In this document: positions 1-45,154 of the stretch, piece by piece | Layout: each line of letters begins with the position of its first letter | Position numbering within the stretch: the stretch's first letter is position 1 | Source: a virus | DNA: 45,154 nucleotides | Strand: one strand, 5' to 3' | IMG/VR virus record: IMGVR_UViG_3300012936_000033 | Span: 1 to 45,154 of that record | Translations under genes and position numbers: made by a program | The notes under the pieces: model-generated | Database searches by the model: none | What the model was told of the DNA's origin: nothing | The model's input: the letters and a program-made list of their open reading frames with translations, nothing else

Positions 1-497
1 GACTTCAAATCACCAATGTTAATAAGCGCACTCTTTTCAAGTGATTTACCATTGTTAGCAGACCATCTACGATATAACTTGTATTTAGCGTGTTTTGATT
101 CAGTTGCCCATTCCCAAGTAGGTGCCTCTAAGTCAATTTTAGATTCACAAAAAGAAGCTAACGATTTTCGAGAAACAATCATAAATCCATTTTCTGTATG
201 GAAAGCTACATGAGACTGTTCCCCATATAGCCAACCAGGATTTCCCGAATGACCCGAAATTTCTACCCAAATCCAGCCAGTTAAAAAGTTTTCATCTTTG
301 GATGATAATCTTTTCTTAGCTTTAACATCTACGGTGATATGAACATCTTTTTTACATAAGAAAAAATCTATGTGCTTATATTGTTCTGTAATGGTTGCTG
401 GACGAACACCCCAACCATGACTTTCCATTACCTTAGCAAATAATTGTTCAGAACTGTTGCCTTCTTCTATTGATTTAATTCGATCACCATAAGCCAT
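1..497 (-). CDS. PD-(D/E)XK nuclease-like protein, 3' end beyond the window
   Basis: The frame is open from an ATG at 497 to the left edge, giving 165 visible residues and no stop, so the C-terminus is missing. AAAGGA lies 7 nt upstream of the start. The visible part resembles the restriction-endonuclease-like fold: Glu17 in an N-terminal helix, Asp44 in KHIDFFL, then a beta-hairpin ending in VDVKAK with Asp57 and Lys59 (the D-x-K half of the motif). Tryptophan-rich segments follow. Known members of this fold cut or process DNA as resolvases, nucleases or restriction enzymes, but no subfamily can be assigned. It is transcribed divergently from the HEXXH gene at 645, across a 147-nt gap where I could not identify a convincing promoter. 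Confidence 0.55.
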   Translation of the reverse strand, partial: MAYGDRIKSIEEGNSSEQLFAKVMESHGWGVRPATITEQYKHIDFFLCKKDVHITVDVKAKKRLSSKDENFLTGWIWVEISGHSGNPGWLYGEQSHVAFHTENGFMIVSRKSLASFCESKIDLEAPTWEWATESKHAKYKLYRRWSANNGKSLEKSALINIGDLK

Positions 498-644
498 AAA
501 TGAATCCTTTGCGTTTTTGTATATTCTACTAACTGAAAGGATAATACTAAATCAATTTTCAAGGTTTTAGATTCTTTTTGTGATTTGTAAAAGTTAAATA
601 TATCTATATCTGTAAGTGATTAATCTTTCATTTAGGAATTAAAT

Positions 645-1049
645 ATGTTTAAAAACGCAAAACCTTTCTTTTTTGAAAACTCAAAAGTTCCCGTTTGGCT
701 TTCAAAACTAGCACCTATTGAAATTAGTGCAATAACACTAGGACCACTTGTCTTTTCAAGAGGTGTAATTTCAGAGAAAACCAAGAGACATGAAACAATC
801 CACTACCAACAATATATTGAGCTATTGTTCGTGGGATTCCTTGTCGTTTATGTGTTCGACTTCTTATATGCTGCAACTATCAAAAGAAAAGGTTTCACTC
901 GGGAATCCTATCTTGCAATTCGCTTTGAACAAGAAGCATGGCAATGTGATGATTACACCGAGTACCTAGAAAATAGAGAATCTTACGCTTGGATTAAATA
1001 TCCATTAGGTGGTGAAGAACAGCCACCTGAAGATCAAAACCATGTTTAA
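645..1049 (+). CDS. Membrane-anchored HEXXH metallopeptidase-like protein
   Basis: This 134-residue protein carries HETIH at residues 49-53, the zinc-binding HEXXH signature. A hydrophobic stretch at about 57-77 can span the inner membrane, and EQEAW at 95-99 could supply the third glutamate ligand. The arrangement HEXXH, hydrophobic helix, then FE-x-EA matches small gluzincin-like proteins common in phages and bacteria, whose substrates are unknown. AGGA about 8 nt upstream supports the ATG. The stop codon overlaps the start of a 42-residue membrane protein, suggesting translational coupling. Peptidase activity is inferred from the motif only. Confidence 0.6.
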   Translation: MFKNAKPFFFENSKVPVWLSKLAPIEISAITLGPLVFSRGVISEKTKRHETIHYQQYIELLFVGFLVVYVFDFLYAATIKRKGFTRESYLAIRFEQEAWQCDDYTEYLENRESYAWIKYPLGGEEQPPEDQNHV

Positions 1050-1170
1050 GTATTACATGGGATGGGATTACATAAACAATAACGCACCAGAAATGTCTGA
1101 TGGATTTATTGTGATCTCAGTAATTTTTCTATCACTATTTACTTACTTTATGTTTTTTAGCTTAAGATAG
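1042..1170 (+). CDS. Small single-span membrane protein (42 aa)
   Basis: The short frame encodes 42 residues, with about 18 polar or charged residues followed by a hydrophobic segment (FIVISVIFLSLFTYFMFF) reaching almost to the C-terminus. It begins 8 nt inside the preceding peptidase-like gene in another frame, a layout typical of translational coupling. Its last 14 nt overlap the convergent gene on the minus strand. The ribosome-binding site is weak (GAAGA), so the case rests on the overlap and the membrane segment. Function is unknown. Confidence 0.4.
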   Translation: MFKYYMGWDYINNNAPEMSDGFIVISVIFLSLFTYFMFFSLR

Positions 1171-1465
1171 GAATTAGATTTCTCAGAGCATCTCTTGCTT
1201 CAGTATCATCCAGTTCCCATACATCTGATACATCGAATGTGATTTGCATACAAAAAGAAAAATCTTGATCTACTTTAATGTTTGACACTATTTTTTTAGA
1301 AACCAAAACTTTTAAAGTTTTCAAGTAAGCCACAGAAGACGCTTTCACCTTTGATGCGTCAGGATGTGAAATGCAAGCCCTCACAGTCACTGCTCTCCCG
1401 TTAGGATTTATAAAAGTGGTCTTTTCAAGTATGATTGCAAATTTGTCATTTATTTTATGGATCAT
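1157..1465 (-). CDS. Conserved-type hypothetical protein (102 aa)
   Basis: The frame could be extended upstream to an ATG at 1540, but the ATG at 1465 has TTTAAGGAGTTAAAA directly before it, a strong ribosome-binding site, so I take 1465. The longer version would add an artificial hydrophobic N-terminus. The protein has an alternating beta-strand pattern (FAIILEK, VTVRACI, FCMQITFDV) and an acidic C-terminal helix. No family was recognised. A motif A copy lies at 1534-1552, which would give a leader of about 60 nt and also fits the shorter start. The 3' end overlaps the small membrane protein gene on the other strand. Confidence 0.6.
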   Translation of the reverse strand: MIHKINDKFAIILEKTTFINPNGRAVTVRACISHPDASKVKASSVAYLKTLKVLVSKKIVSNIKVDQDFSFCMQITFDVSDVWELDDTEARDALRNLIPILS

Positions 1466-1533
1466 TTTTAACTCCTTAAAGTGTTCATTCAACAACAACA
1501 ATAAACAAAATATAAAAGCGCAAAGCACAAGGT

Positions 1534-1552
1534 GAATCATATAAATATAGTA
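1534..1552 (-). promoter_or_regulatory. Motif A (putative late promoter) for the gene at 1465
   Basis: Read on the minus strand, TACTATATTTATATGATTC matches the motif A copy upstream of the structural gene at 23432 at 16 of 19 positions. It lies about 70 nt upstream of the chosen start at 1465. Promoter activity is inferred from recurrence. Confidence 0.4.
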
Positions 1553-1574
1553 TCAAACAGAAAGGAGCATGGAT

Positions 1575-2162
1575 ATGGACATCCAGCTAAATGATACAAC
1601 ACTTATTTCATTCACCACACAAAAAGTAGGCAAAAAAGACCTGAAGAAAGATGGTGGAACACATCGTGGAAGGCATACTGTAAAGGTTATGATGCTTGTT
1701 GGAACAGACTATAAAACAGTCTCCTCATTAGATTGGGCTAAAGCAATGTTGGAAGACCCAAAGATGAAAGAATACATGAATTCTCTAAGGGAAAAAGACC
1801 CAGATTTTGAATTCAGTGATTGGGAATTTCGATCCGCATGGGATGATGTAATCATTTCACTACAAGACACAGCACATGGTGAACCAAAGAGAAACAAGCA
1901 CCTTGAAGCGTATGAACCACACCCTTGTGGTATCCGTGGTGTCATGGTGCATAAGGAAAATGGTGGCGTGTATTTAACGGGTATTCAGATCAAAGAAGAA
2001 ATGGTTGAAGAAGACCCAAATGGTGATGCTCGTCAATTACCACGCACTAAAGAAGCACGATTAAAGCGTGAAGTTCAAAAAGCATTGGAATTGATGACTG
2101 GTAAGTGGCGTCAATACAAACTACCCGCTGGAATCACCATTAACGGATTAGACCACAAGTAA
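1575..2162 (+). CDS. Hypothetical protein (195 aa)
   Basis: Two in-frame ATGs (1569 and 1575) follow AAAGGAG. The second has the better 7-nt spacing, so the protein probably starts MDIQLND. It is mixed alpha/beta and highly charged, with a lysine-rich segment near residues 18-35, an acidic centre (DPDFEFSDWEF) and a basic C-terminal helix (residues 155-180). No catalytic motif or known family was recognised. It is followed after 50 nt by a motif B promoter-like element and the DUF7448-like gene. Confidence 0.65.
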   Translation: MDIQLNDTTLISFTTQKVGKKDLKKDGGTHRGRHTVKVMMLVGTDYKTVSSLDWAKAMLEDPKMKEYMNSLREKDPDFEFSDWEFRSAWDDVIISLQDTAHGEPKRNKHLEAYEPHPCGIRGVMVHKENGGVYLTGIQIKEEMVEEDPNGDARQLPRTKEARLKREVQKALELMTGKWRQYKLPAGITINGLDHK

Positions 2163-2166
2163 ACTA

Positions 2167-2185
2167 ACACCCCTTAAATCCTATA
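2167..2185 (+). promoter_or_regulatory. Motif B (putative early/middle promoter)
   Basis: ACACCCCTTAAATCCTATA matches the recurring consensus ACACCCYTTAAATNCTATA. It starts just after the stop of the preceding gene and 28 nt upstream of the next start. Its central part is also the left arm of a hairpin. Confidence 0.5.
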
Positions 2186-2204
2186 TATTATTTAGGATTT
2201 AAGG
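2172..2204 (+). promoter_or_regulatory. Hairpin sequestering the ribosome-binding site of the gene at 2213
   Basis: CCTTAAATCCTA (2172-2183) pairs perfectly with TAGGATTTAAGG (2193-2204) around a 9-nt loop. The right arm contains the AAGG of the AAGGAG ribosome-binding site; the left arm lies inside motif B. A transcript reading through from upstream would fold and hide the site. One starting at motif B would lack the left arm. The fold is seen in sequence; the regulatory effect is inferred. Confidence 0.55.
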
Positions 2205-2212
2205 AGTGAAAA

Positions 2213-2569
2213 ATGGACTTCAAAGTTATTGAGCAACTACAAGGCAAAACCCTAACCAAAATTGATCGCATTGGAGATAGAGAACTTAAATTCCACACCG
2301 AGAATAAGATTGTCCGAATGTACCACTCACAAGAGTGTTGCGAGGATGTGTCTATTGAAGACCTTGTTGGTGATTTGGAAGACCTTGTTGGTAATCCCAT
2401 ACTTAGAGCGGAAGAACGCACTAAGGAAGGAACCAATGGTTGGGGTGATCAAAAGTGGACATTCTATGAAATAGCCACCATTAAGGGATCCGTAACGATC
2501 CGTTGGTATGGCTCAAGTAATGGATATTATGGGATTTCTGTAGGTATCTATGAGGAAGACTTAGATTAA
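2213..2569 (+). CDS. DUF7448-like protein
   Basis: This 118-residue protein has the run MYHSQECCEDVSIED, then DLEDLVGNPIL, AEE, WTFYEIATIKGSVTIRW and GSSNGYYGISV. That order of motifs matches the phage-associated DUF7448 family as I remember it; the biochemical role is unknown. The paired cysteines (CC) and the acidic cluster are typical. AAGGAG is 6 nt before the ATG and is buried in a hairpin (2172-2204). The gene sits behind motif B in a block of small genes likely expressed before the structural genes. Confidence 0.6.
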   Translation: MDFKVIEQLQGKTLTKIDRIGDRELKFHTENKIVRMYHSQECCEDVSIEDLVGDLEDLVGNPILRAEERTKEGTNGWGDQKWTFYEIATIKGSVTIRWYGSSNGYYGISVGIYEEDLD

Positions 2570-2588
2570 CACCCTTTAAATTCTAATA
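2569..2588 (+). promoter_or_regulatory. Motif B (putative early/middle promoter)
   Basis: ACACCCTTTAAATTCTAATA begins at the last base of the DUF7448-like gene and is followed by GACATA. It matches the copies at 9813 and 30341. The next gene starts 32 nt downstream. Confidence 0.45.
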
Positions 2589-2619
2589 GACATAACCCAC
2601 TCACTAATGGAGAATGAAA

Positions 2620-2934
2620 ATGAAATGGTCAAATATGGAAAACCTTCAATACAATAACAAAGACTTCAGCGCGGATTCACAAATCACTTACACATACGCT
2701 TGTGAGACAAGCCTAACGAATGGCGACAAGACACTTGCAAGCATTGAACGGTGGAGTTCAAGAGGAAACAGAATGTTCAGTTCACATTCCATCTATCGCG
2801 TGTGGGTTTGGATAAATGGCCAGCCTAAGCTACTTGGCGAGTTTGCGGACACTAAACTCAAAGAATGTAAGGCAATTGCACTCAATTATATTCAATTAAA
2901 GCCCAAACATGAGACTGAAAGGTATAGAGTGTGA
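2620..2934 (+). CDS. Hypothetical protein (104 aa)
   Basis: ATGs occur at 2614 and 2620. GGAG ends only 1 nt before the first and 7 nt before the second, so 2620 (MKWSNMENL) is preferred. The protein is rich in aromatic residues and has a central strand-rich part (SIYRVWVWINGQPKLLGEF) and a short C-terminal helix. No family was recognised. Its stop codon overlaps the GTG start of the next gene, so the two are probably co-translated. Motif B lies directly upstream. Confidence 0.6.
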   Translation: MKWSNMENLQYNNKDFSADSQITYTYACETSLTNGDKTLASIERWSSRGNRMFSSHSIYRVWVWINGQPKLLGEFADTKLKECKAIALNYIQLKPKHETERYRV

Positions 2935-3365
2935 GCTACATAAAAAAGGTAAACAATCAAATTCAAGTATCTGCTAAATTTAAAAATGACTATGATAACG
3001 CACAAGTCGAAAACAAAGATGGTGTTCTCATGGATTTATTAGGGGAACTTGGCTTTGATTGTGGAAAAACCAGATGGGATAGTCCCATTTTATATACCCA
3101 TATGCAATCCCGCAAAATTGTAATAGCCATCAAATGCCCTACTGCATTTGATGGATGGAATGGTTGTCCTTACCCAACTACACCAGGTAGAAATTTTACT
3201 TTTTTCCATGAACAAGAATATCAAGTTCGAATTTTAAGTGATTTTGGTGGTTTCATAGGTAGACAAATCATATACCAAAAAGATTTTCCATCTAATATGT
3301 TAGGTGCAAGGCATTGGTTCAATCTACCAAATAACATTAGAGAAACTTGGGATTCTAGTTTGTAG
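2931..3365 (+). CDS. Hypothetical protein with GTG start (144 aa)
   Basis: Translation probably starts at GTG 2931, which shares bases with the upstream TGA stop and is preceded by GAAAGG 8 nt away. The protein contains a proline- and aromatic-rich centre (GWNGCPYPTTPGRNF) and several predicted strands. No catalytic pattern was recognised. The translation-initiation region resembles the one before 10773 almost base for base. Motif A for the next gene begins at the stop codon of this one. Confidence 0.6.
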   Translation: MSYIKKVNNQIQVSAKFKNDYDNAQVENKDGVLMDLLGELGFDCGKTRWDSPILYTHMQSRKIVIAIKCPTAFDGWNGCPYPTTPGRNFTFFHEQEYQVRILSDFGGFIGRQIIYQKDFPSNMLGARHWFNLPNNIRETWDSSL

Positions 3366-3375
3366 TTTGTTTATA
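3363..3375 (+). promoter_or_regulatory. Motif A (putative late promoter)
   Basis: TAGTTTGTTTATA overlaps the stop codon of the preceding gene and lies 47 nt before the start of the leader protein at 3423. It is identical over 13 bases to the core of the copy at 44516-44531. Confidence 0.5.
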
Positions 3376-3395
3376 GTCATTAATAAGTGGTCGTA

Positions 3396-3411
3396 TTAAC
3401 CTTAACTACAA
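3396..3411 (+). repeat. 16-bp direct repeat, left copy
   Basis: TTAACCTTAACTACAA occurs here just before the leader gene at 3423 and again at 4388-4403 across its stop codon, so the pair flanks the whole gene. Confidence 0.7.
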
Positions 3412-3422
3412 TGGAGAAAAAC

Positions 3423-4391
3423 ATGAGAAAATCCGCATCGGAAATCCTAAGAAGCCTTGAATCAAGAATCGCGCGTCTTGAACGCCAAGCAAGTTTCACA
3501 GTAGGGCAAGAAGTACCTTATAAACTACCCACTCTTAAAAAAGTGATGTTAGATGGTTATGGATTCAAAGTGATAAGTGTAGGGGGTGGTTTGAGCGATA
3601 CCCTTGAATACAGTTTAACATCCGATCAAGTAGCTAAGATCAGTTCTAAGGGGAAGATTGATGTTATGCTAAAAAACATTAAACAAGAGCTAAGTTTCTC
3701 GATAGAGCCTAAACTAAAGAGAAAAGGTCGTAAAAACTTCATTGTCATCACAGAAAAACCACTTTCTCTTCTTGAAAAGCAAAGTGGCGAGACAATGAGG
3801 AAACCCGAAAATGACTTAAAGGAGTTCCTTAATTTTTGTAAAAAGTTTAACTTGAGAAAATTGGGTGATCGTGTGTGGGATGGTGAGGAAAACTTTACCG
3901 AACATGAAGATTTGTTTTTAGCTATGATGAACCCCTATGCGCGAGAGGGTCTTAACCATATCACCAGAAAAGGTGTATTTATCTTGAACCTTAGAGGTGA
4001 GGAACTAGTTAAAAATAAAAGGGCTTCTAAATCTGCTTCAACTAAGAAGAAAGCTGAAAGCTGGAATAACGAATCAGTATGGGTTTATGACCATAGTGGT
4101 ACGCAACAATGGAATTGGATTGCAACGATGGACCCATCTAGTGTCAAAGCTAGTCTAAGAAGACTAGGGGTTAGTCTCGAAGATGAAACTATTCTCAATC
4201 CGATGAAGGGAATGTCTGACTATGACATTCACATTCTTGAACTTGATGCTGTTGATTTAGAGGTTGCAGACCAAGATGCTGTGAATAGTCTTCTTGAGTC
4301 TATCAAGTTCTCACTCTTTGAAGAAGACGCAACTGATAAAAGGACTCAACAAAAGATTTGGAAGATGCTAATCACAGACAGAGGACTTTAA
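3423..4391 (+). CDS. Leader-coiled-coil protein 1, probable virion protein (322 aa)
   Basis: An upstream ATG exists at 3387, but ATGGAGAAAAAC before the ATG at 3423 provides a good ribosome-binding site. The protein then starts with MRKSASEILRSLE, the shared leader. Residues 1-24 form an amphipathic helix with hydrophobic residues at 9, 12, 16 and 19, and five other proteins here begin the same way. The rest is unrelated to those proteins as far as I can see: a beta-rich part (residues 30-105), a central helical part, a lysine/alanine/serine linker near 200-215, and an acidic C-terminal domain. Motif A lies upstream. The gene is flanked by 16-bp direct repeats. A virion role is inferred from promoter and leader only. 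Confidence 0.6.
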   Translation: MRKSASEILRSLESRIARLERQASFTVGQEVPYKLPTLKKVMLDGYGFKVISVGGGLSDTLEYSLTSDQVAKISSKGKIDVMLKNIKQELSFSIEPKLKRKGRKNFIVITEKPLSLLEKQSGETMRKPENDLKEFLNFCKKFNLRKLGDRVWDGEENFTEHEDLFLAMMNPYAREGLNHITRKGVFILNLRGEELVKNKRASKSASTKKKAESWNNESVWVYDHSGTQQWNWIATMDPSSVKASLRRLGVSLEDETILNPMKGMSDYDIHILELDAVDLEVADQDAVNSLLESIKFSLFEEDATDKRTQQKIWKMLITDRGL

Positions 4392-4403
4392 CCTTAACTA
4401 CAA
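4388..4403 (+). repeat. 16-bp direct repeat, right copy
   Basis: This is an exact copy of the sequence at 3396-4111 minus nothing else: the left copy is 3396-3411. It contains the TAA stop codon of the leader gene. Recombination between the copies would remove the gene cleanly. Confidence 0.7.
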
Positions 4404-4433
4404 AGAAGCACAGCATCATGCTTGCAGGGTACG

Positions 4434-5105
4434 CTAAAGGAACATTCTCCTTAGAGCTTGATCTCCACCTTGTGTCCACACATCGTTAGGGTCTTTTCCA
4501 CGATACTTCCACACAACGGATCTCATACCCCGTTTCTTCATTTCACGCTGAAGCCAATATGATTTCTTTTGACCTGTTTCATCATTATCATAACAGATAT
4601 AAATAGTAGAAGCGGGTGTGTAGAAACGCTCAATCATATCCATTGTGATTGCATCCATCCCAGCTCTTAATGTGGAAACTACTGCATCACATCTAGGTAT
4701 GACTTTATCTAGTGCAACTTTGTCAAAGATACCTTCAACAATCCACAAATCACCTTGGTTCCATAAAGACTTAAATCCTTCTTCTGCGCCTAATAGATAA
4801 GGATTCCATTGAGAATTTAAAGTTCGATATTGGTGTACTCTTTTAGTTCCATCTTCTTTGATTTGGCGTGTCTCCATTCCAATAATTTCACTTCTGGGTG
4901 ATGTAATTGGAATGATAAGTGAATCTTTTATTCGTTCACCCATTGATCCAAAGTTTGCTTTAAATTTCTGACATTGAACATGAGAGTGTGGCTGCCAAGA
5001 GTAAAAATTTACTTTACAACTTTCCGCTACACCCCTTGATGTTAGATAAGGAAGGTGTATAGGGTCTATGCCTATTAAACCTTTTCTTATCCATTCATCC
5101 CTCAC
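4434..5105 (-). CDS. DnaG-type primase fragment with TOPRIM domain
   Basis: The protein shows the TOPRIM pattern: LWIVEGIFDKVA with the catalytic glutamate at 124, IYICYDNDETG with the D-x-D pair at 173 and 175, and GKDPNDVW at 203-210. An N-terminal YLTSRGV segment is typical of phage and plasmid primases just before the catalytic core. There is no zinc-binding domain, and at 223 residues it is shorter than DnaG. I chose GTG at 5105 because AGGAG lies about 9 nt upstream and the overlap with the upstream gene is then only 11 nt. An ATG at 5183 would overlap by 89 nt. The likely role is RNA-primer synthesis for phage DNA replication, probably with a separate helicase outside the window. Confidence 0.75.
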   Translation of the reverse strand: MRDEWIRKGLIGIDPIHLPYLTSRGVAESCKVNFYSWQPHSHVQCQKFKANFGSMGERIKDSLIIPITSPRSEIIGMETRQIKEDGTKRVHQYRTLNSQWNPYLLGAEEGFKSLWNQGDLWIVEGIFDKVALDKVIPRCDAVVSTLRAGMDAITMDMIERFYTPASTIYICYDNDETGQKKSYWLQREMKKRGMRSVVWKYRGKDPNDVWTQGGDQALRRMFL

Positions 5106-5883
5106 GCTCAGATTCTCCTGTTGATAGTGCGCTTGCGGATTCAGTTGCCCATGAAGGAGGTTGTGCTTTACCTTCTTGAACAAGTTTAGCTAAGTCATAT
5201 CCTGACTTATAAGTTGAATCTTCACTTTGTGGTTCTTTTCCACCCATTGCATCCATATAACCTTGCATTAAAGTTGCTGGTGCTGTTGGGATAGGATTTC
5301 CAGTTCTTGTCATAGCCATAATATCTAATACCTTTTCATTGCACATGAGGTTAGCGATTTCAAAATATGAAATCCAAAAGTCGAGTCTTTGTTTATACCA
5401 TGTATTACAACGACCATAGAATCCACTATTATGATGGCAAGGGTGTAATTCTCTTTTATCCATCATAGTTAAAAGCCGTTCCATTGTATTTACAGAATAC
5501 TTTATATTTTCTAGCTTACGACATTCTCGACTAATGACATCTGATTGTTCTTTTTCAATCCAACCAACAAAGCCACGACGTCTCCTAAAAAGTGGATAAG
5601 AGTATCGTGCATGGATTTGGAACATACCACAAGCACGACCTTGATCCCCTCTTCTTATGCGTGGTCTTATTCTTGATTCAATCCAAGAGATTGCTAGTAT
5701 TCGACTATCTACATAATCAGTTTCATTATCCATCAGCTGTTTTAAGTATCTGGATAGTTGTCTTTTAGATGCGGGCCTGTGTTGAGACATTTCCCAACCT
5801 GGCTTGATGTGGACAGATGATGCATAAGATATAGTGTCTAACATACATTGAAACGATAGACTTAAAATGAAAATTAGGTTCAT
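5095..5883 (-). CDS. Exported lytic transglycosylase (SLT-like)
   Basis: A hydrophobic N-terminus (residues 1-23, ending ISYASS) looks like a Sec signal peptide. Then ISWIESR with the probable catalytic Glu69 and ACGMFQIH (84-91) match the lysozyme-like SLT fold that cleaves peptidoglycan between MurNAc and GlcNAc. A C-terminal region of about 70 residues after position 190 has no recognised fold. AAGGTG precedes the ATG. It overlaps the downstream primase by 11 nt. A second SLT-like gene lies at 8998, so the two may serve different steps, lysis and virion entry or assembly. Confidence 0.7.
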   Translation of the reverse strand: MNLIFILSLSFQCMLDTISYASSVHIKPGWEMSQHRPASKRQLSRYLKQLMDNETDYVDSRILAISWIESRIRPRIRRGDQGRACGMFQIHARYSYPLFRRRRGFVGWIEKEQSDVISRECRKLENIKYSVNTMERLLTMMDKRELHPCHHNSGFYGRCNTWYKQRLDFWISYFEIANLMCNEKVLDIMAMTRTGNPIPTAPATLMQGYMDAMGGKEPQSEDSTYKSGYDLAKLVQEGKAQPPSWATESASALSTGESEREG

Positions 5884-5893
5884 AATTCACCTT

Positions 5894-6880
5894 CTAAATT
5901 AATTCTTTGTATTCCCTTAAGATGTCTTGGGTGTAACAAATAACTATTATAGAATTCCAGCCCGAGACAATATCATAATTTTGAGTTGGGTCGCCTTTTA
6001 TCATAGTTTTTGAAAGTTTGCCACAAATCTCATCATAGATCGTGGTCAAGAACACATTCGCAACTTCAGAATCTGATTCTTTTATGTAGTTGTTGATTTC
6101 TGTGTGTAAAAGTGTTTGGTGAATCCAATCTTTCAGTTTTGTTGGTTTAAATATGTCACGAATTGTGAGCTCACATAATGCAAGAACAGGCGGGGAATTT
6201 TCATAACAACCCCTAACTTGAGGGTGTTTATATATGAACTCAATTTCAGACATGATAAAAAGATCAATGAACCGTCTTGTAAAGTATGCTTCCCAACGCG
6301 CACCCAAATCTTTAATCTTATATGGTTCATTATCAAGTAAAATATTTGGCGCATTTGTATACATCCAGTTGTGGATTTCTAAACACCAAGTCACAGGTTT
6401 CATATACCGTTTTAAATTATGCGGGAGACTTAATGGATACTCTCTTTTTAGTTGAACCGTTGAACTTTCTTTCAGACTATAAGATGGTGTTATGTTCTTT
6501 ATTTCATAACCTAGCTCTTTAAGATGGTTCTTTAAGATTCTAAAGTTGTCCCGTGTAGGACGACACCAACTATTTAAAAGAATATGGTAAAGATCAACCT
6601 CAATAAATCCATTTTCAGGTGGGTGGGTATTAAAGAAAAATTCCATATCTACTTTTACACCAGCAAAAGATTTTGGCATAAATTCGATACCATGTTCTGC
6701 TATGTATTCTTTAACTACATCTTTTATTGACACTGCATTTCCAATTTGCTTTATTTTGTGTAATAAAAGGCAAAAAGAATCAAAATCTTTGTCTTCAAGA
6801 GACCTGCGTACATATTTTGTGTTTAAGTTGTGTTGGGTCTTTGCCCAGAACAAGATTTCTACTTGATTAATTTTTTTCAT
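5894..6880 (-). CDS. Hypothetical protein (328 aa)
   Basis: A soluble, mainly helical protein of 328 residues with many aromatic and charged residues. No signal peptide, no nucleotide-binding motif and no metal-binding cluster is evident. AAAGGATC lies about 7 nt before the ATG. It is the first gene of a leftward group with the transglycosylase (10-nt gap) and the primase, so replication or lysis are both possible contexts. A partial motif A-like stretch (ATGTTTATTATAT) lies directly upstream but too close to the start to be sure. Confidence 0.65.
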   Translation of the reverse strand: MKKINQVEILFWAKTQHNLNTKYVRRSLEDKDFDSFCLLLHKIKQIGNAVSIKDVVKEYIAEHGIEFMPKSFAGVKVDMEFFFNTHPPENGFIEVDLYHILLNSWCRPTRDNFRILKNHLKELGYEIKNITPSYSLKESSTVQLKREYPLSLPHNLKRYMKPVTWCLEIHNWMYTNAPNILLDNEPYKIKDLGARWEAYFTRRFIDLFIMSEIEFIYKHPQVRGCYENSPPVLALCELTIRDIFKPTKLKDWIHQTLLHTEINNYIKESDSEVANVFLTTIYDEICGKLSKTMIKGDPTQNYDIVSGWNSIIVICYTQDILREYKELI

Positions 6881-6941
6881 TGACAGATCCTTTTATATAA
6901 TAAACATTGTTTGGCATCAACCACCAACTTAAGGAGCGTTT

Positions 6942-7547
6942 ATGTATGATTATACAAACCTCGAACCCCGTTTTAAGTGGCAAGAGGGACTGACTCCAGT
7001 ATTTTGTATCACTTTAGAGACAAAAAAACTGGGTATTGATGTAGAAAAGCACCAAGAAGACATCAAAAAACTCTTTTACAAGAGACAAGGACCAAAACTT
7101 TTGAATTCTGGTGTGAACACAGAAGAAATTCTACAAGAAGTTTTCAAAGGTATCTTAATTCGCAATAAAGGGAAGTGCCCATATAATCCAGAAAAATCCG
7201 CAATGTCTACTTATATTGTTATGGTTATTGATTGTATCACCATGAACTATATGAACAAATATAGGCGCATAAGTGAAAGATTCTTACCTGGTGTGGAAGA
7301 TGATGTGGCTTGTTCATATAATGCTTCTTATGAAGAAGACCCTTCAGACAACATTTTCTTGGCAGAAGTTCGATCTAGTTTCACTGGATCGTTGTTGAAA
7401 GTATTTGATGCACTTATGAATGGATTTAAAAAATCCCACATTAGCCGTGAATACGGTTGGGAAATTAGACTTGTGAATAAGTATATCAAACAAGTTCGAG
7501 AAAAAGTTGCTTACTTACTTGAACGAGAGGACTTAGTGTCTTGTTAA
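6942..7547 (+). CDS. Sigma-factor-like protein (RNA polymerase specificity)
   Basis: Residues 57-112 resemble sigma-70 region 2: TEEILQEVFKGIL followed by NPEKSAMSTYIVMVIDCI and a basic end NKYRR. In sigma factors this part binds core RNA polymerase and melts the -10 element. Residues 145-195 look like a region-4 helix-turn-helix (DALMNGFKKSHISREYG, then a recognition-type helix). An acidic linker joins them. At 201 residues it is the size of ECF or phage late sigma factors. AAGGAG precedes the ATG. The 3' end overlaps the thymidine kinase start by 7 nt. It is a plausible reader of motif A. The similarity is by eye and moderate. Confidence 0.55.
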   Translation: MYDYTNLEPRFKWQEGLTPVFCITLETKKLGIDVEKHQEDIKKLFYKRQGPKLLNSGVNTEEILQEVFKGILIRNKGKCPYNPEKSAMSTYIVMVIDCITMNYMNKYRRISERFLPGVEDDVACSYNASYEEDPSDNIFLAEVRSSFTGSLLKVFDALMNGFKKSHISREYGWEIRLVNKYIKQVREKVAYLLEREDLVSC

Positions 7548-8122
7548 ATTTTATTTATTCCACAGTCAATGCTGGAAAATCTGCAAACCTTATTATGCGC
7601 GCCCATTCTTGTAAAGAACGCGACATTGAATTCCGAATCCTTGTACCTGAAGTTGCACAAGATCGTGACGGAAAATCAAAAGTTGCATCAAGAATAGGTT
7701 TTGAACAAAAAGCTACCACTATTCGTGAAAATGATGATCCTTTTGAAATTATCATGCAAGAAGTTATTTTTCGCAAAAGCATTGGGAACGAAAGCATCCA
7801 AGTGGTATTTGTTGATGAAGCTCAATTTCTCAATCGCAAACAAGTTCTTGCACTCACCAAAATTGTTGATGAAATTGAAATACCTGTCTTTGCTTATGGA
7901 TTGCGCACAGACTTTAAAGGTGAACCCTTTGAAGGCAGCAAATACTTTTTAGCCTGGGCGGATCATATTGAAGAAGTCGCTACCTTTTCTCCTGGAACAA
8001 CTGAGAAAGCCACTTTCAATATGAAAGTAGATGAACAAGGTGATCGAATTTCTACTGGCAATTCGATCTCACCAGGGTTTGGATTTATTCCCGTTTCAAG
8101 GAAGGCTTTTAGGTTAGAATAA
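7541..8122 (+). CDS. tdk: Thymidine kinase (type II), zinc cysteines lost
   Basis: The protein opens with the P-loop STVNAGKS at residues 7-14, has Walker B FVDEAQFL (90-97) with catalytic Glu93, and the YGLRTDFKGEPFEGS stretch (119-133) typical of bacterial and T4 thymidine kinases. It phosphorylates thymidine to dTMP. The structural zinc site of the family normally has two Cys pairs. Here the first pair region reads ATFSPGTTEKA and the second IPVSRKAF, so all ligands appear replaced. Start is TTG at 7541, with GAGAGG upstream, overlapping the sigma-like gene. Its 3' end overlaps the convergent gene by 9 nt. Confidence 0.88.
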   Translation: MLNFIYSTVNAGKSANLIMRAHSCKERDIEFRILVPEVAQDRDGKSKVASRIGFEQKATTIRENDDPFEIIMQEVIFRKSIGNESIQVVFVDEAQFLNRKQVLALTKIVDEIEIPVFAYGLRTDFKGEPFEGSKYFLAWADHIEEVATFSPGTTEKATFNMKVDEQGDRISTGNSISPGFGFIPVSRKAFRLE

Positions 8123-8533
8123 ATCCCAATTATTCCTAACCTGCTCTATAAACCAGTTCCCAACGCTAGTTCGATCTTCTACTATCAAACCTTTAGATAA
8201 CGAATAGTTAGCGGTCATAAAGAGCTGTAGCTGTGTTTCCTTGTTTTTTAGCCTAATACTTATCCCACCACCATTAAACTGGTATCCCCTAAGTAAAGTG
8301 AAACGGACAACCTTTCCTTTTTCATGTGTGAAAGTCATAATTAAATAAAGACTATCACCAATCTCATCTACTTCCGTTGTTTGAACACTAATAAAACCTA
8401 ATTCATAAGCTAACTTAGTCAAGAAATTAACATACTTTTCAAACCAGCTATAAGGCGTTTTTGTATTCAAGCATCTCCAAAGAGGTAAGCTGCGCATCAC
8501 TCTCTTGTCATTAACTTTTTTCGTTAGTTGCAT
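8114..8533 (-). CDS. Hypothetical protein, tandem paralogue B
   Basis: This 139-residue protein aligns with its upstream neighbour from the start: TKKV, then R-x-M, a W and LN-x-x-TP, W-F, and ELGF at matching positions, and both end with a tryptophan-containing helix (NNWDLF and HSWELH). Function is unknown. The alignment extends to the TKKV segment in both, which supports the long N-terminus, although the ribosome-binding site before 8533 is weak. Its start lies 23 nt inside the upstream paralogue, so it is probably translationally coupled. Confidence 0.6.
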   Translation of the reverse strand: MQLTKKVNDKRVMRSLPLWRCLNTKTPYSWFEKYVNFLTKLAYELGFISVQTTEVDEIGDSLYLIMTFTHEKGKVVRFTLLRGYQFNGGGISIRLKNKETQLQLFMTANYSLSKGLIVEDRTSVGNWFIEQVRNNWDLF

Positions 8534-8957
8534 TAGTGTGAAGTTCCCAACTATGTCTTATAGACGAAATAATCTTATCCCCTAAATCTTGCCTAGACAT
8601 CAATTTGTATTGATACCCAGCGGGGTTTATTCCAGTTTCAATATCATATTTATATGTCTTATTGAACATATATAAAGTCATCAGACCAGCTTCTTGTCTT
8701 CTTTTCCTCTTAAGAACAATATGTGTGTGTCCAAAGTTTTGATGTGAGTATGATATTTCTTTTGTCCATTGTGAACCTCGAGGCTTTTCAATATTAGAGC
8801 AACTCTCATGCTTAAAACCAAGTTCTACAAGCAAATGGCTTATGAATATTTCCCAACGATCAAACCATGCATCTGGTGTGCTTTTGTTTAACCCATACCA
8901 TACTTCAATGGTCTTCATCATTCTTTGACCACCAACTTTTTTTGTCATTTTTTTCAT
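8511..8957 (-). CDS. Hypothetical protein, tandem paralogue A
   Basis: This 148-residue protein is the first of two tandem paralogues, sharing the pattern W, LN-x-x-TP, WF, then ELGF, strand-rich centre, C-terminal W helix. AGGGAG lies about 11 nt upstream of the ATG. It is basic in the middle (KRKRRQEAG) and could bind nucleic acid, but no family is recognised. Gene duplication followed by divergence is the simple explanation for the pair. Confidence 0.6.
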   Translation of the reverse strand: MKKMTKKVGGQRMMKTIEVWYGLNKSTPDAWFDRWEIFISHLLVELGFKHESCSNIEKPRGSQWTKEISYSHQNFGHTHIVLKRKRRQEAGLMTLYMFNKTYKYDIETGINPAGYQYKLMSRQDLGDKIISSIRHSWELHTNATNEKS

Positions 8958-8997
8958 AAGTAAATCATCTCCCTTGTTAATTGTGTTCCTTTATAGT

Positions 8998-9693
8998 TTA
9001 TAGTCTATTAGGTGGCAATCCTAATTCAGCACGACGCGTTTCATCTTGCTCATTGCGTAAAGCGTAAAGCCATTCTTTCCTTGTCATTTCTTCGCGTGTC
9101 TTACGCTTTGACAAACTCGAAAATAAGTCCTCTTTTGTAATCTTACGAGCCTTTCTAGCAGTACGAGTAGTAGTAGGTGTCTTAGTTGCCCTACGAGCCT
9201 TAGACTTCAATTTAAGTGCTTTTAAGCGTACTTTACGGTGTCGTTTTGAATAAGCACGAGCTTCAGCATCACACCGATTGCCACTATAGTAATGGCACAT
9301 ACGAGAATCCATTCTCTTTGATCCACGAATACTCCAACGATCAATCATATAATCAAGGTATGCAACAGCTACCTTTGTAGCATGGTTCACATCAGTACCT
9401 AACTTCTTACAAGTAGTCTTGATTTTACTAAACTTAGGTACTTGTTGGTAAATACCACACGCGTTCCAAGATGACTTAGGGTATGTTCCTTTCAAAACAT
9501 ACTTGTACCCAAAGCGGGACTCGTTATATGCCAATGAAATCAATCGCTCCACTGGTACGGTGCTTGTGGCGTGTGTGTGGATAGCTTGACTCACCTCCAC
9601 TAAGTGTTGGTGTACTTGTGGGTTATCCAGATTGGTGGCGTTATCCGCTCGTAAAAGATTAAGGATAATGTAAAGAATCATTTCAGCAGTCAT
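8998..9693 (-). CDS. Lytic transglycosylase-like protein with basic tail
   Basis: LAYNESRFGYKY with probable catalytic Glu58 and NACGIYQQVPKFS (residues 77-89) fit the SLT/goose-lysozyme fold. The N-terminus has a short hydrophobic stretch (MILYIILNLL) that may act as a weak signal or anchor. After about residue 150 the protein is extremely basic (RHRKVRLKALKLKSKARRATK and onward), unlike the other SLT gene at 5095. The tail could bind DNA or anionic cell-wall polymers. GGAG lies 8 nt before the ATG and motif B lies upstream, so expression may differ from that of virion genes. Confidence 0.6.
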   Translation of the reverse strand: MTAEMILYIILNLLRADNATNLDNPQVHQHLVEVSQAIHTHATSTVPVERLISLAYNESRFGYKYVLKGTYPKSSWNACGIYQQVPKFSKIKTTCKKLGTDVNHATKVAVAYLDYMIDRWSIRGSKRMDSRMCHYYSGNRCDAEARAYSKRHRKVRLKALKLKSKARRATKTPTTTRTARKARKITKEDLFSSLSKRKTREEMTRKEWLYALRNEQDETRRAELGLPPNRL

Positions 9694-9739
9694 GTTGTGT
9701 TCTCCGTGTATGAGTTAAGTGTATGTAGCTTACCTACAC

Positions 9740-9764
9740 CTTATAGAATTTAGGGGGTGTCAAA
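9740..9764 (-). promoter_or_regulatory. Motif B (putative early/middle promoter), leftward
   Basis: On the minus strand GACACCCCCTAAATTCTATA is preceded by TTT and followed by AG. It lies about 50 nt upstream of the transglycosylase start and faces the rightward copy at 9813. GGGGTGTCAAA and TTTGACACCCC form an 11-bp inverted repeat (9754-9764 and 9810-9820). The rest of the gap is A/T runs with no gene. Confidence 0.55.
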
Positions 9765-9812
9765 CCAAAAAAACTTTATCCCACAAGGGTTTAAAGAGCT
9801 CATGTTTTTTTT

Positions 9813-9834
9813 GACACCCCTTAAATACTATAAG
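9813..9834 (+). promoter_or_regulatory. Motif B (putative early/middle promoter), rightward
   Basis: GACACCCCTTAAATACTATA, preceded by TTT and followed by AGACATA. It lies 36 nt upstream of the 59-residue gene at 9870. The TTGACA hexamer formed here is only 12 nt from TATAAG, too short for a standard sigma-70 promoter. Confidence 0.55.
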
Positions 9835-9869
9835 ACATACCAACTAACTTACTCCAAAAGGGGAACAAA

Positions 9870-10049
9870 ATGACTTACACATTTAATCAACTTCAAGCGA
9901 TTGTACGACTCTTTATTATGAACCGCGAGACCATCACTATCAAAGATGTTCGCAAGGGTCTCAATGAAAACTCAATCCTCATTCCTTTCACTAAAGATGA
10001 AATTGATGCTGAGATCATCGCAAACAATGAAGCAGGATTCTACAACTAA
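9870..10049 (+). CDS. Small hypothetical protein (59 aa)
   Basis: AAAAGGGGAAC precedes an ATG that opens a 59-residue frame starting MTYTFNQLQAIVRLF and ending GFYN. It is a helical, mixed-charge protein with a possible small helix-turn-helix shape (residues 6-20, 23-33, 41-54), but no family is recognised. Motif B lies upstream and another motif B-like element follows, so it is transcribed with or next to the DUF3228-like gene. The AAGGGG site can pair with the CCCCTT in motif B over 6 bp, a weaker form of the hairpins seen at 2172 and 14271. Confidence 0.6.
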   Translation: MTYTFNQLQAIVRLFIMNRETITIKDVRKGLNENSILIPFTKDEIDAEIIANNEAGFYN

Positions 10050-10064
10050 TAGAATGTCAAGAAT

Positions 10065-10081
10065 GACACCCTTATAAAGCA
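10065..10081 (+). promoter_or_regulatory. Degenerate motif B
   Basis: GACACCCTTATAAAGCA keeps the GACACCC block but lacks the TAAATNC spacer of the consensus. It lies 38 nt upstream of the gene at 10119. Confidence 0.3.
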
Positions 10082-10118
10082 TAACCATTCACACTTCCAA
10101 TTTAACGGAGAACAACTT

Positions 10119-10754
10119 ATGAACATTTCAATTTCCAACATCACTGTTAATCCTTTTTGTACTCGTCAAGTGGCAGAGTCTCCATTCTCACACTCATCAC
10201 GCTCGTTTGAGTATGTGGCAAATCTTCTTCGTGATGTTTCACCAACAAACATTAGCGAAGGCTATCAACCAGCTACTTATGACCAAGGTGGTCGTGTGAT
10301 TCTTGCACGACTTACACGAGAGCAAACAGGTAGCGATTTCTTCTCCGCAATCACAATCATTGAGGAAGGTGAGGAAGTTCTTGAGGGTATGCGTTCACGC
10401 CGTGAGGGTGAGGAACCACGTCCATTCCGTGAGGTCATTCGTGATGAAAAACCAGTGGCGTCAACAGTTGATCTAGTATTCTATAACTCTATCGCCTTAG
10501 CGCAAGATGGTGATAATGTCTCTGATCTTGATCCTGGAAACTGGGAACTTGTGAGCATTAACGCTTCTCAAGATGACAACATGGAAGCACCACCAATTAC
10601 ACCTAACGCGTTGTATGCGAACTACCACCACTTAAGTGGTGGTACGGAAACCAATATGACGGAAGATGAGTATAACACTCAAATGGCTAAGTCCAAAGCC
10701 TATTGGGATGTTCGTGCGAACATCCGATTGGAAAAAAATAGTAACCAAAAATGA
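10119..10754 (+). CDS. DUF3228-like protein
   Basis: The order of motifs matches the DUF3228 family as I know it: TRQV, SPFSHSSRSFEYVANLL, GY-x-P, FFSAITIIEEGEE, REGEEPR, VDLVFYNSIALAQDG, WELVSINAS, PITPNALYAN and SGGTETNMTEDEYN. The family occurs in bacteria and phages and has no assigned biochemical function. At 211 residues it is near full family length. CGGAG lies 7 nt before the ATG. The codons for YHHLSGGT form a perfect 22-bp palindrome. The gene belongs to the motif B (early-type) block. Confidence 0.6.
   Translation: MNISISNITVNPFCTRQVAESPFSHSSRSFEYVANLLRDVSPTNISEGYQPATYDQGGRVILARLTREQTGSDFFSAITIIEEGEEVLEGMRSRREGEEPRPFREVIRDEKPVASTVDLVFYNSIALAQDGDNVSDLDPGNWELVSINASQDDNMEAPPITPNALYANYHHLSGGTETNMTEDEYNTQMAKSKAYWDVRANIRLEKNSNQK
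10623..10644. repeat. Perfect 22-bp palindrome inside the DUF3228-like gene
   Basis: Each half-site is TACCACCACTT and its complement, with no spacer. It lies in the codons for YHHLSGGT, a conserved stretch of the family, so it may be a by-product of codon choice or an operator-like site. Confidence 0.5.
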
Positions 10755-10772
10755 GAGTGAAAGGTATCGAGT

Positions 10773-11090
10773 ATGACTTACGATCAAGATGAATGTTATC
10801 ATATCAGTGAGTATCAGCCAAAAGGCTCACCCTTTGGGCACGGCAAAGAGATAGGGTGGGTTGAACCCAAAGACTTTATGGACACAATCCGAGGACTCTT
10901 AAAAGAGTCCGACACGAAGTTCATCTGTTCTTGCCCTGTGGATGCCGATGATTTTGGTGATACCGTAGTGTGGTTAAGAGGTGATCGAGTACATCTAGTA
11001 GAAGAATACTACTCCGATTATCAGTGGAGTGTTCTCTTTGATGATTTTATCCACAGTAGCTTTGACTCACCAAGATATAAAGATAAGTAA
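10773..11090 (+). CDS. Hypothetical acidic protein (105 aa)
   Basis: The ATG is preceded by GAAAGGTATCGAGT. The protein is acidic and aromatic-rich, with two cysteines (CSCPVDADDFGD) and a predicted strand-rich core (TVVWLRGDRVHLVEEYY). No family is recognised. It starts 18 nt after the DUF3228-like gene, so the two are probably one transcription unit. Motif A for the next block begins at its stop codon. Confidence 0.6.
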   Translation: MTYDQDECYHISEYQPKGSPFGHGKEIGWVEPKDFMDTIRGLLKESDTKFICSCPVDADDFGDTVVWLRGDRVHLVEEYYSDYQWSVLFDDFIHSSFDSPRYKDK

Positions 11091-11103
11091 TAGTTTATTT
11101 ATC
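11088..11103 (+). promoter_or_regulatory. Motif A (putative late promoter) of the 11139 block
   Basis: TAATAGTTTATTTATC overlaps the stop codon of the previous gene. It is identical over 15 bases to the minus-strand copy at 39984-39999 upstream of the sheath group. Confidence 0.6.
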
Positions 11104-11138
11104 AAAGACTAATAACTAAAAACCCAAAGGAGATAAGT

Positions 11139-11660
11139 ATGAGCAATCTTAAATATAGAATCGCCAGTTTGATGAGGCGAGTAGCAGAGCTTGAACAAGC
11201 CCAATCTGCTGAAAGTGTTTTTTTTGATAATCCTACAAAGAGATCAGTTAGGAATTTAGCAGAATCAAAAGCAATCACCAACAAAGTAGAAACCGCTGAA
11301 AAAGCTATCCAGTCAGGTGAGATGAAAAAAGATGAAAAGCTCATCCAAAGTGAAGCTGTTATCGCACCACCACCTCCAGAAGAAATAGTCAAAAAACCAG
11401 GTGGTAAAGAACTTAGCACACTCAATCAATTCATTGTGAAAACAGAAGAACCTATTAGTGGTGTACCAGATTCATTCGATGAAGTGCCTAAAGCTAAACC
11501 ACCAGCTACTAAAGAAACCGATAAAACTAAGGTCAAAAAAGACCTAGTTGAAAAAGTAGTTGAAAGGCATCTTGAAAAGGAAGAAATGGCTAAAGCCGTT
11601 AAGAAAGTCTTACAAGATAAAAAAGATAAAGGTGAAATTGAAAATGGAGGTAAAGCATAA
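11139..11660 (+). CDS. Charged coiled-coil protein, possible scaffold-like virion protein
   Basis: This 173-residue protein starts with a helix (YRIASLMRRVAELEQAQ) resembling a diverged copy of the RIARLE leader used by neighbouring genes. It is followed by a disordered, lysine/glutamate-rich region, a proline run (APPPPEE) and a long charged C-terminal helix (about residues 128-165). That composition fits scaffolding or internal head proteins, but no homologue is recognised. AAAGGAG is 6 nt upstream and motif A lies at 11088. The stop overlaps the next start (TAATG), so expression is coupled to the probable decoration protein. Confidence 0.55.
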   Translation: MSNLKYRIASLMRRVAELEQAQSAESVFFDNPTKRSVRNLAESKAITNKVETAEKAIQSGEMKKDEKLIQSEAVIAPPPPEEIVKKPGGKELSTLNQFIVKTEEPISGVPDSFDEVPKAKPPATKETDKTKVKKDLVEKVVERHLEKEEMAKAVKKVLQDKKDKGEIENGGKA

Positions 11661-12220
11661 TGTCTATTGATCTAAATCTAACCAATGACGACATTGATGT
11701 CTTAAAAAATGGTGATAAGACACCTTGTACTGCAGGTCCAATCATGCGTCGTACTGGTTGGAAAGGTGGAACATGGGTTCATTATGTAGAGAATGAAAAT
11801 AGTGCATCCGAATTTACCGTCGAAAAATCAAATGGTCAATATGTAGCTGGTTTTGTTCTTTATGGATCAGAAAACTATGCTGATGCTAGACAATCCACAT
11901 ATAGAAATTTCACATCCTATCAAAACACTGGTGCATTAGCTTCCGCATCTGGGGCAGCTGTTTTAACACTAGTTAATGGTGGAGCTCGAATACTATTTAA
12001 AGAATTTGAAACAACTGCCTTAGCAGTTAATGGTGTTCGTAATGGTGGAGCTATCACTTACAACCTTAATGACCCACTCAAGGTTAGCGAAAACGGATTA
12101 TTATGTAATGACCCAGACGCCAACCTAGCCGTAGCTTTAGGTGTAAACCCAACAACTGTAGGAATATGTTGTAAAGTCCCAGGGTCAGATGGAAAACTTG
12201 GAATTGATCTCAAATACTAA
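11660..12220 (+). CDS. Probable virion surface (head decoration-type) protein
   Basis: A 186-residue beta-rich protein with low charge and many Gly, Asn, Thr and Val residues. The C-terminal segment, ITYNLNDPLKVSENG followed by VGICCKVPGS and LGIDLKY, resembles the 'set the value, then stay at steady state' domain seen in phage head decoration or major-capsid-associated proteins. The start codon overlaps the stop of the coiled-coil gene. Its motif A transcript also carries the leader proteins downstream. Structural role is inferred from composition and context; the exact family is uncertain. Confidence 0.45.
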   Translation: MSIDLNLTNDDIDVLKNGDKTPCTAGPIMRRTGWKGGTWVHYVENENSASEFTVEKSNGQYVAGFVLYGSENYADARQSTYRNFTSYQNTGALASASGAAVLTLVNGGARILFKEFETTALAVNGVRNGGAITYNLNDPLKVSENGLLCNDPDANLAVALGVNPTTVGICCKVPGSDGKLGIDLKY

Positions 12221-12232
12221 AAGGAAATTGAC

Positions 12233-12769
12233 ATGAAAAGATCCGCTTCTGAAATCCTAAGAAACCTTGAGTTAAGGATTGCTAAACTTGAAAAATCAAG
12301 TGGCATTTTTCAAAAATCATCACGTCCAAAAAAAACCAATGGTCTAACTTTAGTTGAATCTGAAAGTGGATTCTACAAGTTTGAAATAGATGGTAATGCA
12401 ACTCTCACATTTAAAGATGTTTTTGATGTTGTTAGTCACGCAATCGTTTACTACCCTAGTAATCAATGGTACTTACAAGAACTTGATAAGGAAGCTAGAG
12501 ACTATTCAGGTGGTGAATACAATGATTATGATTCTTATTCAAAAGCCTTCCAAAAGATGTTTAATAAGATCATTATGAAACACATCAAAGTTTCAACTAC
12601 CCGTAGTGGTGATACTGTCAATGTTTTCTTCAATCCCCAAGGTCTGTTTAAAGACATTAAAATGATTTACAGTCTGGGGTTAGATTTTAGACTCAAATCC
12701 AAAATAAAAGCAAATCAAGGTGTGTTGATTAAAATGATAGACAATGCGATTCGCACACTTGAATCTTAA
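12233..12769 (+). CDS. Leader-coiled-coil protein 2, probable virion protein (178 aa)
   Basis: It opens with MKRSASEILRNLELRIAKLE, the shared leader helix, and then a serine/lysine linker to about residue 38. The main domain starts with SGFYKFEIDGN, similar to a segment (FGYYEIDFNHF) of the leader protein at 32507-32992, and continues with a VVSHAIVYYPSNQW segment loosely matching FIYHFIPSNGL in the leader protein at 31363. AAAGGA is 7 nt before the ATG, 12 nt after the previous gene, so it belongs to the same operon. Function is unknown. Confidence 0.65.
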   Translation: MKRSASEILRNLELRIAKLEKSSGIFQKSSRPKKTNGLTLVESESGFYKFEIDGNATLTFKDVFDVVSHAIVYYPSNQWYLQELDKEARDYSGGEYNDYDSYSKAFQKMFNKIIMKHIKVSTTRSGDTVNVFFNPQGLFKDIKMIYSLGLDFRLKSKIKANQGVLIKMIDNAIRTLES

Positions 12770-12798
12770 TGACCTACAAAGCAAAAGGGAGAATCCTT

Positions 12799-13218
12799 AT
12801 GAGAAGAACAGCATCAGAAATCCTAAGAAACCTTGAGATGAGAATCGCAAGACTTGAAAAAACATCTAGTACACCTAAAGCCTTAGTTGAACTTGGCCGT
12901 AGGGGAAGAGATCACCTTAATACTTTGATCTTTGAATGGCTAGGTACTTATGGTGAAGACGATTATAAATCCTATGTGGCGGTTGATGTTGAAGACCAAG
13001 TTGAATTCTTTGATTCATCTAAAACTTATGTGAAGTTATATGTTGAACTTGAGTACATTGATATTCGTGATGATCGTGAAAAAACTGAAAATGTAGTTTT
13101 CCATCTATCACTTCCAGCGCGTGAAATTAAATATGACAAACAAGATCAGGTTATTGAAAATTCTGTTTGGAAATCTACCATTATGACGGATTCTAGTGAT
13201 TTAGATCAGGTAGGGTGA
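12799..13218 (+). CDS. Leader-coiled-coil protein 3, probable virion protein (139 aa)
   Basis: An ATG at 12769 is possible, but AAAGGGAG sits 7 nt before the ATG at 12799, and the protein then begins MRRTASEILRNLEMRIARLE, the shared leader. The rest is acidic and strand-rich (YVKLYVELEYIDIRDD, VVFHLSLPAREIKY). The DNA of the leader differs from its neighbour mainly at codon third positions beyond an identical stretch, so both recent copying and protein-level constraint are possible. The stop overlaps the ribosome-binding region of the next gene. Confidence 0.65.
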   Translation: MRRTASEILRNLEMRIARLEKTSSTPKALVELGRRGRDHLNTLIFEWLGTYGEDDYKSYVAVDVEDQVEFFDSSKTYVKLYVELEYIDIRDDREKTENVVFHLSLPAREIKYDKQDQVIENSVWKSTIMTDSSDLDQVG

Positions 13219-13220
13219 TT

Positions 13221-14258
13221 ATGAAAAACGCACTAAGAAATCTTGAACAAAGAATTGCGCGTCTTGAAAAACAAGCCACCACTAAAGAAGAAGCCTATCA
13301 AGCGCTAAGGCGTTTTGTATCCCAAAACAAATCAAACACAAGATTGCTAGTTGAATTAAGTGGGTATCTTCAAATACTTAAAGATGGTGGAGACCTAAGT
13401 GAAAGAGACTTAAAAAGTATCCGTAAGCAAATGCATCGAAATAACGCATCAGATTTAGCGGATATGTTTAGGTCTAACCCAACTGGTCGTAAACCATCTC
13501 CAAGAGTTGTTTCAAAGAAACCTAAACCAGCACCTAAACCAGCACCTAAACCAGCAAAAGATGTGATTCCCAAAAGTCTCCTTTCTTTTGCTAGGGGTTT
13601 TAAAAAGAAAGTTGTAGGTCTTTTTGAAAATTCAAGATCAGTCACACACACTAGAAAATATGATAAGATCAGAAAATTCAGGCACACTGGAGATAAAGAA
13701 TTCTATCAAACGGTACTCACCTTTAAAGGTACAGATGCTGCTATCATTCTTATTGAACCAGTGAATGATGATTACACTTTCATGCCAGATAGTCGTAATG
13801 TCTTTTGGAAATTTAAAGATTACGATACAAACTATATACAAGAAGAATTAGGTAATTCAGGTTTACTCAAAACAACTATCAAAGATATAGTCAAATTCTT
13901 GTTGACCGAAGCTAGCACTACAGCTGGTGGCTTTAGTGCTAGTTATGGTAGTCGTGATGTTAGTTTTTCACGCAACGACAGCGACTGGGAATTCATGTTA
14001 GAACCAGGCGGACGTGAAAGACAAGACCATTGGCATTTTAGAATGAACATTGATTATGAAGATGAGTATTACGATTGGGAAAGTGATGCTTGGCGTGACT
14101 GGTCAGAAAACTATGAATATCCCCTAATGGAAAGCACAGAAGATGAACTTAAAAATAAGTTTCCGATCTTGAAAGCTAACCAAGGTAAATGGTCTGTGGG
14201 TGTTGGTGAAAAAGGTCATGTCTGGATCAATATTAGCAAGAGCTTAATTACAGGATAA
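13221..14258 (+). CDS. Leader-coiled-coil protein 4 with PKPAPKPA linker (345 aa)
   Basis: It begins MKNALRNLEQRIARLEKQ, a shortened form of the shared leader lacking four residues (SASE). A helical domain follows (about 20-85), then a basic and proline-rich linker (KKPKPAPKPAPKPAKD), a basic stretch, and a C-terminal domain (about 150-345) rich in Trp, Tyr and Asp. I chose ATG 13221 over GTG 13215 because TAGGGTG is better spaced. A linker of this type is known from phage and TonB-like proteins that need a flexible spacer. No enzymatic motif is visible. Motif A for the next gene begins just after its stop. Confidence 0.65.
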   Translation: MKNALRNLEQRIARLEKQATTKEEAYQALRRFVSQNKSNTRLLVELSGYLQILKDGGDLSERDLKSIRKQMHRNNASDLADMFRSNPTGRKPSPRVVSKKPKPAPKPAPKPAKDVIPKSLLSFARGFKKKVVGLFENSRSVTHTRKYDKIRKFRHTGDKEFYQTVLTFKGTDAAIILIEPVNDDYTFMPDSRNVFWKFKDYDTNYIQEELGNSGLLKTTIKDIVKFLLTEASTTAGGFSASYGSRDVSFSRNDSDWEFMLEPGGRERQDHWHFRMNIDYEDEYYDWESDAWRDWSENYEYPLMESTEDELKNKFPILKANQGKWSVGVGEKGHVWINISKSLITG

Positions 14259-14260
14259 TT

Positions 14261-14275
14261 TATAATTTCTTTATA
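14261..14275 (+). promoter_or_regulatory. Motif A variant (putative late promoter)
   Basis: TATAATTTCTTTATA sits 37 nt before the start at 14313. Its TTTATA overlaps the first bases of a hairpin arm that pairs with the ribosome-binding site. Confidence 0.45.
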
Positions 14276-14313
14276 GCTAATCCTTTCACAAGATAAGAAA
14301 GGATTAGCTATAA
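14271..14313 (+). promoter_or_regulatory. 17-bp hairpin burying the ribosome-binding site of the peptidase gene
   Basis: TATAGCTAATCCTTTC (14272-14287) pairs perfectly with GAAAGGATTAGCTATA (14297-14312), with one more pair using T14271 and the A of the ATG (14313); the loop has 9 nt. The AAAGGA ribosome-binding site lies wholly inside the right arm. T4 late genes such as e and soc use the same logic: readthrough RNA folds shut, but RNA started at the late promoter lacks most of the left arm. The analogy is inferred. Confidence 0.65.
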
Positions 14314-15854
14314 TGAAAAGGTTAGCAAAAGCGGATGTGAATCCCATTAGACAAAGATCACAGTTTACTTGCGTGACAACATCAACTTGCATGGCATTAA
14401 ACGCACTTGGTGTTAAATGTAATGAAGATGAAGTTAATAGTGTTATTGGCGCTAAAGCAATGCAAGGTGCTAGATGGGAAGAAGTTTTAGCTTGTGCGCA
14501 GTATTTTGGTTGTAGGGCTACATTAACTACACCATCTACACTCACACAAGTGAAGTCGTGGACAGATCAAGGTAAACCTGTTCTTATTGCCTGGAATCCA
14601 GAAGGTAGAGACTGGAGCCATGCTAGTTTGATCTTTGATGTAACTGGTGAAAAAGGGAACTTTGTCGTTCATGTAGCAGACCCAAATATGCCTAATCCAG
14701 ATAAAACTGTCCGTGAAGTTAGTGAAGATGACTTCTATGCTAAATGGTATGAGAAATGGCCAAACTACTTGGTTCGCAGACCAGCTTTAATGATTGATCG
14801 TGAAATATGTGAGAATGGAAAACAAATCATGGCTAGTTCAAACACAATGTTTACAAAAGCGGTTAAAGAAATTGTATCTAGTGTAAAACACTTAGGATTT
14901 TTAACCATGCTCGATAAGTGGTCTTGTAAAGCAGACGCTAATGGCATTTACCTTGTCTATAAAGTTTCAGTGCCAGGTGTAGGTCAATACTCACTTGAGT
15001 TTGAACAAAACAACACATCAAGCCGTGCTTTTCTATTTGAAGGCGGAGAGTTAATCCGAACTTGTGATGGTGTTTCAACATTCCCTGAAATCATAAGACA
15101 TTTGCCGCCAACAACATCTAAAATGGCAGCAAAGATGCCTTGTTTGCAATCTGAACTAGATATTTCAAATGAAATGCTATCTCAAATCCAACTACTTGCA
15201 CAAAATGGATTGTCAAGGAAAGAGCTTGCGATTGAAATTGCAAACTTACTTCCAAATGCAAAACCAGATGCGCAACTAAGTGTAGTTGATCTAGTTATAA
15301 GAGACATCAATAATCGAATGGCAAGTAAACTTGCTCGTGTTCATCTTGAGCGTAAAAAATGGATCAAAGCACCACCCAAGCAATTTGACCAAAACCAACA
15401 AGAACAAGTGTGGAACATTTACGACCTGTCTTATTCCAAAGTAGGTAAGCACATTAGTTCTAAATCTGAATTGATGAACAAGTATGACCTTTTTTGGGTT
15501 GTAGATGTTGATGGTGATGAAGAAATAGACGCATTTGTTAGTTATAGCACTACACCACATGGCAAGAAAATTGGATTGATTGGATCAGATGGTTCAAAAG
15601 AAGGCCGAAACGCCATGATGCTAAAAGGCGCTGAACTTCTTTTAGATCATGGTTGGTATGCAGAAGTAGATTCAAGATTTGCAAGGCTTCTAAAGAAAAG
15701 ACTTGGTGTAAACCATATTGAAGATGAAGCTACCGTAAGAATGGTTATCCAGAAACCACTCGAATGGGACGATAAAAAGAAATCATACACTAGAAATCTT
15801 GAGGGTAAAGGACTGGTTGAAAAATACCTAGTAGGATTACCACGCATTTTATAG
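14313..15854 (+). CDS. C39-like cysteine peptidase fusion, probable virion protein (513 aa)
   Basis: The N-terminal 150 residues resemble a C39/papain-like peptidase: Q17-F-T-C20 (the Gln of the oxyanion hole and catalytic Cys), W-S-H103-ASLIFDV, and ADPN with Asp123. A central beta-rich part follows (about 170-270), then a helical segment (about 285-345) with the linker NNRMASKLARVH. The C-terminal domain (about 352-500) has VVDVDGDEEIDAFV and GLIGSDGSKEGRNA, a pattern I know from proteins of large phages, loosely GNAT-like. It could process virion or host proteins. Translation is under a tight RBS hairpin. Confidence 0.55.
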   Translation: MKRLAKADVNPIRQRSQFTCVTTSTCMALNALGVKCNEDEVNSVIGAKAMQGARWEEVLACAQYFGCRATLTTPSTLTQVKSWTDQGKPVLIAWNPEGRDWSHASLIFDVTGEKGNFVVHVADPNMPNPDKTVREVSEDDFYAKWYEKWPNYLVRRPALMIDREICENGKQIMASSNTMFTKAVKEIVSSVKHLGFLTMLDKWSCKADANGIYLVYKVSVPGVGQYSLEFEQNNTSSRAFLFEGGELIRTCDGVSTFPEIIRHLPPTTSKMAAKMPCLQSELDISNEMLSQIQLLAQNGLSRKELAIEIANLLPNAKPDAQLSVVDLVIRDINNRMASKLARVHLERKKWIKAPPKQFDQNQQEQVWNIYDLSYSKVGKHISSKSELMNKYDLFWVVDVDGDEEIDAFVSYSTTPHGKKIGLIGSDGSKEGRNAMMLKGAELLLDHGWYAEVDSRFARLLKKRLGVNHIEDEATVRMVIQKPLEWDDKKKSYTRNLEGKGLVEKYLVGLPRIL

Positions 15855-15864
15855 TTCATTTATA
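15850..15864 (+). promoter_or_regulatory. Motif A (putative late promoter)
   Basis: TATAGTTCATTTATA covers the stop codon of the peptidase gene and lies 35 nt before the next start. It shares ATAGTTCATTTAT with the minus-strand copy at 32489. Confidence 0.5.
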
Positions 15865-15899
15865 CTTTGTCTAAATGAAGAACTTAAGGAGAAATAAAA

Positions 15900-16913
15900 A
15901 TGAGTAAGAGACTTGCAAAAAAAATCGCACAACAACATATCGAATTAAGATACCCACAACAACCATTACGCCTACAACCAGATTATGGTGAAAAAAATGG
16001 CGCTGACTTTCTGGGTGATTTTGATGCAGATGAAGTTGAAAGTTTTGAAACTACCGCAGAAATTGACCTCATAGCTAAAGACCACGAAGAATCAGGTTCA
16101 TATATGAGCAGACAGAATCTTCGTGAAATGAGCGACATGGCTGACTTCATCGTTGATGACATCGGTATGGAAGGTCTTGACGACTGGGTAGAAGATAAGA
16201 TTTCTCAATCCTACTCAAACCTAAATGATGTTGCTCGTTATCGTGGCTATCGTGATGACCATCCACATGGTGAAGAGAGCTTTAAGTTCGCAGGTAGGAA
16301 AGCGACCCCCTTTGAGATCGTCACAAACTGGTTCGCTCAAGTTGAAGAAGAGTCAGAGGGAGAGATTGAATACATGATTGGTGTGGACGGAGATGACGAA
16401 ATGTCTGGTGATGTTGAGATCTTTTCAGGCCATGACATTCCATCTTTGATCCAAGACTTAAAGAGAGACTTAAGATGGTCTAACATTGAGTTCAGTAAGT
16501 CTGGCCGAAGATCAATCCGTTGGAGTATCCCTACACAGTCTAGTGGGTTTGAGGGTGAACACTTTAAGTTCGCTGATGATCTTGATGACGAAATCATTGA
16601 TGACATGGGCATCATGGCAGACTTCGATAAAGAATCAAGAGTCAAGAGCCATAAACACCACAGTAAAAAAGATGTTAAAGACTCTTATGAGAAACAAAAA
16701 AAGAATTTTGGTCCAGAATGGGCTAAATATGAAGGTGCAATGGGACCAAATGGTTTAGACCCTGCAAGAATCAAAAAGAATCAAGGTGGATCAGGTACAT
16801 CTGCACTCGATAAATTAGGACCCGCGAAGAAAAAGCCTTCTGGTGGTGGGTTAGATGCACTAAGTCGTCTTGCTAATGACTACGGTATGAACATTGACGA
16901 CTTGGAGTGGTGA
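15900..16913 (+). CDS. Acidic probable virion protein (337 aa)
   Basis: A strongly acidic protein with a basic N-terminus (MSKRLAKKIAQQHIELRYP), similar in style to the KRLAK start of the peptidase upstream. A globular central domain lies at about 128-215 (FKFAGRKATPFEIVTNWFAQV to RRSIRWSIP). The phrase FKFA appears twice (about 129 and 222), each followed by an acidic segment, a hint of internal duplication. The C-terminus is basic, glycine-rich and then short helical. AAGGAG is 8 nt upstream and motif A lies before it. No family is recognised; a virion role is inferred from promoter and neighbours. Confidence 0.5.
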   Translation: MSKRLAKKIAQQHIELRYPQQPLRLQPDYGEKNGADFLGDFDADEVESFETTAEIDLIAKDHEESGSYMSRQNLREMSDMADFIVDDIGMEGLDDWVEDKISQSYSNLNDVARYRGYRDDHPHGEESFKFAGRKATPFEIVTNWFAQVEEESEGEIEYMIGVDGDDEMSGDVEIFSGHDIPSLIQDLKRDLRWSNIEFSKSGRRSIRWSIPTQSSGFEGEHFKFADDLDDEIIDDMGIMADFDKESRVKSHKHHSKKDVKDSYEKQKKNFGPEWAKYEGAMGPNGLDPARIKKNQGGSGTSALDKLGPAKKKPSGGGLDALSRLANDYGMNIDDLEW

Positions 16914-16914
16914 T

Positions 16915-17919
16915 ATGAGTAGACACGAAGTTTCTGAGAATCTGATTGAAAGATCATTACAAATACAAGAAAAAATAGACTTAGCTGAAAAACATATCGA
17001 AAACATGGACATTAAAGCCTTGTTAGATATGGGTATGATTGACCGTAGGGCTTACCAGAACTGGATTAAGGCTGAGGATAATGAACAAGACCTTGTAGAT
17101 ACACATGGTCAAGATTATAATCCTAGCTTACAGCACTACTATACCGCTATGGATGTTGCAGACAAGAATATCAAAAGACTTAAAAAAGAAGTTGATAACT
17201 TGATTGCTAAATCTCGATATACATTGCGCCAAGCTAGCCGTGTAGCTGATCGATACATGAGCAAGACTGCTGGGTCTGGAGTTGAGAACGCTAGGTATCT
17301 GGAAAGTTTAACTCCAAAAAAGAAGATGGAAATACTAAAACATATAGCAGATCACTATGGTGTTTCCGTCCGTGAGATTGAAGAAGAGTTGGTAGATCAA
17401 GACGCGGAAAAGCTGTTTGAGTATGCCGCATCCAACAATGCGATGGCTATGGAAATATACCAAGGCATGAGTCGAATGGCTAACACCAAGACTGCAGCTA
17501 GCGGAAACTATGGATTCACTAAGCGTGTTCAAAGTGATGTTGAAGTAGCACTTAGAAAACTACAAAAAAAAGTGGATCAACTTGCGCGTAGTGTAGAAAA
17601 TAAGCACCCTGAAGCGGGAAGCTATTTTGGAATTCGCTGTCAAGGGATTCACTGTAATGCTAGTAAGGTTTTAAGTAAGGCTTGTCTATTAAACCAAGCG
17701 CCAAAAAGAGTCTTATCTGGACCACTTGGGTATAAGCCAACTTGTGCCCGTGCTGCACATAAAGCAATCACAGACTTAACACTCCATGCGGGTGAAGTTG
17801 CACATTCACTCTACCAAAAGAATAGGGATCACATTCCTTACTTGCAAGTTCATGCAAAAAAGAAAAGATGCCCTCTAACAAAATTAATCCTTGAAAATTA
17901 TCCAGTAGAGATACTGTAA
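16915..17919 (+). CDS. Hypothetical protein, probable virion-associated (334 aa)
   Basis: Earlier in-frame TTG at 16894 is possible, but GGAG sits 7 nt before the ATG at 16915. The N-terminal 120 residues are helical and charged. Two linkers rich in Ala, Ser, Thr and Lys follow (YMSKTAGSG near 117, MANTKTAASG near 186). The C-terminal part has a run of cysteines (GIRCQGIHCNASKVLSKAC, then CARAAHKA), which may bind metal. No known family was recognised. The start is 1 nt after the previous stop and the end overlaps the outer-membrane protein gene (TAATG), so all are co-translated. Confidence 0.55.
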   Translation: MSRHEVSENLIERSLQIQEKIDLAEKHIENMDIKALLDMGMIDRRAYQNWIKAEDNEQDLVDTHGQDYNPSLQHYYTAMDVADKNIKRLKKEVDNLIAKSRYTLRQASRVADRYMSKTAGSGVENARYLESLTPKKKMEILKHIADHYGVSVREIEEELVDQDAEKLFEYAASNNAMAMEIYQGMSRMANTKTAASGNYGFTKRVQSDVEVALRKLQKKVDQLARSVENKHPEAGSYFGIRCQGIHCNASKVLSKACLLNQAPKRVLSGPLGYKPTCARAAHKAITDLTLHAGEVAHSLYQKNRDHIPYLQVHAKKKRCPLTKLILENYPVEIL

Positions 17920-18656
17920 TGAAATACTTACTTATTCTCATTATTTCCATGCCTTTAATGTGCATGGCTCAAGTGGTTAATATTGAATCGGACCGTGGTG
18001 GGAATAAGCAAGGATTACATGGGTCTAGTGATTTAGGAATTTCCCTACAAAGAGGAAATGTCCAGGTTTTCCAATCACAGATTAGTTTAAGAGCAGATTA
18101 CATAAGTGGACTACACCATAGTTTATTTATGGGTTCTATTTCTTATGGTGAAGAAGACGGAAAACCTTTTCAAAATGAATCCTACACACACCTCAGGTGG
18201 ACTGCTATGTGGTGGAAATCAAGAACAATTGGAACTGAGATTTTCACACAAGCGCAAAAAGATGAATTCAAACTTCTTCAAGTAAGACAGTTATCAGGCG
18301 CGGGTTTAAGATTTACATTCTTTGAAGACCACTTAGCACTTGGTCTTGGTGGTATGTCCGATTACGAACAAATAGATGGTGTTTCTAAAGACAATTTAGA
18401 TTTTAGAGGCACATCTTATATTCGAGTAGGTCGTGAAATCAAAGACCGTTTAAAGAGCCAGCTTATTGGTTACTATCAGCCTTTGTTTAATGACTTTGCA
18501 GATTATCGGATATTAATCACGGGGTCATTAGAATTCAAAATAGATAAGGTCTTTTCGTTAGTCAACGAACTTAACTACAACTATGACACACGCCCACCTG
18601 AGCAAGTCATAAATGAAGACCTACAACTCAAAGTTAAATTCAAAGTTAAATGGTGA
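17919..18656 (+). CDS. Outer-membrane beta-barrel protein, DUF481-like
   Basis: The first 17 residues (MKYLLILIISMPLMCMA) form a Sec signal peptide with a likely cleavage before Gln18. The mature part alternates hydrophobic and polar residues in repeated strands (for example YISGLHHSLFMGSISYG, LRWTAMWWKSRTIGTEIF, LQLKVKFKVKW) and ends with an aromatic residue, the C-terminal signal that BamA recognises. Spacing of strands and size (245 residues) resemble the DUF481 / YdiY family of outer-membrane proteins. An outer-membrane barrel is rare in a phage: it may change the host surface to block other phages, or help lysis. The start overlaps the preceding stop. Confidence 0.6.
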   Translation: MKYLLILIISMPLMCMAQVVNIESDRGGNKQGLHGSSDLGISLQRGNVQVFQSQISLRADYISGLHHSLFMGSISYGEEDGKPFQNESYTHLRWTAMWWKSRTIGTEIFTQAQKDEFKLLQVRQLSGAGLRFTFFEDHLALGLGGMSDYEQIDGVSKDNLDFRGTSYIRVGREIKDRLKSQLIGYYQPLFNDFADYRILITGSLEFKIDKVFSLVNELNYNYDTRPPEQVINEDLQLKVKFKVKW

Positions 18657-18661
18657 ATGAA

Positions 18662-20557
18662 ATGAAAAAGTACGCAAGCTATTCACACCTTAGTAGATGT
18701 ACTATAGGTTCATGGCAAGGTCTTCTTAGAGGTAATCGATTTGATTCTTCTGTAGAAAAAGCTATAGAAAAAGTAGAAGAGTCGTTGAAAAACCATCGCT
18801 TCACCGTGGTTGATACACATAGTGTAGTTTATGCCGTCTTACTAGCAGACTTTCTGTTTCACAAAATAAGTTTTCCAGAAAATAAGTCTAGGCGGGTTCG
18901 AGCAATAAAAAATAAATTAAGTATCCCAAGAAGAAGTTTTAATGGACAAAAATGGTTTAAGGACAGGAAATCTCATATTGAAGATGTCTTAAAACTGTTG
19001 AAATACCCAGTTAGAGAAGAAGGTGAAAACGAAGTCCAAGTTGGACCTTTTACTTTAACAAACCCCATTAACCTTAGTGCGGACAAAGTTGAAATGATGG
19101 AACGGGCCTGTACCAAAGCTCTTTCACTTTGCACAAATTCACTAGCACCAAACTTTACCCAAGCACTATATGGTGATGTTGTTTTAGTTGAAAAACTAAA
19201 ACGAAAAAACTGGTATGCTTGGTATAGTTCATCAAAAGATGAAATCACCATGAAATATATGGATAGGAACGAAAGTGAATTCATCAAAACATTTGTCCAT
19301 GAAATAGGTCATAGGTACTACCAAAAAGTCTTATCTAATGAGAAGAAAAGACTTTGGTTCAGATACGATCTAAGATGTCATAGGGCGCAAAGAATTAATC
19401 TTAGTGATTGGGTTGGTAAACCTATTGCCCTATATGCAAAAAAAACAAGAACTAACACGAGCATTAGTTCACAACCAAGTGGTGAACCAGTAGAAATTTA
19501 TGGTGTGGATGGTCGAGGAGTATATCTTCAAGTAGTGAGTACTAGTGAAGTAATAGGACCATACCGAGACAAGTACCTTAAAACACATATCAAATCGATT
19601 ACTGGTATTTTCCCAACACAATATGCAACATCTGATGTTGAAGAACATTTTTGTGAAGCACTTGCTTACAAAGCGGTTGGTAAACTACACCCGAAATCTT
19701 TAGAGGCTTTTAATAGCGTTATAGTTGATGGTGTAGAATTCACTCCAGATGGTTCAAACTTTAAAGTTAAGTATGAACCAGAAGAAACACCACCACCTTC
19801 AAAACCTGTTGATCCTCCACAAACGGGTGGTTTAACTCAAACACAACCACCACAAAGAACACAAGTAGAACAAACGCTACCTACTAAACAAGAACAAATT
19901 CGTTCCTGTGAATCTTTAGCTAACAAGTTAAGCATTGGATTCAAAAAAGGTCGTAAGTATGGTATGTTTATCTATACAAATGATGCAGTTGGTTCTACAC
20001 ACGCCTATATGTTTATTGACTATAGCACGGGAAATCTTTTTGTTCCAAAAGCTAAAGATGCGCCTAACCTTAAAGTTAATATCGGAAACATTACGGATGA
20101 TAATGTTGAAAGTTGTGTTGGCTTTGATCGTATGAGTAATCTCCGACCAAGATGGAGAACAATGAATACAATTACCCAACCTACAAGGGAAGCAGCACCA
20201 ACTGAAATTGTAGATCAAACACCAGAGCCTACGATTCCTACAACTCCTGAAGGAAACTTAGATTCTATCAAAGATGCTGCAAGAACATTATCGCAAAGTC
20301 TTGGATTAGAGTTCCAAGAAATGAGAAAGTTCTTAAGGTTGATCTTTACAAACACAGAGCTTGGTACAAGACATTCATATTTGTTTATCGATAAACAAAA
20401 CGGTTCTTTACACCCACCCAAAGCGCATGATGCACCTAAAAAGAATGTGTCATTAGGATCAATTTTAGAACCTAATGTTCTTTCAAAAGTCAACTTTGAA
20501 GCTATGACTCAAAATGACCGTAATTGGCGCAAGAAATACCGAATTAAAGGAAGATAA
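18662..20557 (+). CDS. Zinc peptidase-like protein with two C-terminal repeats (631 aa)
   Basis: An ATG at 18650 is possible; 18662 has GGTGA 5 nt upstream. FVHEIGHRYYQ (about residues 211-221) is an HEXXH zinc motif, and an EEHFCEALAYKA segment about 110 residues later could give the third ligand. The N-terminal 170 residues are helical. A proline/threonine-rich linker (PPPSKPVDPPQTGG) leads to two tandem copies of an approximately 75-residue module: one starts at SCESLANKLSIGF, the other at IKDAARTLSQSLGLEF; both contain HAYMFID/HSYLFID, then PKAKDAP/PKAHDAP. A repeated module after a metallopeptidase is typical of substrate- or wall-binding domains. The protein may act on the host cell envelope or process virion proteins. 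Confidence 0.5.
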   Translation: MKKYASYSHLSRCTIGSWQGLLRGNRFDSSVEKAIEKVEESLKNHRFTVVDTHSVVYAVLLADFLFHKISFPENKSRRVRAIKNKLSIPRRSFNGQKWFKDRKSHIEDVLKLLKYPVREEGENEVQVGPFTLTNPINLSADKVEMMERACTKALSLCTNSLAPNFTQALYGDVVLVEKLKRKNWYAWYSSSKDEITMKYMDRNESEFIKTFVHEIGHRYYQKVLSNEKKRLWFRYDLRCHRAQRINLSDWVGKPIALYAKKTRTNTSISSQPSGEPVEIYGVDGRGVYLQVVSTSEVIGPYRDKYLKTHIKSITGIFPTQYATSDVEEHFCEALAYKAVGKLHPKSLEAFNSVIVDGVEFTPDGSNFKVKYEPEETPPPSKPVDPPQTGGLTQTQPPQRTQVEQTLPTKQEQIRSCESLANKLSIGFKKGRKYGMFIYTNDAVGSTHAYMFIDYSTGNLFVPKAKDAPNLKVNIGNITDDNVESCVGFDRMSNLRPRWRTMNTITQPTREAAPTEIVDQTPEPTIPTTPEGNLDSIKDAARTLSQSLGLEFQEMRKFLRLIFTNTELGTRHSYLFIDKQNGSLHPPKAHDAPKKNVSLGSILEPNVLSKVNFEAMTQNDRNWRKKYRIKGR

Positions 20558-20559
20558 TC

Positions 20560-21024
20560 ATGGATTTAGTCACAAAAATTTCTAGTCTTGTAGCTTGTGT
20601 TGATGATTCAGATGAGTTGTTTGAATGGTGGGGTACACTTTCTAACACTCCTAGAATTCCAAATTACTGGAAAAAGAAAGGCAGTGTAGCTGTCCTAAAA
20701 TCATTTGGTTCTAATGGGACAGTGATTAATCTGCAGCCATACACTACTATTCTAGGTACAAAGCAAACACTTAACATTAAAGGTTGGGTTGCAAGTTCAA
20801 ATATCATTGTACTTGTTGTAGACCCCAAAGACTTACCCACAGATATAGCTAATCCATATATAATCTTAGCCATGTCAAGTGATGTTATGGATTTTGAATT
20901 AGTCATTAATCAAATCAAAAAAAGTGATGTTGTCCCCAGTCAGTTTACAGTGCCTACAACAATTGGATATATGGATAAATACCGTCGTATTGTTCGTTAT
21001 GATATTCCAGAAGAATTAGAATAA
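20560..21024 (+). CDS. Hypothetical protein (154 aa)
   Basis: A mixed alpha/beta protein with an N-terminal helix (residues 1-25) containing a WW pair, then strands (SVAVLKSF, TVINLQPYTTIL, LNIKGWVASSNIIVLVV). No catalytic motif or known family was recognised. AAAGGA is 9 nt before the ATG, and the gene begins 2 nt after the zinc-peptidase gene, so it is in the same operon. Confidence 0.6.
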   Translation: MDLVTKISSLVACVDDSDELFEWWGTLSNTPRIPNYWKKKGSVAVLKSFGSNGTVINLQPYTTILGTKQTLNIKGWVASSNIIVLVVDPKDLPTDIANPYIILAMSSDVMDFELVINQIKKSDVVPSQFTVPTTIGYMDKYRRIVRYDIPEELE

Positions 21025-21036
21025 AGGATAATCGAC

Positions 21037-21660
21037 ATGAAAAAAAATTCATCTAGTCAAGCATCATGGTCAATTCTATCTGAAGGCGTATCTTCAGCAA
21101 GAGTAGAAGCGCATATTATTCGCACCCATATAAATCAAATGGTCAAAGCTATCAAAGAAAACCCAAAAGCTGCAGAATTGATTTACAAATTATGTGGGGA
21201 CAATTTTGAGGCCCTACCCAAACATCTATCAAAACTAGAGCGTTCCTTAGACAGAACTAACTATGCACTCATTTCTATGGGTAGTGATTGGTACCGTCAA
21301 CGATTAACACATGAAGATCGTGAAATGGTAGACATGGCGGCTAAGTATAACCCAACACCTTTTCCATCAACTAGCAAACAAAGTGAAAATGATATGTATA
21401 GACAAGTAGGTCGTGAATTAGCGCATACCGCAAGCGCTAAAAGAGTAGCTAAAATGAGATTTGAGGACTTTATCTTAGATCACATTGATGCACTTGCTAA
21501 ACTTGACCCAGACTTTGATGATGAGGCATCAGACAAGTATGAAGCGATTTTTAGTGGTGACTTCGAGGAAGCGATTAGACTCACTCGAAACCCTAGGGCA
21601 AAAAGTTATATAGAGTTTATAAGAGATAAGTTTATTGTTTGGTCTGAGAACCTATTTTAA
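21037..21660 (+). CDS. Helical hypothetical protein, end of the 11139-21660 block (207 aa)
   Basis: A nearly all-helical protein with an N-terminal serine-rich leader, a central helix bundle (about residues 20-85) and an acidic C-terminal domain (about 140-207: DFILDHIDALAKLDPDFDDEASDKYEAI). Between them is a linker, HTASAKRVAKM, similar in composition to linkers in the other probable virion proteins of this block. AAAGGATAATCGAC precedes the ATG. It is the last gene of the long rightward block; its stop overlaps a small membrane protein on the other strand. No terminator was seen. Confidence 0.55.
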   Translation: MKKNSSSQASWSILSEGVSSARVEAHIIRTHINQMVKAIKENPKAAELIYKLCGDNFEALPKHLSKLERSLDRTNYALISMGSDWYRQRLTHEDREMVDMAAKYNPTPFPSTSKQSENDMYRQVGRELAHTASAKRVAKMRFEDFILDHIDALAKLDPDFDDEASDKYEAIFSGDFEEAIRLTRNPRAKSYIEFIRDKFIVWSENLF

Positions 21661-21830
21661 AGATAAGACATAACTAAAGTAAACATACCAAAGCAGCTAA
21701 AAAACACTACATCATCATGTAAGTCTTTTAATTGTTCGCAGGTAAGGTCTTCTTTAGATTTGTTGTTAAGATACTTGGCGTATAAAAAACAAGCTACACT
21801 AACAAGCGCTGAAAAAAATTGTGGTGTCAT
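21657..21830 (-). CDS. Small two-span membrane protein (57 aa)
   Basis: The frame encodes MTPQFFSALVSVACFLYAK, a polar loop (NNKSKEDLTCEQLKDLHDD) and a second hydrophobic stretch (VVFFSCFGMFTLVMSYL) ending at the C-terminus. Two spans joined by a charged loop resemble small holin- or antiholin-like proteins, but this is only a shape argument. It starts 8 nt after the metallophosphoesterase gene on the same strand with a weak AGG site. It overlaps the convergent gene at its 3' end by 4 nt. Confidence 0.4.
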   Translation of the reverse strand: MTPQFFSALVSVACFLYAKYLNNKSKEDLTCEQLKDLHDDVVFFSCFGMFTLVMSYL

Positions 21831-21838
21831 TATAGAAC

Positions 21839-22522
21839 CTAACCTAAATCAAATATTATAGGTTGGTTAATTACTCGATAGTTTTCATCACAACTTGCAG
21901 CATTAATTAGCTTTGTTGACCCTAAGTCATATATGCCATAACCTTCATGTATATGACCATACAAATGAACTTTAGGCTTAACTCTAGTTTGAACTACTTT
22001 AAGAAGGTCTTTGCAACCAACACGATCACCCATATCAAGCATATCGCCATACCCATAAGGAGGTCCGTGTGTGATTAAGACATCCGTATCATCTGGTATT
22101 TTTGACCACACCGATTGAATAGGTAATCCACGAGCAACGCCAAACCCCCAACAACCAAAAGCGGGTTGAACAGGACTACCATAGAACTTAATACCATCTA
22201 TTATAGCACTTGTGTTTTCGAGATAATGTATTCCAGGTTCCCTTAAAACATAATCTTTAATTAAATGTGCGTGTACTGGATACTTAGTATGAAAGTTATT
22301 CCAATGCATATCATAAAAAGGTTGATCTAAAGTTATCTCGTGATTACCTGCAATTAACACTTTGTGTTTATGTGGTTGATTCACAAACCAACGAATAAAT
22401 GAAATGACTTGCTTATGTGTTCCAGTACCAGTCCAATCACCAGCATGGATTAAAACATCACCATTTGGTATATCAAGCAATTCATGTTGATTATGTGTAT
22501 CTGAAATGCAAACTAAACGCAT
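21839..22522 (-). CDS. Metallophosphoesterase (calcineurin-like)
   Basis: The five family blocks are present: SDTH (Asp8, His10), HAGDW (Asp29), AGNHE (59-62), LITHGPP (His152) and YGHIH (189-192). Spacing is that of class III, single-domain metal-dependent phosphoesterases, which bind two Mn/Fe-type ions and hydrolyse phosphomonoesters or diesters. The substrate cannot be told from sequence; phage members include RNA or DNA 2',3'-cyclic and terminal phosphatases. The start has AGG 8 nt upstream and follows the structural gene at 22536 after 13 nt, so it may be transcribed from that gene's motif A. Confidence 0.85.
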   Translation of the reverse strand: MRLVCISDTHNQHELLDIPNGDVLIHAGDWTGTGTHKQVISFIRWFVNQPHKHKVLIAGNHEITLDQPFYDMHWNNFHTKYPVHAHLIKDYVLREPGIHYLENTSAIIDGIKFYGSPVQPAFGCWGFGVARGLPIQSVWSKIPDDTDVLITHGPPYGYGDMLDMGDRVGCKDLLKVVQTRVKPKVHLYGHIHEGYGIYDLGSTKLINAASCDENYRVINQPIIFDLG

Positions 22523-22535
22523 AAGAAAACCTAGA

Positions 22536-23432
22536 TCAAAGGAAATTTCTTGGACTTAAAACCCCACGACCAACATGAGGACCAAATGCGGAACGAATAC
22601 CCACACCATATTTAGGCTGGCGTAAACCTCTCATGTATTTTGTAGTACGGGCTTTAGCTTCTACTGACATAGACCACATTTGTTCCGCTGAAGACTTTAA
22701 TCCTTCATACTTTGAACTTCGATCTATATTAAGACTTATACCACCAATACTATAATCGAATTCATCTACAATCCAATTCGCTTGTAAAGCCATAGCTGCA
22801 AATTGAATTGCACCTTGAAGAATAGGTGTTCTCCATGCAGGCTTTTGATTCACAAGTTGATCCAGGTTAGAAAGTTCTTCTGTCTCGGGTGGTTGCATAT
22901 TCCACCAATCTAGCGCTCGTTCTAAATACTCAAGAAATTCTTCATCTTCCCAAACTTGACCAAAGACTCGGTTATATGAACCTATGTTTGCTTCATGCTC
23001 TGGTGGGCGAAAGTGATAATATTTATCTGGATTTTGATCTCTAAGAAGCATACGCAACTTATAAACCATAGACTTCTGCCCATCCGTGAGTTGTAATCCT
23101 AGAATGGCATTTTCTGCAACAACACCAAATTCTTGAACCACCGTTTGAGGTTGACTATTCACAAGCTCTTTAAGAGTCCATCTAATACGATAACGACCAT
23201 AAGTGGCGGTTGTTGGGATACGAACCGAAGCATAGTATTCACCCACAGATGGATTTTCTGGAATCCTTGCAGGATCACCTATAAGAACATCCGTTTCTGG
23301 AGGTCCAAGGTCAACATAATAAAGTGCATAGGTAATTTCAGCTGCGTTAGCAACATTACCATTTGAATTTGTAAGAAAAATATCTAAGTCACCCCTAGAT
23401 AAGATTTGATTTCTTTTGAACGCTACAGCCAT
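22536..23432 (-). CDS. Probable virion structural protein with Ig-like N-terminus (298 aa)
   Basis: The N-terminal 100 residues read as an Ig-like beta sandwich (DIFLTNSNGN, ITYALYYVD, GEYYASVRIPTTATYGRYRIRW). A helical part follows (about 115-250) with LLRDQNPDKYYHFRPP and a tryptophan-rich turn. The C-terminus is basic and glycine-rich (LRQPKYGVGIRSAFGPHVGRG). I have seen similar compositions in neck or adaptor proteins of large phages but cannot name the family. GGAGG is 7 nt before the ATG and a strong motif A lies at 23458-23473, which fits a late structural gene. Confidence 0.5.
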   Translation of the reverse strand: MAVAFKRNQILSRGDLDIFLTNSNGNVANAAEITYALYYVDLGPPETDVLIGDPARIPENPSVGEYYASVRIPTTATYGRYRIRWTLKELVNSQPQTVVQEFGVVAENAILGLQLTDGQKSMVYKLRMLLRDQNPDKYYHFRPPEHEANIGSYNRVFGQVWEDEEFLEYLERALDWWNMQPPETEELSNLDQLVNQKPAWRTPILQGAIQFAAMALQANWIVDEFDYSIGGISLNIDRSSKYEGLKSSAEQMWSMSVEAKARTTKYMRGLRQPKYGVGIRSAFGPHVGRGVLSPRNFL

Positions 23433-23457
23433 GTGATTACCTCCACATTAAGAATAA

Positions 23458-23473
23458 TATAAAAATACTATTA
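23458..23473 (-). promoter_or_regulatory. Motif A (putative late promoter), leftward
   Basis: On the minus strand TAATAGTATTTTTATA differs from the copy at 33037-33052 at one position (T for G). It is 26 nt upstream of the structural gene at 23432 and lies in an 82-nt gap between divergent genes. Confidence 0.6.
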
Positions 23474-23514
23474 AGAATTCATATAAACAAAGTATCTCTA
23501 TTGAAAGGATGTGC

Positions 23515-23961
23515 ATGATGACACAACAAACAACATTAGATGCTTATAAATCAGTTAAACCTGAATTGAAAAATATGACGGATCAAGTTTACTACATGAT
23601 TATGTCTCAAGGTGATGAAGGTATTATCGACGAAATAGGCTGGGAAACTTTAGGTATGAACCCTAATTCTTATCGACCATGCCGTATTTCCCTATATAAA
23701 AAAGGACTTGTAGTAGATTCTGGGAATCTTGGTACGACACAAGCGGGTAGAGATGCAATAAAGTGGAAAGCAGTACCTAAAGATAAAGCAACGCCACCAC
23801 AAAAAAAAGAAAAGCCAAAAAAACCACCAAAGATTAATCCACCTATCTTACACAAGTTAGAAGGCTATCCCTTAACCGAAGCCCAAAAATATTTAATCTC
23901 AAGGCTAGACAAAGAAGATAAAGTTAGATGCCCATGTTGTGGGGTATATGTAACTAAATAA
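23515..23961 (+). CDS. Winged-helix-like protein with C-terminal zinc-type CPCC
   Basis: ATGs occur at 23509, 23515 and 23518; GAAAGGA spacing favours 23515. Residues 20-85 have the pattern of a winged helix common in phages: DQVYYMIMSQGDEGIIDEIGWETL, an RRISLYKKGLV-type recognition helix (here CRISLYKKGLV), and LGTTQAGRDAIKW. A basic, proline-rich linker (PPQKKEKPKKPPKINPP) leads to a helix and to CPCCGVYV, half of a possible zinc site. It probably binds DNA or RNA, but its target is unknown. Motif A for the next genes overlaps its stop. Confidence 0.5.
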   Translation: MMTQQTTLDAYKSVKPELKNMTDQVYYMIMSQGDEGIIDEIGWETLGMNPNSYRPCRISLYKKGLVVDSGNLGTTQAGRDAIKWKAVPKDKATPPQKKEKPKKPPKINPPILHKLEGYPLTEAQKYLISRLDKEDKVRCPCCGVYVTK

Positions 23962-23976
23962 ATAACTTCTTTATAT
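23961..23976 (+). promoter_or_regulatory. Motif A variant (putative late promoter)
   Basis: AATAACTTCTTTATAT begins at the last base of the winged-helix gene's stop codon and lies 32 nt before the 32-residue gene at 24008. It matches the variant at 14261 (TTTCTTTATA). Confidence 0.4.
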
Positions 23977-24007
23977 CCTCTTTTCTTAAACTAAATTGGA
24001 GGATATT

Positions 24008-24106
24008 ATGTGGCTTTTAATCTTGATAATCATACTTACTTTTTTCATACCTGTACCAGTAGACGACCCAAAACATCGTAAAGATCGATGGTATAACAAG
24101 TATTAA
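24008..24106 (+). CDS. Tiny membrane protein (32 aa)
   Basis: A very strong site, TTGGAGGATATT, precedes ATG 24008. The product is MWLLILIIILTFFIPVPVDD then a charged tail ending WYNKY. A single hydrophobic stretch with a polar, positively charged C-terminus would sit in the inner membrane. It is too short for most ORF tools. The combination of motif A, strong ribosome-binding site and the next gene 13 nt downstream argues that it is real. Function is unknown. Confidence 0.55.
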   Translation: MWLLILIIILTFFIPVPVDDPKHRKDRWYNKY

Positions 24107-24118
24107 ACAGGAGTTTAT

Positions 24119-24343
24119 ATGAGCAAGAAACAAAAGTATGAAAAGATTGACCACCCAGACCACTATCAAGCAAAAGGTATGGAAGCAATTGATGTCATTG
24201 AGGCTTACAACTTGAACTTTTCACTAGGTTCCGCACTTAAATATATTCTAAGAGCAGGTAAGAAACCAGGTGAATTATCCACTGAGGATTTGAAAAAAGC
24301 AATTTGGTATATCGAAAGAGAAATCAACAGGCAAAGTTCATAG
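24119..24343 (+). CDS. DUF3310 protein (T7 gp1.7 C-terminal-type)
   Basis: The 74-residue protein carries the complete DUF3310 pattern: DHPDHYQAKGMEAIDVIEAY, NFSLGSALKYILRAGKK, then EDLKKAIWYIEREI. T7 gp1.7, which carries a similar C-terminal domain, phosphorylates dTMP and dGMP, so nucleotide metabolism is a reasonable guess, but this family is often short and not biochemically tested. GGAG is 5 nt before the ATG. It is cotranscribed with the tiny membrane gene. The stop codon is inside motif A of the fibre gene. Confidence 0.8.
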   Translation: MSKKQKYEKIDHPDHYQAKGMEAIDVIEAYNLNFSLGSALKYILRAGKKPGELSTEDLKKAIWYIEREINRQSS

Positions 24344-24353
24344 ACTCTTTATA
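24341..24353 (+). promoter_or_regulatory. Motif A variant (putative late promoter) for the fibre gene
   Basis: TAGACTCTTTATA begins at the stop of the DUF3310 gene and lies 46 nt before the fibre start. The TTTATA core and its place after a stop codon match the other copies; the 5' half is divergent. Confidence 0.4.
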
Positions 24354-24399
24354 GATGGGGTATCATAGAATTACCACATTCTTTTAAGGAGCGTATGTT

Positions 24400-27300
24400 A
24401 TGTCATCAACATTGGATGCAATAAGAAAAACAATAGAAGCCCAAAATGAATCCAATGGGCCGAAATTAGTTCCAAACTCAGCAGACACATCTTTAGTTAA
24501 TTCAAGAGAACAAAGTGTGTTAATCAAAGGCTCTAATGCCACAGTCAAAAATTCTTTTGAAGCAGGTGGAGTCACGATTGAAGGTGGATCACCTAATCGA
24601 CAAAGCATTGATGGTGGAAATATCACACTTCAAGGTGGACACCAACCTATCACTACAAGCGCACATCAAGGTGGTGATGTAAATATCTTTAGTGGTGATG
24701 GATATAAAGGTGGTGATGTGTGGATTGTAGGTGGGGATAATCAAGATAATTCAGCCACAAGTTTAACTGGATCAATCACAATCCAAACTGGTGGTCAAGA
24801 CTTAACAAGCGATCAACATACTGGTGGAATTTTAATTAACACGGGTAATGTAAGTGCGGTTAAAAATTCAGGTACGATTGACATTAAAACAGGTACACCA
24901 CACACAAATACTGGGTCTACAAGTGGTGCTATTACAATTGAATCTGGTGGGACAGCTAATACCAATAATGCAGGACATTCAGGTGATGTAAGTTTAAAAT
25001 CGGGACGCGGTGGCACAGATGAATCTGGTGCGGTTAACATATCAACGGGTAATACGAGCTCCGCAGGGACTGGAAACTTTATCGCATCTACTGGTTTTTC
25101 AGATAGTGGGGATAGTGGCTTAATCAATATTAGAAGTGGAGTTTCGTCAAGTGGGAATAGTGGAACAATTGCTTTTTTCACTGGTCAATCTATAGATGGG
25201 AATAGTGGAAACGCTAAAATGTATACAGGCACATCTACTAACGGTGCTAGTGGATATATTACTATGTATACAGGTAATGTTTCGGAGAATAATAACAGTG
25301 GCGCTTTTGATATAAAAACAGGTACACCACATACAAACACAGCTTCAACTAGCGGCGTGATTACAATTCAAACAGGTGGTACTGCGAATACTGCTAATGC
25401 AGGACATTCTGGCAACATTATAATAAAAACGGGTCAAGGTGGTGATGATGAATCTGGGGGTATGTACCTTTCTACGGGGAATACTGGTAGTGGGAATAGT
25501 GGTGATGCATATATATTCACAGGTGTTGCAGATAGTGGTAATAGTGGTTTAGTTTCTATTCAAAGTGGTGCTTCAACTACAGGAGCATCAGGAAATGTTT
25601 CTTTGTATAGTAGTGGAGCAAGCACAGGCACTGGCATTGCTTCACTATTTTCTGGAAACGCATCAAGTGGTGCAAGTGGTTTAGTAAGAATTTTCTCTGG
25701 AGACGCATCAGGAGATAGTGGTCAGATACTTGTCCATTCGGGTGTGTGTGGTGGGAATAGTGGTAAAGTTTCTATTCGAAGTGGTGGCACCACTTCTGGT
25801 AGTGGAACCAGTGGTGATGTCGAACTATACAGTGGTGTAACTAATAATGGTACTAGTGGTTCAGCTGTGGTGAAGTCTGGCGATTCTGATAGTGGTGCTA
25901 CAGGTAGTGCTTCTCTATACACAGGAAACGCTACGGGTGCCGCAAGTGGGGATACTACACTTAAAACAGGAACAAGCAATGTCTTATCTGGTAATCTTAT
26001 ATTAACTACAGGAAATAATGTAGGTGTGAGTGGAAGCTCTGGTTCAAGTGGTGAGGTTGCGGTTAGCACGGGAACTACAGATGGTGGTACCAGTGGTGCC
26101 ATCACACTCGCAACGGGCAACAACGCGGGTGGTACTTCTGGTAGTTTGAACATTAAAAGTGGAACGGGTACATTCACTGGCAGTGTAACACTTAACAGCG
26201 GACAAGCCACAACAGGAAGAAGTGGGGATATTAATATTTATAGTTCAGATGGTGAAAACACAACTGGCGAGATGTTAATTTATACTGGATCAAACGAAAA
26301 ACCTGGCCAAGACAGAAGTGGTGACACAAGTAAAAGTGGACCTATGTACATCAACACGGGTAGGTGTGATGCAAATGGCTCAGGTCAACTAGGTCTTCAA
26401 AGTGGAGTTACTGATAATTGCGTTAGTGGTAGCGTCTACTTAAAATCAGGAAATGCTTTTGGTCCGAATTCTGGTAGTGGCACTTTAACTCTTGAAAGTG
26501 GATCAGTAAACGCAGCTGGTAATAACAGTGGTGCTGTTTCCTTAAAATCGGGAAATGCCGCTGGTGGAGATAGTGGCGACCTCACTATTGGTTCTGGTTC
26601 TGGTTCTTCAGGACACCATAGTGGTCATATCACTATTCAATCTGGTTTAGGTAATGGTGGTGATTCTGGTTATTTAAAATTATTAACGGGTGATTCAGAT
26701 TCTAGTGATGAATCTGGACAGATAGAAATACAAACGGGAGCTAATGGTGGTGGATTCATATCTATAAAAACAGGAACTTCACCAAGCGTATCTGGACATA
26801 TAGATATAGAAACGGGAACTTCAGACGGCGAAAGTGGGCAGATAGATATAAAAACGGGAATTGTTTCTTCTGGGATTTCTGGACCAATTGCCATTGAAAC
26901 AGGAAATGCAAGCGGGAATAGTGGTGATGTTTCCTTAAAGTCTGGAAACTCTACTGGTGGAGATAGTGGCGATCTCACTATTCAATCTGGTTCTGGTTCT
27001 TCAGGAAACCAAAGTGGTAATATCACAGTTCAATCTGGTTTAGGTAATGGTGGTGATTCTGGGTTTCTAAAATTATTAACGGGTAATTCAGATACGACAG
27101 ATGAATCTGGGCAGATAGAAATACAAACGGGTGATGCTGGTGGTGGTGGTGCCATCACGATAAAGTCAGGTACAGGCGTAGGTGGCTCAGGACAGATCAC
27201 ACTTGAAACAGGACAAGCTACGAACGGAGTATCAGGTGAAATACAATTAAAAACTGGCACTGTAAGTTCCACAAATTATCAAAATGGTGGAACAGTAAAC

Positions 27301-28380
27301 GCAGCTGGTCTTGAAGGATCAATATCACTTTTGACAGGCTCTTGGGGAAATTATCGAACAAGAACGGGAAACATTGACATTAAGACAGGTTCAAATGGTT
27401 TTACTAGCCTTACTCTTGATGAATTTTATTCTGGTCAATTAACACTTGAAACGGGTGGTGTTGATCGTGGTAAGTCGGGAAATGTTTCAATAAAAAGCGG
27501 CCAAGGGTACAATGAGTCTGGGACAATCACAATAGAAAGTGGTGAAGGAACACGAGCATCAGGTGGCAAGTCAGGTGATGTTTCTTTAAAGTCTGGAGCC
27601 TCAACAGATGTTAGTGGCAACGTCACAATAGAAAGTGGAGGAACAACAAACGCACCTGGCGCGTCAGGAAATGTTTCATTAAAGACAGGAGATTCTGCAG
27701 ATGAATCTAGTGGTGATATAACTATAGAAACAGGAACTACTCAAGGAGTAGCGATCTCCGACAAGACTGGATCAATCACCATTAAAACAGGCACAACATC
27801 AGGGAATCCAGTGCGTGGTGAAATCAAGTTAGAATCAAATTCATTAAGTCTTGAATTTGAAGACGAAAATAGAATGTTACTTCATGGTGCTGATGGAACA
27901 TTAAAGGCTTTAAACTATCAAGTTCTTGGATATGGTACAGTAAGATTACTTAACCCTCCTTCAGGCACTGAAATTTCCGTGATCCCACTGTTCTTCAAAG
28001 ATCGAAGCACAAATATAGGCTCTAATCCCGCAGATAATGAGATAGATACTCGGGTTGGTGGTATAGATACTTATCAAGATATGACTGAACAATATAGAGG
28101 TATAGATATTTGGAATGGTACATCACTTGACAGCAATCTCAATCTTTCTGCAAACTTTCTTTCGGTTACTATTGAAATGACAACAACAGATTCAGATATT
28201 TATTCACTTAGGTTTGACCATGTGAAAAACCCAGTATTAAATGCGACCGTACAAACTTATAGCGGTGAACCTTTTATGTACCTTGTCCTTTCAGACACTT
28301 CCACTTCTGGAATTGATATAAATGCCACCAACTGTCCAGACATCTATATCCATTACACACTTAGACATCGTTTTTATTAA
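24400..28380 (+). CDS. Giant repetitive tail-fibre/adhesin-like protein (1326 aa)
   Basis: Residues from about 40 to 1150 consist of dozens of short repeats, about 13-17 residues each, of the form S-G-x-[IV]-x-[IL]-x-[ST]-G-x-x-x-x-x-G. Each would give one or two strands of a beta-solenoid or triple-stranded fibre. The C-terminal part (about 1160-1326) is not repetitive and looks globular (GYGTVRLLNPPSG to IYIHYTLRHRFY), typical of a receptor-binding or trimerisation tip. The N-terminus (1-40) is short and helical and may attach to the tail. AAGGAG is 8 nt upstream. The gene overlaps the convergent PyrFE gene by 20 nt. At 1326 residues it is among the largest genes here. Confidence 0.65.
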   Translation: MSSTLDAIRKTIEAQNESNGPKLVPNSADTSLVNSREQSVLIKGSNATVKNSFEAGGVTIEGGSPNRQSIDGGNITLQGGHQPITTSAHQGGDVNIFSGDGYKGGDVWIVGGDNQDNSATSLTGSITIQTGGQDLTSDQHTGGILINTGNVSAVKNSGTIDIKTGTPHTNTGSTSGAITIESGGTANTNNAGHSGDVSLKSGRGGTDESGAVNISTGNTSSAGTGNFIASTGFSDSGDSGLINIRSGVSSSGNSGTIAFFTGQSIDGNSGNAKMYTGTSTNGASGYITMYTGNVSENNNSGAFDIKTGTPHTNTASTSGVITIQTGGTANTANAGHSGNIIIKTGQGGDDESGGMYLSTGNTGSGNSGDAYIFTGVADSGNSGLVSIQSGASTTGASGNVSLYSSGASTGTGIASLFSGNASSGASGLVRIFSGDASGDSGQILVHSGVCGGNSGKVSIRSGGTTSGSGTSGDVELYSGVTNNGTSGSAVVKSGDSDSGATGSASLYTGNATGAASGDTTLKTGTSNVLSGNLILTTGNNVGVSGSSGSSGEVAVSTGTTDGGTSGAITLATGNNAGGTSGSLNIKSGTGTFTGSVTLNSGQATTGRSGDINIYSSDGENTTGEMLIYTGSNEKPGQDRSGDTSKSGPMYINTGRCDANGSGQLGLQSGVTDNCVSGSVYLKSGNAFGPNSGSGTLTLESGSVNAAGNNSGAVSLKSGNAAGGDSGDLTIGSGSGSSGHHSGHITIQSGLGNGGDSGYLKLLTGDSDSSDESGQIEIQTGANGGGFISIKTGTSPSVSGHIDIETGTSDGESGQIDIKTGIVSSGISGPIAIETGNASGNSGDVSLKSGNSTGGDSGDLTIQSGSGSSGNQSGNITVQSGLGNGGDSGFLKLLTGNSDTTDESGQIEIQTGDAGGGGAITIKSGTGVGGSGQITLETGQATNGVSGEIQLKTGTVSSTNYQNGGTVNAAGLEGSISLLTGSWGNYRTRTGNIDIKTGSNGFTSLTLDEFYSGQLTLETGGVDRGKSGNVSIKSGQGYNESGTITIESGEGTRASGGKSGDVSLKSGASTDVSGNVTIESGGTTNAPGASGNVSLKTGDSADESSGDITIETGTTQGVAISDKTGSITIKTGTTSGNPVRGEIKLESNSLSLEFEDENRMLLHGADGTLKALNYQVLGYGTVRLLNPPSGTEISVIPLFFKDRSTNIGSNPADNEIDTRVGGIDTYQDMTEQYRGIDIWNGTSLDSNLNLSANFLSVTIEMTTTDSDIYSLRFDHVKNPVLNATVQTYSGEPFMYLVLSDTSTSGIDINATNCPDIYIHYTLRHRFY
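26562..27131 (+). repeat. Intragenic duplication in the fibre gene (two copies, offset 393 nt)
   Basis: 26562-26738 and 26955-27131 align at a constant offset of 393 nt (131 codons) with scattered substitutions; both encode GSGSSG, GLGNGGDSG, LKLLTG and ESGQIEIQTG in the same order. A second, more diverged pair exists with an offset of 429 nt (24880s and 25310s: AAAACAGGTACACCA in both). The gene has grown by segmental duplication. Confidence 0.7.
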
Positions 28381-29542
28381 TAAGACTCTTTAAATCGACC
28401 CCTAAAGCCTTTAAAGACTCAAACCCACCCATACCCCTATCTACAACACAAATCGCTTTATTAACCACATATCCTTGCTCTCTAATGGCATGGATAACCT
28501 TAATAAGTGATCCACCTGTAGATACAACATCCTCTATTAGAACAATCGGCAATCCTTTGTCTATATTGCCTTCAAGAATCTTACCCGTACCATGCGCTTT
28601 AGATTCTGTTCGTGCATAGCCAAATGGACGATTCAAATGAATACCTAACGATGTTGCAAATGGAATCCCCGCGGTTGCCACACCCACTATCTGGTCGGAT
28701 TCAGATATAAGTTCCGCTAAGTCATGTGTGATTCGTGAAAAGAGCTCTGGGAAAGAACTCACACTTTTCAAGTCAATGTAGTAATCCGATTTCTTTCCAC
28801 TCGCTAATGTAAAATCGCCTCGCTTAATAAGTTCTCGTGTTTCTAATTCAAAACCTAGATCAAAGTAAGACTGCTTACTATATTCTTCTGCATAAGCAGC
28901 AGGGTCTTTAGCGTTTAATATTGTTCGACTCATTGAATAAAGTGTTCTAGGGACTGGGTATCTAATTCCACCACCTTGCGCTCCAATACCTGGTGAAAGA
29001 AACCAAGTGTTTGGTAATCGCTTTCGTATTTCATGTAAGTACGCTTCTTTATTACCCGCAACGACTAAGCCTAAGTTCAGATCATTATGACACCAATAAT
29101 AAAGTTGTTCTTGAACCTGGCTTTGAATTTCATGTGCATAAAGATTCGTTGTTCGACCTAAGATAAAAACACCCTTATCTTTACGAATTAAATTCTTAAG
29201 GGATTCGTACCCACAATATGGATGAACGGTCATTGCAGAAGCGCCCAAATCATCATAGATATATTTTGCATACTCATCGTTGGTATGTGGAACATCACCA
29301 ACCTTGCCGTCGTAAATCCAAAGAATCTTCTTTTCATTCAAGTAATTTGTAATAGATTTTATATGTTTTTCATTACCATGATAGAAAGCGGGGTTCAACT
29401 TATAACAGATAACATAGGGCTCTGTTTTATCAATAATTGAACATATTCTATCAATCCTACCATGTGGGTTTGGATCATCTAAACCCACACACAAACTTGA
29501 TTTTTTTAATTTTGATAAGGCTTTTAATGTCTTGTAAAACAT
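28361..29542 (-). CDS. pyrFE: Bifunctional UMP synthase: OMP decarboxylase-orotate phosphoribosyltransferase
   Basis: Residues 1-215 are OMP decarboxylase: CVGLDDP (18-24), CYKLNPAFY, DGKVGDVPHT (78-87) with the D-x-K-x-x-D triad (78, 80, 83), and SPGIG (183-187). Residues 225-393 are orotate phosphoribosyltransferase: FTLASGKKSDYYIDLK (244-259), VGVATAGIPFA (286-296), and the PRPP loop LIEDVVSTGGSL (335-346). Together they convert orotate with PRPP to OMP and then to UMP. The order decarboxylase first is opposite to that in animals and plants and is known from some bacteria and kinetoplastids. The gene runs opposite to, and 20 nt into, the fibre gene, and only 21 bp separate its start from the divergent lipoprotein gene. 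UMP synthase is very rare in phages. Confidence 0.92.
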   Translation of the reverse strand: MFYKTLKALSKLKKSSLCVGLDDPNPHGRIDRICSIIDKTEPYVICYKLNPAFYHGNEKHIKSITNYLNEKKILWIYDGKVGDVPHTNDEYAKYIYDDLGASAMTVHPYCGYESLKNLIRKDKGVFILGRTTNLYAHEIQSQVQEQLYYWCHNDLNLGLVVAGNKEAYLHEIRKRLPNTWFLSPGIGAQGGGIRYPVPRTLYSMSRTILNAKDPAAYAEEYSKQSYFDLGFELETRELIKRGDFTLASGKKSDYYIDLKSVSSFPELFSRITHDLAELISESDQIVGVATAGIPFATSLGIHLNRPFGYARTESKAHGTGKILEGNIDKGLPIVLIEDVVSTGGSLIKVIHAIREQGYVVNKAICVVDRGMGGFESLKALGVDLKSLINKNDV

Positions 29543-29563
29543 TCTATTCTCTCGGAGTCTATA

Positions 29564-29803
29564 ATGAAAACTTTAACTATTATTACCATCACCTTGCTGC
29601 TGACAGGATGTAAGTTTGAAACAAAAGAACAAAAATTAAAACGGGTTGAAAAAGAAACTTGCGAATTAGCATATAGATACTTATCAGAATGTGCTTATGA
29701 ATTAAAGAAGGTTCGTGTCGCACCCCTAAAATATTGTAACAAAGAATATGCGGAGCGCCTACTTTCACATTCATGTTCAGTTTTAGTAGATGGTTTAGAA
29801 TAA
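29564..29803 (+). CDS. Small lipoprotein (79 aa)
   Basis: MKTLTIITITLLLTGC is a lipoprotein signal peptide with the lipobox LLTGC; Cys16 would be lipidated. The mature part is short, helical and charged, with four further cysteines that may form two disulfides. Size and type match Rz1-like outer-membrane spanin subunits or superinfection-exclusion lipoproteins, but there is no partner i-spanin gene overlapping it, so the role is open. CGGAG is 8 nt before the ATG. It ends 3 nt from the convergent SLOG gene. Confidence 0.65.
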   Translation: MKTLTIITITLLLTGCKFETKEQKLKRVEKETCELAYRYLSECAYELKKVRVAPLKYCNKEYAERLLSHSCSVLVDGLE

Positions 29804-29806
29804 TAA

Positions 29807-30337
29807 CTAAAAAGGATTATCGAACTTAACTGGTTCGGGGAACGCTTTGAGTACATTCGCGAAATGTAGTTGATGAGTGCGAAGGTTATAATGTGGAATG
29901 TTATAGTTATGCGCCGCTCTGACCGCATATCTTGTCCCACCAGATAGTTTACCCTGCATAAGCGGATCACCTTCACAATAGAACACCACAAACTTAACAG
30001 GTTTAAGGTTTTCAGGATCATCACCAAAGATTTGATACATATTGCGTATAATGAGTGAACGGGTATAAGGCTTCATCCTATGTAAAGGATATTCCCAACA
30101 TACAGCCTTAGCTTTTTCAATCGCCCAATCATGTTCAACAATGTGCTGGTCTTTAGGTGTCCAGATTTCTTTTTGACCACCTTCAATATCACAACCCCGT
30201 TCAAAGGCAGTATCCGCACCTTTTGCACCACCAGAGCGCAAGACCAAATCTTTCTTGGAACAAACACGGCCGATCTTAACCATGAAATCAAGACAGGCTT
30301 GTGGTGTTTTTCTACTACCAATACCCGCATAGTGCAT
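29807..30337 (-). CDS. SLOG-fold (DprA-like) nucleotide-binding protein
   Basis: The Rossmann-type SLOG signature is visible: YAGIGSRKTP (3-12) and LRSGGAKGADTAFE (33-46), then a long helix and VKFVVFYCEGDP followed by SGGTRYAVRAAHNYNIPHYNL. The family includes DprA and nucleotide-processing proteins, and small versions like this (176 residues) are common in phages with unknown substrates. GGGGA precedes the ATG. It could bind or cleave a nucleotide derivative, for instance in counter-defence or metabolism, but that is speculation. Confidence 0.75.
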   Translation of the reverse strand: MHYAGIGSRKTPQACLDFMVKIGRVCSKKDLVLRSGGAKGADTAFERGCDIEGGQKEIWTPKDQHIVEHDWAIEKAKAVCWEYPLHRMKPYTRSLIIRNMYQIFGDDPENLKPVKFVVFYCEGDPLMQGKLSGGTRYAVRAAHNYNIPHYNLRTHQLHFANVLKAFPEPVKFDNPF

Positions 30338-30340
30338 AAG

Positions 30341-30366
30341 TATCCCCTAAATCATATAATAGACAT
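30341..30366 (+). promoter_or_regulatory. Motif B-like element upstream of the Myb-repeat gene
   Basis: TATCCCCTAAATCATATAAT followed by AGACAT resembles motif B (CCCCTAAAT then CTATAA). TAATAG and TTTATA also occur over 30358-30377 with extra spacing, so a mixed A/B reading is possible. Confidence 0.3.
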
Positions 30367-30390
30367 TACATTTATAGGAACGGAAATAAT

Positions 30391-31023
30391 ATGGGTTACA
30401 AAAGATGGGATAATATTGAAGATACAATCCTTAGAACCTGGTGTGATAAAGAAAACTGTGAACAACTAGCTAAAAGGCTAGGGAGAAGTGTAGGAAGCGT
30501 TAAGTCCCGACTACAGACATTAGGAATTAAAAAAAAGAACATATACCCAAAGAAAACATGGACTGGGGAAATGGAAACATTTTTAAAAAGCCGAGCGGGT
30601 AAGCAAAGTCCTAAATCAATAGCGAAAAGATTAGGTGTCTCAAGAAGAGTCTTGAGATTAAAGGCATCTCGTCTAGGTGTCAGTTTAAGGGTCGAAAAAA
30701 ATAGGCTCTGGACAGAAAGTGAGATAAACATACTCATCAGAAAAGTTGAGGAATCGCACTACCTACAACATTATGTAACACTTTCTTGGGATAAGATCGC
30801 TAAGGCAATAGGTAGATCACCACAATCTTGTCGAAAAAAAGCAGGTGAATTTGGTTTGACCTTAGAACTAAAGAAAGAATGGAAAACGACAGAATTAAAA
30901 TTAATTCATAATAGTCGTTTAATGGGTATGTCATATAAGAACATTGCCAAAAAACTAAATCGAACAGAGTGTTCTGTAAGGAAGCGATATGCTAGATATA
31001 AAAAAGAATGTAATCTTACTTAG
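30391..31023 (+). CDS. Four-repeat Myb/SANT-like DNA-binding protein
   Basis: The protein is built from four similar helix-turn-helix units: RWDNIEDTILRTWC to QTLGI, TWTGEMETFLKSRAG to SRLGV, LWTESEINILIRKVEE to GEFGL, and EWKTTELKLIHNSRLMG to ARYKK. Each has a tryptophan, acidic turn, then a basic recognition helix with R-x-x-x-x-x-R-x-x-x-L. That is the Myb/SANT or GcrA-like fold, which binds DNA. With four units and basic character it probably recognises a long site and may regulate phage or host genes. Its end overlaps the next gene by 35 nt in another frame. Confidence 0.6.
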   Translation: MGYKRWDNIEDTILRTWCDKENCEQLAKRLGRSVGSVKSRLQTLGIKKKNIYPKKTWTGEMETFLKSRAGKQSPKSIAKRLGVSRRVLRLKASRLGVSLRVEKNRLWTESEINILIRKVEESHYLQHYVTLSWDKIAKAIGRSPQSCRKKAGEFGLTLELKKEWKTTELKLIHNSRLMGMSYKNIAKKLNRTECSVRKRYARYKKECNLT

Positions 31024-31366
31024 TTTAATGTTGTTGCCTTTAATTGCTCAAGCTCAAGTTGGTTGTATTGACGCAGATTATTCAAAAATTGAATCTGCAA
31101 ATGTAGTTCGCAACAAAGATACCTTAACTATTAATGTAGTTATTCAGCCCCCAACCGAAATTGATGTGGAAACACTACATGAAGGCAATGTCCTACAAAT
31201 TCGTATCTATGGAACATATATAATGCAAGACCACATTCAAGCGAGTCCAGGTGTAAGCCTTTTAGAGTACACAGGGTTTACTCAAATAAATGTGATTGGT
31301 GGGAAACAGGTTCACCATGTGAAAGCACAAGGTTCAAACAAACTCGTGATTACCGTTGGTTTTTAG
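30989..31366 (+). CDS. Secreted protein with signal peptide (125 aa)
   Basis: It starts inside the Myb-repeat gene and begins MLDIKKNVILLSLMLLPLIAQAQ, a signal peptide with predicted cleavage after AQA. The mature part is beta-rich (LTINVVIQPPTEIDV, VLQIRIYGTYI, HHVKAQGSNKLVITVGF) with a single cysteine. It should be periplasmic. Overlap of 35 nt with the upstream gene and of 4 nt with the convergent leader protein shows how compact this stretch is. No family is recognised. Confidence 0.55.
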   Translation: MLDIKKNVILLSLMLLPLIAQAQVGCIDADYSKIESANVVRNKDTLTINVVIQPPTEIDVETLHEGNVLQIRIYGTYIMQDHIQASPGVSLLEYTGFTQINVIGGKQVHHVKAQGSNKLVITVGF

Positions 31367-32445
31367 CGTCTTCTTGAAGAAGTGTAGATCATTCCAAGAC
31401 CGTCAGTGAATTCACCTTTTTCAAACTTAACTTTGAAATCCTTAGCTACTTGCTTAACTTCTTTTTCAACTTTGGGGTATCTTTTCTTATCCATGAGGAA
31501 ACTAAGAACACCGTCATCAAAGTCAATATCTTCAACACCAAAAGTAGAAGAAAGCTCACTTCTTAATTCTTCTACATTAACAGTCCCTGCAAGAACGATG
31601 TGTCCTGCAACCTTACGAGTAGAAGCAACACGCATTACATCACCATAGAATCTTCTCAATTGCTCAAGAATGAAAGGTGCTTTAACCTTGAACCTACGAG
31701 TTAGCTTTTTAACAATCTGATCTGATTCAAAACCATCTTCTACAAGTTCATGCAATGCACCATAGAAGTCATGCTGACCACCCGAAAAAGGAATATCATC
31801 ATAGGCGTTTGGTGGAATCGCCTTTGATCTCACCTTATCTAAGTCTCTAGGCATTATGTTGCGAGATGGACGACGAAAAATGTCTCGTGGAACACGGCGT
31901 CTTGTCTTACCTGCTAGACGATAAGTGCGTGGGTCGATCTTGTTTGGTTCGACTTTCCCATACTTATCCATAAGTTCTTTTACCGCTTCCTTAATAGCAG
32001 TATCCGTTTCATATTCATCTGCCCAATCAAGAACATAGTCAAGGTCATCATCAAGATTCATCTCAAACTCTTTAATAACAGCTTTAAGGAAATTATCACT
32101 GTTGTAAAGGTTGAACTGAATAGCTTTTTCACCTATTCTCACACGACTCAATTCTTCAATTAAAGAAGAACGATCAAAAGCATTTTCTACAAGATCATCA
32201 ACAAAGTTGTACGGTGGTAAACCATTGCTAGGAATGAAATGATAAATAAAGCAGCTTTTAAAAGTCTCTTTGATACTGGAAATAGTGCGCTTGTTATTGT
32301 ATTTCCCACCCACATAAATGCGGATAAAGCCTTTGCCTTTTTCAATCTTAAAAAGATCATTTGGGTTGTATATTACGGCTGATCTTTCAAGTCTAGCAAT
32401 CCTAGTCTCAAGATTTCGAATAATTTCTGAAGCTGTCCTTCTCAT
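31363..32445 (-). CDS. Leader-coiled-coil protein 5, probable virion protein (360 aa)
   Basis: The protein begins MRRTASEIIRNLETRIARLE, the shared leader, on the minus strand. A domain at about 30-150 (FIRIYVGGKYNNKRTISS, then FIYHFIPSNGL) loosely resembles the leader protein at 12233. A basic linker (LAGKTRRRVPRDIFRRP) follows, then a helical segment with VASTRKVAGHIVLAG near residue 275. A C-terminal alpha/beta domain (about 285-360) ends in RRR. AAGGG is 8 nt upstream and motif A lies at 32489. It is co-directional with the next leader protein and sits 3' of it. No enzymatic motif was recognised. Confidence 0.6.
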   Translation of the reverse strand: MRRTASEIIRNLETRIARLERSAVIYNPNDLFKIEKGKGFIRIYVGGKYNNKRTISSIKETFKSCFIYHFIPSNGLPPYNFVDDLVENAFDRSSLIEELSRVRIGEKAIQFNLYNSDNFLKAVIKEFEMNLDDDLDYVLDWADEYETDTAIKEAVKELMDKYGKVEPNKIDPRTYRLAGKTRRRVPRDIFRRPSRNIMPRDLDKVRSKAIPPNAYDDIPFSGGQHDFYGALHELVEDGFESDQIVKKLTRRFKVKAPFILEQLRRFYGDVMRVASTRKVAGHIVLAGTVNVEELRSELSSTFGVEDIDFDDGVLSFLMDKKRYPKVEKEVKQVAKDFKVKFEKGEFTDGLGMIYTSSRRR

Positions 32446-32454
32446 TTTAATTCC

Positions 32455-32482
32455 CTTAAGTGAATATGTTAGATCACTTAAG
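32455..32482 (-). promoter_or_regulatory. 9-bp hairpin next to the ribosome-binding site of the gene at 32445
   Basis: CTTAAGTGA and TCACTTAAG (32455-32463 and 32474-32482) pair perfectly around a 10-nt loop; the downstream arm runs into the AAGGG ribosome-binding site. Unlike 14271, the motif A copy (32489-32504) lies fully outside the arm, so transcripts from it would probably keep the stem. Confidence 0.4.
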
Positions 32483-32488
32483 TGGAAT

Positions 32489-32504
32489 CATAAATGAACT
32501 ATTA
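32489..32504 (-). promoter_or_regulatory. Motif A (putative late promoter), leftward
   Basis: On the minus strand TAATAGTTCATTTATG lies 44 nt before the leader protein start at 32445 and 2 nt past the stop of the upstream leader gene. Confidence 0.6.
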
Positions 32505-32506
32505 AT

Positions 32507-32992
32507 TCACTTAGCTTCTCTAATATACTTTTCAGCATCTCTAATTGAGATTAACTCACCGTTGACCAAACTACCACCAGCTAAAAGAGCAGACCAATAC
32601 TTAAAGTACATAACGGTACTATGACTGTATTGCCCCGCGTATTCATTTGGAGAACCATCCCAATTTCTTTCAGGTGCGTGTTGGTCTACATAAAAAGCGA
32701 TTAAAACAGTGACTTCTGCACCATCTGGGTTATACCGAGTAACGGGTACTGTCTTAGATTGTTCCGCTACTATTCTCATGTGAGTCAAAACATATTGATC
32801 TTTACTTAATCCTTCTTTCCTAAGAAAATGATTAAAGTCAATTTCGTAGTAACCAAAGTCAGAGTGGGTAGGTGTTATGTCTCTACTCTTTGGTCTTTCT
32901 TTCTTAATCTGTTTAGCAAAGGTTGACTTCTTTTCAAGTCTTGCAATTCTTGATTCAAGATTTCTTAGGGTTTCAGAAGCAGATTTTTTCAT
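32507..32992 (-). CDS. Leader-coiled-coil protein 6, probable virion protein (161 aa)
   Basis: A longer frame would begin at 33031, but AAAGGA sits 8 nt before ATG 32992 and the protein then starts MKKSASETLRNLESRIARLE, the shared leader. After a basic linker (KQIKKERPKSRDITP) the domain contains HSDFGYYEIDFNHF, similar to SGFYKFEIDGN in the leader protein at 12233, and a single-domain alpha/beta core with PERNWDGSPNEYAGQYSHS. Both proteins therefore may share more than the leader. Motif A overlaps the stop of thyX upstream. Confidence 0.65.
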   Translation of the reverse strand: MKKSASETLRNLESRIARLEKKSTFAKQIKKERPKSRDITPTHSDFGYYEIDFNHFLRKEGLSKDQYVLTHMRIVAEQSKTVPVTRYNPDGAEVTVLIAFYVDQHAPERNWDGSPNEYAGQYSHSTVMYFKYWSALLAGGSLVNGELISIRDAEKYIREAK

Positions 32993-33036
32993 AGGACTTT
33001 TCCTTTGGTTAAGTTTATATCTACCAATCAAGAATA

Positions 33037-33052
33037 TATAAACATACTATTA
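33037..33052 (-). promoter_or_regulatory. Motif A (putative late promoter), leftward
   Basis: On the minus strand TAATAGTATGTTTATA, starting at the last bases of thyX. It is 44 nt upstream of the leader gene at 32992 and closely matches the copy at 23458. Confidence 0.6.
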
Positions 33053-33793
33053 ATCTAAAGGTGGTATCTTGCCATGCTTTACAAAATTAGCATGAGCTAA
33101 TGGCCAGAGTGTTTGAATTTGGCGGCTAATTTCTCGAGCTAATAACTTGATTTCCCATTGAGCATCAGCATGATCTCGCTTTGCAATGAAGCTATTGACC
33201 CAGTTATGTAATGAACCAGTTGCCCAATATGTCGTGTATAAGTTCTGTGGTAGAACCATGCGCGCTTGATCTCGAGCCACACCTTTCTCTACAAGCTGAT
33301 TATAAAGCCTAATAGAATCGGTAGCGTGGCTTTTAATAGCAGATACAGCATCTAATTTTAGGTGTTTGGGGAAATCTGTTGGGTCAAACTCAACAACAGG
33401 ATTAAAAGTTTCATCAAGACTAGCTTGGCGATTTTTAGTGTCTTGTTTCCGCATTTCACTTGGGAAATAAAATTCAATGTCAGAGCTCGTATATCGACGA
33501 GAAATTTCATTATAAGAGAATGTCCTATGTCTCATTTGCTGCCTAGCAACAAAGAGTGGTGCTTTGATCCAAAAAGAAACGACATTATGTTCGGTAGTTG
33601 ATGTGTGACCTTCTTTAATTAGGAAGTTGCAAAGTTTTTCTTCCCGTTCACCCATTTCAGTAGATACTTGACCAAGACTAGCTCTTGCTGAATTTACAAT
33701 TGTAAGATCATTTCCCATCGCTTGAATAAGTGCAACACCCCCAATACCATCATCATAGATGTTCACTTTATTCGCCCTAAAATCATTTGTCAT
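33050..33793 (-). CDS. thyX: Flavin-dependent thymidylate synthase
   Basis: The ThyX signature RHRxxSxNExSxRY is complete at residues 88-101 (RHRTFSYNEISRRY). It makes dTMP from dUMP using methylene-tetrahydrofolate, FAD and NADPH. The 247-residue length fits the family. The start could extend to 33868, but AAAGG lies before ATG 33793, and the longer version adds a non-family N-terminus and covers an inverted repeat. Motif A of the next gene overlaps the stop. ThyX with thymidine kinase, PyrFE and DUF3310 forms a pyrimidine theme. Confidence 0.95.
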   Translation of the reverse strand: MTNDFRANKVNIYDDGIGGVALIQAMGNDLTIVNSARASLGQVSTEMGEREEKLCNFLIKEGHTSTTEHNVVSFWIKAPLFVARQQMRHRTFSYNEISRRYTSSDIEFYFPSEMRKQDTKNRQASLDETFNPVVEFDPTDFPKHLKLDAVSAIKSHATDSIRLYNQLVEKGVARDQARMVLPQNLYTTYWATGSLHNWVNSFIAKRDHADAQWEIKLLAREISRQIQTLWPLAHANFVKHGKIPPLD

Positions 33794-33814
33794 ATTCCAC
33801 TTACCTTTCTTGAA

Positions 33815-33838
33815 TGTGGTATAATTATCTATACCACA
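33815..33838. promoter_or_regulatory. 9-bp inverted repeat upstream of thyX
   Basis: TGTGGTATA (33815-33823) and its complement (33830-33838) are separated by 6 nt. The site lies 22 nt before the thyX start and contains TATAAT-like bases, so it could be an operator, promoter or mRNA hairpin. Confidence 0.45.
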
Positions 33839-33877
33839 CGACCATAAAAAGGATATTGAATATGCCAAAACTTTTGA

Positions 33878-34120
33878 CTACACATCCTTGTGTTTTTCTT
33901 CCTGGATAAGCACATCTGAAACATAAGAAGGAACAGTAGGTCTTAAGAAATATTTTATCGCTGAAACTCTTTCTTCATATAACCTTCTATATTGAGTAGT
34001 TGAAAGAGGAACGAATGGATATTTAGGTTCTTTAGACAAACAATTCACACAAGTTTGATTTTCTAAATACGGCGTTAGGTGGTACAAACCACAACTTTGA
34101 CAAATTTCATAACCAAACAT
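33878..34120 (-). CDS. Small zinc-ribbon protein (80 aa)
   Basis: Two Cys-x-x-Cys pairs (CQSC at 7-10 and CVNC at 24-27) form a zinc ribbon of the rubredoxin type. The rest is helical with many charged and aromatic residues. Proteins of this kind in phages often bind RNA polymerase or nucleic acid, but no specific family is evident. GGAG is 5 nt before the ATG. It is directed into thyX with an 84-nt gap that includes the inverted repeat. Confidence 0.65.
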   Translation of the reverse strand: MFGYEICQSCGLYHLTPYLENQTCVNCLSKEPKYPFVPLSTTQYRRLYEERVSAIKYFLRPTVPSYVSDVLIQEEKHKDV

Positions 34121-34143
34121 ATTAACTCCAAAGGGTTCAAGTA

Positions 34144-34611
34144 ATGAGACGAGATGCTTACGGTAAGTGTCCAGTAAAGTGGTTTATCGATGATCTAGGG
34201 AAAAAGAGATGGGTTTGCTTTGTGCATCTGGCCCCTTACCACAAACACCTTGAAACATCAGAAAAGTGTTGGTACACCACTTGTCCAGGACGAAGTATGA
34301 TGGGTTATCCACTTACAGAAGACGAAATCAAAGAAAGAAAAGCTAAAACAGCAAAAGCTGCAATTAAAGCAAACGAACCCACAATTCAGATTCAAGAACC
34401 AGCAAAAACTTGTGCAATGTATAATTGCAACAATAGGGTTGCATCTACACGCAAGAAATATTGTTCCGATGTATGTCGCCAACGAAAAGCGCGTGCTGAT
34501 TATGAAACTAGAAACCCAAATCGTAGGAAAAAGGCTACCTTAAAAACAGATGAACCTACAAAGTCTGCCACACTTGAAAAAAATGCACATAAAAGTAGGA
34601 AACTAAGGTGA
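34144..34611 (+). CDS. Basic zinc-finger protein (155 aa)
   Basis: The protein has an N-terminal half with scattered Cys/His (CPVKWF, CFVHLAPYHKH, CWYTTC) and a second zinc site CAMYNCNNRVASTRKKYC then SDVCRQRKAR, the YCSDxCRQR pattern of small regulatory zinc-finger proteins. The C-terminus is very basic and low in complexity. It is divergent from the zinc-ribbon gene over a 23-nt gap. AAAGGG precedes the ATG. It is followed by a strong bidirectional terminator. Nucleic-acid binding is likely; the role is unknown. Confidence 0.55.
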   Translation: MRRDAYGKCPVKWFIDDLGKKRWVCFVHLAPYHKHLETSEKCWYTTCPGRSMMGYPLTEDEIKERKAKTAKAAIKANEPTIQIQEPAKTCAMYNCNNRVASTRKKYCSDVCRQRKARADYETRNPNRRKKATLKTDEPTKSATLEKNAHKSRKLR

Positions 34612-34617
34612 TCTACC

Positions 34618-34661
34618 AAAGCTCCATTTAAAAGTTTCAAATGGCTTTTAAATGGAGCTTT
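34618..34661. terminator. Bidirectional rho-independent terminator
   Basis: AAAGCTCCATTTAAAAG (34618-34634) and CTTTTAAATGGAGCTTT (34645-34661) pair over 17 bp around a 10-nt loop. A-rich and T-rich ends allow termination in both directions. It lies between the convergent zinc-finger and sheath genes. Confidence 0.85.
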
Positions 34662-34669
34662 TCCTTTAC

Positions 34670-37600
34670 TTAGCTACCTTGAACAGTAAAAGTAAACTGG
34701 ATGTAAAGGAGTGGGAATACAGGCTTATAGAACACATCTACCAAAAGACCTGTTGGATCATTTGGATCAGTCTGGACTGAAAGACCAGTATAAGTTGCAA
34801 TCACTTGATCTCTAACCAATTGCTTAAAGAGGTTATTTACACGACCTTCAATTTGTTGAACCGTTTGAGGAACAAACTTAAGACCAATGTAGCGATTACA
34901 AAGATTACGAACTCGTAAATGTACATCGTCTGCAATCTGAACAACTGTTGGTGTCTTAGTAAGAACAGAAGTCATATTCGTAGTAAGACCATGACGAACT
35001 TGGATTCCATTAACTGTTTGCTTAAGAACAGTCACACCTGCATTTGCAGTTGCGTTAGCTTCTACATCATCAAGTGTACGACCAAGTTCAGTAAATCCAG
35101 CAATGGCACGATTTGTCCATGGTGTAGCAGAATCAAGTCCTGGATTAGAAGTCGCAAGAGCAACAGCAACAGCAACCATTTCACCACCAACAAGATAAGA
35201 TTGGGTAATCCCATTCTCATCACTATAACGAATACGAGCCATGTCTGGATAAATCAAACAAATACGACTATTGCCCGTTGCTTGTGCAAGCGCTTGAACA
35301 TCACGAGGTTGTGTACCAACCGCAACACCTAATACGGCACGACGCTCAGAACGATAACGAATCGAAGACTGAACATCACAATGATTAGAAATTGCAGAAA
35401 GCAATGATGTAGTTGCTGGAACAAGTGGCATAAGTACGCTTGGTGCTAAACCTGGAACAATTTCACCTTCAATTTCCTGAAGTGCCGCAATCATTTGCTG
35501 AATTGTTGGTGTAGTTTGATCTGATGAAAGCTGAATTTGCTTACAAGCCAGAGAAGTTGCACCATTAGAGAACGCAAGGAAAGCACCCATTGAAAGTGTA
35601 TTTTCAGGACTAATTGGACCGTAAGTATTAAGTACATCTGCAAGGTTAGTGAAAGTTCTAGTGTTAAAGCTAGAACGATCTCTTGTAAAGTCGATGTAAT
35701 AAGTTTGACCAATATTAGGTTCTTCACCTTCTTTGTAGAAAGTTTCTATAACCGCATTATCCGCAACTTGTGTGTCAAGTGTATTTGTCACCACAAGAGA
35801 AACACCAGGAATTGCAAAAACTGGGATGTTGGCATTAGTTGTAATGCTAGTACCTACACTAAAAGTAAGCCTTGAATTTACACCTGTTGGATATGAAATA
35901 CCACCAGCACGAGGAAGAATCGTAATTGAGAACCCAGTAACAGAGTCTGTGTAGGTTTGACCAATTCTACCATCCGCACCCACACCATTCTTTAATGTAG
36001 ATGTGTTAGCAGAACCAGAACCTGCACCATTATTAGATACAACATTAAATCCTTGAATCGCGGCTTCACCTACAGCACCTGTAGAAGTTGTGATCTTAAG
36101 ACCAGTGCCTTTACGCTCAGCAATGTTTCCGCCAGTCACATTGAGGATACTTGAAACACCAGCTTCAAGTGATTCAATTCCAACATATTGCTTACCAACC
36201 GCATTAGTGTGGATAAGTGCAACAGCATTATCACCAAACTTAGTAGCTAAGTTATTCTCTTGATCTACAGAGAAAAGTGCAAGTTTGATATTATTATTAT
36301 TTTGAACACTACTCATAAAGCCATCTGCAACAGCTTGTGCTGGAAGACCTACTGTTGAAATAATTGTTCCATTAGTCAAGCCAAATGCAGAATTAGCAGA
36401 ACCATTACCAACCTTTAGGTATGAGTTTGTGGTTGCGTTGTTGCTTATAATACGAATGGAGTGACCTTCAATACGAGCTGAAGCATGAGTATTGAAATCA
36501 GCATCATTATTTAGCGCATCAATGAGCTCTTTAATGTCAAGTTCGGCACCAGCACCATTTGCACCCGCAAAAGTATGGTTGATAGCAATACCGTCAATTA
36601 CGATTGAAAGCACATTATTAGCAGCAGTCTCACCTGTACCATCATAAAGTTTCTTAGCTGGAATACCAGTAGCCTCATCAACATCATCCCAACCAACATT
36701 GAGTAATATACTTGGCTTATCAAGAACAGATGTACGAGAAGGTGAAACATCCAATTCCTTCGAAATACCCATAAGATCAAGATTAGTTCCAGTTGTCACA
36801 CTGATACCTAAATCTAAATTTGTTGGTGGGTAGTAGAAATTACCTGGAAGGATACGATTCTTAAGAATCAATCGATCTCTTAATGGTCCACCAAGATCAG
36901 TTGAAACCTTAGATGCAACAGGTAAGAAACCAAACTTAGTTTGAGTTCCACCAGCCGCGGTATCAAAGTCAATACCAGCAATCGAAAGGAATGTAGTATT
37001 TTGAGCGGCACCAATAAACTCAATGTATCCGAAATCATCAACATTAAGCCCTTGATCTGGAAGTGAAGTGATAGAGAAAACAAGACGCCCGCTAGTATCC
37101 GCGGTAACGCTAACTTGTAAACCATCAAACTTAGCTTCTGCAGCTACACGATCGGCAATATGTGCGTTCATTTCGGTTTCAATAGCTTCGGCTAAAAGAG
37201 ACGCATTTGGATAAACCGCTGCAGGTATTTCACATTCCTCAGGAGCAGCAAAGGTATTATTGGTACTACCCGTGTAAGTAAATGAGAACTTACGATATGT
37301 ATCAGCTACACCACCATCATCAATCGCAGCCCAAGCGCTAAATGATGACATAGCGGTATATGAAGGACTAACAAGTGCCGCTTGGTCGTTAATCGCACTA
37401 ACAAGATTTGATACTGTTTGTGCATTTTGCGCAGTAAATCCAGCGGAACCAAATGCTTTCCCATCAACCACAAGATCAACGGATGTTGAAGCAGCATCAC
37501 CAAAGTTTTGATTATCAGAGCCTGGTGTATAAGGAAGAACTTCACTTACTACATGACAAAGACTACCTAATCGACCACCCTCAGTTGGCTGGTCAAATTC

Positions 37601-39508
37601 AACAGTTACACCTTGTTGGTCAATAGTGAGTTCAAGTGTATCTGTTTGACCAGGTACTAAATAGTAAGGTGCTGAACCTTCCACAAACAAAGAAGCTGGA
37701 GTTGGATCAAAATCACCAAATTCAAGAGTAATTGTTTCCTCAACAGGAGTTCCTACTTGTGCAACTCTAGCTCCAGGTTGTGCCTCAGAACCACTTGGGA
37801 ATTCAACGACAACTTCAGTAAGGTCAGTACCCTTAGCAGTTAATGTAGGTGAAAACAATGATGAAGAACCAGTAGTAATTCCATAAGTACCAATGCCTGA
37901 AGCACCTACAGTATTTACAACCACATTATAAGCATTAAGATCAAACTTATCTTGAATCACGCTATAAAAGAATGTGGCGAACACCTTGTGGTTTGTAGGT
38001 GGCGCTGTCGCAAGTGTGATTTGTGATTTTGCAGCATCAACTTTAGTGATCGTAGCAACAGGATTTTCAAGAGCATCCGCAAATGAAACACCTGTTCGAA
38101 CGGTAATCAAAGAAGGGTTTGATGTTGGAAGACCACGACCAGTACCATCCACAGGTTGATAAGGAAGTTTGAAAGTTTTTGCTAAAACACGAGATGGGAT
38201 AACACTTGTATCAATCACAGGAGAACATTCTAAAAGAAATGCTTTTTCATCTCTTAAAGAAGCAGTGACTTGTGAAGTACCAAAAGCAACATCACCTTCT
38301 TGAATCAAACCATTTGAAACAAGAACCGCGGTTCCCCAAACAATTCGATCATTGTGTAATACAAAATCAATATTCTGGGTGAACTTACCAAATTCACCAC
38401 CTTCACTTGGCGTTAGTGCCACACGGTCAATAGATTTAACATCCCTACCTGGAATATAATCAAATTGATCGCGGAAAGTGTTGTGGTGATAAGTCACAGT
38501 TAAAGTTGAACCAACTAATGGAGCAGAAGCCAAAGTGAATGACCCAGTGTTTCCATCTACAGTTAATGCTCTAACTTCAACATCATTAACCTTAACAGTA
38601 ATAAGATCAACATTTGTAGTTGGAATACCACCATTTGAACCATCTACAATAGGCTTATTTGCCGTAAAGAAAGTAGTCGCTCGTGGTGTTCCTGTTTGAC
38701 CTTTATAAATACCAACCGCTAAGTTAGCAGTTCCTTCACCAATTAAAATTTCACCATTTGCAGATAAAATAAGGTTTTCAGACCCATTTTGATCTACATA
38801 GGTACTTGCAACGAGAGAACCTATTTCAGCGCCATTAATAGCATTTTCAACTTTATCAAGTGAACTCGCACGATTTGCATCAACACCGAGTGTAATTACA
38901 CCAGTCACACCATCACAAGTAATGATTAGAGTGTTATTTTGATCTGTGATTACAAAATCACCAGCACTACCTAGAATTTCAGTTTGGAATTCTGAAACTT
39001 GTGATGTTAAAACTTCATCTTCAACCAAAGTGTCTGTACGATTGAAAAAGTATGAAACCCTTACATCATCACCTTCACTTGGAGCTTCCGCTAATCGAAT
39101 GATTCCGTTTGCACCATCTACTTCAAGAATTACAGTAGCATTTCCATTGATAGTAGCAGTTACAGAACTAGGTGTTGTAGAACTTGTCCCTGTTCCATCA
39201 CCAGTCACAATTGGGAAATTACGAACCAATAGTTTTGTAATTTCGCCATCATAACTAGCTAAGATTAAAGAACCGTCTGGATTAGTTCCAGAAATCATTC
39301 TTCCAGTCGGATCTTCTTCTACAATCCTTTGATCGATTGTAGCAGAAGAACCACGAACCAATTCACGGCCTTTAGCCTCAAAGGTTTGTTTACCAACACC
39401 AATCAGTGTTGGCACTCTACCTTGAAGCTGAGCCAAGTTAGTATTATTTTCTTCAAAAACAGTTTGGGTATATACCCCTGGTGGTGCGTATCCGCCTTCA
39501 ATAGCCAT
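34670..39508 (-). CDS. Contractile tail sheath protein, giant form (1612 aa)
   Basis: The N-terminus (YAPPGVYTQTVFEE) and the C-terminal 350 residues (NRAIAGFTELGR, then TVNGIQVRHGLTT to LLYIQFTFTVQGS) are typical of contractile tail sheath proteins. Between them are many beta-rich segments with repeated forms such as ATVILEVDGANGIIRLAEAP and VRALTVDGNTGSFTLASAP, suggesting inserted Ig-like or DUF-type domains. Known sheaths run from about 390 to 700 residues, so at 1612 this is one of the largest I can imagine. AAGGAG is 8 nt upstream, 5 nt after the zinc-ribbon gene. The sheath polymer contracts to drive the tube into the host. Insertions may decorate the outside of the sheath. Confidence 0.85.
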   Translation of the reverse strand: MAIEGGYAPPGVYTQTVFEENNTNLAQLQGRVPTLIGVGKQTFEAKGRELVRGSSATIDQRIVEEDPTGRMISGTNPDGSLILASYDGEITKLLVRNFPIVTGDGTGTSSTTPSSVTATINGNATVILEVDGANGIIRLAEAPSEGDDVRVSYFFNRTDTLVEDEVLTSQVSEFQTEILGSAGDFVITDQNNTLIITCDGVTGVITLGVDANRASSLDKVENAINGAEIGSLVASTYVDQNGSENLILSANGEILIGEGTANLAVGIYKGQTGTPRATTFFTANKPIVDGSNGGIPTTNVDLITVKVNDVEVRALTVDGNTGSFTLASAPLVGSTLTVTYHHNTFRDQFDYIPGRDVKSIDRVALTPSEGGEFGKFTQNIDFVLHNDRIVWGTAVLVSNGLIQEGDVAFGTSQVTASLRDEKAFLLECSPVIDTSVIPSRVLAKTFKLPYQPVDGTGRGLPTSNPSLITVRTGVSFADALENPVATITKVDAAKSQITLATAPPTNHKVFATFFYSVIQDKFDLNAYNVVVNTVGASGIGTYGITTGSSSLFSPTLTAKGTDLTEVVVEFPSGSEAQPGARVAQVGTPVEETITLEFGDFDPTPASLFVEGSAPYYLVPGQTDTLELTIDQQGVTVEFDQPTEGGRLGSLCHVVSEVLPYTPGSDNQNFGDAASTSVDLVVDGKAFGSAGFTAQNAQTVSNLVSAINDQAALVSPSYTAMSSFSAWAAIDDGGVADTYRKFSFTYTGSTNNTFAAPEECEIPAAVYPNASLLAEAIETEMNAHIADRVAAEAKFDGLQVSVTADTSGRLVFSITSLPDQGLNVDDFGYIEFIGAAQNTTFLSIAGIDFDTAAGGTQTKFGFLPVASKVSTDLGGPLRDRLILKNRILPGNFYYPPTNLDLGISVTTGTNLDLMGISKELDVSPSRTSVLDKPSILLNVGWDDVDEATGIPAKKLYDGTGETAANNVLSIVIDGIAINHTFAGANGAGAELDIKELIDALNNDADFNTHASARIEGHSIRIISNNATTNSYLKVGNGSANSAFGLTNGTIISTVGLPAQAVADGFMSSVQNNNNIKLALFSVDQENNLATKFGDNAVALIHTNAVGKQYVGIESLEAGVSSILNVTGGNIAERKGTGLKITTSTGAVGEAAIQGFNVVSNNGAGSGSANTSTLKNGVGADGRIGQTYTDSVTGFSITILPRAGGISYPTGVNSRLTFSVGTSITTNANIPVFAIPGVSLVVTNTLDTQVADNAVIETFYKEGEEPNIGQTYYIDFTRDRSSFNTRTFTNLADVLNTYGPISPENTLSMGAFLAFSNGATSLACKQIQLSSDQTTPTIQQMIAALQEIEGEIVPGLAPSVLMPLVPATTSLLSAISNHCDVQSSIRYRSERRAVLGVAVGTQPRDVQALAQATGNSRICLIYPDMARIRYSDENGITQSYLVGGEMVAVAVALATSNPGLDSATPWTNRAIAGFTELGRTLDDVEANATANAGVTVLKQTVNGIQVRHGLTTNMTSVLTKTPTVVQIADDVHLRVRNLCNRYIGLKFVPQTVQQIEGRVNNLFKQLVRDQVIATYTGLSVQTDPNDPTGLLVDVFYKPVFPLLYIQFTFTVQGS

Positions 39509-39513
39509 GAGCT

Positions 39514-39951
39514 TTACTCCTTAGATGAGGATGATCTTTGTTGTTCTAATTTATTCATTCTATCTTGACGGGTCTCACGATAAACCTTTGCTGGATCAGG
39601 CAAAGATTCGTATGTTCCATCAGGTAGTTTCATTATATCAAGTCCAGTTGACCCTGGAGTTGAATTAACGATGTCCCATTTATCCCTATTTCTTTTATAA
39701 ATGAGGTCCCACTTTTTTTGGGCGTCTTCACCAATGACACGATCATAATCCATGTCGAAAGACTCAATTCCTGAATCTTGTACTTTCATTGATGTTGAAA
39801 CAGAAGCCTGAAATCCAACAGTGAGATTTGGTGAACCTTCCGCAAATGCACTTGCTCCACATGAGGTACAGTCAATCGTATCCGTACCTCTGGATACTCG
39901 CTTGCGTTGTGAAAAACCACAACTTGTGCATTGAAACTTTAGGATAGGCAT
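39514..39951 (-). CDS. Zinc-ribbon protein next to the sheath gene (145 aa)
   Basis: CTSCGFSQRKR at 8-18 and CTSCG at 28-32 form a zinc ribbon at the N-terminus (FmdB-like). The rest is acidic and mostly disordered with a serine-rich end. It is cotranscribed with the sheath (5-nt gap) and lies downstream of the motif A copy at 39984. A role in tail assembly or chaperoning of the sheath is possible by context, or it may be a minor virion protein. GAAAGGAAACC precedes the ATG. Confidence 0.55.
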   Translation of the reverse strand: MPILKFQCTSCGFSQRKRVSRGTDTIDCTSCGASAFAEGSPNLTVGFQASVSTSMKVQDSGIESFDMDYDRVIGEDAQKKWDLIYKRNRDKWDIVNSTPGSTGLDIMKLPDGTYESLPDPAKVYRETRQDRMNKLEQQRSSSSKE

Positions 39952-39983
39952 AAATGGTTTCCTTTCTCTTGTATAAGTCGGTT

Positions 39984-39999
39984 CATAAATAAACTATTA
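39984..39999 (-). promoter_or_regulatory. Motif A (putative late promoter) of the sheath group
   Basis: On the minus strand TAATAGTTTATTTATG, 33 nt upstream of the zinc-ribbon gene at 39951. It begins at the last bases of the 39997-41103 gene. Confidence 0.65.
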
Positions 40000-41103
40000 A
40001 AGAAGCCGTTGTAAAAAGTCTGTATCTGTTCCAATCCCAGCTACGGGTGTTTGAATCACTTCTTTAACTGGAACAACACCTTCTAAATTTTTCCTTAAAA
40101 GTGGAAGAACTAGTGGGAAATGGATGAACCAATCTGCTTGAATTGAAAGACTCATACTTGCGGTATAAAAATAATCATCTGCATTATCGTCATAAACTTC
40201 TTCACCTTCACCACCTAAACTAACATCCGTGACTTCTAATCCTAGATTTGCAAGTTTATGTCTTAAGGTTGACCAAAGCCAAACAACTGTGCGATCCGCT
40301 ATATCCGCTTGTGAATGTACATCTCTTGTGACAAGATCAATATCTACACTTATATCCCAACGGCCACCATATTCGTGATATGTCGCTTGACGGTCGTCTT
40401 CTACGATTATGATTTGTTCATCACCATCTTCAATCCATCGGCCTACTGCAATTAAACAACCAGGTATGATTTCACGATATACTTGGTCAGGCCACACTTC
40501 AATGGGACCAATCGAATCTAGCTCTTTATATGTGTATTGCGCTCTAAGTGATAAACCTCTAGGAACAGCTTCAGCTAAAGTAATTGTAGTACCATTGCGT
40601 GTAAATTCCGTGGATTCTAATAAACGACCAGATGGATTTTCGATTAACCTAAAAGAATTTTCTACAGGTTCTTCAAGAAGTTCAATCGTTGTTGGATCAG
40701 TAAATATTAAAGTTTCTTCTTTTTGATACTGATAAACATCGATTGTCATTGCATAATGGTATGGGTCATCACCTGCTACTTTACCAACCTTGATATGATA
40801 CACACCTTTTTCGGGTTTCTTAAAAGTATCTTCCCTAACCCATTCTATTGAAACACTCTTTTTCCCAACAACACTTGCTAAGACTACATAACCTTGAACC
40901 GTTGCGATAAAGTTATCTGGACTAAGTATTTGATTACTTGCACCACCCGTTTTGACTATCATTCCAAATTGGGGTCTTTCATCAAATGCATACTTACCTT
41001 GGATATTTTGAGCTAAAGTTGTGTATCGTGGATGATCCTGCCAATACTCTTGTAGCTCTTTAATCATTCTGTCTCTTACAGCTAATGTTAAATGATGGAA
41101 CAT
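39997..41103 (-). CDS. Probable neck/tail-associated virion protein (368 aa)
   Basis: A soluble, beta-rich protein with VWPDQVYREIIPGCLIAVG, DISVDIDLVTRDVHSQADIADRT and a C-terminal segment (IHFPLVLPLLRKNLEG). The N-terminus is helical (TLAVRDRMIKELQEYW). Patterns of this kind are found in tail-terminator or neck proteins of large myophages that sit next to the sheath gene. No single motif is decisive. AAAGGAG is 7 nt before the ATG. The order neck-type, zinc ribbon, sheath agrees with a tail module. Confidence 0.45.
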   Translation of the reverse strand: MFHHLTLAVRDRMIKELQEYWQDHPRYTTLAQNIQGKYAFDERPQFGMIVKTGGASNQILSPDNFIATVQGYVVLASVVGKKSVSIEWVREDTFKKPEKGVYHIKVGKVAGDDPYHYAMTIDVYQYQKEETLIFTDPTTIELLEEPVENSFRLIENPSGRLLESTEFTRNGTTITLAEAVPRGLSLRAQYTYKELDSIGPIEVWPDQVYREIIPGCLIAVGRWIEDGDEQIIIVEDDRQATYHEYGGRWDISVDIDLVTRDVHSQADIADRTVVWLWSTLRHKLANLGLEVTDVSLGGEGEEVYDDNADDYFYTASMSLSIQADWFIHFPLVLPLLRKNLEGVVPVKEVIQTPVAGIGTDTDFLQRLL

Positions 41104-41133
41104 GAAATTCTCCTTTATTTTAATATGGTAAAC

Positions 41134-41149
41134 TATAAATAAATAAACG
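41134..41149 (-). promoter_or_regulatory. Weak motif A upstream of the neck-type gene
   Basis: On the minus strand CGTTTATTTATTTATA has the TTTATA core but lacks the TAATAG 5' part. It lies about 31 nt before the start at 41103, in a 58-nt gap between divergent genes. Confidence 0.3.
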
Positions 41150-41161
41150 AAAGGTTAAGCC

Positions 41162-41647
41162 ATGTGGAAAAGAGGTACGAAAAAGATCATAGAATATGAC
41201 TGTATCATCCAGTTTCTAAAAGAAGCATCTCAACATGAACATGAGATCATTTTAGGGACTGATAGCCAACCATTCAATTCAGGTACTTTTCTCGTCACCG
41301 CTATAGTAGTTCTATGTAATAACCAACAATACCATTGCAGATACTTTTACAAAGAACATGATGAAAGACCAAAGCACCACAGCTTATACGAACGCATCTA
41401 TACAGAAACAGATACTACCCTACAAATTGCATCTCACATAAGGAAATTAATACCTAAAGCAAATATATCAATCCATCTTGATGTGAGCAATGAACATTCC
41501 ACCGCTAAAACAGGTAAATTCTCAAGAGCCCTTGTTGCTATGGTGCGTGGCTATGGTTATGAGAATGTAGAAGTTAAACCTAATGCATGGTGCGCTTCTA
41601 AATTAGCAGATAAACACACCAAGCGCATACCCTCATGGCTTAGGTGA
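41162..41647 (+). CDS. YkuK/DUF458 RNase H-like protein
   Basis: ILGTDSQ with Asp34, IHLDVSNEHS with Asp107, then VRGYGYENVEVKPNAWCASKLADKHTK with Asp150 follow the YkuK (DUF458) pattern. The fold is RNase H-like and the acidic residues could bind metal, so nuclease activity is possible. The family is common in Firmicutes and found in some phages, without a proven function. GAAAGG is 8 nt before the ATG. Only 1 nt separates its stop from the stop of the convergent gene. Confidence 0.75.
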   Translation: MWKRGTKKIIEYDCIIQFLKEASQHEHEIILGTDSQPFNSGTFLVTAIVVLCNNQQYHCRYFYKEHDERPKHHSLYERIYTETDTTLQIASHIRKLIPKANISIHLDVSNEHSTAKTGKFSRALVAMVRGYGYENVEVKPNAWCASKLADKHTKRIPSWLR

Positions 41648-41648
41648 T

Positions 41649-43646
41649 TTAAATACGATTATGGTTGTTAATCCCACCATTTCTAGTCTCTATCCCCCAC
41701 TCTTTCAAACGACTACTAATCGTACCACCACTCACAAAGTGCTTGTGCCCAATCTTTTTCAAACTTAAACCAGAATGATAATCCGCAATGATCACTTCCT
41801 TTGGAAGATTGATACGCACACCACCACCCCTCTGCTTGACTTTTACACCCGCACTTTTGAGCCTACCATAGACTACCCATATTTGAACTTTATACTTTTT
41901 AGCGATTTGAGGACAAGTCATACCAGACTCGTAATCTGAAATCAAAGCCTGTACATCAAGGTTGATATACCCTCCTGATTTAGATGGTGATACACCTAGC
42001 TTATCTAAGATGTCTTTGATGTACTTAGTGCTAACACCAAACTTGACTGCAACCTCAATGACTGACTCTTTCTTCTTAAATTCCCTAAGCACCTTTTCAG
42101 GTGTGATCTTATCTTTGTTGCGATCATTTTTATGACGCACATCAACCCCTAACCCTTTTAGATATTCGATCATTGGTGGACGAGTCATTAGTCTCAAAGA
42201 AGCTAGTGCGTTAATCGTAATGTCCTTCTTATAGTACATATCAATCAACTGCTGATCTGTGTATTGAACAGTCATTTCACCATCTTTAGTTAGCCCAACT
42301 TTCACGAGTGCTTCTTCTAAAGCTAACTTAGTGTTATGGGCGTTCTTAAAAGAACAGTCCCTATCCAAGATCGTAAAGTACAAGTTGCGATACTTAGGGA
42401 AACTTGATGGTGTTTTATTCGCTTGAAGATGGGAAAGGTATTCCTTAACGGTCTTTAAATGATTAATGTTCGTTTTGATCTGTTTTAAAAGGAGTCTATG
42501 TGGATAACCCTTTTCTTCACAGTAGGAAGTAATCATGCGTACACTCATCTTCTCATTCTTACCCGATTTGAGTCCAATCTTTGCTTGAGCCAAGGTAAAA
42601 GGGCAAACCACACCCACCCTTTGATAAATACGATCAATTTCCCCTTTAATATCTTCTACAGTCCTATCATGTCTAGGACACAAACCAAGATCACGAATAA
42701 TCTGAGAAAGACACTTAATTGGAGTACGACCCAAGTCTAAACTTGACGGTGTGTAGTGGTTTTTCGCATAAAAGTCCTCAACCTGCGTTTTCCAAATGTC
42801 GTAGTTTTGCTGGGGATTAACGCTGACCTCAGTATGCCAATCTGTTATACCCCAACGAACAGGATCAGTTGTCCATACTTCCTCAGCATAATAGAGTGCT
42901 CCTCTGCTTTGCTTGCTTGGGTAAGAGTTGAGTGTGAAATAACCTGTCAACATCGAATGACCAGCTAAGGTTTTGTATCTGTGCCATAAAGGTGCTGTAG
43001 TAGCAACATAGTTATTACCTTGAGAGTAAGTCCTATCATTAATAGACTTTGACCTATAACGGCCTATCAACCCATTAAACGCAACACACCTCTTGCGATC
43101 CTCATCAAGACTATCCATATCAAGCTCATACTTGCCAATCTCACAGAACTGTCTAACGAGTCGGTCTTGCATGATCTGATTGGGTACAGACTCCCTAGTA
43201 GCTAAAAAGTTGACAATGAACTTACCACCCTCAGATAACACCTTACGCTCAAACATGATCTCAATGTCTTGCTTCACTTTTGATGAAAAGTACGAGTAGT
43301 AATCAAAGTAGATCAAGTCTACTTGGTTATCATAAGTGTAAAGAAATTCGGTTGTGCTAGTGTTTAACACATCAACCATATCGTTATCTTTGTACCTATC
43401 TTGAATAATCTCAAAGACATCTTGGTCTTGTTCAAGCGCTATAATTTTTTCTACACCTGGCCCTACACCATCATAAGTATCGTGTTTGTAGGGAAGTAGG
43501 TATTCAATTTCCCAACATTTACGCCCAGGTAGACAAACAACGGTATATGGTTGTGTCTTGTGTGGGTGTTTCATCATTCGATTTAAGATGTGCCGCTGTA
43601 AAGAACGCTTACTCGCGTTGTCTGGATGTTTTGTATTGTATGCCAT
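41649..43646 (-). CDS. Methyltransferase-like domain fused to an array of HTH units (665 aa)
   Basis: Residues 35-160 look like a Rossmann methyltransferase core: YTVVCLPGRKCWEIEYL (motif I region), KIIALEQDQDVFEII (acidic end of strand 2), VDLIYFDYYSYF and GGKFIVNFLA. A middle part (160-460) is unassigned. From about 470 to 650 there are four helix-turn-helix units ending in LKGLGV, LDKLGV, LKSAGVKVK and LKEWGIETR, like homeodomain-type units of resolvases or HNH-linked NUMOD repeats. A DNA-binding array on a methyltransferase-like domain suggests site-specific DNA modification or a selfish element. Its base composition seems slightly higher in GC than neighbours. It is the last gene of a leftward group. 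Confidence 0.5.
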   Translation of the reverse strand: MAYNTKHPDNASKRSLQRHILNRMMKHPHKTQPYTVVCLPGRKCWEIEYLLPYKHDTYDGVGPGVEKIIALEQDQDVFEIIQDRYKDNDMVDVLNTSTTEFLYTYDNQVDLIYFDYYSYFSSKVKQDIEIMFERKVLSEGGKFIVNFLATRESVPNQIMQDRLVRQFCEIGKYELDMDSLDEDRKRCVAFNGLIGRYRSKSINDRTYSQGNNYVATTAPLWHRYKTLAGHSMLTGYFTLNSYPSKQSRGALYYAEEVWTTDPVRWGITDWHTEVSVNPQQNYDIWKTQVEDFYAKNHYTPSSLDLGRTPIKCLSQIIRDLGLCPRHDRTVEDIKGEIDRIYQRVGVVCPFTLAQAKIGLKSGKNEKMSVRMITSYCEEKGYPHRLLLKQIKTNINHLKTVKEYLSHLQANKTPSSFPKYRNLYFTILDRDCSFKNAHNTKLALEEALVKVGLTKDGEMTVQYTDQQLIDMYYKKDITINALASLRLMTRPPMIEYLKGLGVDVRHKNDRNKDKITPEKVLREFKKKESVIEVAVKFGVSTKYIKDILDKLGVSPSKSGGYINLDVQALISDYESGMTCPQIAKKYKVQIWVVYGRLKSAGVKVKQRGGGVRINLPKEVIIADYHSGLSLKKIGHKHFVSGGTISSRLKEWGIETRNGGINNHNRI

Positions 43647-43653
43647 ATCAGTT

Positions 43654-43860
43654 TTATCTTTGGGAATGTGGGGCAGTCCAACCTACCCCTTTAAAATTAT
43701 AATCACCTCTTTTAATAGCTTCCCTATCCGCTTTACACGCTTCTTGATAGCGTGGGTGCTTGCGTTCTTCTTCTTTACATTCTGGACATATTTCTTGAGT
43801 GTTAAACATACTCATTGTCCATGTTTTAGTAGGGAAACAACAACGATCACAAGTTTTCAT
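43654..43860 (-). CDS. Small zinc-ribbon protein (68 aa)
   Basis: Two Cys-x-x-Cys pairs, CDRC (4-7) and CPEC (26-29), and the pattern TMSMFNTQEICPECK then KRGDYNFKGVGW match a small family I know from many phages; function unproven. The ATG at 43860 overlaps the stop of the preceding gene (TAATG) with GGAG 8 nt upstream. An in-frame upstream start at 43878 would overlap more and has no good site. It is 7 nt before the methyltransferase-HTH gene. Confidence 0.7.
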   Translation of the reverse strand: MKTCDRCCFPTKTWTMSMFNTQEICPECKEEERKHPRYQEACKADREAIKRGDYNFKGVGWTAPHSQR

Positions 43861-44183
43861 TAGCCTATCTCCACCCAAGGTGTGTTTTCTGGTGTCAAAA
43901 TAGTTTCAAAACCGTCATACTCTTGAATGTGATATTGATTTCCTTCAATTTCAAAGATACTAAGAGTCGCGCACCATTCACCCGCTTCTTCGCCAAGCGT
44001 TTCAACACACTCTACAAGCACTGGGTGATGGCGTGGAATTTCTTGGAAATAGGTTTCGTCGCCTTGAGAAACGACCATTGACCCATTGGCCATAACCACT
44101 AAGCCATTTTCATTCATCCATTTGATGGCTTTTACGCTAAGACGATACCCACCAAAACCTTTGTTATAAACTAATTTAGACAT
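43860..44183 (-). CDS. Hypothetical protein (107 aa)
   Basis: GAAGGAAATAAT precedes ATG 44183, giving MSKLVYNKGFGGYRLS; a TTG at 44198 is not needed. The protein has RHHPVLVECVETLGEEAGE, then IFEIEGNQYHIQEYDGFETI, a pattern I recognise from small conserved proteins in phages and some bacteria whose function is unknown. It lies in the leftward operon behind motif B at 44485. Confidence 0.65.
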   Translation of the reverse strand: MSKLVYNKGFGGYRLSVKAIKWMNENGLVVMANGSMVVSQGDETYFQEIPRHHPVLVECVETLGEEAGEWCATLSIFEIEGNQYHIQEYDGFETILTPENTPWVEIG

Positions 44184-44198
44184 ATTATTTCCTTCCAA

Positions 44199-44432
44199 TT
44201 AATGAATGTGTCCGACAAAATGCTGATTATGAACACCAACATTTACCCAACCATTTTCTTCCCAGTAAGAAGTAGGCATTTTGCGTAAAGCGTCAGCCCA
44301 AAGTCGACGAGTATTGTTTTGATCAATTTGACGATTACGACGCTGTGTTTTTCGTGCAACCCACTTATAATGATGATTCGTAGGTTCAGCGCCTTCATAA
44401 CTTGGTGCAAAATGATGATGTGTACGAGACAT
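44199..44432 (-). CDS. Histidine-rich small protein (77 aa)
   Basis: AAGGAG lies 7 nt before ATG 44432 (MSRTHHHFAPSYEG); an ATG at 44438 is only 1 nt from it and less likely. The protein is rich in histidine (THHHF at the N-terminus, HNQHFVGHIH at the C-terminus) and has a basic central helix (KWVARKTQRRNRQIDQ). Histidines could bind metal. No family is recognised. It is the first gene of the motif B leftward operon. Confidence 0.6.
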   Translation of the reverse strand: MSRTHHHFAPSYEGAEPTNHHYKWVARKTQRRNRQIDQNNTRRLWADALRKMPTSYWEENGWVNVGVHNQHFVGHIH

Positions 44433-44484
44433 TTTCATTCTCCTTAAAGAGTCAATCCACTAGTAAAAAACCCTTACTAGCTAC

Positions 44485-44506
44485 TTTATAGAATTTAGGG
44501 GGTGTC
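44485..44506 (-). promoter_or_regulatory. Motif B (putative early/middle promoter), leftward
   Basis: On the minus strand GACACCCCCTAAATTCTATA is identical over 20 bases to the copy at 9740-9761. It is 53 nt upstream of the histidine-rich gene and back to back with motif A at 44516. Confidence 0.55.
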
Positions 44507-44515
44507 ATTAGTTCT

Positions 44516-44531
44516 TAATAGTTTGTTTATA
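44516..44531 (+). promoter_or_regulatory. Motif A (putative late promoter), rightward
   Basis: TAATAGTTTGTTTATA is the fullest match to the consensus. It lies 32 nt before the gene at 44564. Only about 10 bp separate it from the leftward motif B. Confidence 0.65.
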
Positions 44532-44563
44532 AATGATTTATATGGTGATAAGGAGATAATGCC

Positions 44564-45154
44564 ATGCAAAATAGATATGCTAAAGCTCGTACAGACGAGG
44601 AAAAAAAAGAGATTTATGACAAGTGGAAAAAGCTCATAAACATGAGCCAAAAAGCACTTGATGATTGGGCGGTTAATGACCATAGACTCTTAGCATCTAT
44701 TAATCGTAGTGAAGCAAAAGACGAAGGTGGAATACAGTCAGGTTATGATTCATTCCATCGCATCAAAAGACGAAAGCAAAAGCCATTTGATGAATGGACA
44801 GCTCAAGATTTCGACAACGCTTCTCAAGAAAACGGTTTCAATTCTCGTATGCTTGGTGGAAAACCAGGTGAACCCATTGGTGGGTCTGGTATGTCTAAGT
44901 GGGAAATTAGTCTAAAAAACTGGGGACATGACCCATCACTCAAGTCTAGCCCACAACACTCAAAGTGGAAGGCTTGGAAAAAGAAACACTCTAAGAAATC
45001 ATCTATGATCCAAAGGATAGCGTACAAACATCACCAAAAAACTGCTCGAATAAAACTTCCGAAGATCAGATTAAAATTAAAGCAGTTTTTTATGGGAGTT
45101 ATAGCTAATCGTGTCGTACACATCTTGAAGAATGAACAAGTTGACTTTGTTAAA
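44564..45154 (+). CDS. Basic protein, 3' end beyond the window
   Basis: AGGAG is 8 nt before ATG 44564 and the frame stays open to the right edge (197 codons). The N-terminal part, WKKLINMSQKALDDW, resembles the start of DUF3140-like or phage DNA-binding proteins. A middle segment, KWEISLKNWGHDPSLKSSP, follows, and the C-terminus seen is strongly basic (KKHSKKSSMIQRIAYKHHQKTARIKL). The whole is rich in Lys and His. A strong motif A precedes it, so it is probably a late gene and perhaps a DNA-packaging or virion protein. The missing end prevents a firm assignment. Confidence 0.5.
   Translation, partial: MQNRYAKARTDEEKKEIYDKWKKLINMSQKALDDWAVNDHRLLASINRSEAKDEGGIQSGYDSFHRIKRRKQKPFDEWTAQDFDNASQENGFNSRMLGGKPGEPIGGSGMSKWEISLKNWGHDPSLKSSPQHSKWKAWKKKHSKKSSMIQRIAYKHHQKTARIKLPKIRLKLKQFFMGVIANRVVHILKNEQVDFVK

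Follow-up and report, generated by a model that had tools for sequence, protein, structure and literature searches.

A helical leader common to unrelated proteins of uncultured giant phages as a candidate prohead-targeting propeptide

A helical leader of about 20 residues was found on otherwise unrelated proteins in a group of very large, uncultured bacterial viruses, with 125 copies, borne by 93 body families that are unrelated to one another, in eight related contigs (45-376 kb) and a maximum of 31 copies in one genome. Judging from these sequences, the leader probably sorts proteins into the head, and we favour, with slightly less assurance, the more specific reading that it would be a modular prohead-targeting propeptide, resembling the capsid-targeting sequence (CTS) of phage T4 in its working but evolved independently and on a far larger scale. 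The chances that the leader would be removed from its proteins appear evenly balanced.

Consensus, conservation and spread of the leader

The leader consensus was M-[RK][RK]-[ST]ASE-[IV][IL]-R-x-LE-x-R-[IV]-A-R-LE, and 118/125 copies started at Met; at least five copies had no start codon of their own and were located internally or C-terminally. The ASE common at residues 5-7 was missing from most leaders of contig G003, which presented an N-terminal VSAQQI or TASQKI instead and kept the LExRxAxLE core. This core corresponds to a two-heptad coiled coil with an R-h-x-x-h-E motif, which is a motif of trimeric coiled coils; R15-I16-x-x-L19-E20 was present in heptad register in nearly all copies, and E13, R15, and E20, which border a narrow hydrophobic seam, were near-invariant. 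The best PDB matches of the leader profile were GCN4-type coiled-coil peptides (E about 0.005). PDB entries 3w8v and 2o7h are presumably GCN4 derivatives with the trimeric R-h-x-x-h-E motif; the leader resembles such peptides in that its RIARLE fits the motif, whereas it comprises no more than two heptads and occurs on many proteins that are unrelated to one another.

Pairwise differences between leaders at the three codon positions amounted to 0.13/0.16/0.41 in the window, that is, the whole stretch of 45,154 nucleotides analyzed here, and to 0.26/0.14/0.48 in G001. Third codon positions thus diverged most, and 31% of the codon pairs were synonymous, supporting the selection on the leader amino acids that had been suspected in an earlier note on this DNA. 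A search with the leader gave exactly six matches in the record of the window (E = 6e-8 to 8e-4). No copy was found in a scan of 84,980 prokaryote genomes, which gave no relative, or in 50,697 phage records searched, and no convincing copy was detected in the relatives Tunturi_5, LR745208, and Bacillus phage G. Pfam and PHROGs searches with the six window proteins and the protein starting at 11139 returned no family above chance, and the leader is thus not covered by one in the window proteins; the possibility that it was part of one larger known domain, considered in the earlier note, did not materialize, the leader being carried by so many unrelated body families.

Leader loci, promoters and bodies

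The following features were located in the window:

3363 to 3374, plus strand: promoter-like TAGTTTGTTTAT, about 60 nt upstream of the leader start at 3423
3423 to 3485, plus strand: leader MRKSASEILRSLESRIARLER of protein 3423-4391, with QAS next
11091 to 11102, plus strand: promoter TAGTTTATTTAT, serving the 11139 and 11660 genes and just upstream of three leader genes
11139 to 11198, plus strand: diverged leader MSNLKYRIASLMRRVAELEQ of protein 11139-11660 (G003 homologue, LRNLFLRVAKLEAAS)
12233 to 12295, plus strand: leader MKRSASEILRNLELRIAKLEK of protein 12233-12769
12799 to 12861, plus strand: leader MRRTASEILRNLEMRIARLEK of protein 12799-13218
13221 to 13271, plus strand: shortened leader MKNALRNLEQRIARLEK of protein 13221-14258, with QAT next
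31594 to 31635, minus strand: inter-domain stretch MRVASTRKVAGHIV with [RK]xA[SG], in protein 31363-32445
32383 to 32445, minus strand: leader MRRTASEIIRNLETRIARLER of protein 31363-32445
32446 to 32490, minus strand: 5' leader RNA of the 32445 gene, with a predicted hairpin over the ribosome-binding site (MFE -18.5 kcal/mol, z -5.3)
32490 to 32501, minus strand: promoter-like TAGTTCATTTAT of the 32445 gene
32930 to 32992, minus strand: leader MKKSASETLRNLESRIARLEK of protein 32507-32992
33038 to 33049, minus strand: promoter-like TAGTATGTTTAT of the 32992 gene
39985 to 39996, minus strand: the same promoter TAGTTTATTTAT, preceding the 39514 gene and the tail sheath (34670-39508)

The six proteins for which the earlier note had described the leader (3423, 12233, 12799, and 13221 on the plus strand, 32445 and 32992 on the minus strand) indeed start with it. 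The program-called open reading frames begin slightly upstream of the leader Met at 3423, 12799, 13221, and 32992, where translation more likely starts at the leader Met. The weaker version noted at 11139 is plausible, with a G003 homologue that starts MLERKLRNLFLRVAKLEAAS and the shared promoter at 11091.

The occurrence of TAGTTTATTTAT also before the tail sheath ties leader genes to virion genes. Across the contigs, leader genes shared the promoter TAGTTTNTTTAT with capsid, portal, sheath, and baseplate operons (50/118 leader genes vs. 110/1832 others; odds ratio 11.5, p = 2e-26), the association being not significant in G003 and G008 and marginal in the window. The same promoter was found upstream of head-protease genes, and leader genes adjoin the capsid operon in G006, G003, and G001. 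A restriction of the leader to non-virion proteins, the other case raised in the earlier note, was not demonstrated, leader genes having the same promoter as capsid and tail operons. A hairpin at the ribosome site was considered as a universal part of the cassette and rejected, clear enrichment occurring only in G001, G004, and G006 and none in G002.

The bodies had been described as unrelated or only weakly related. When the six window proteins were compared against G001, the bodies of 12233 and 32992 had no homologue there beyond the leader, whereas 3423, 12799, 13221, and 32445 have one. The 3423 body has its homologue in a leader protein of 114 aa at 95435 of G001, the G001 homologue of the 12799 protein bears a diverged, internal leader (RTRRASDVIYELEGRIARLEK), and protein 31363-32445 is a fusion-like match to two adjacent G001 leader genes (145303 and 145958), the stretch at 31594 opening the part in common with the second of them. 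The G007 homologue of the 13221 protein has a full-length leader. Leader-borne bodies are replaced far faster than other genes, none of 31 being common to G001 and G003 as compared to 159/338 for other genes. They are small and more basic; a domain scan of 121 leader proteins gave only scattered pentapeptide repeat, WGR, and JmjC/cupin hits and no common function, and one family displayed scaffold-like ADDMWADDLEADD repeats. Two window proteins were modelled with AlphaFold at low confidence (mean pLDDT 60 and 48); in the 32445 protein, the model places residues 5-22 in a helix, after which comes a linker of low confidence, and a PDB fold search gave no significant match.

The motif behind the helix, the scaffold and the head protease

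A second motif, [RK]-x-A-[SG], stands after the leader helix and is the likely cutting signal, as far as sequence patterns can tell. [RK]x[ASG] lay directly behind the helix in 76/118 copies, and among the other 42 copies, 24 had [RK]xA[SGAN] 1-7 residues downstream (3.6% background; Fisher p = 4e-23); 18/118 copies presented no recognisable [RK]xA nearby. The scaffold and the head protease were among the top four genes for [RK]xA[SG] excess in each of five genomes, these being homologous genes in genomes that are not independent; the motif occurs also in proteins of unknown role. The head protease retains KVR[IV]ASG or RIRVASG near its N terminus, the capsid protein retains KLAAS near residue 28, in Tunturi_5 included, and homologues of a G007 leader protein that lack the leader retain RKAS at the body junction. 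Two other cut sites were rejected as not conserved: the T4-like L/I-x-E, which the end of the leader consensus does not contain, and the giant-phage A-x-E, the ASE of the leader being missing from most G003 copies.

A scaffold coiled coil was found in the five phages with this leader and is missing in the scaffolds of phages with the second leader described below (G030 and LR745208). Such a distribution fits a docking partner; the proposal that it is the dock for the leader is nevertheless a doubtful one, since a related coiled coil occurs in the scaffold of G024, for which the leader search found nothing.

In the mechanism that we propose, small accessory genes associated with TAGTTTNTTTAT promoters would be expressed alongside virion genes, presumably late. 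The N-terminal helix, with an [ST]xxE cap and two heptads ending in R-h-x-x-h-E, would bind a coiled-coil partner within the core of the prohead, for which the conserved scaffold segment LKAANARLARKVRKL may be the best candidate. The head maturation protease would then cut after the [RK]-x-A seen behind the helix, at [SG], so that the body would be freed and the leader shed, and the bodies would remain in the head, probably to be injected along with the DNA, forming a set of effectors that changes fast.

Sister jumbo phages without the RIARLE leader have a different common one, LRSKLIRLAHxNPELRxxLLPLLKxA. It is conceivable, although we put this forward tentatively, that a general cargo-loading system of the jumbo phages in this capsid lineage relies on address tags that are specific to each lineage and interchangeable, so that acquiring the cassette (late promoter, 5' RNA, helix, and protease site) would turn any gene into head cargo; sister clades would then have at least two tags unrelated to each other, namely the RIARLE coiled coil and the second leader, each matched to the scaffold of its clade and ending in the same protease-type motif.

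Alternative explanations and known systems

An uncleaved docking handle, whose coiled coil would bind one shared hub of the phage (the inside of the capsid, the tail, or an intracellular compartment) and remain on the protein, agrees with the coiled-coil motif and PDB matches, with the copies without [RK]xA, and with the internal and C-terminal copies, which suit a tag needing no processing. However, such a handle would not require [RK]xA[SG] to be kept after the helix despite changes in spacing and to recur in scaffold and protease, and we hold it to be rather unlikely. Self-association of the segment into homotrimers of each body is improbable: the trimer motif and the GCN4-type peptides among the top PDB matches speak for it, but a near-identical helix on about 30 different proteins of one genome would give mixed heterotrimers, two heptads alone are marginal, and the bodies show no fold or class calling for trimers.

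We give just as little credence to a selfish or recombinational cassette, in which promoter, 5' leader RNA, and coding leader would be copied together as recombination homology and the peptide would have no sorting role. The upstream region is common too (TTAACC at 16/30 leader genes vs. 9/409 others in G001) and the bodies turn over quickly; against this, residues were kept while third codon positions diverged, and in G003 the peptide core persists with other residues at the N terminus, and little of the common upstream DNA is present. A membrane-binding helix taking proteins to the inner membrane, where T4-like proheads start, would suit the basic N-terminal MRR and the amphipathic character of the helix, but the near-invariant charged residues beside a narrow seam fit a coiled coil better, and we regard membrane binding as very improbable.

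If the leader marks head cargo, as the prohead-targeting reading holds, dozens of families of unknown function would receive a likely place, probably as injected effectors such as anti-defence proteins. The leader would also be a short peptide by which foreign proteins could be loaded into capsids of very large size, the choice of internal proteins by giant phages would become testable by a single fusion experiment, and the likely protease motif would open similar access to how heads mature in this uncultured phage group.

In T4, IPI-IPIII and Alt have a CTS, a short N-terminal peptide, and gp21 cleaves after L/I-x-E (reviewed in PMC9026906); internal-protein genes of T4-related phages are recognisable by a common signal (PMC12373910). 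Both systems place one short N-terminal peptide on sequence-unrelated, small, basic proteins that form an accessory, fast-evolving cargo. No similarity was noted between the two peptides, the conserved motif after the leader is [RK]-x-A-[SG] instead of L/I-x-E, and three T4 internal proteins are known by their common targeting peptide as compared to up to 31 proteins per genome recognisable here from sequence alone. The T4 comparison, which the earlier note had put forward, is strengthened because [RK]xA[SG] floats after the helix and is enriched in scaffold and head protease, and because the cargo turns over fast; the few internal or C-terminal copies differ from the T4 pattern and weigh against it. 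SPN3US and phiKZ are likewise giant myoviruses possessing a head protease, and their propeptides at the N terminus would be counterparts of the leader; their prohead protease cuts after A-x-E or S-x-E, most propeptides exceed 100 residues, and the identical 15-residue N termini of SPN3US gp53 and gp54 are a sharing reported among paralogues (PMC5694885, PMC10052503). The known head proteases of giant phages and T4 thus cut after Glu, in contrast with the proposed leader site after Ala, which speaks against the latter. Herpesvirus assemblin belongs to a related class of maturational proteases, and its cleavage falls between Ala and Ser. Although host domain and substrate set differ, this cut resembles the one proposed here between [RK]xA and Ser.

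Window genes and their relatives

The record is complete at 45,154 bases in IMG/VR, and the window probably represents one piece of a larger phage. Its tail sheath (1,612 aa) had matches in the uncultured phage LR745208 and in Tunturiibacter phage Tunturi_5, and Bacillus phage G matched over the C-terminal part. Homologues of most window genes occurred in G001, a viral contig of 375,691 bases, largely in blocks of shared order. The terminase homologue of this contig (3258-7340) is split by an intein that contains a LAGLIDADG domain. The following window genes were also observed, the second and third being assigned by eye:

24400-28380, a 1,326-aa protein made nearly entirely of short SG-rich repeats of the type SGxVxLxSG, with a shorter homologue in G001
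28361-29542, minus strand, apparent orotidine-5'-phosphate decarboxylase and orotate phosphoribosyltransferase fusion, a metabolic gene
33050-33868, minus strand, putative ThyX-type thymidylate synthase (motif RHRxxSxxxxSxR), immediately preceding the 32992 leader gene

Conservation and distribution of the leader

The six leaders of the earlier note (3423, 12233, 12799 and 13221, plus strand; 32445 and 32992, minus strand) were all present as described. The gene at 11139, proposed as a weaker seventh, is apparently a diverged member, given that the homologue in contig G003 starts MLERKLRNLFLRVAKLEAAS. The consensus was M-R-R-[ST]-A-S-E-[IV]-[IL]-R-x-L-E-x-R-[IV]-A-R-L-E-[KR]. Conservation figures anchored on the core pattern are partly preset by that anchor; in an independent unanchored alignment of 121 proteins, L12, R15 and E20 were invariant and E13, A17 and L19 nearly so. 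An a-d-a-d seam is formed by I9-L12-I16-L19, R-I-x-x-L-E corresponds to the motif of trimeric coiled coils and [ST]xxE to a helix N-cap. GCN4-type coiled-coil peptides ranked first when the PDB was searched with the leader profile, and in the structure predicted for the 32445 protein a helix at residues 5-22 is followed by a low-confidence linker. Leaders of G003 retain the core behind other N-terminal residues (MNKVSAQQIRSLEMRIARLEKEAG, RQLTASQKIAILENRVAQLEKQA), which argues that LExR[IV]AxLE is the functional unit. Selection on the amino-acid sequence, as the note had claimed, was borne out, since differences between copies at third codon positions were around two to three times those at other positions and the peptide is therefore what is kept.

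Scanning viral contigs with the six leaders gave 72 loci in many jumbo-sized contigs, and 125 copies were counted over the whole length of eight contigs (G001, G002, G003, G004, G006, G007, G008 and the window). A Met start lay at or beside the leader in 118 copies; the exceptions comprised open frames running into it, most of which have a Met and a ribosome-binding site of their own, together with at least five copies that are truly internal or C-terminal. A 445-aa open frame at G007 46291 (minus strand) begins with a leader, followed by another full one around residue 301 and by a third, weak one, which looks like a fusion of leader proteins in a row. When Tunturi_5, LR745208 and phage G were searched, the only match was a weak and partial one in LR745208 (E 0.1); the leader was found neither in 50,697 phage records at the sensitivity used nor in the prokaryote genome collection scanned. 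Among 19 contigs chosen by capsid protein alone, eight carried the leader, and the capsid protein of each of these shared at least 95% identity with that of G001.

Bodies and upstream regions of leader genes

Bodies of the 125 copies fell into 93 families, 75 of them with one member (blastp E 1e-3). Leader proteins were small, with a median size of 165 aa (maximum no greater than 433), and their bodies had a higher median pI than other proteins, on the basic side (7.9 vs. 6.1; p = 4e-4). Body turnover was very fast: G001 shared with G003 none of 31 leader genes vs. 159 of 338 other genes, and five other comparisons gave similar contrasts. The modularity of leader and body is directly visible in joined genes, a lost leader and leader-less homologues. 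A 360-aa window protein corresponds to two adjacent G001 leader genes joined, with the second leader lost and the C-terminal part that they share opening with MRVASTRKVAGHIV; at locus L074 this C-terminal domain directly follows a leader. A 285-residue body bears a leader in G007 but none in G002 or G001, where RKAS occupies the junction. Recognisable domains were few (pentapeptide repeats of Qnr/MfpA type, WGR and JmjC).

A promoter-like box, TAGTTTNTTTAT, typically 40-60 nt upstream of the start, preceded 50 of 118 leader genes vs. 110 of 1,832 others (odds ratio 11.5). In G001 it also preceded decoration/capsid genes, the head-protease operon, a baseplate gene and the genes before portal and sheath, and was absent before the homologues of Tunturi_5 DNA polymerase, UvsX, DnaB helicase, SbcD and clamp loader. 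It was not found in Tunturi_5 or in the 400 kb searched in LR745208. Further upstream sequence (GTGATC, TTAACC) was common to the leader genes of G001 and G002. In G006, G001 and the window, the ribosome-binding site of some leader mRNAs is predicted to fold into a hairpin. Such enclosing hairpins lie directly after the promoter, upstream of leader genes in G001, G004 and G006 and at window 32446-32490, and copies differ from one another by paired changes (CTCCAAGAT/ATCTTGGAG, CTCCGAGAT/ATCTCGGAG). Several T4 genes are under late-only translation control, which these predicted hairpins resemble.

Candidate cleavage motif, second tag and known systems

[RK]x[ASG] directly followed LE in 76 of 118 copies, and in 24 of the remaining 42 [RK]xA[SGAN] was displaced by 1-7 residues (3.6% in bodies), as in LE-GKTAS, LE-GGRTAS, LE-SENAKTAG and LE-ANLNRTAS; since its identity is constant while the spacing varies, the [RK]xA motif is not part of the helix. 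When all genes were ranked by [RK]xA[SG] excess with leader regions removed, the putative scaffold and head maturation protease were within the top four in five of five genomes, which are related and therefore do not represent five independent results. A protein of 783-1,035 aa ranked first in all five, and top genes of Tunturi_5 included gp328, annotated as a DNA ejection protein, and the gene that follows the protease gene. KVR[IV]ASG is kept around 25 residues into the protease (RIRVASG in G004), and GRxKLAAS in the capsid protein, Tunturi_5 included. On the simplest reading, [RK]xA[SG] would be the recognition site of the head protease. Another short helix, RVA[SN]RYM[KE]A, often beside K[TQ]A[AS], recurs close to one or the other terminus (N or C) in several unrelated proteins:

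G001 15201-16274, 203252-203752 and 261620-262156
window genes 15900 and 16894

When N termini common to unrelated bodies were searched for without bias, the leader was recovered on 29 G001 genes, as was an unrelated one, M..LRSKLIRLAHxNPELRxxLLPLLKxA[AGS], in sister jumbo phages (eight proteins in G030, three in G033 and five in LR745208). It occurs at 11 places in LR745208 and begins no more than five residues from Met, and K-x-A is its usual ending. Its loci are as follows:

L188-L207 and L298-L320, second leader, in G030, G033 and LR745208

One such gene of LR745208 adjoins the scaffold gene. This pattern suggests that every lineage has its own tag in the same layout, the tag being possibly matched to the scaffold of its lineage.

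The leader probably targets proteins to the head, and the chances that it is removed by proteolysis appear evenly balanced. Judged by its putative cleavage motif, it does not belong to the T4-type capsid-targeting sequences. The leader also differs from the propeptides of phiKZ and SPN3US: most of these are long, and they are cleaved behind A-x-E or S-x-E (PMC5694885, PMC10052503).
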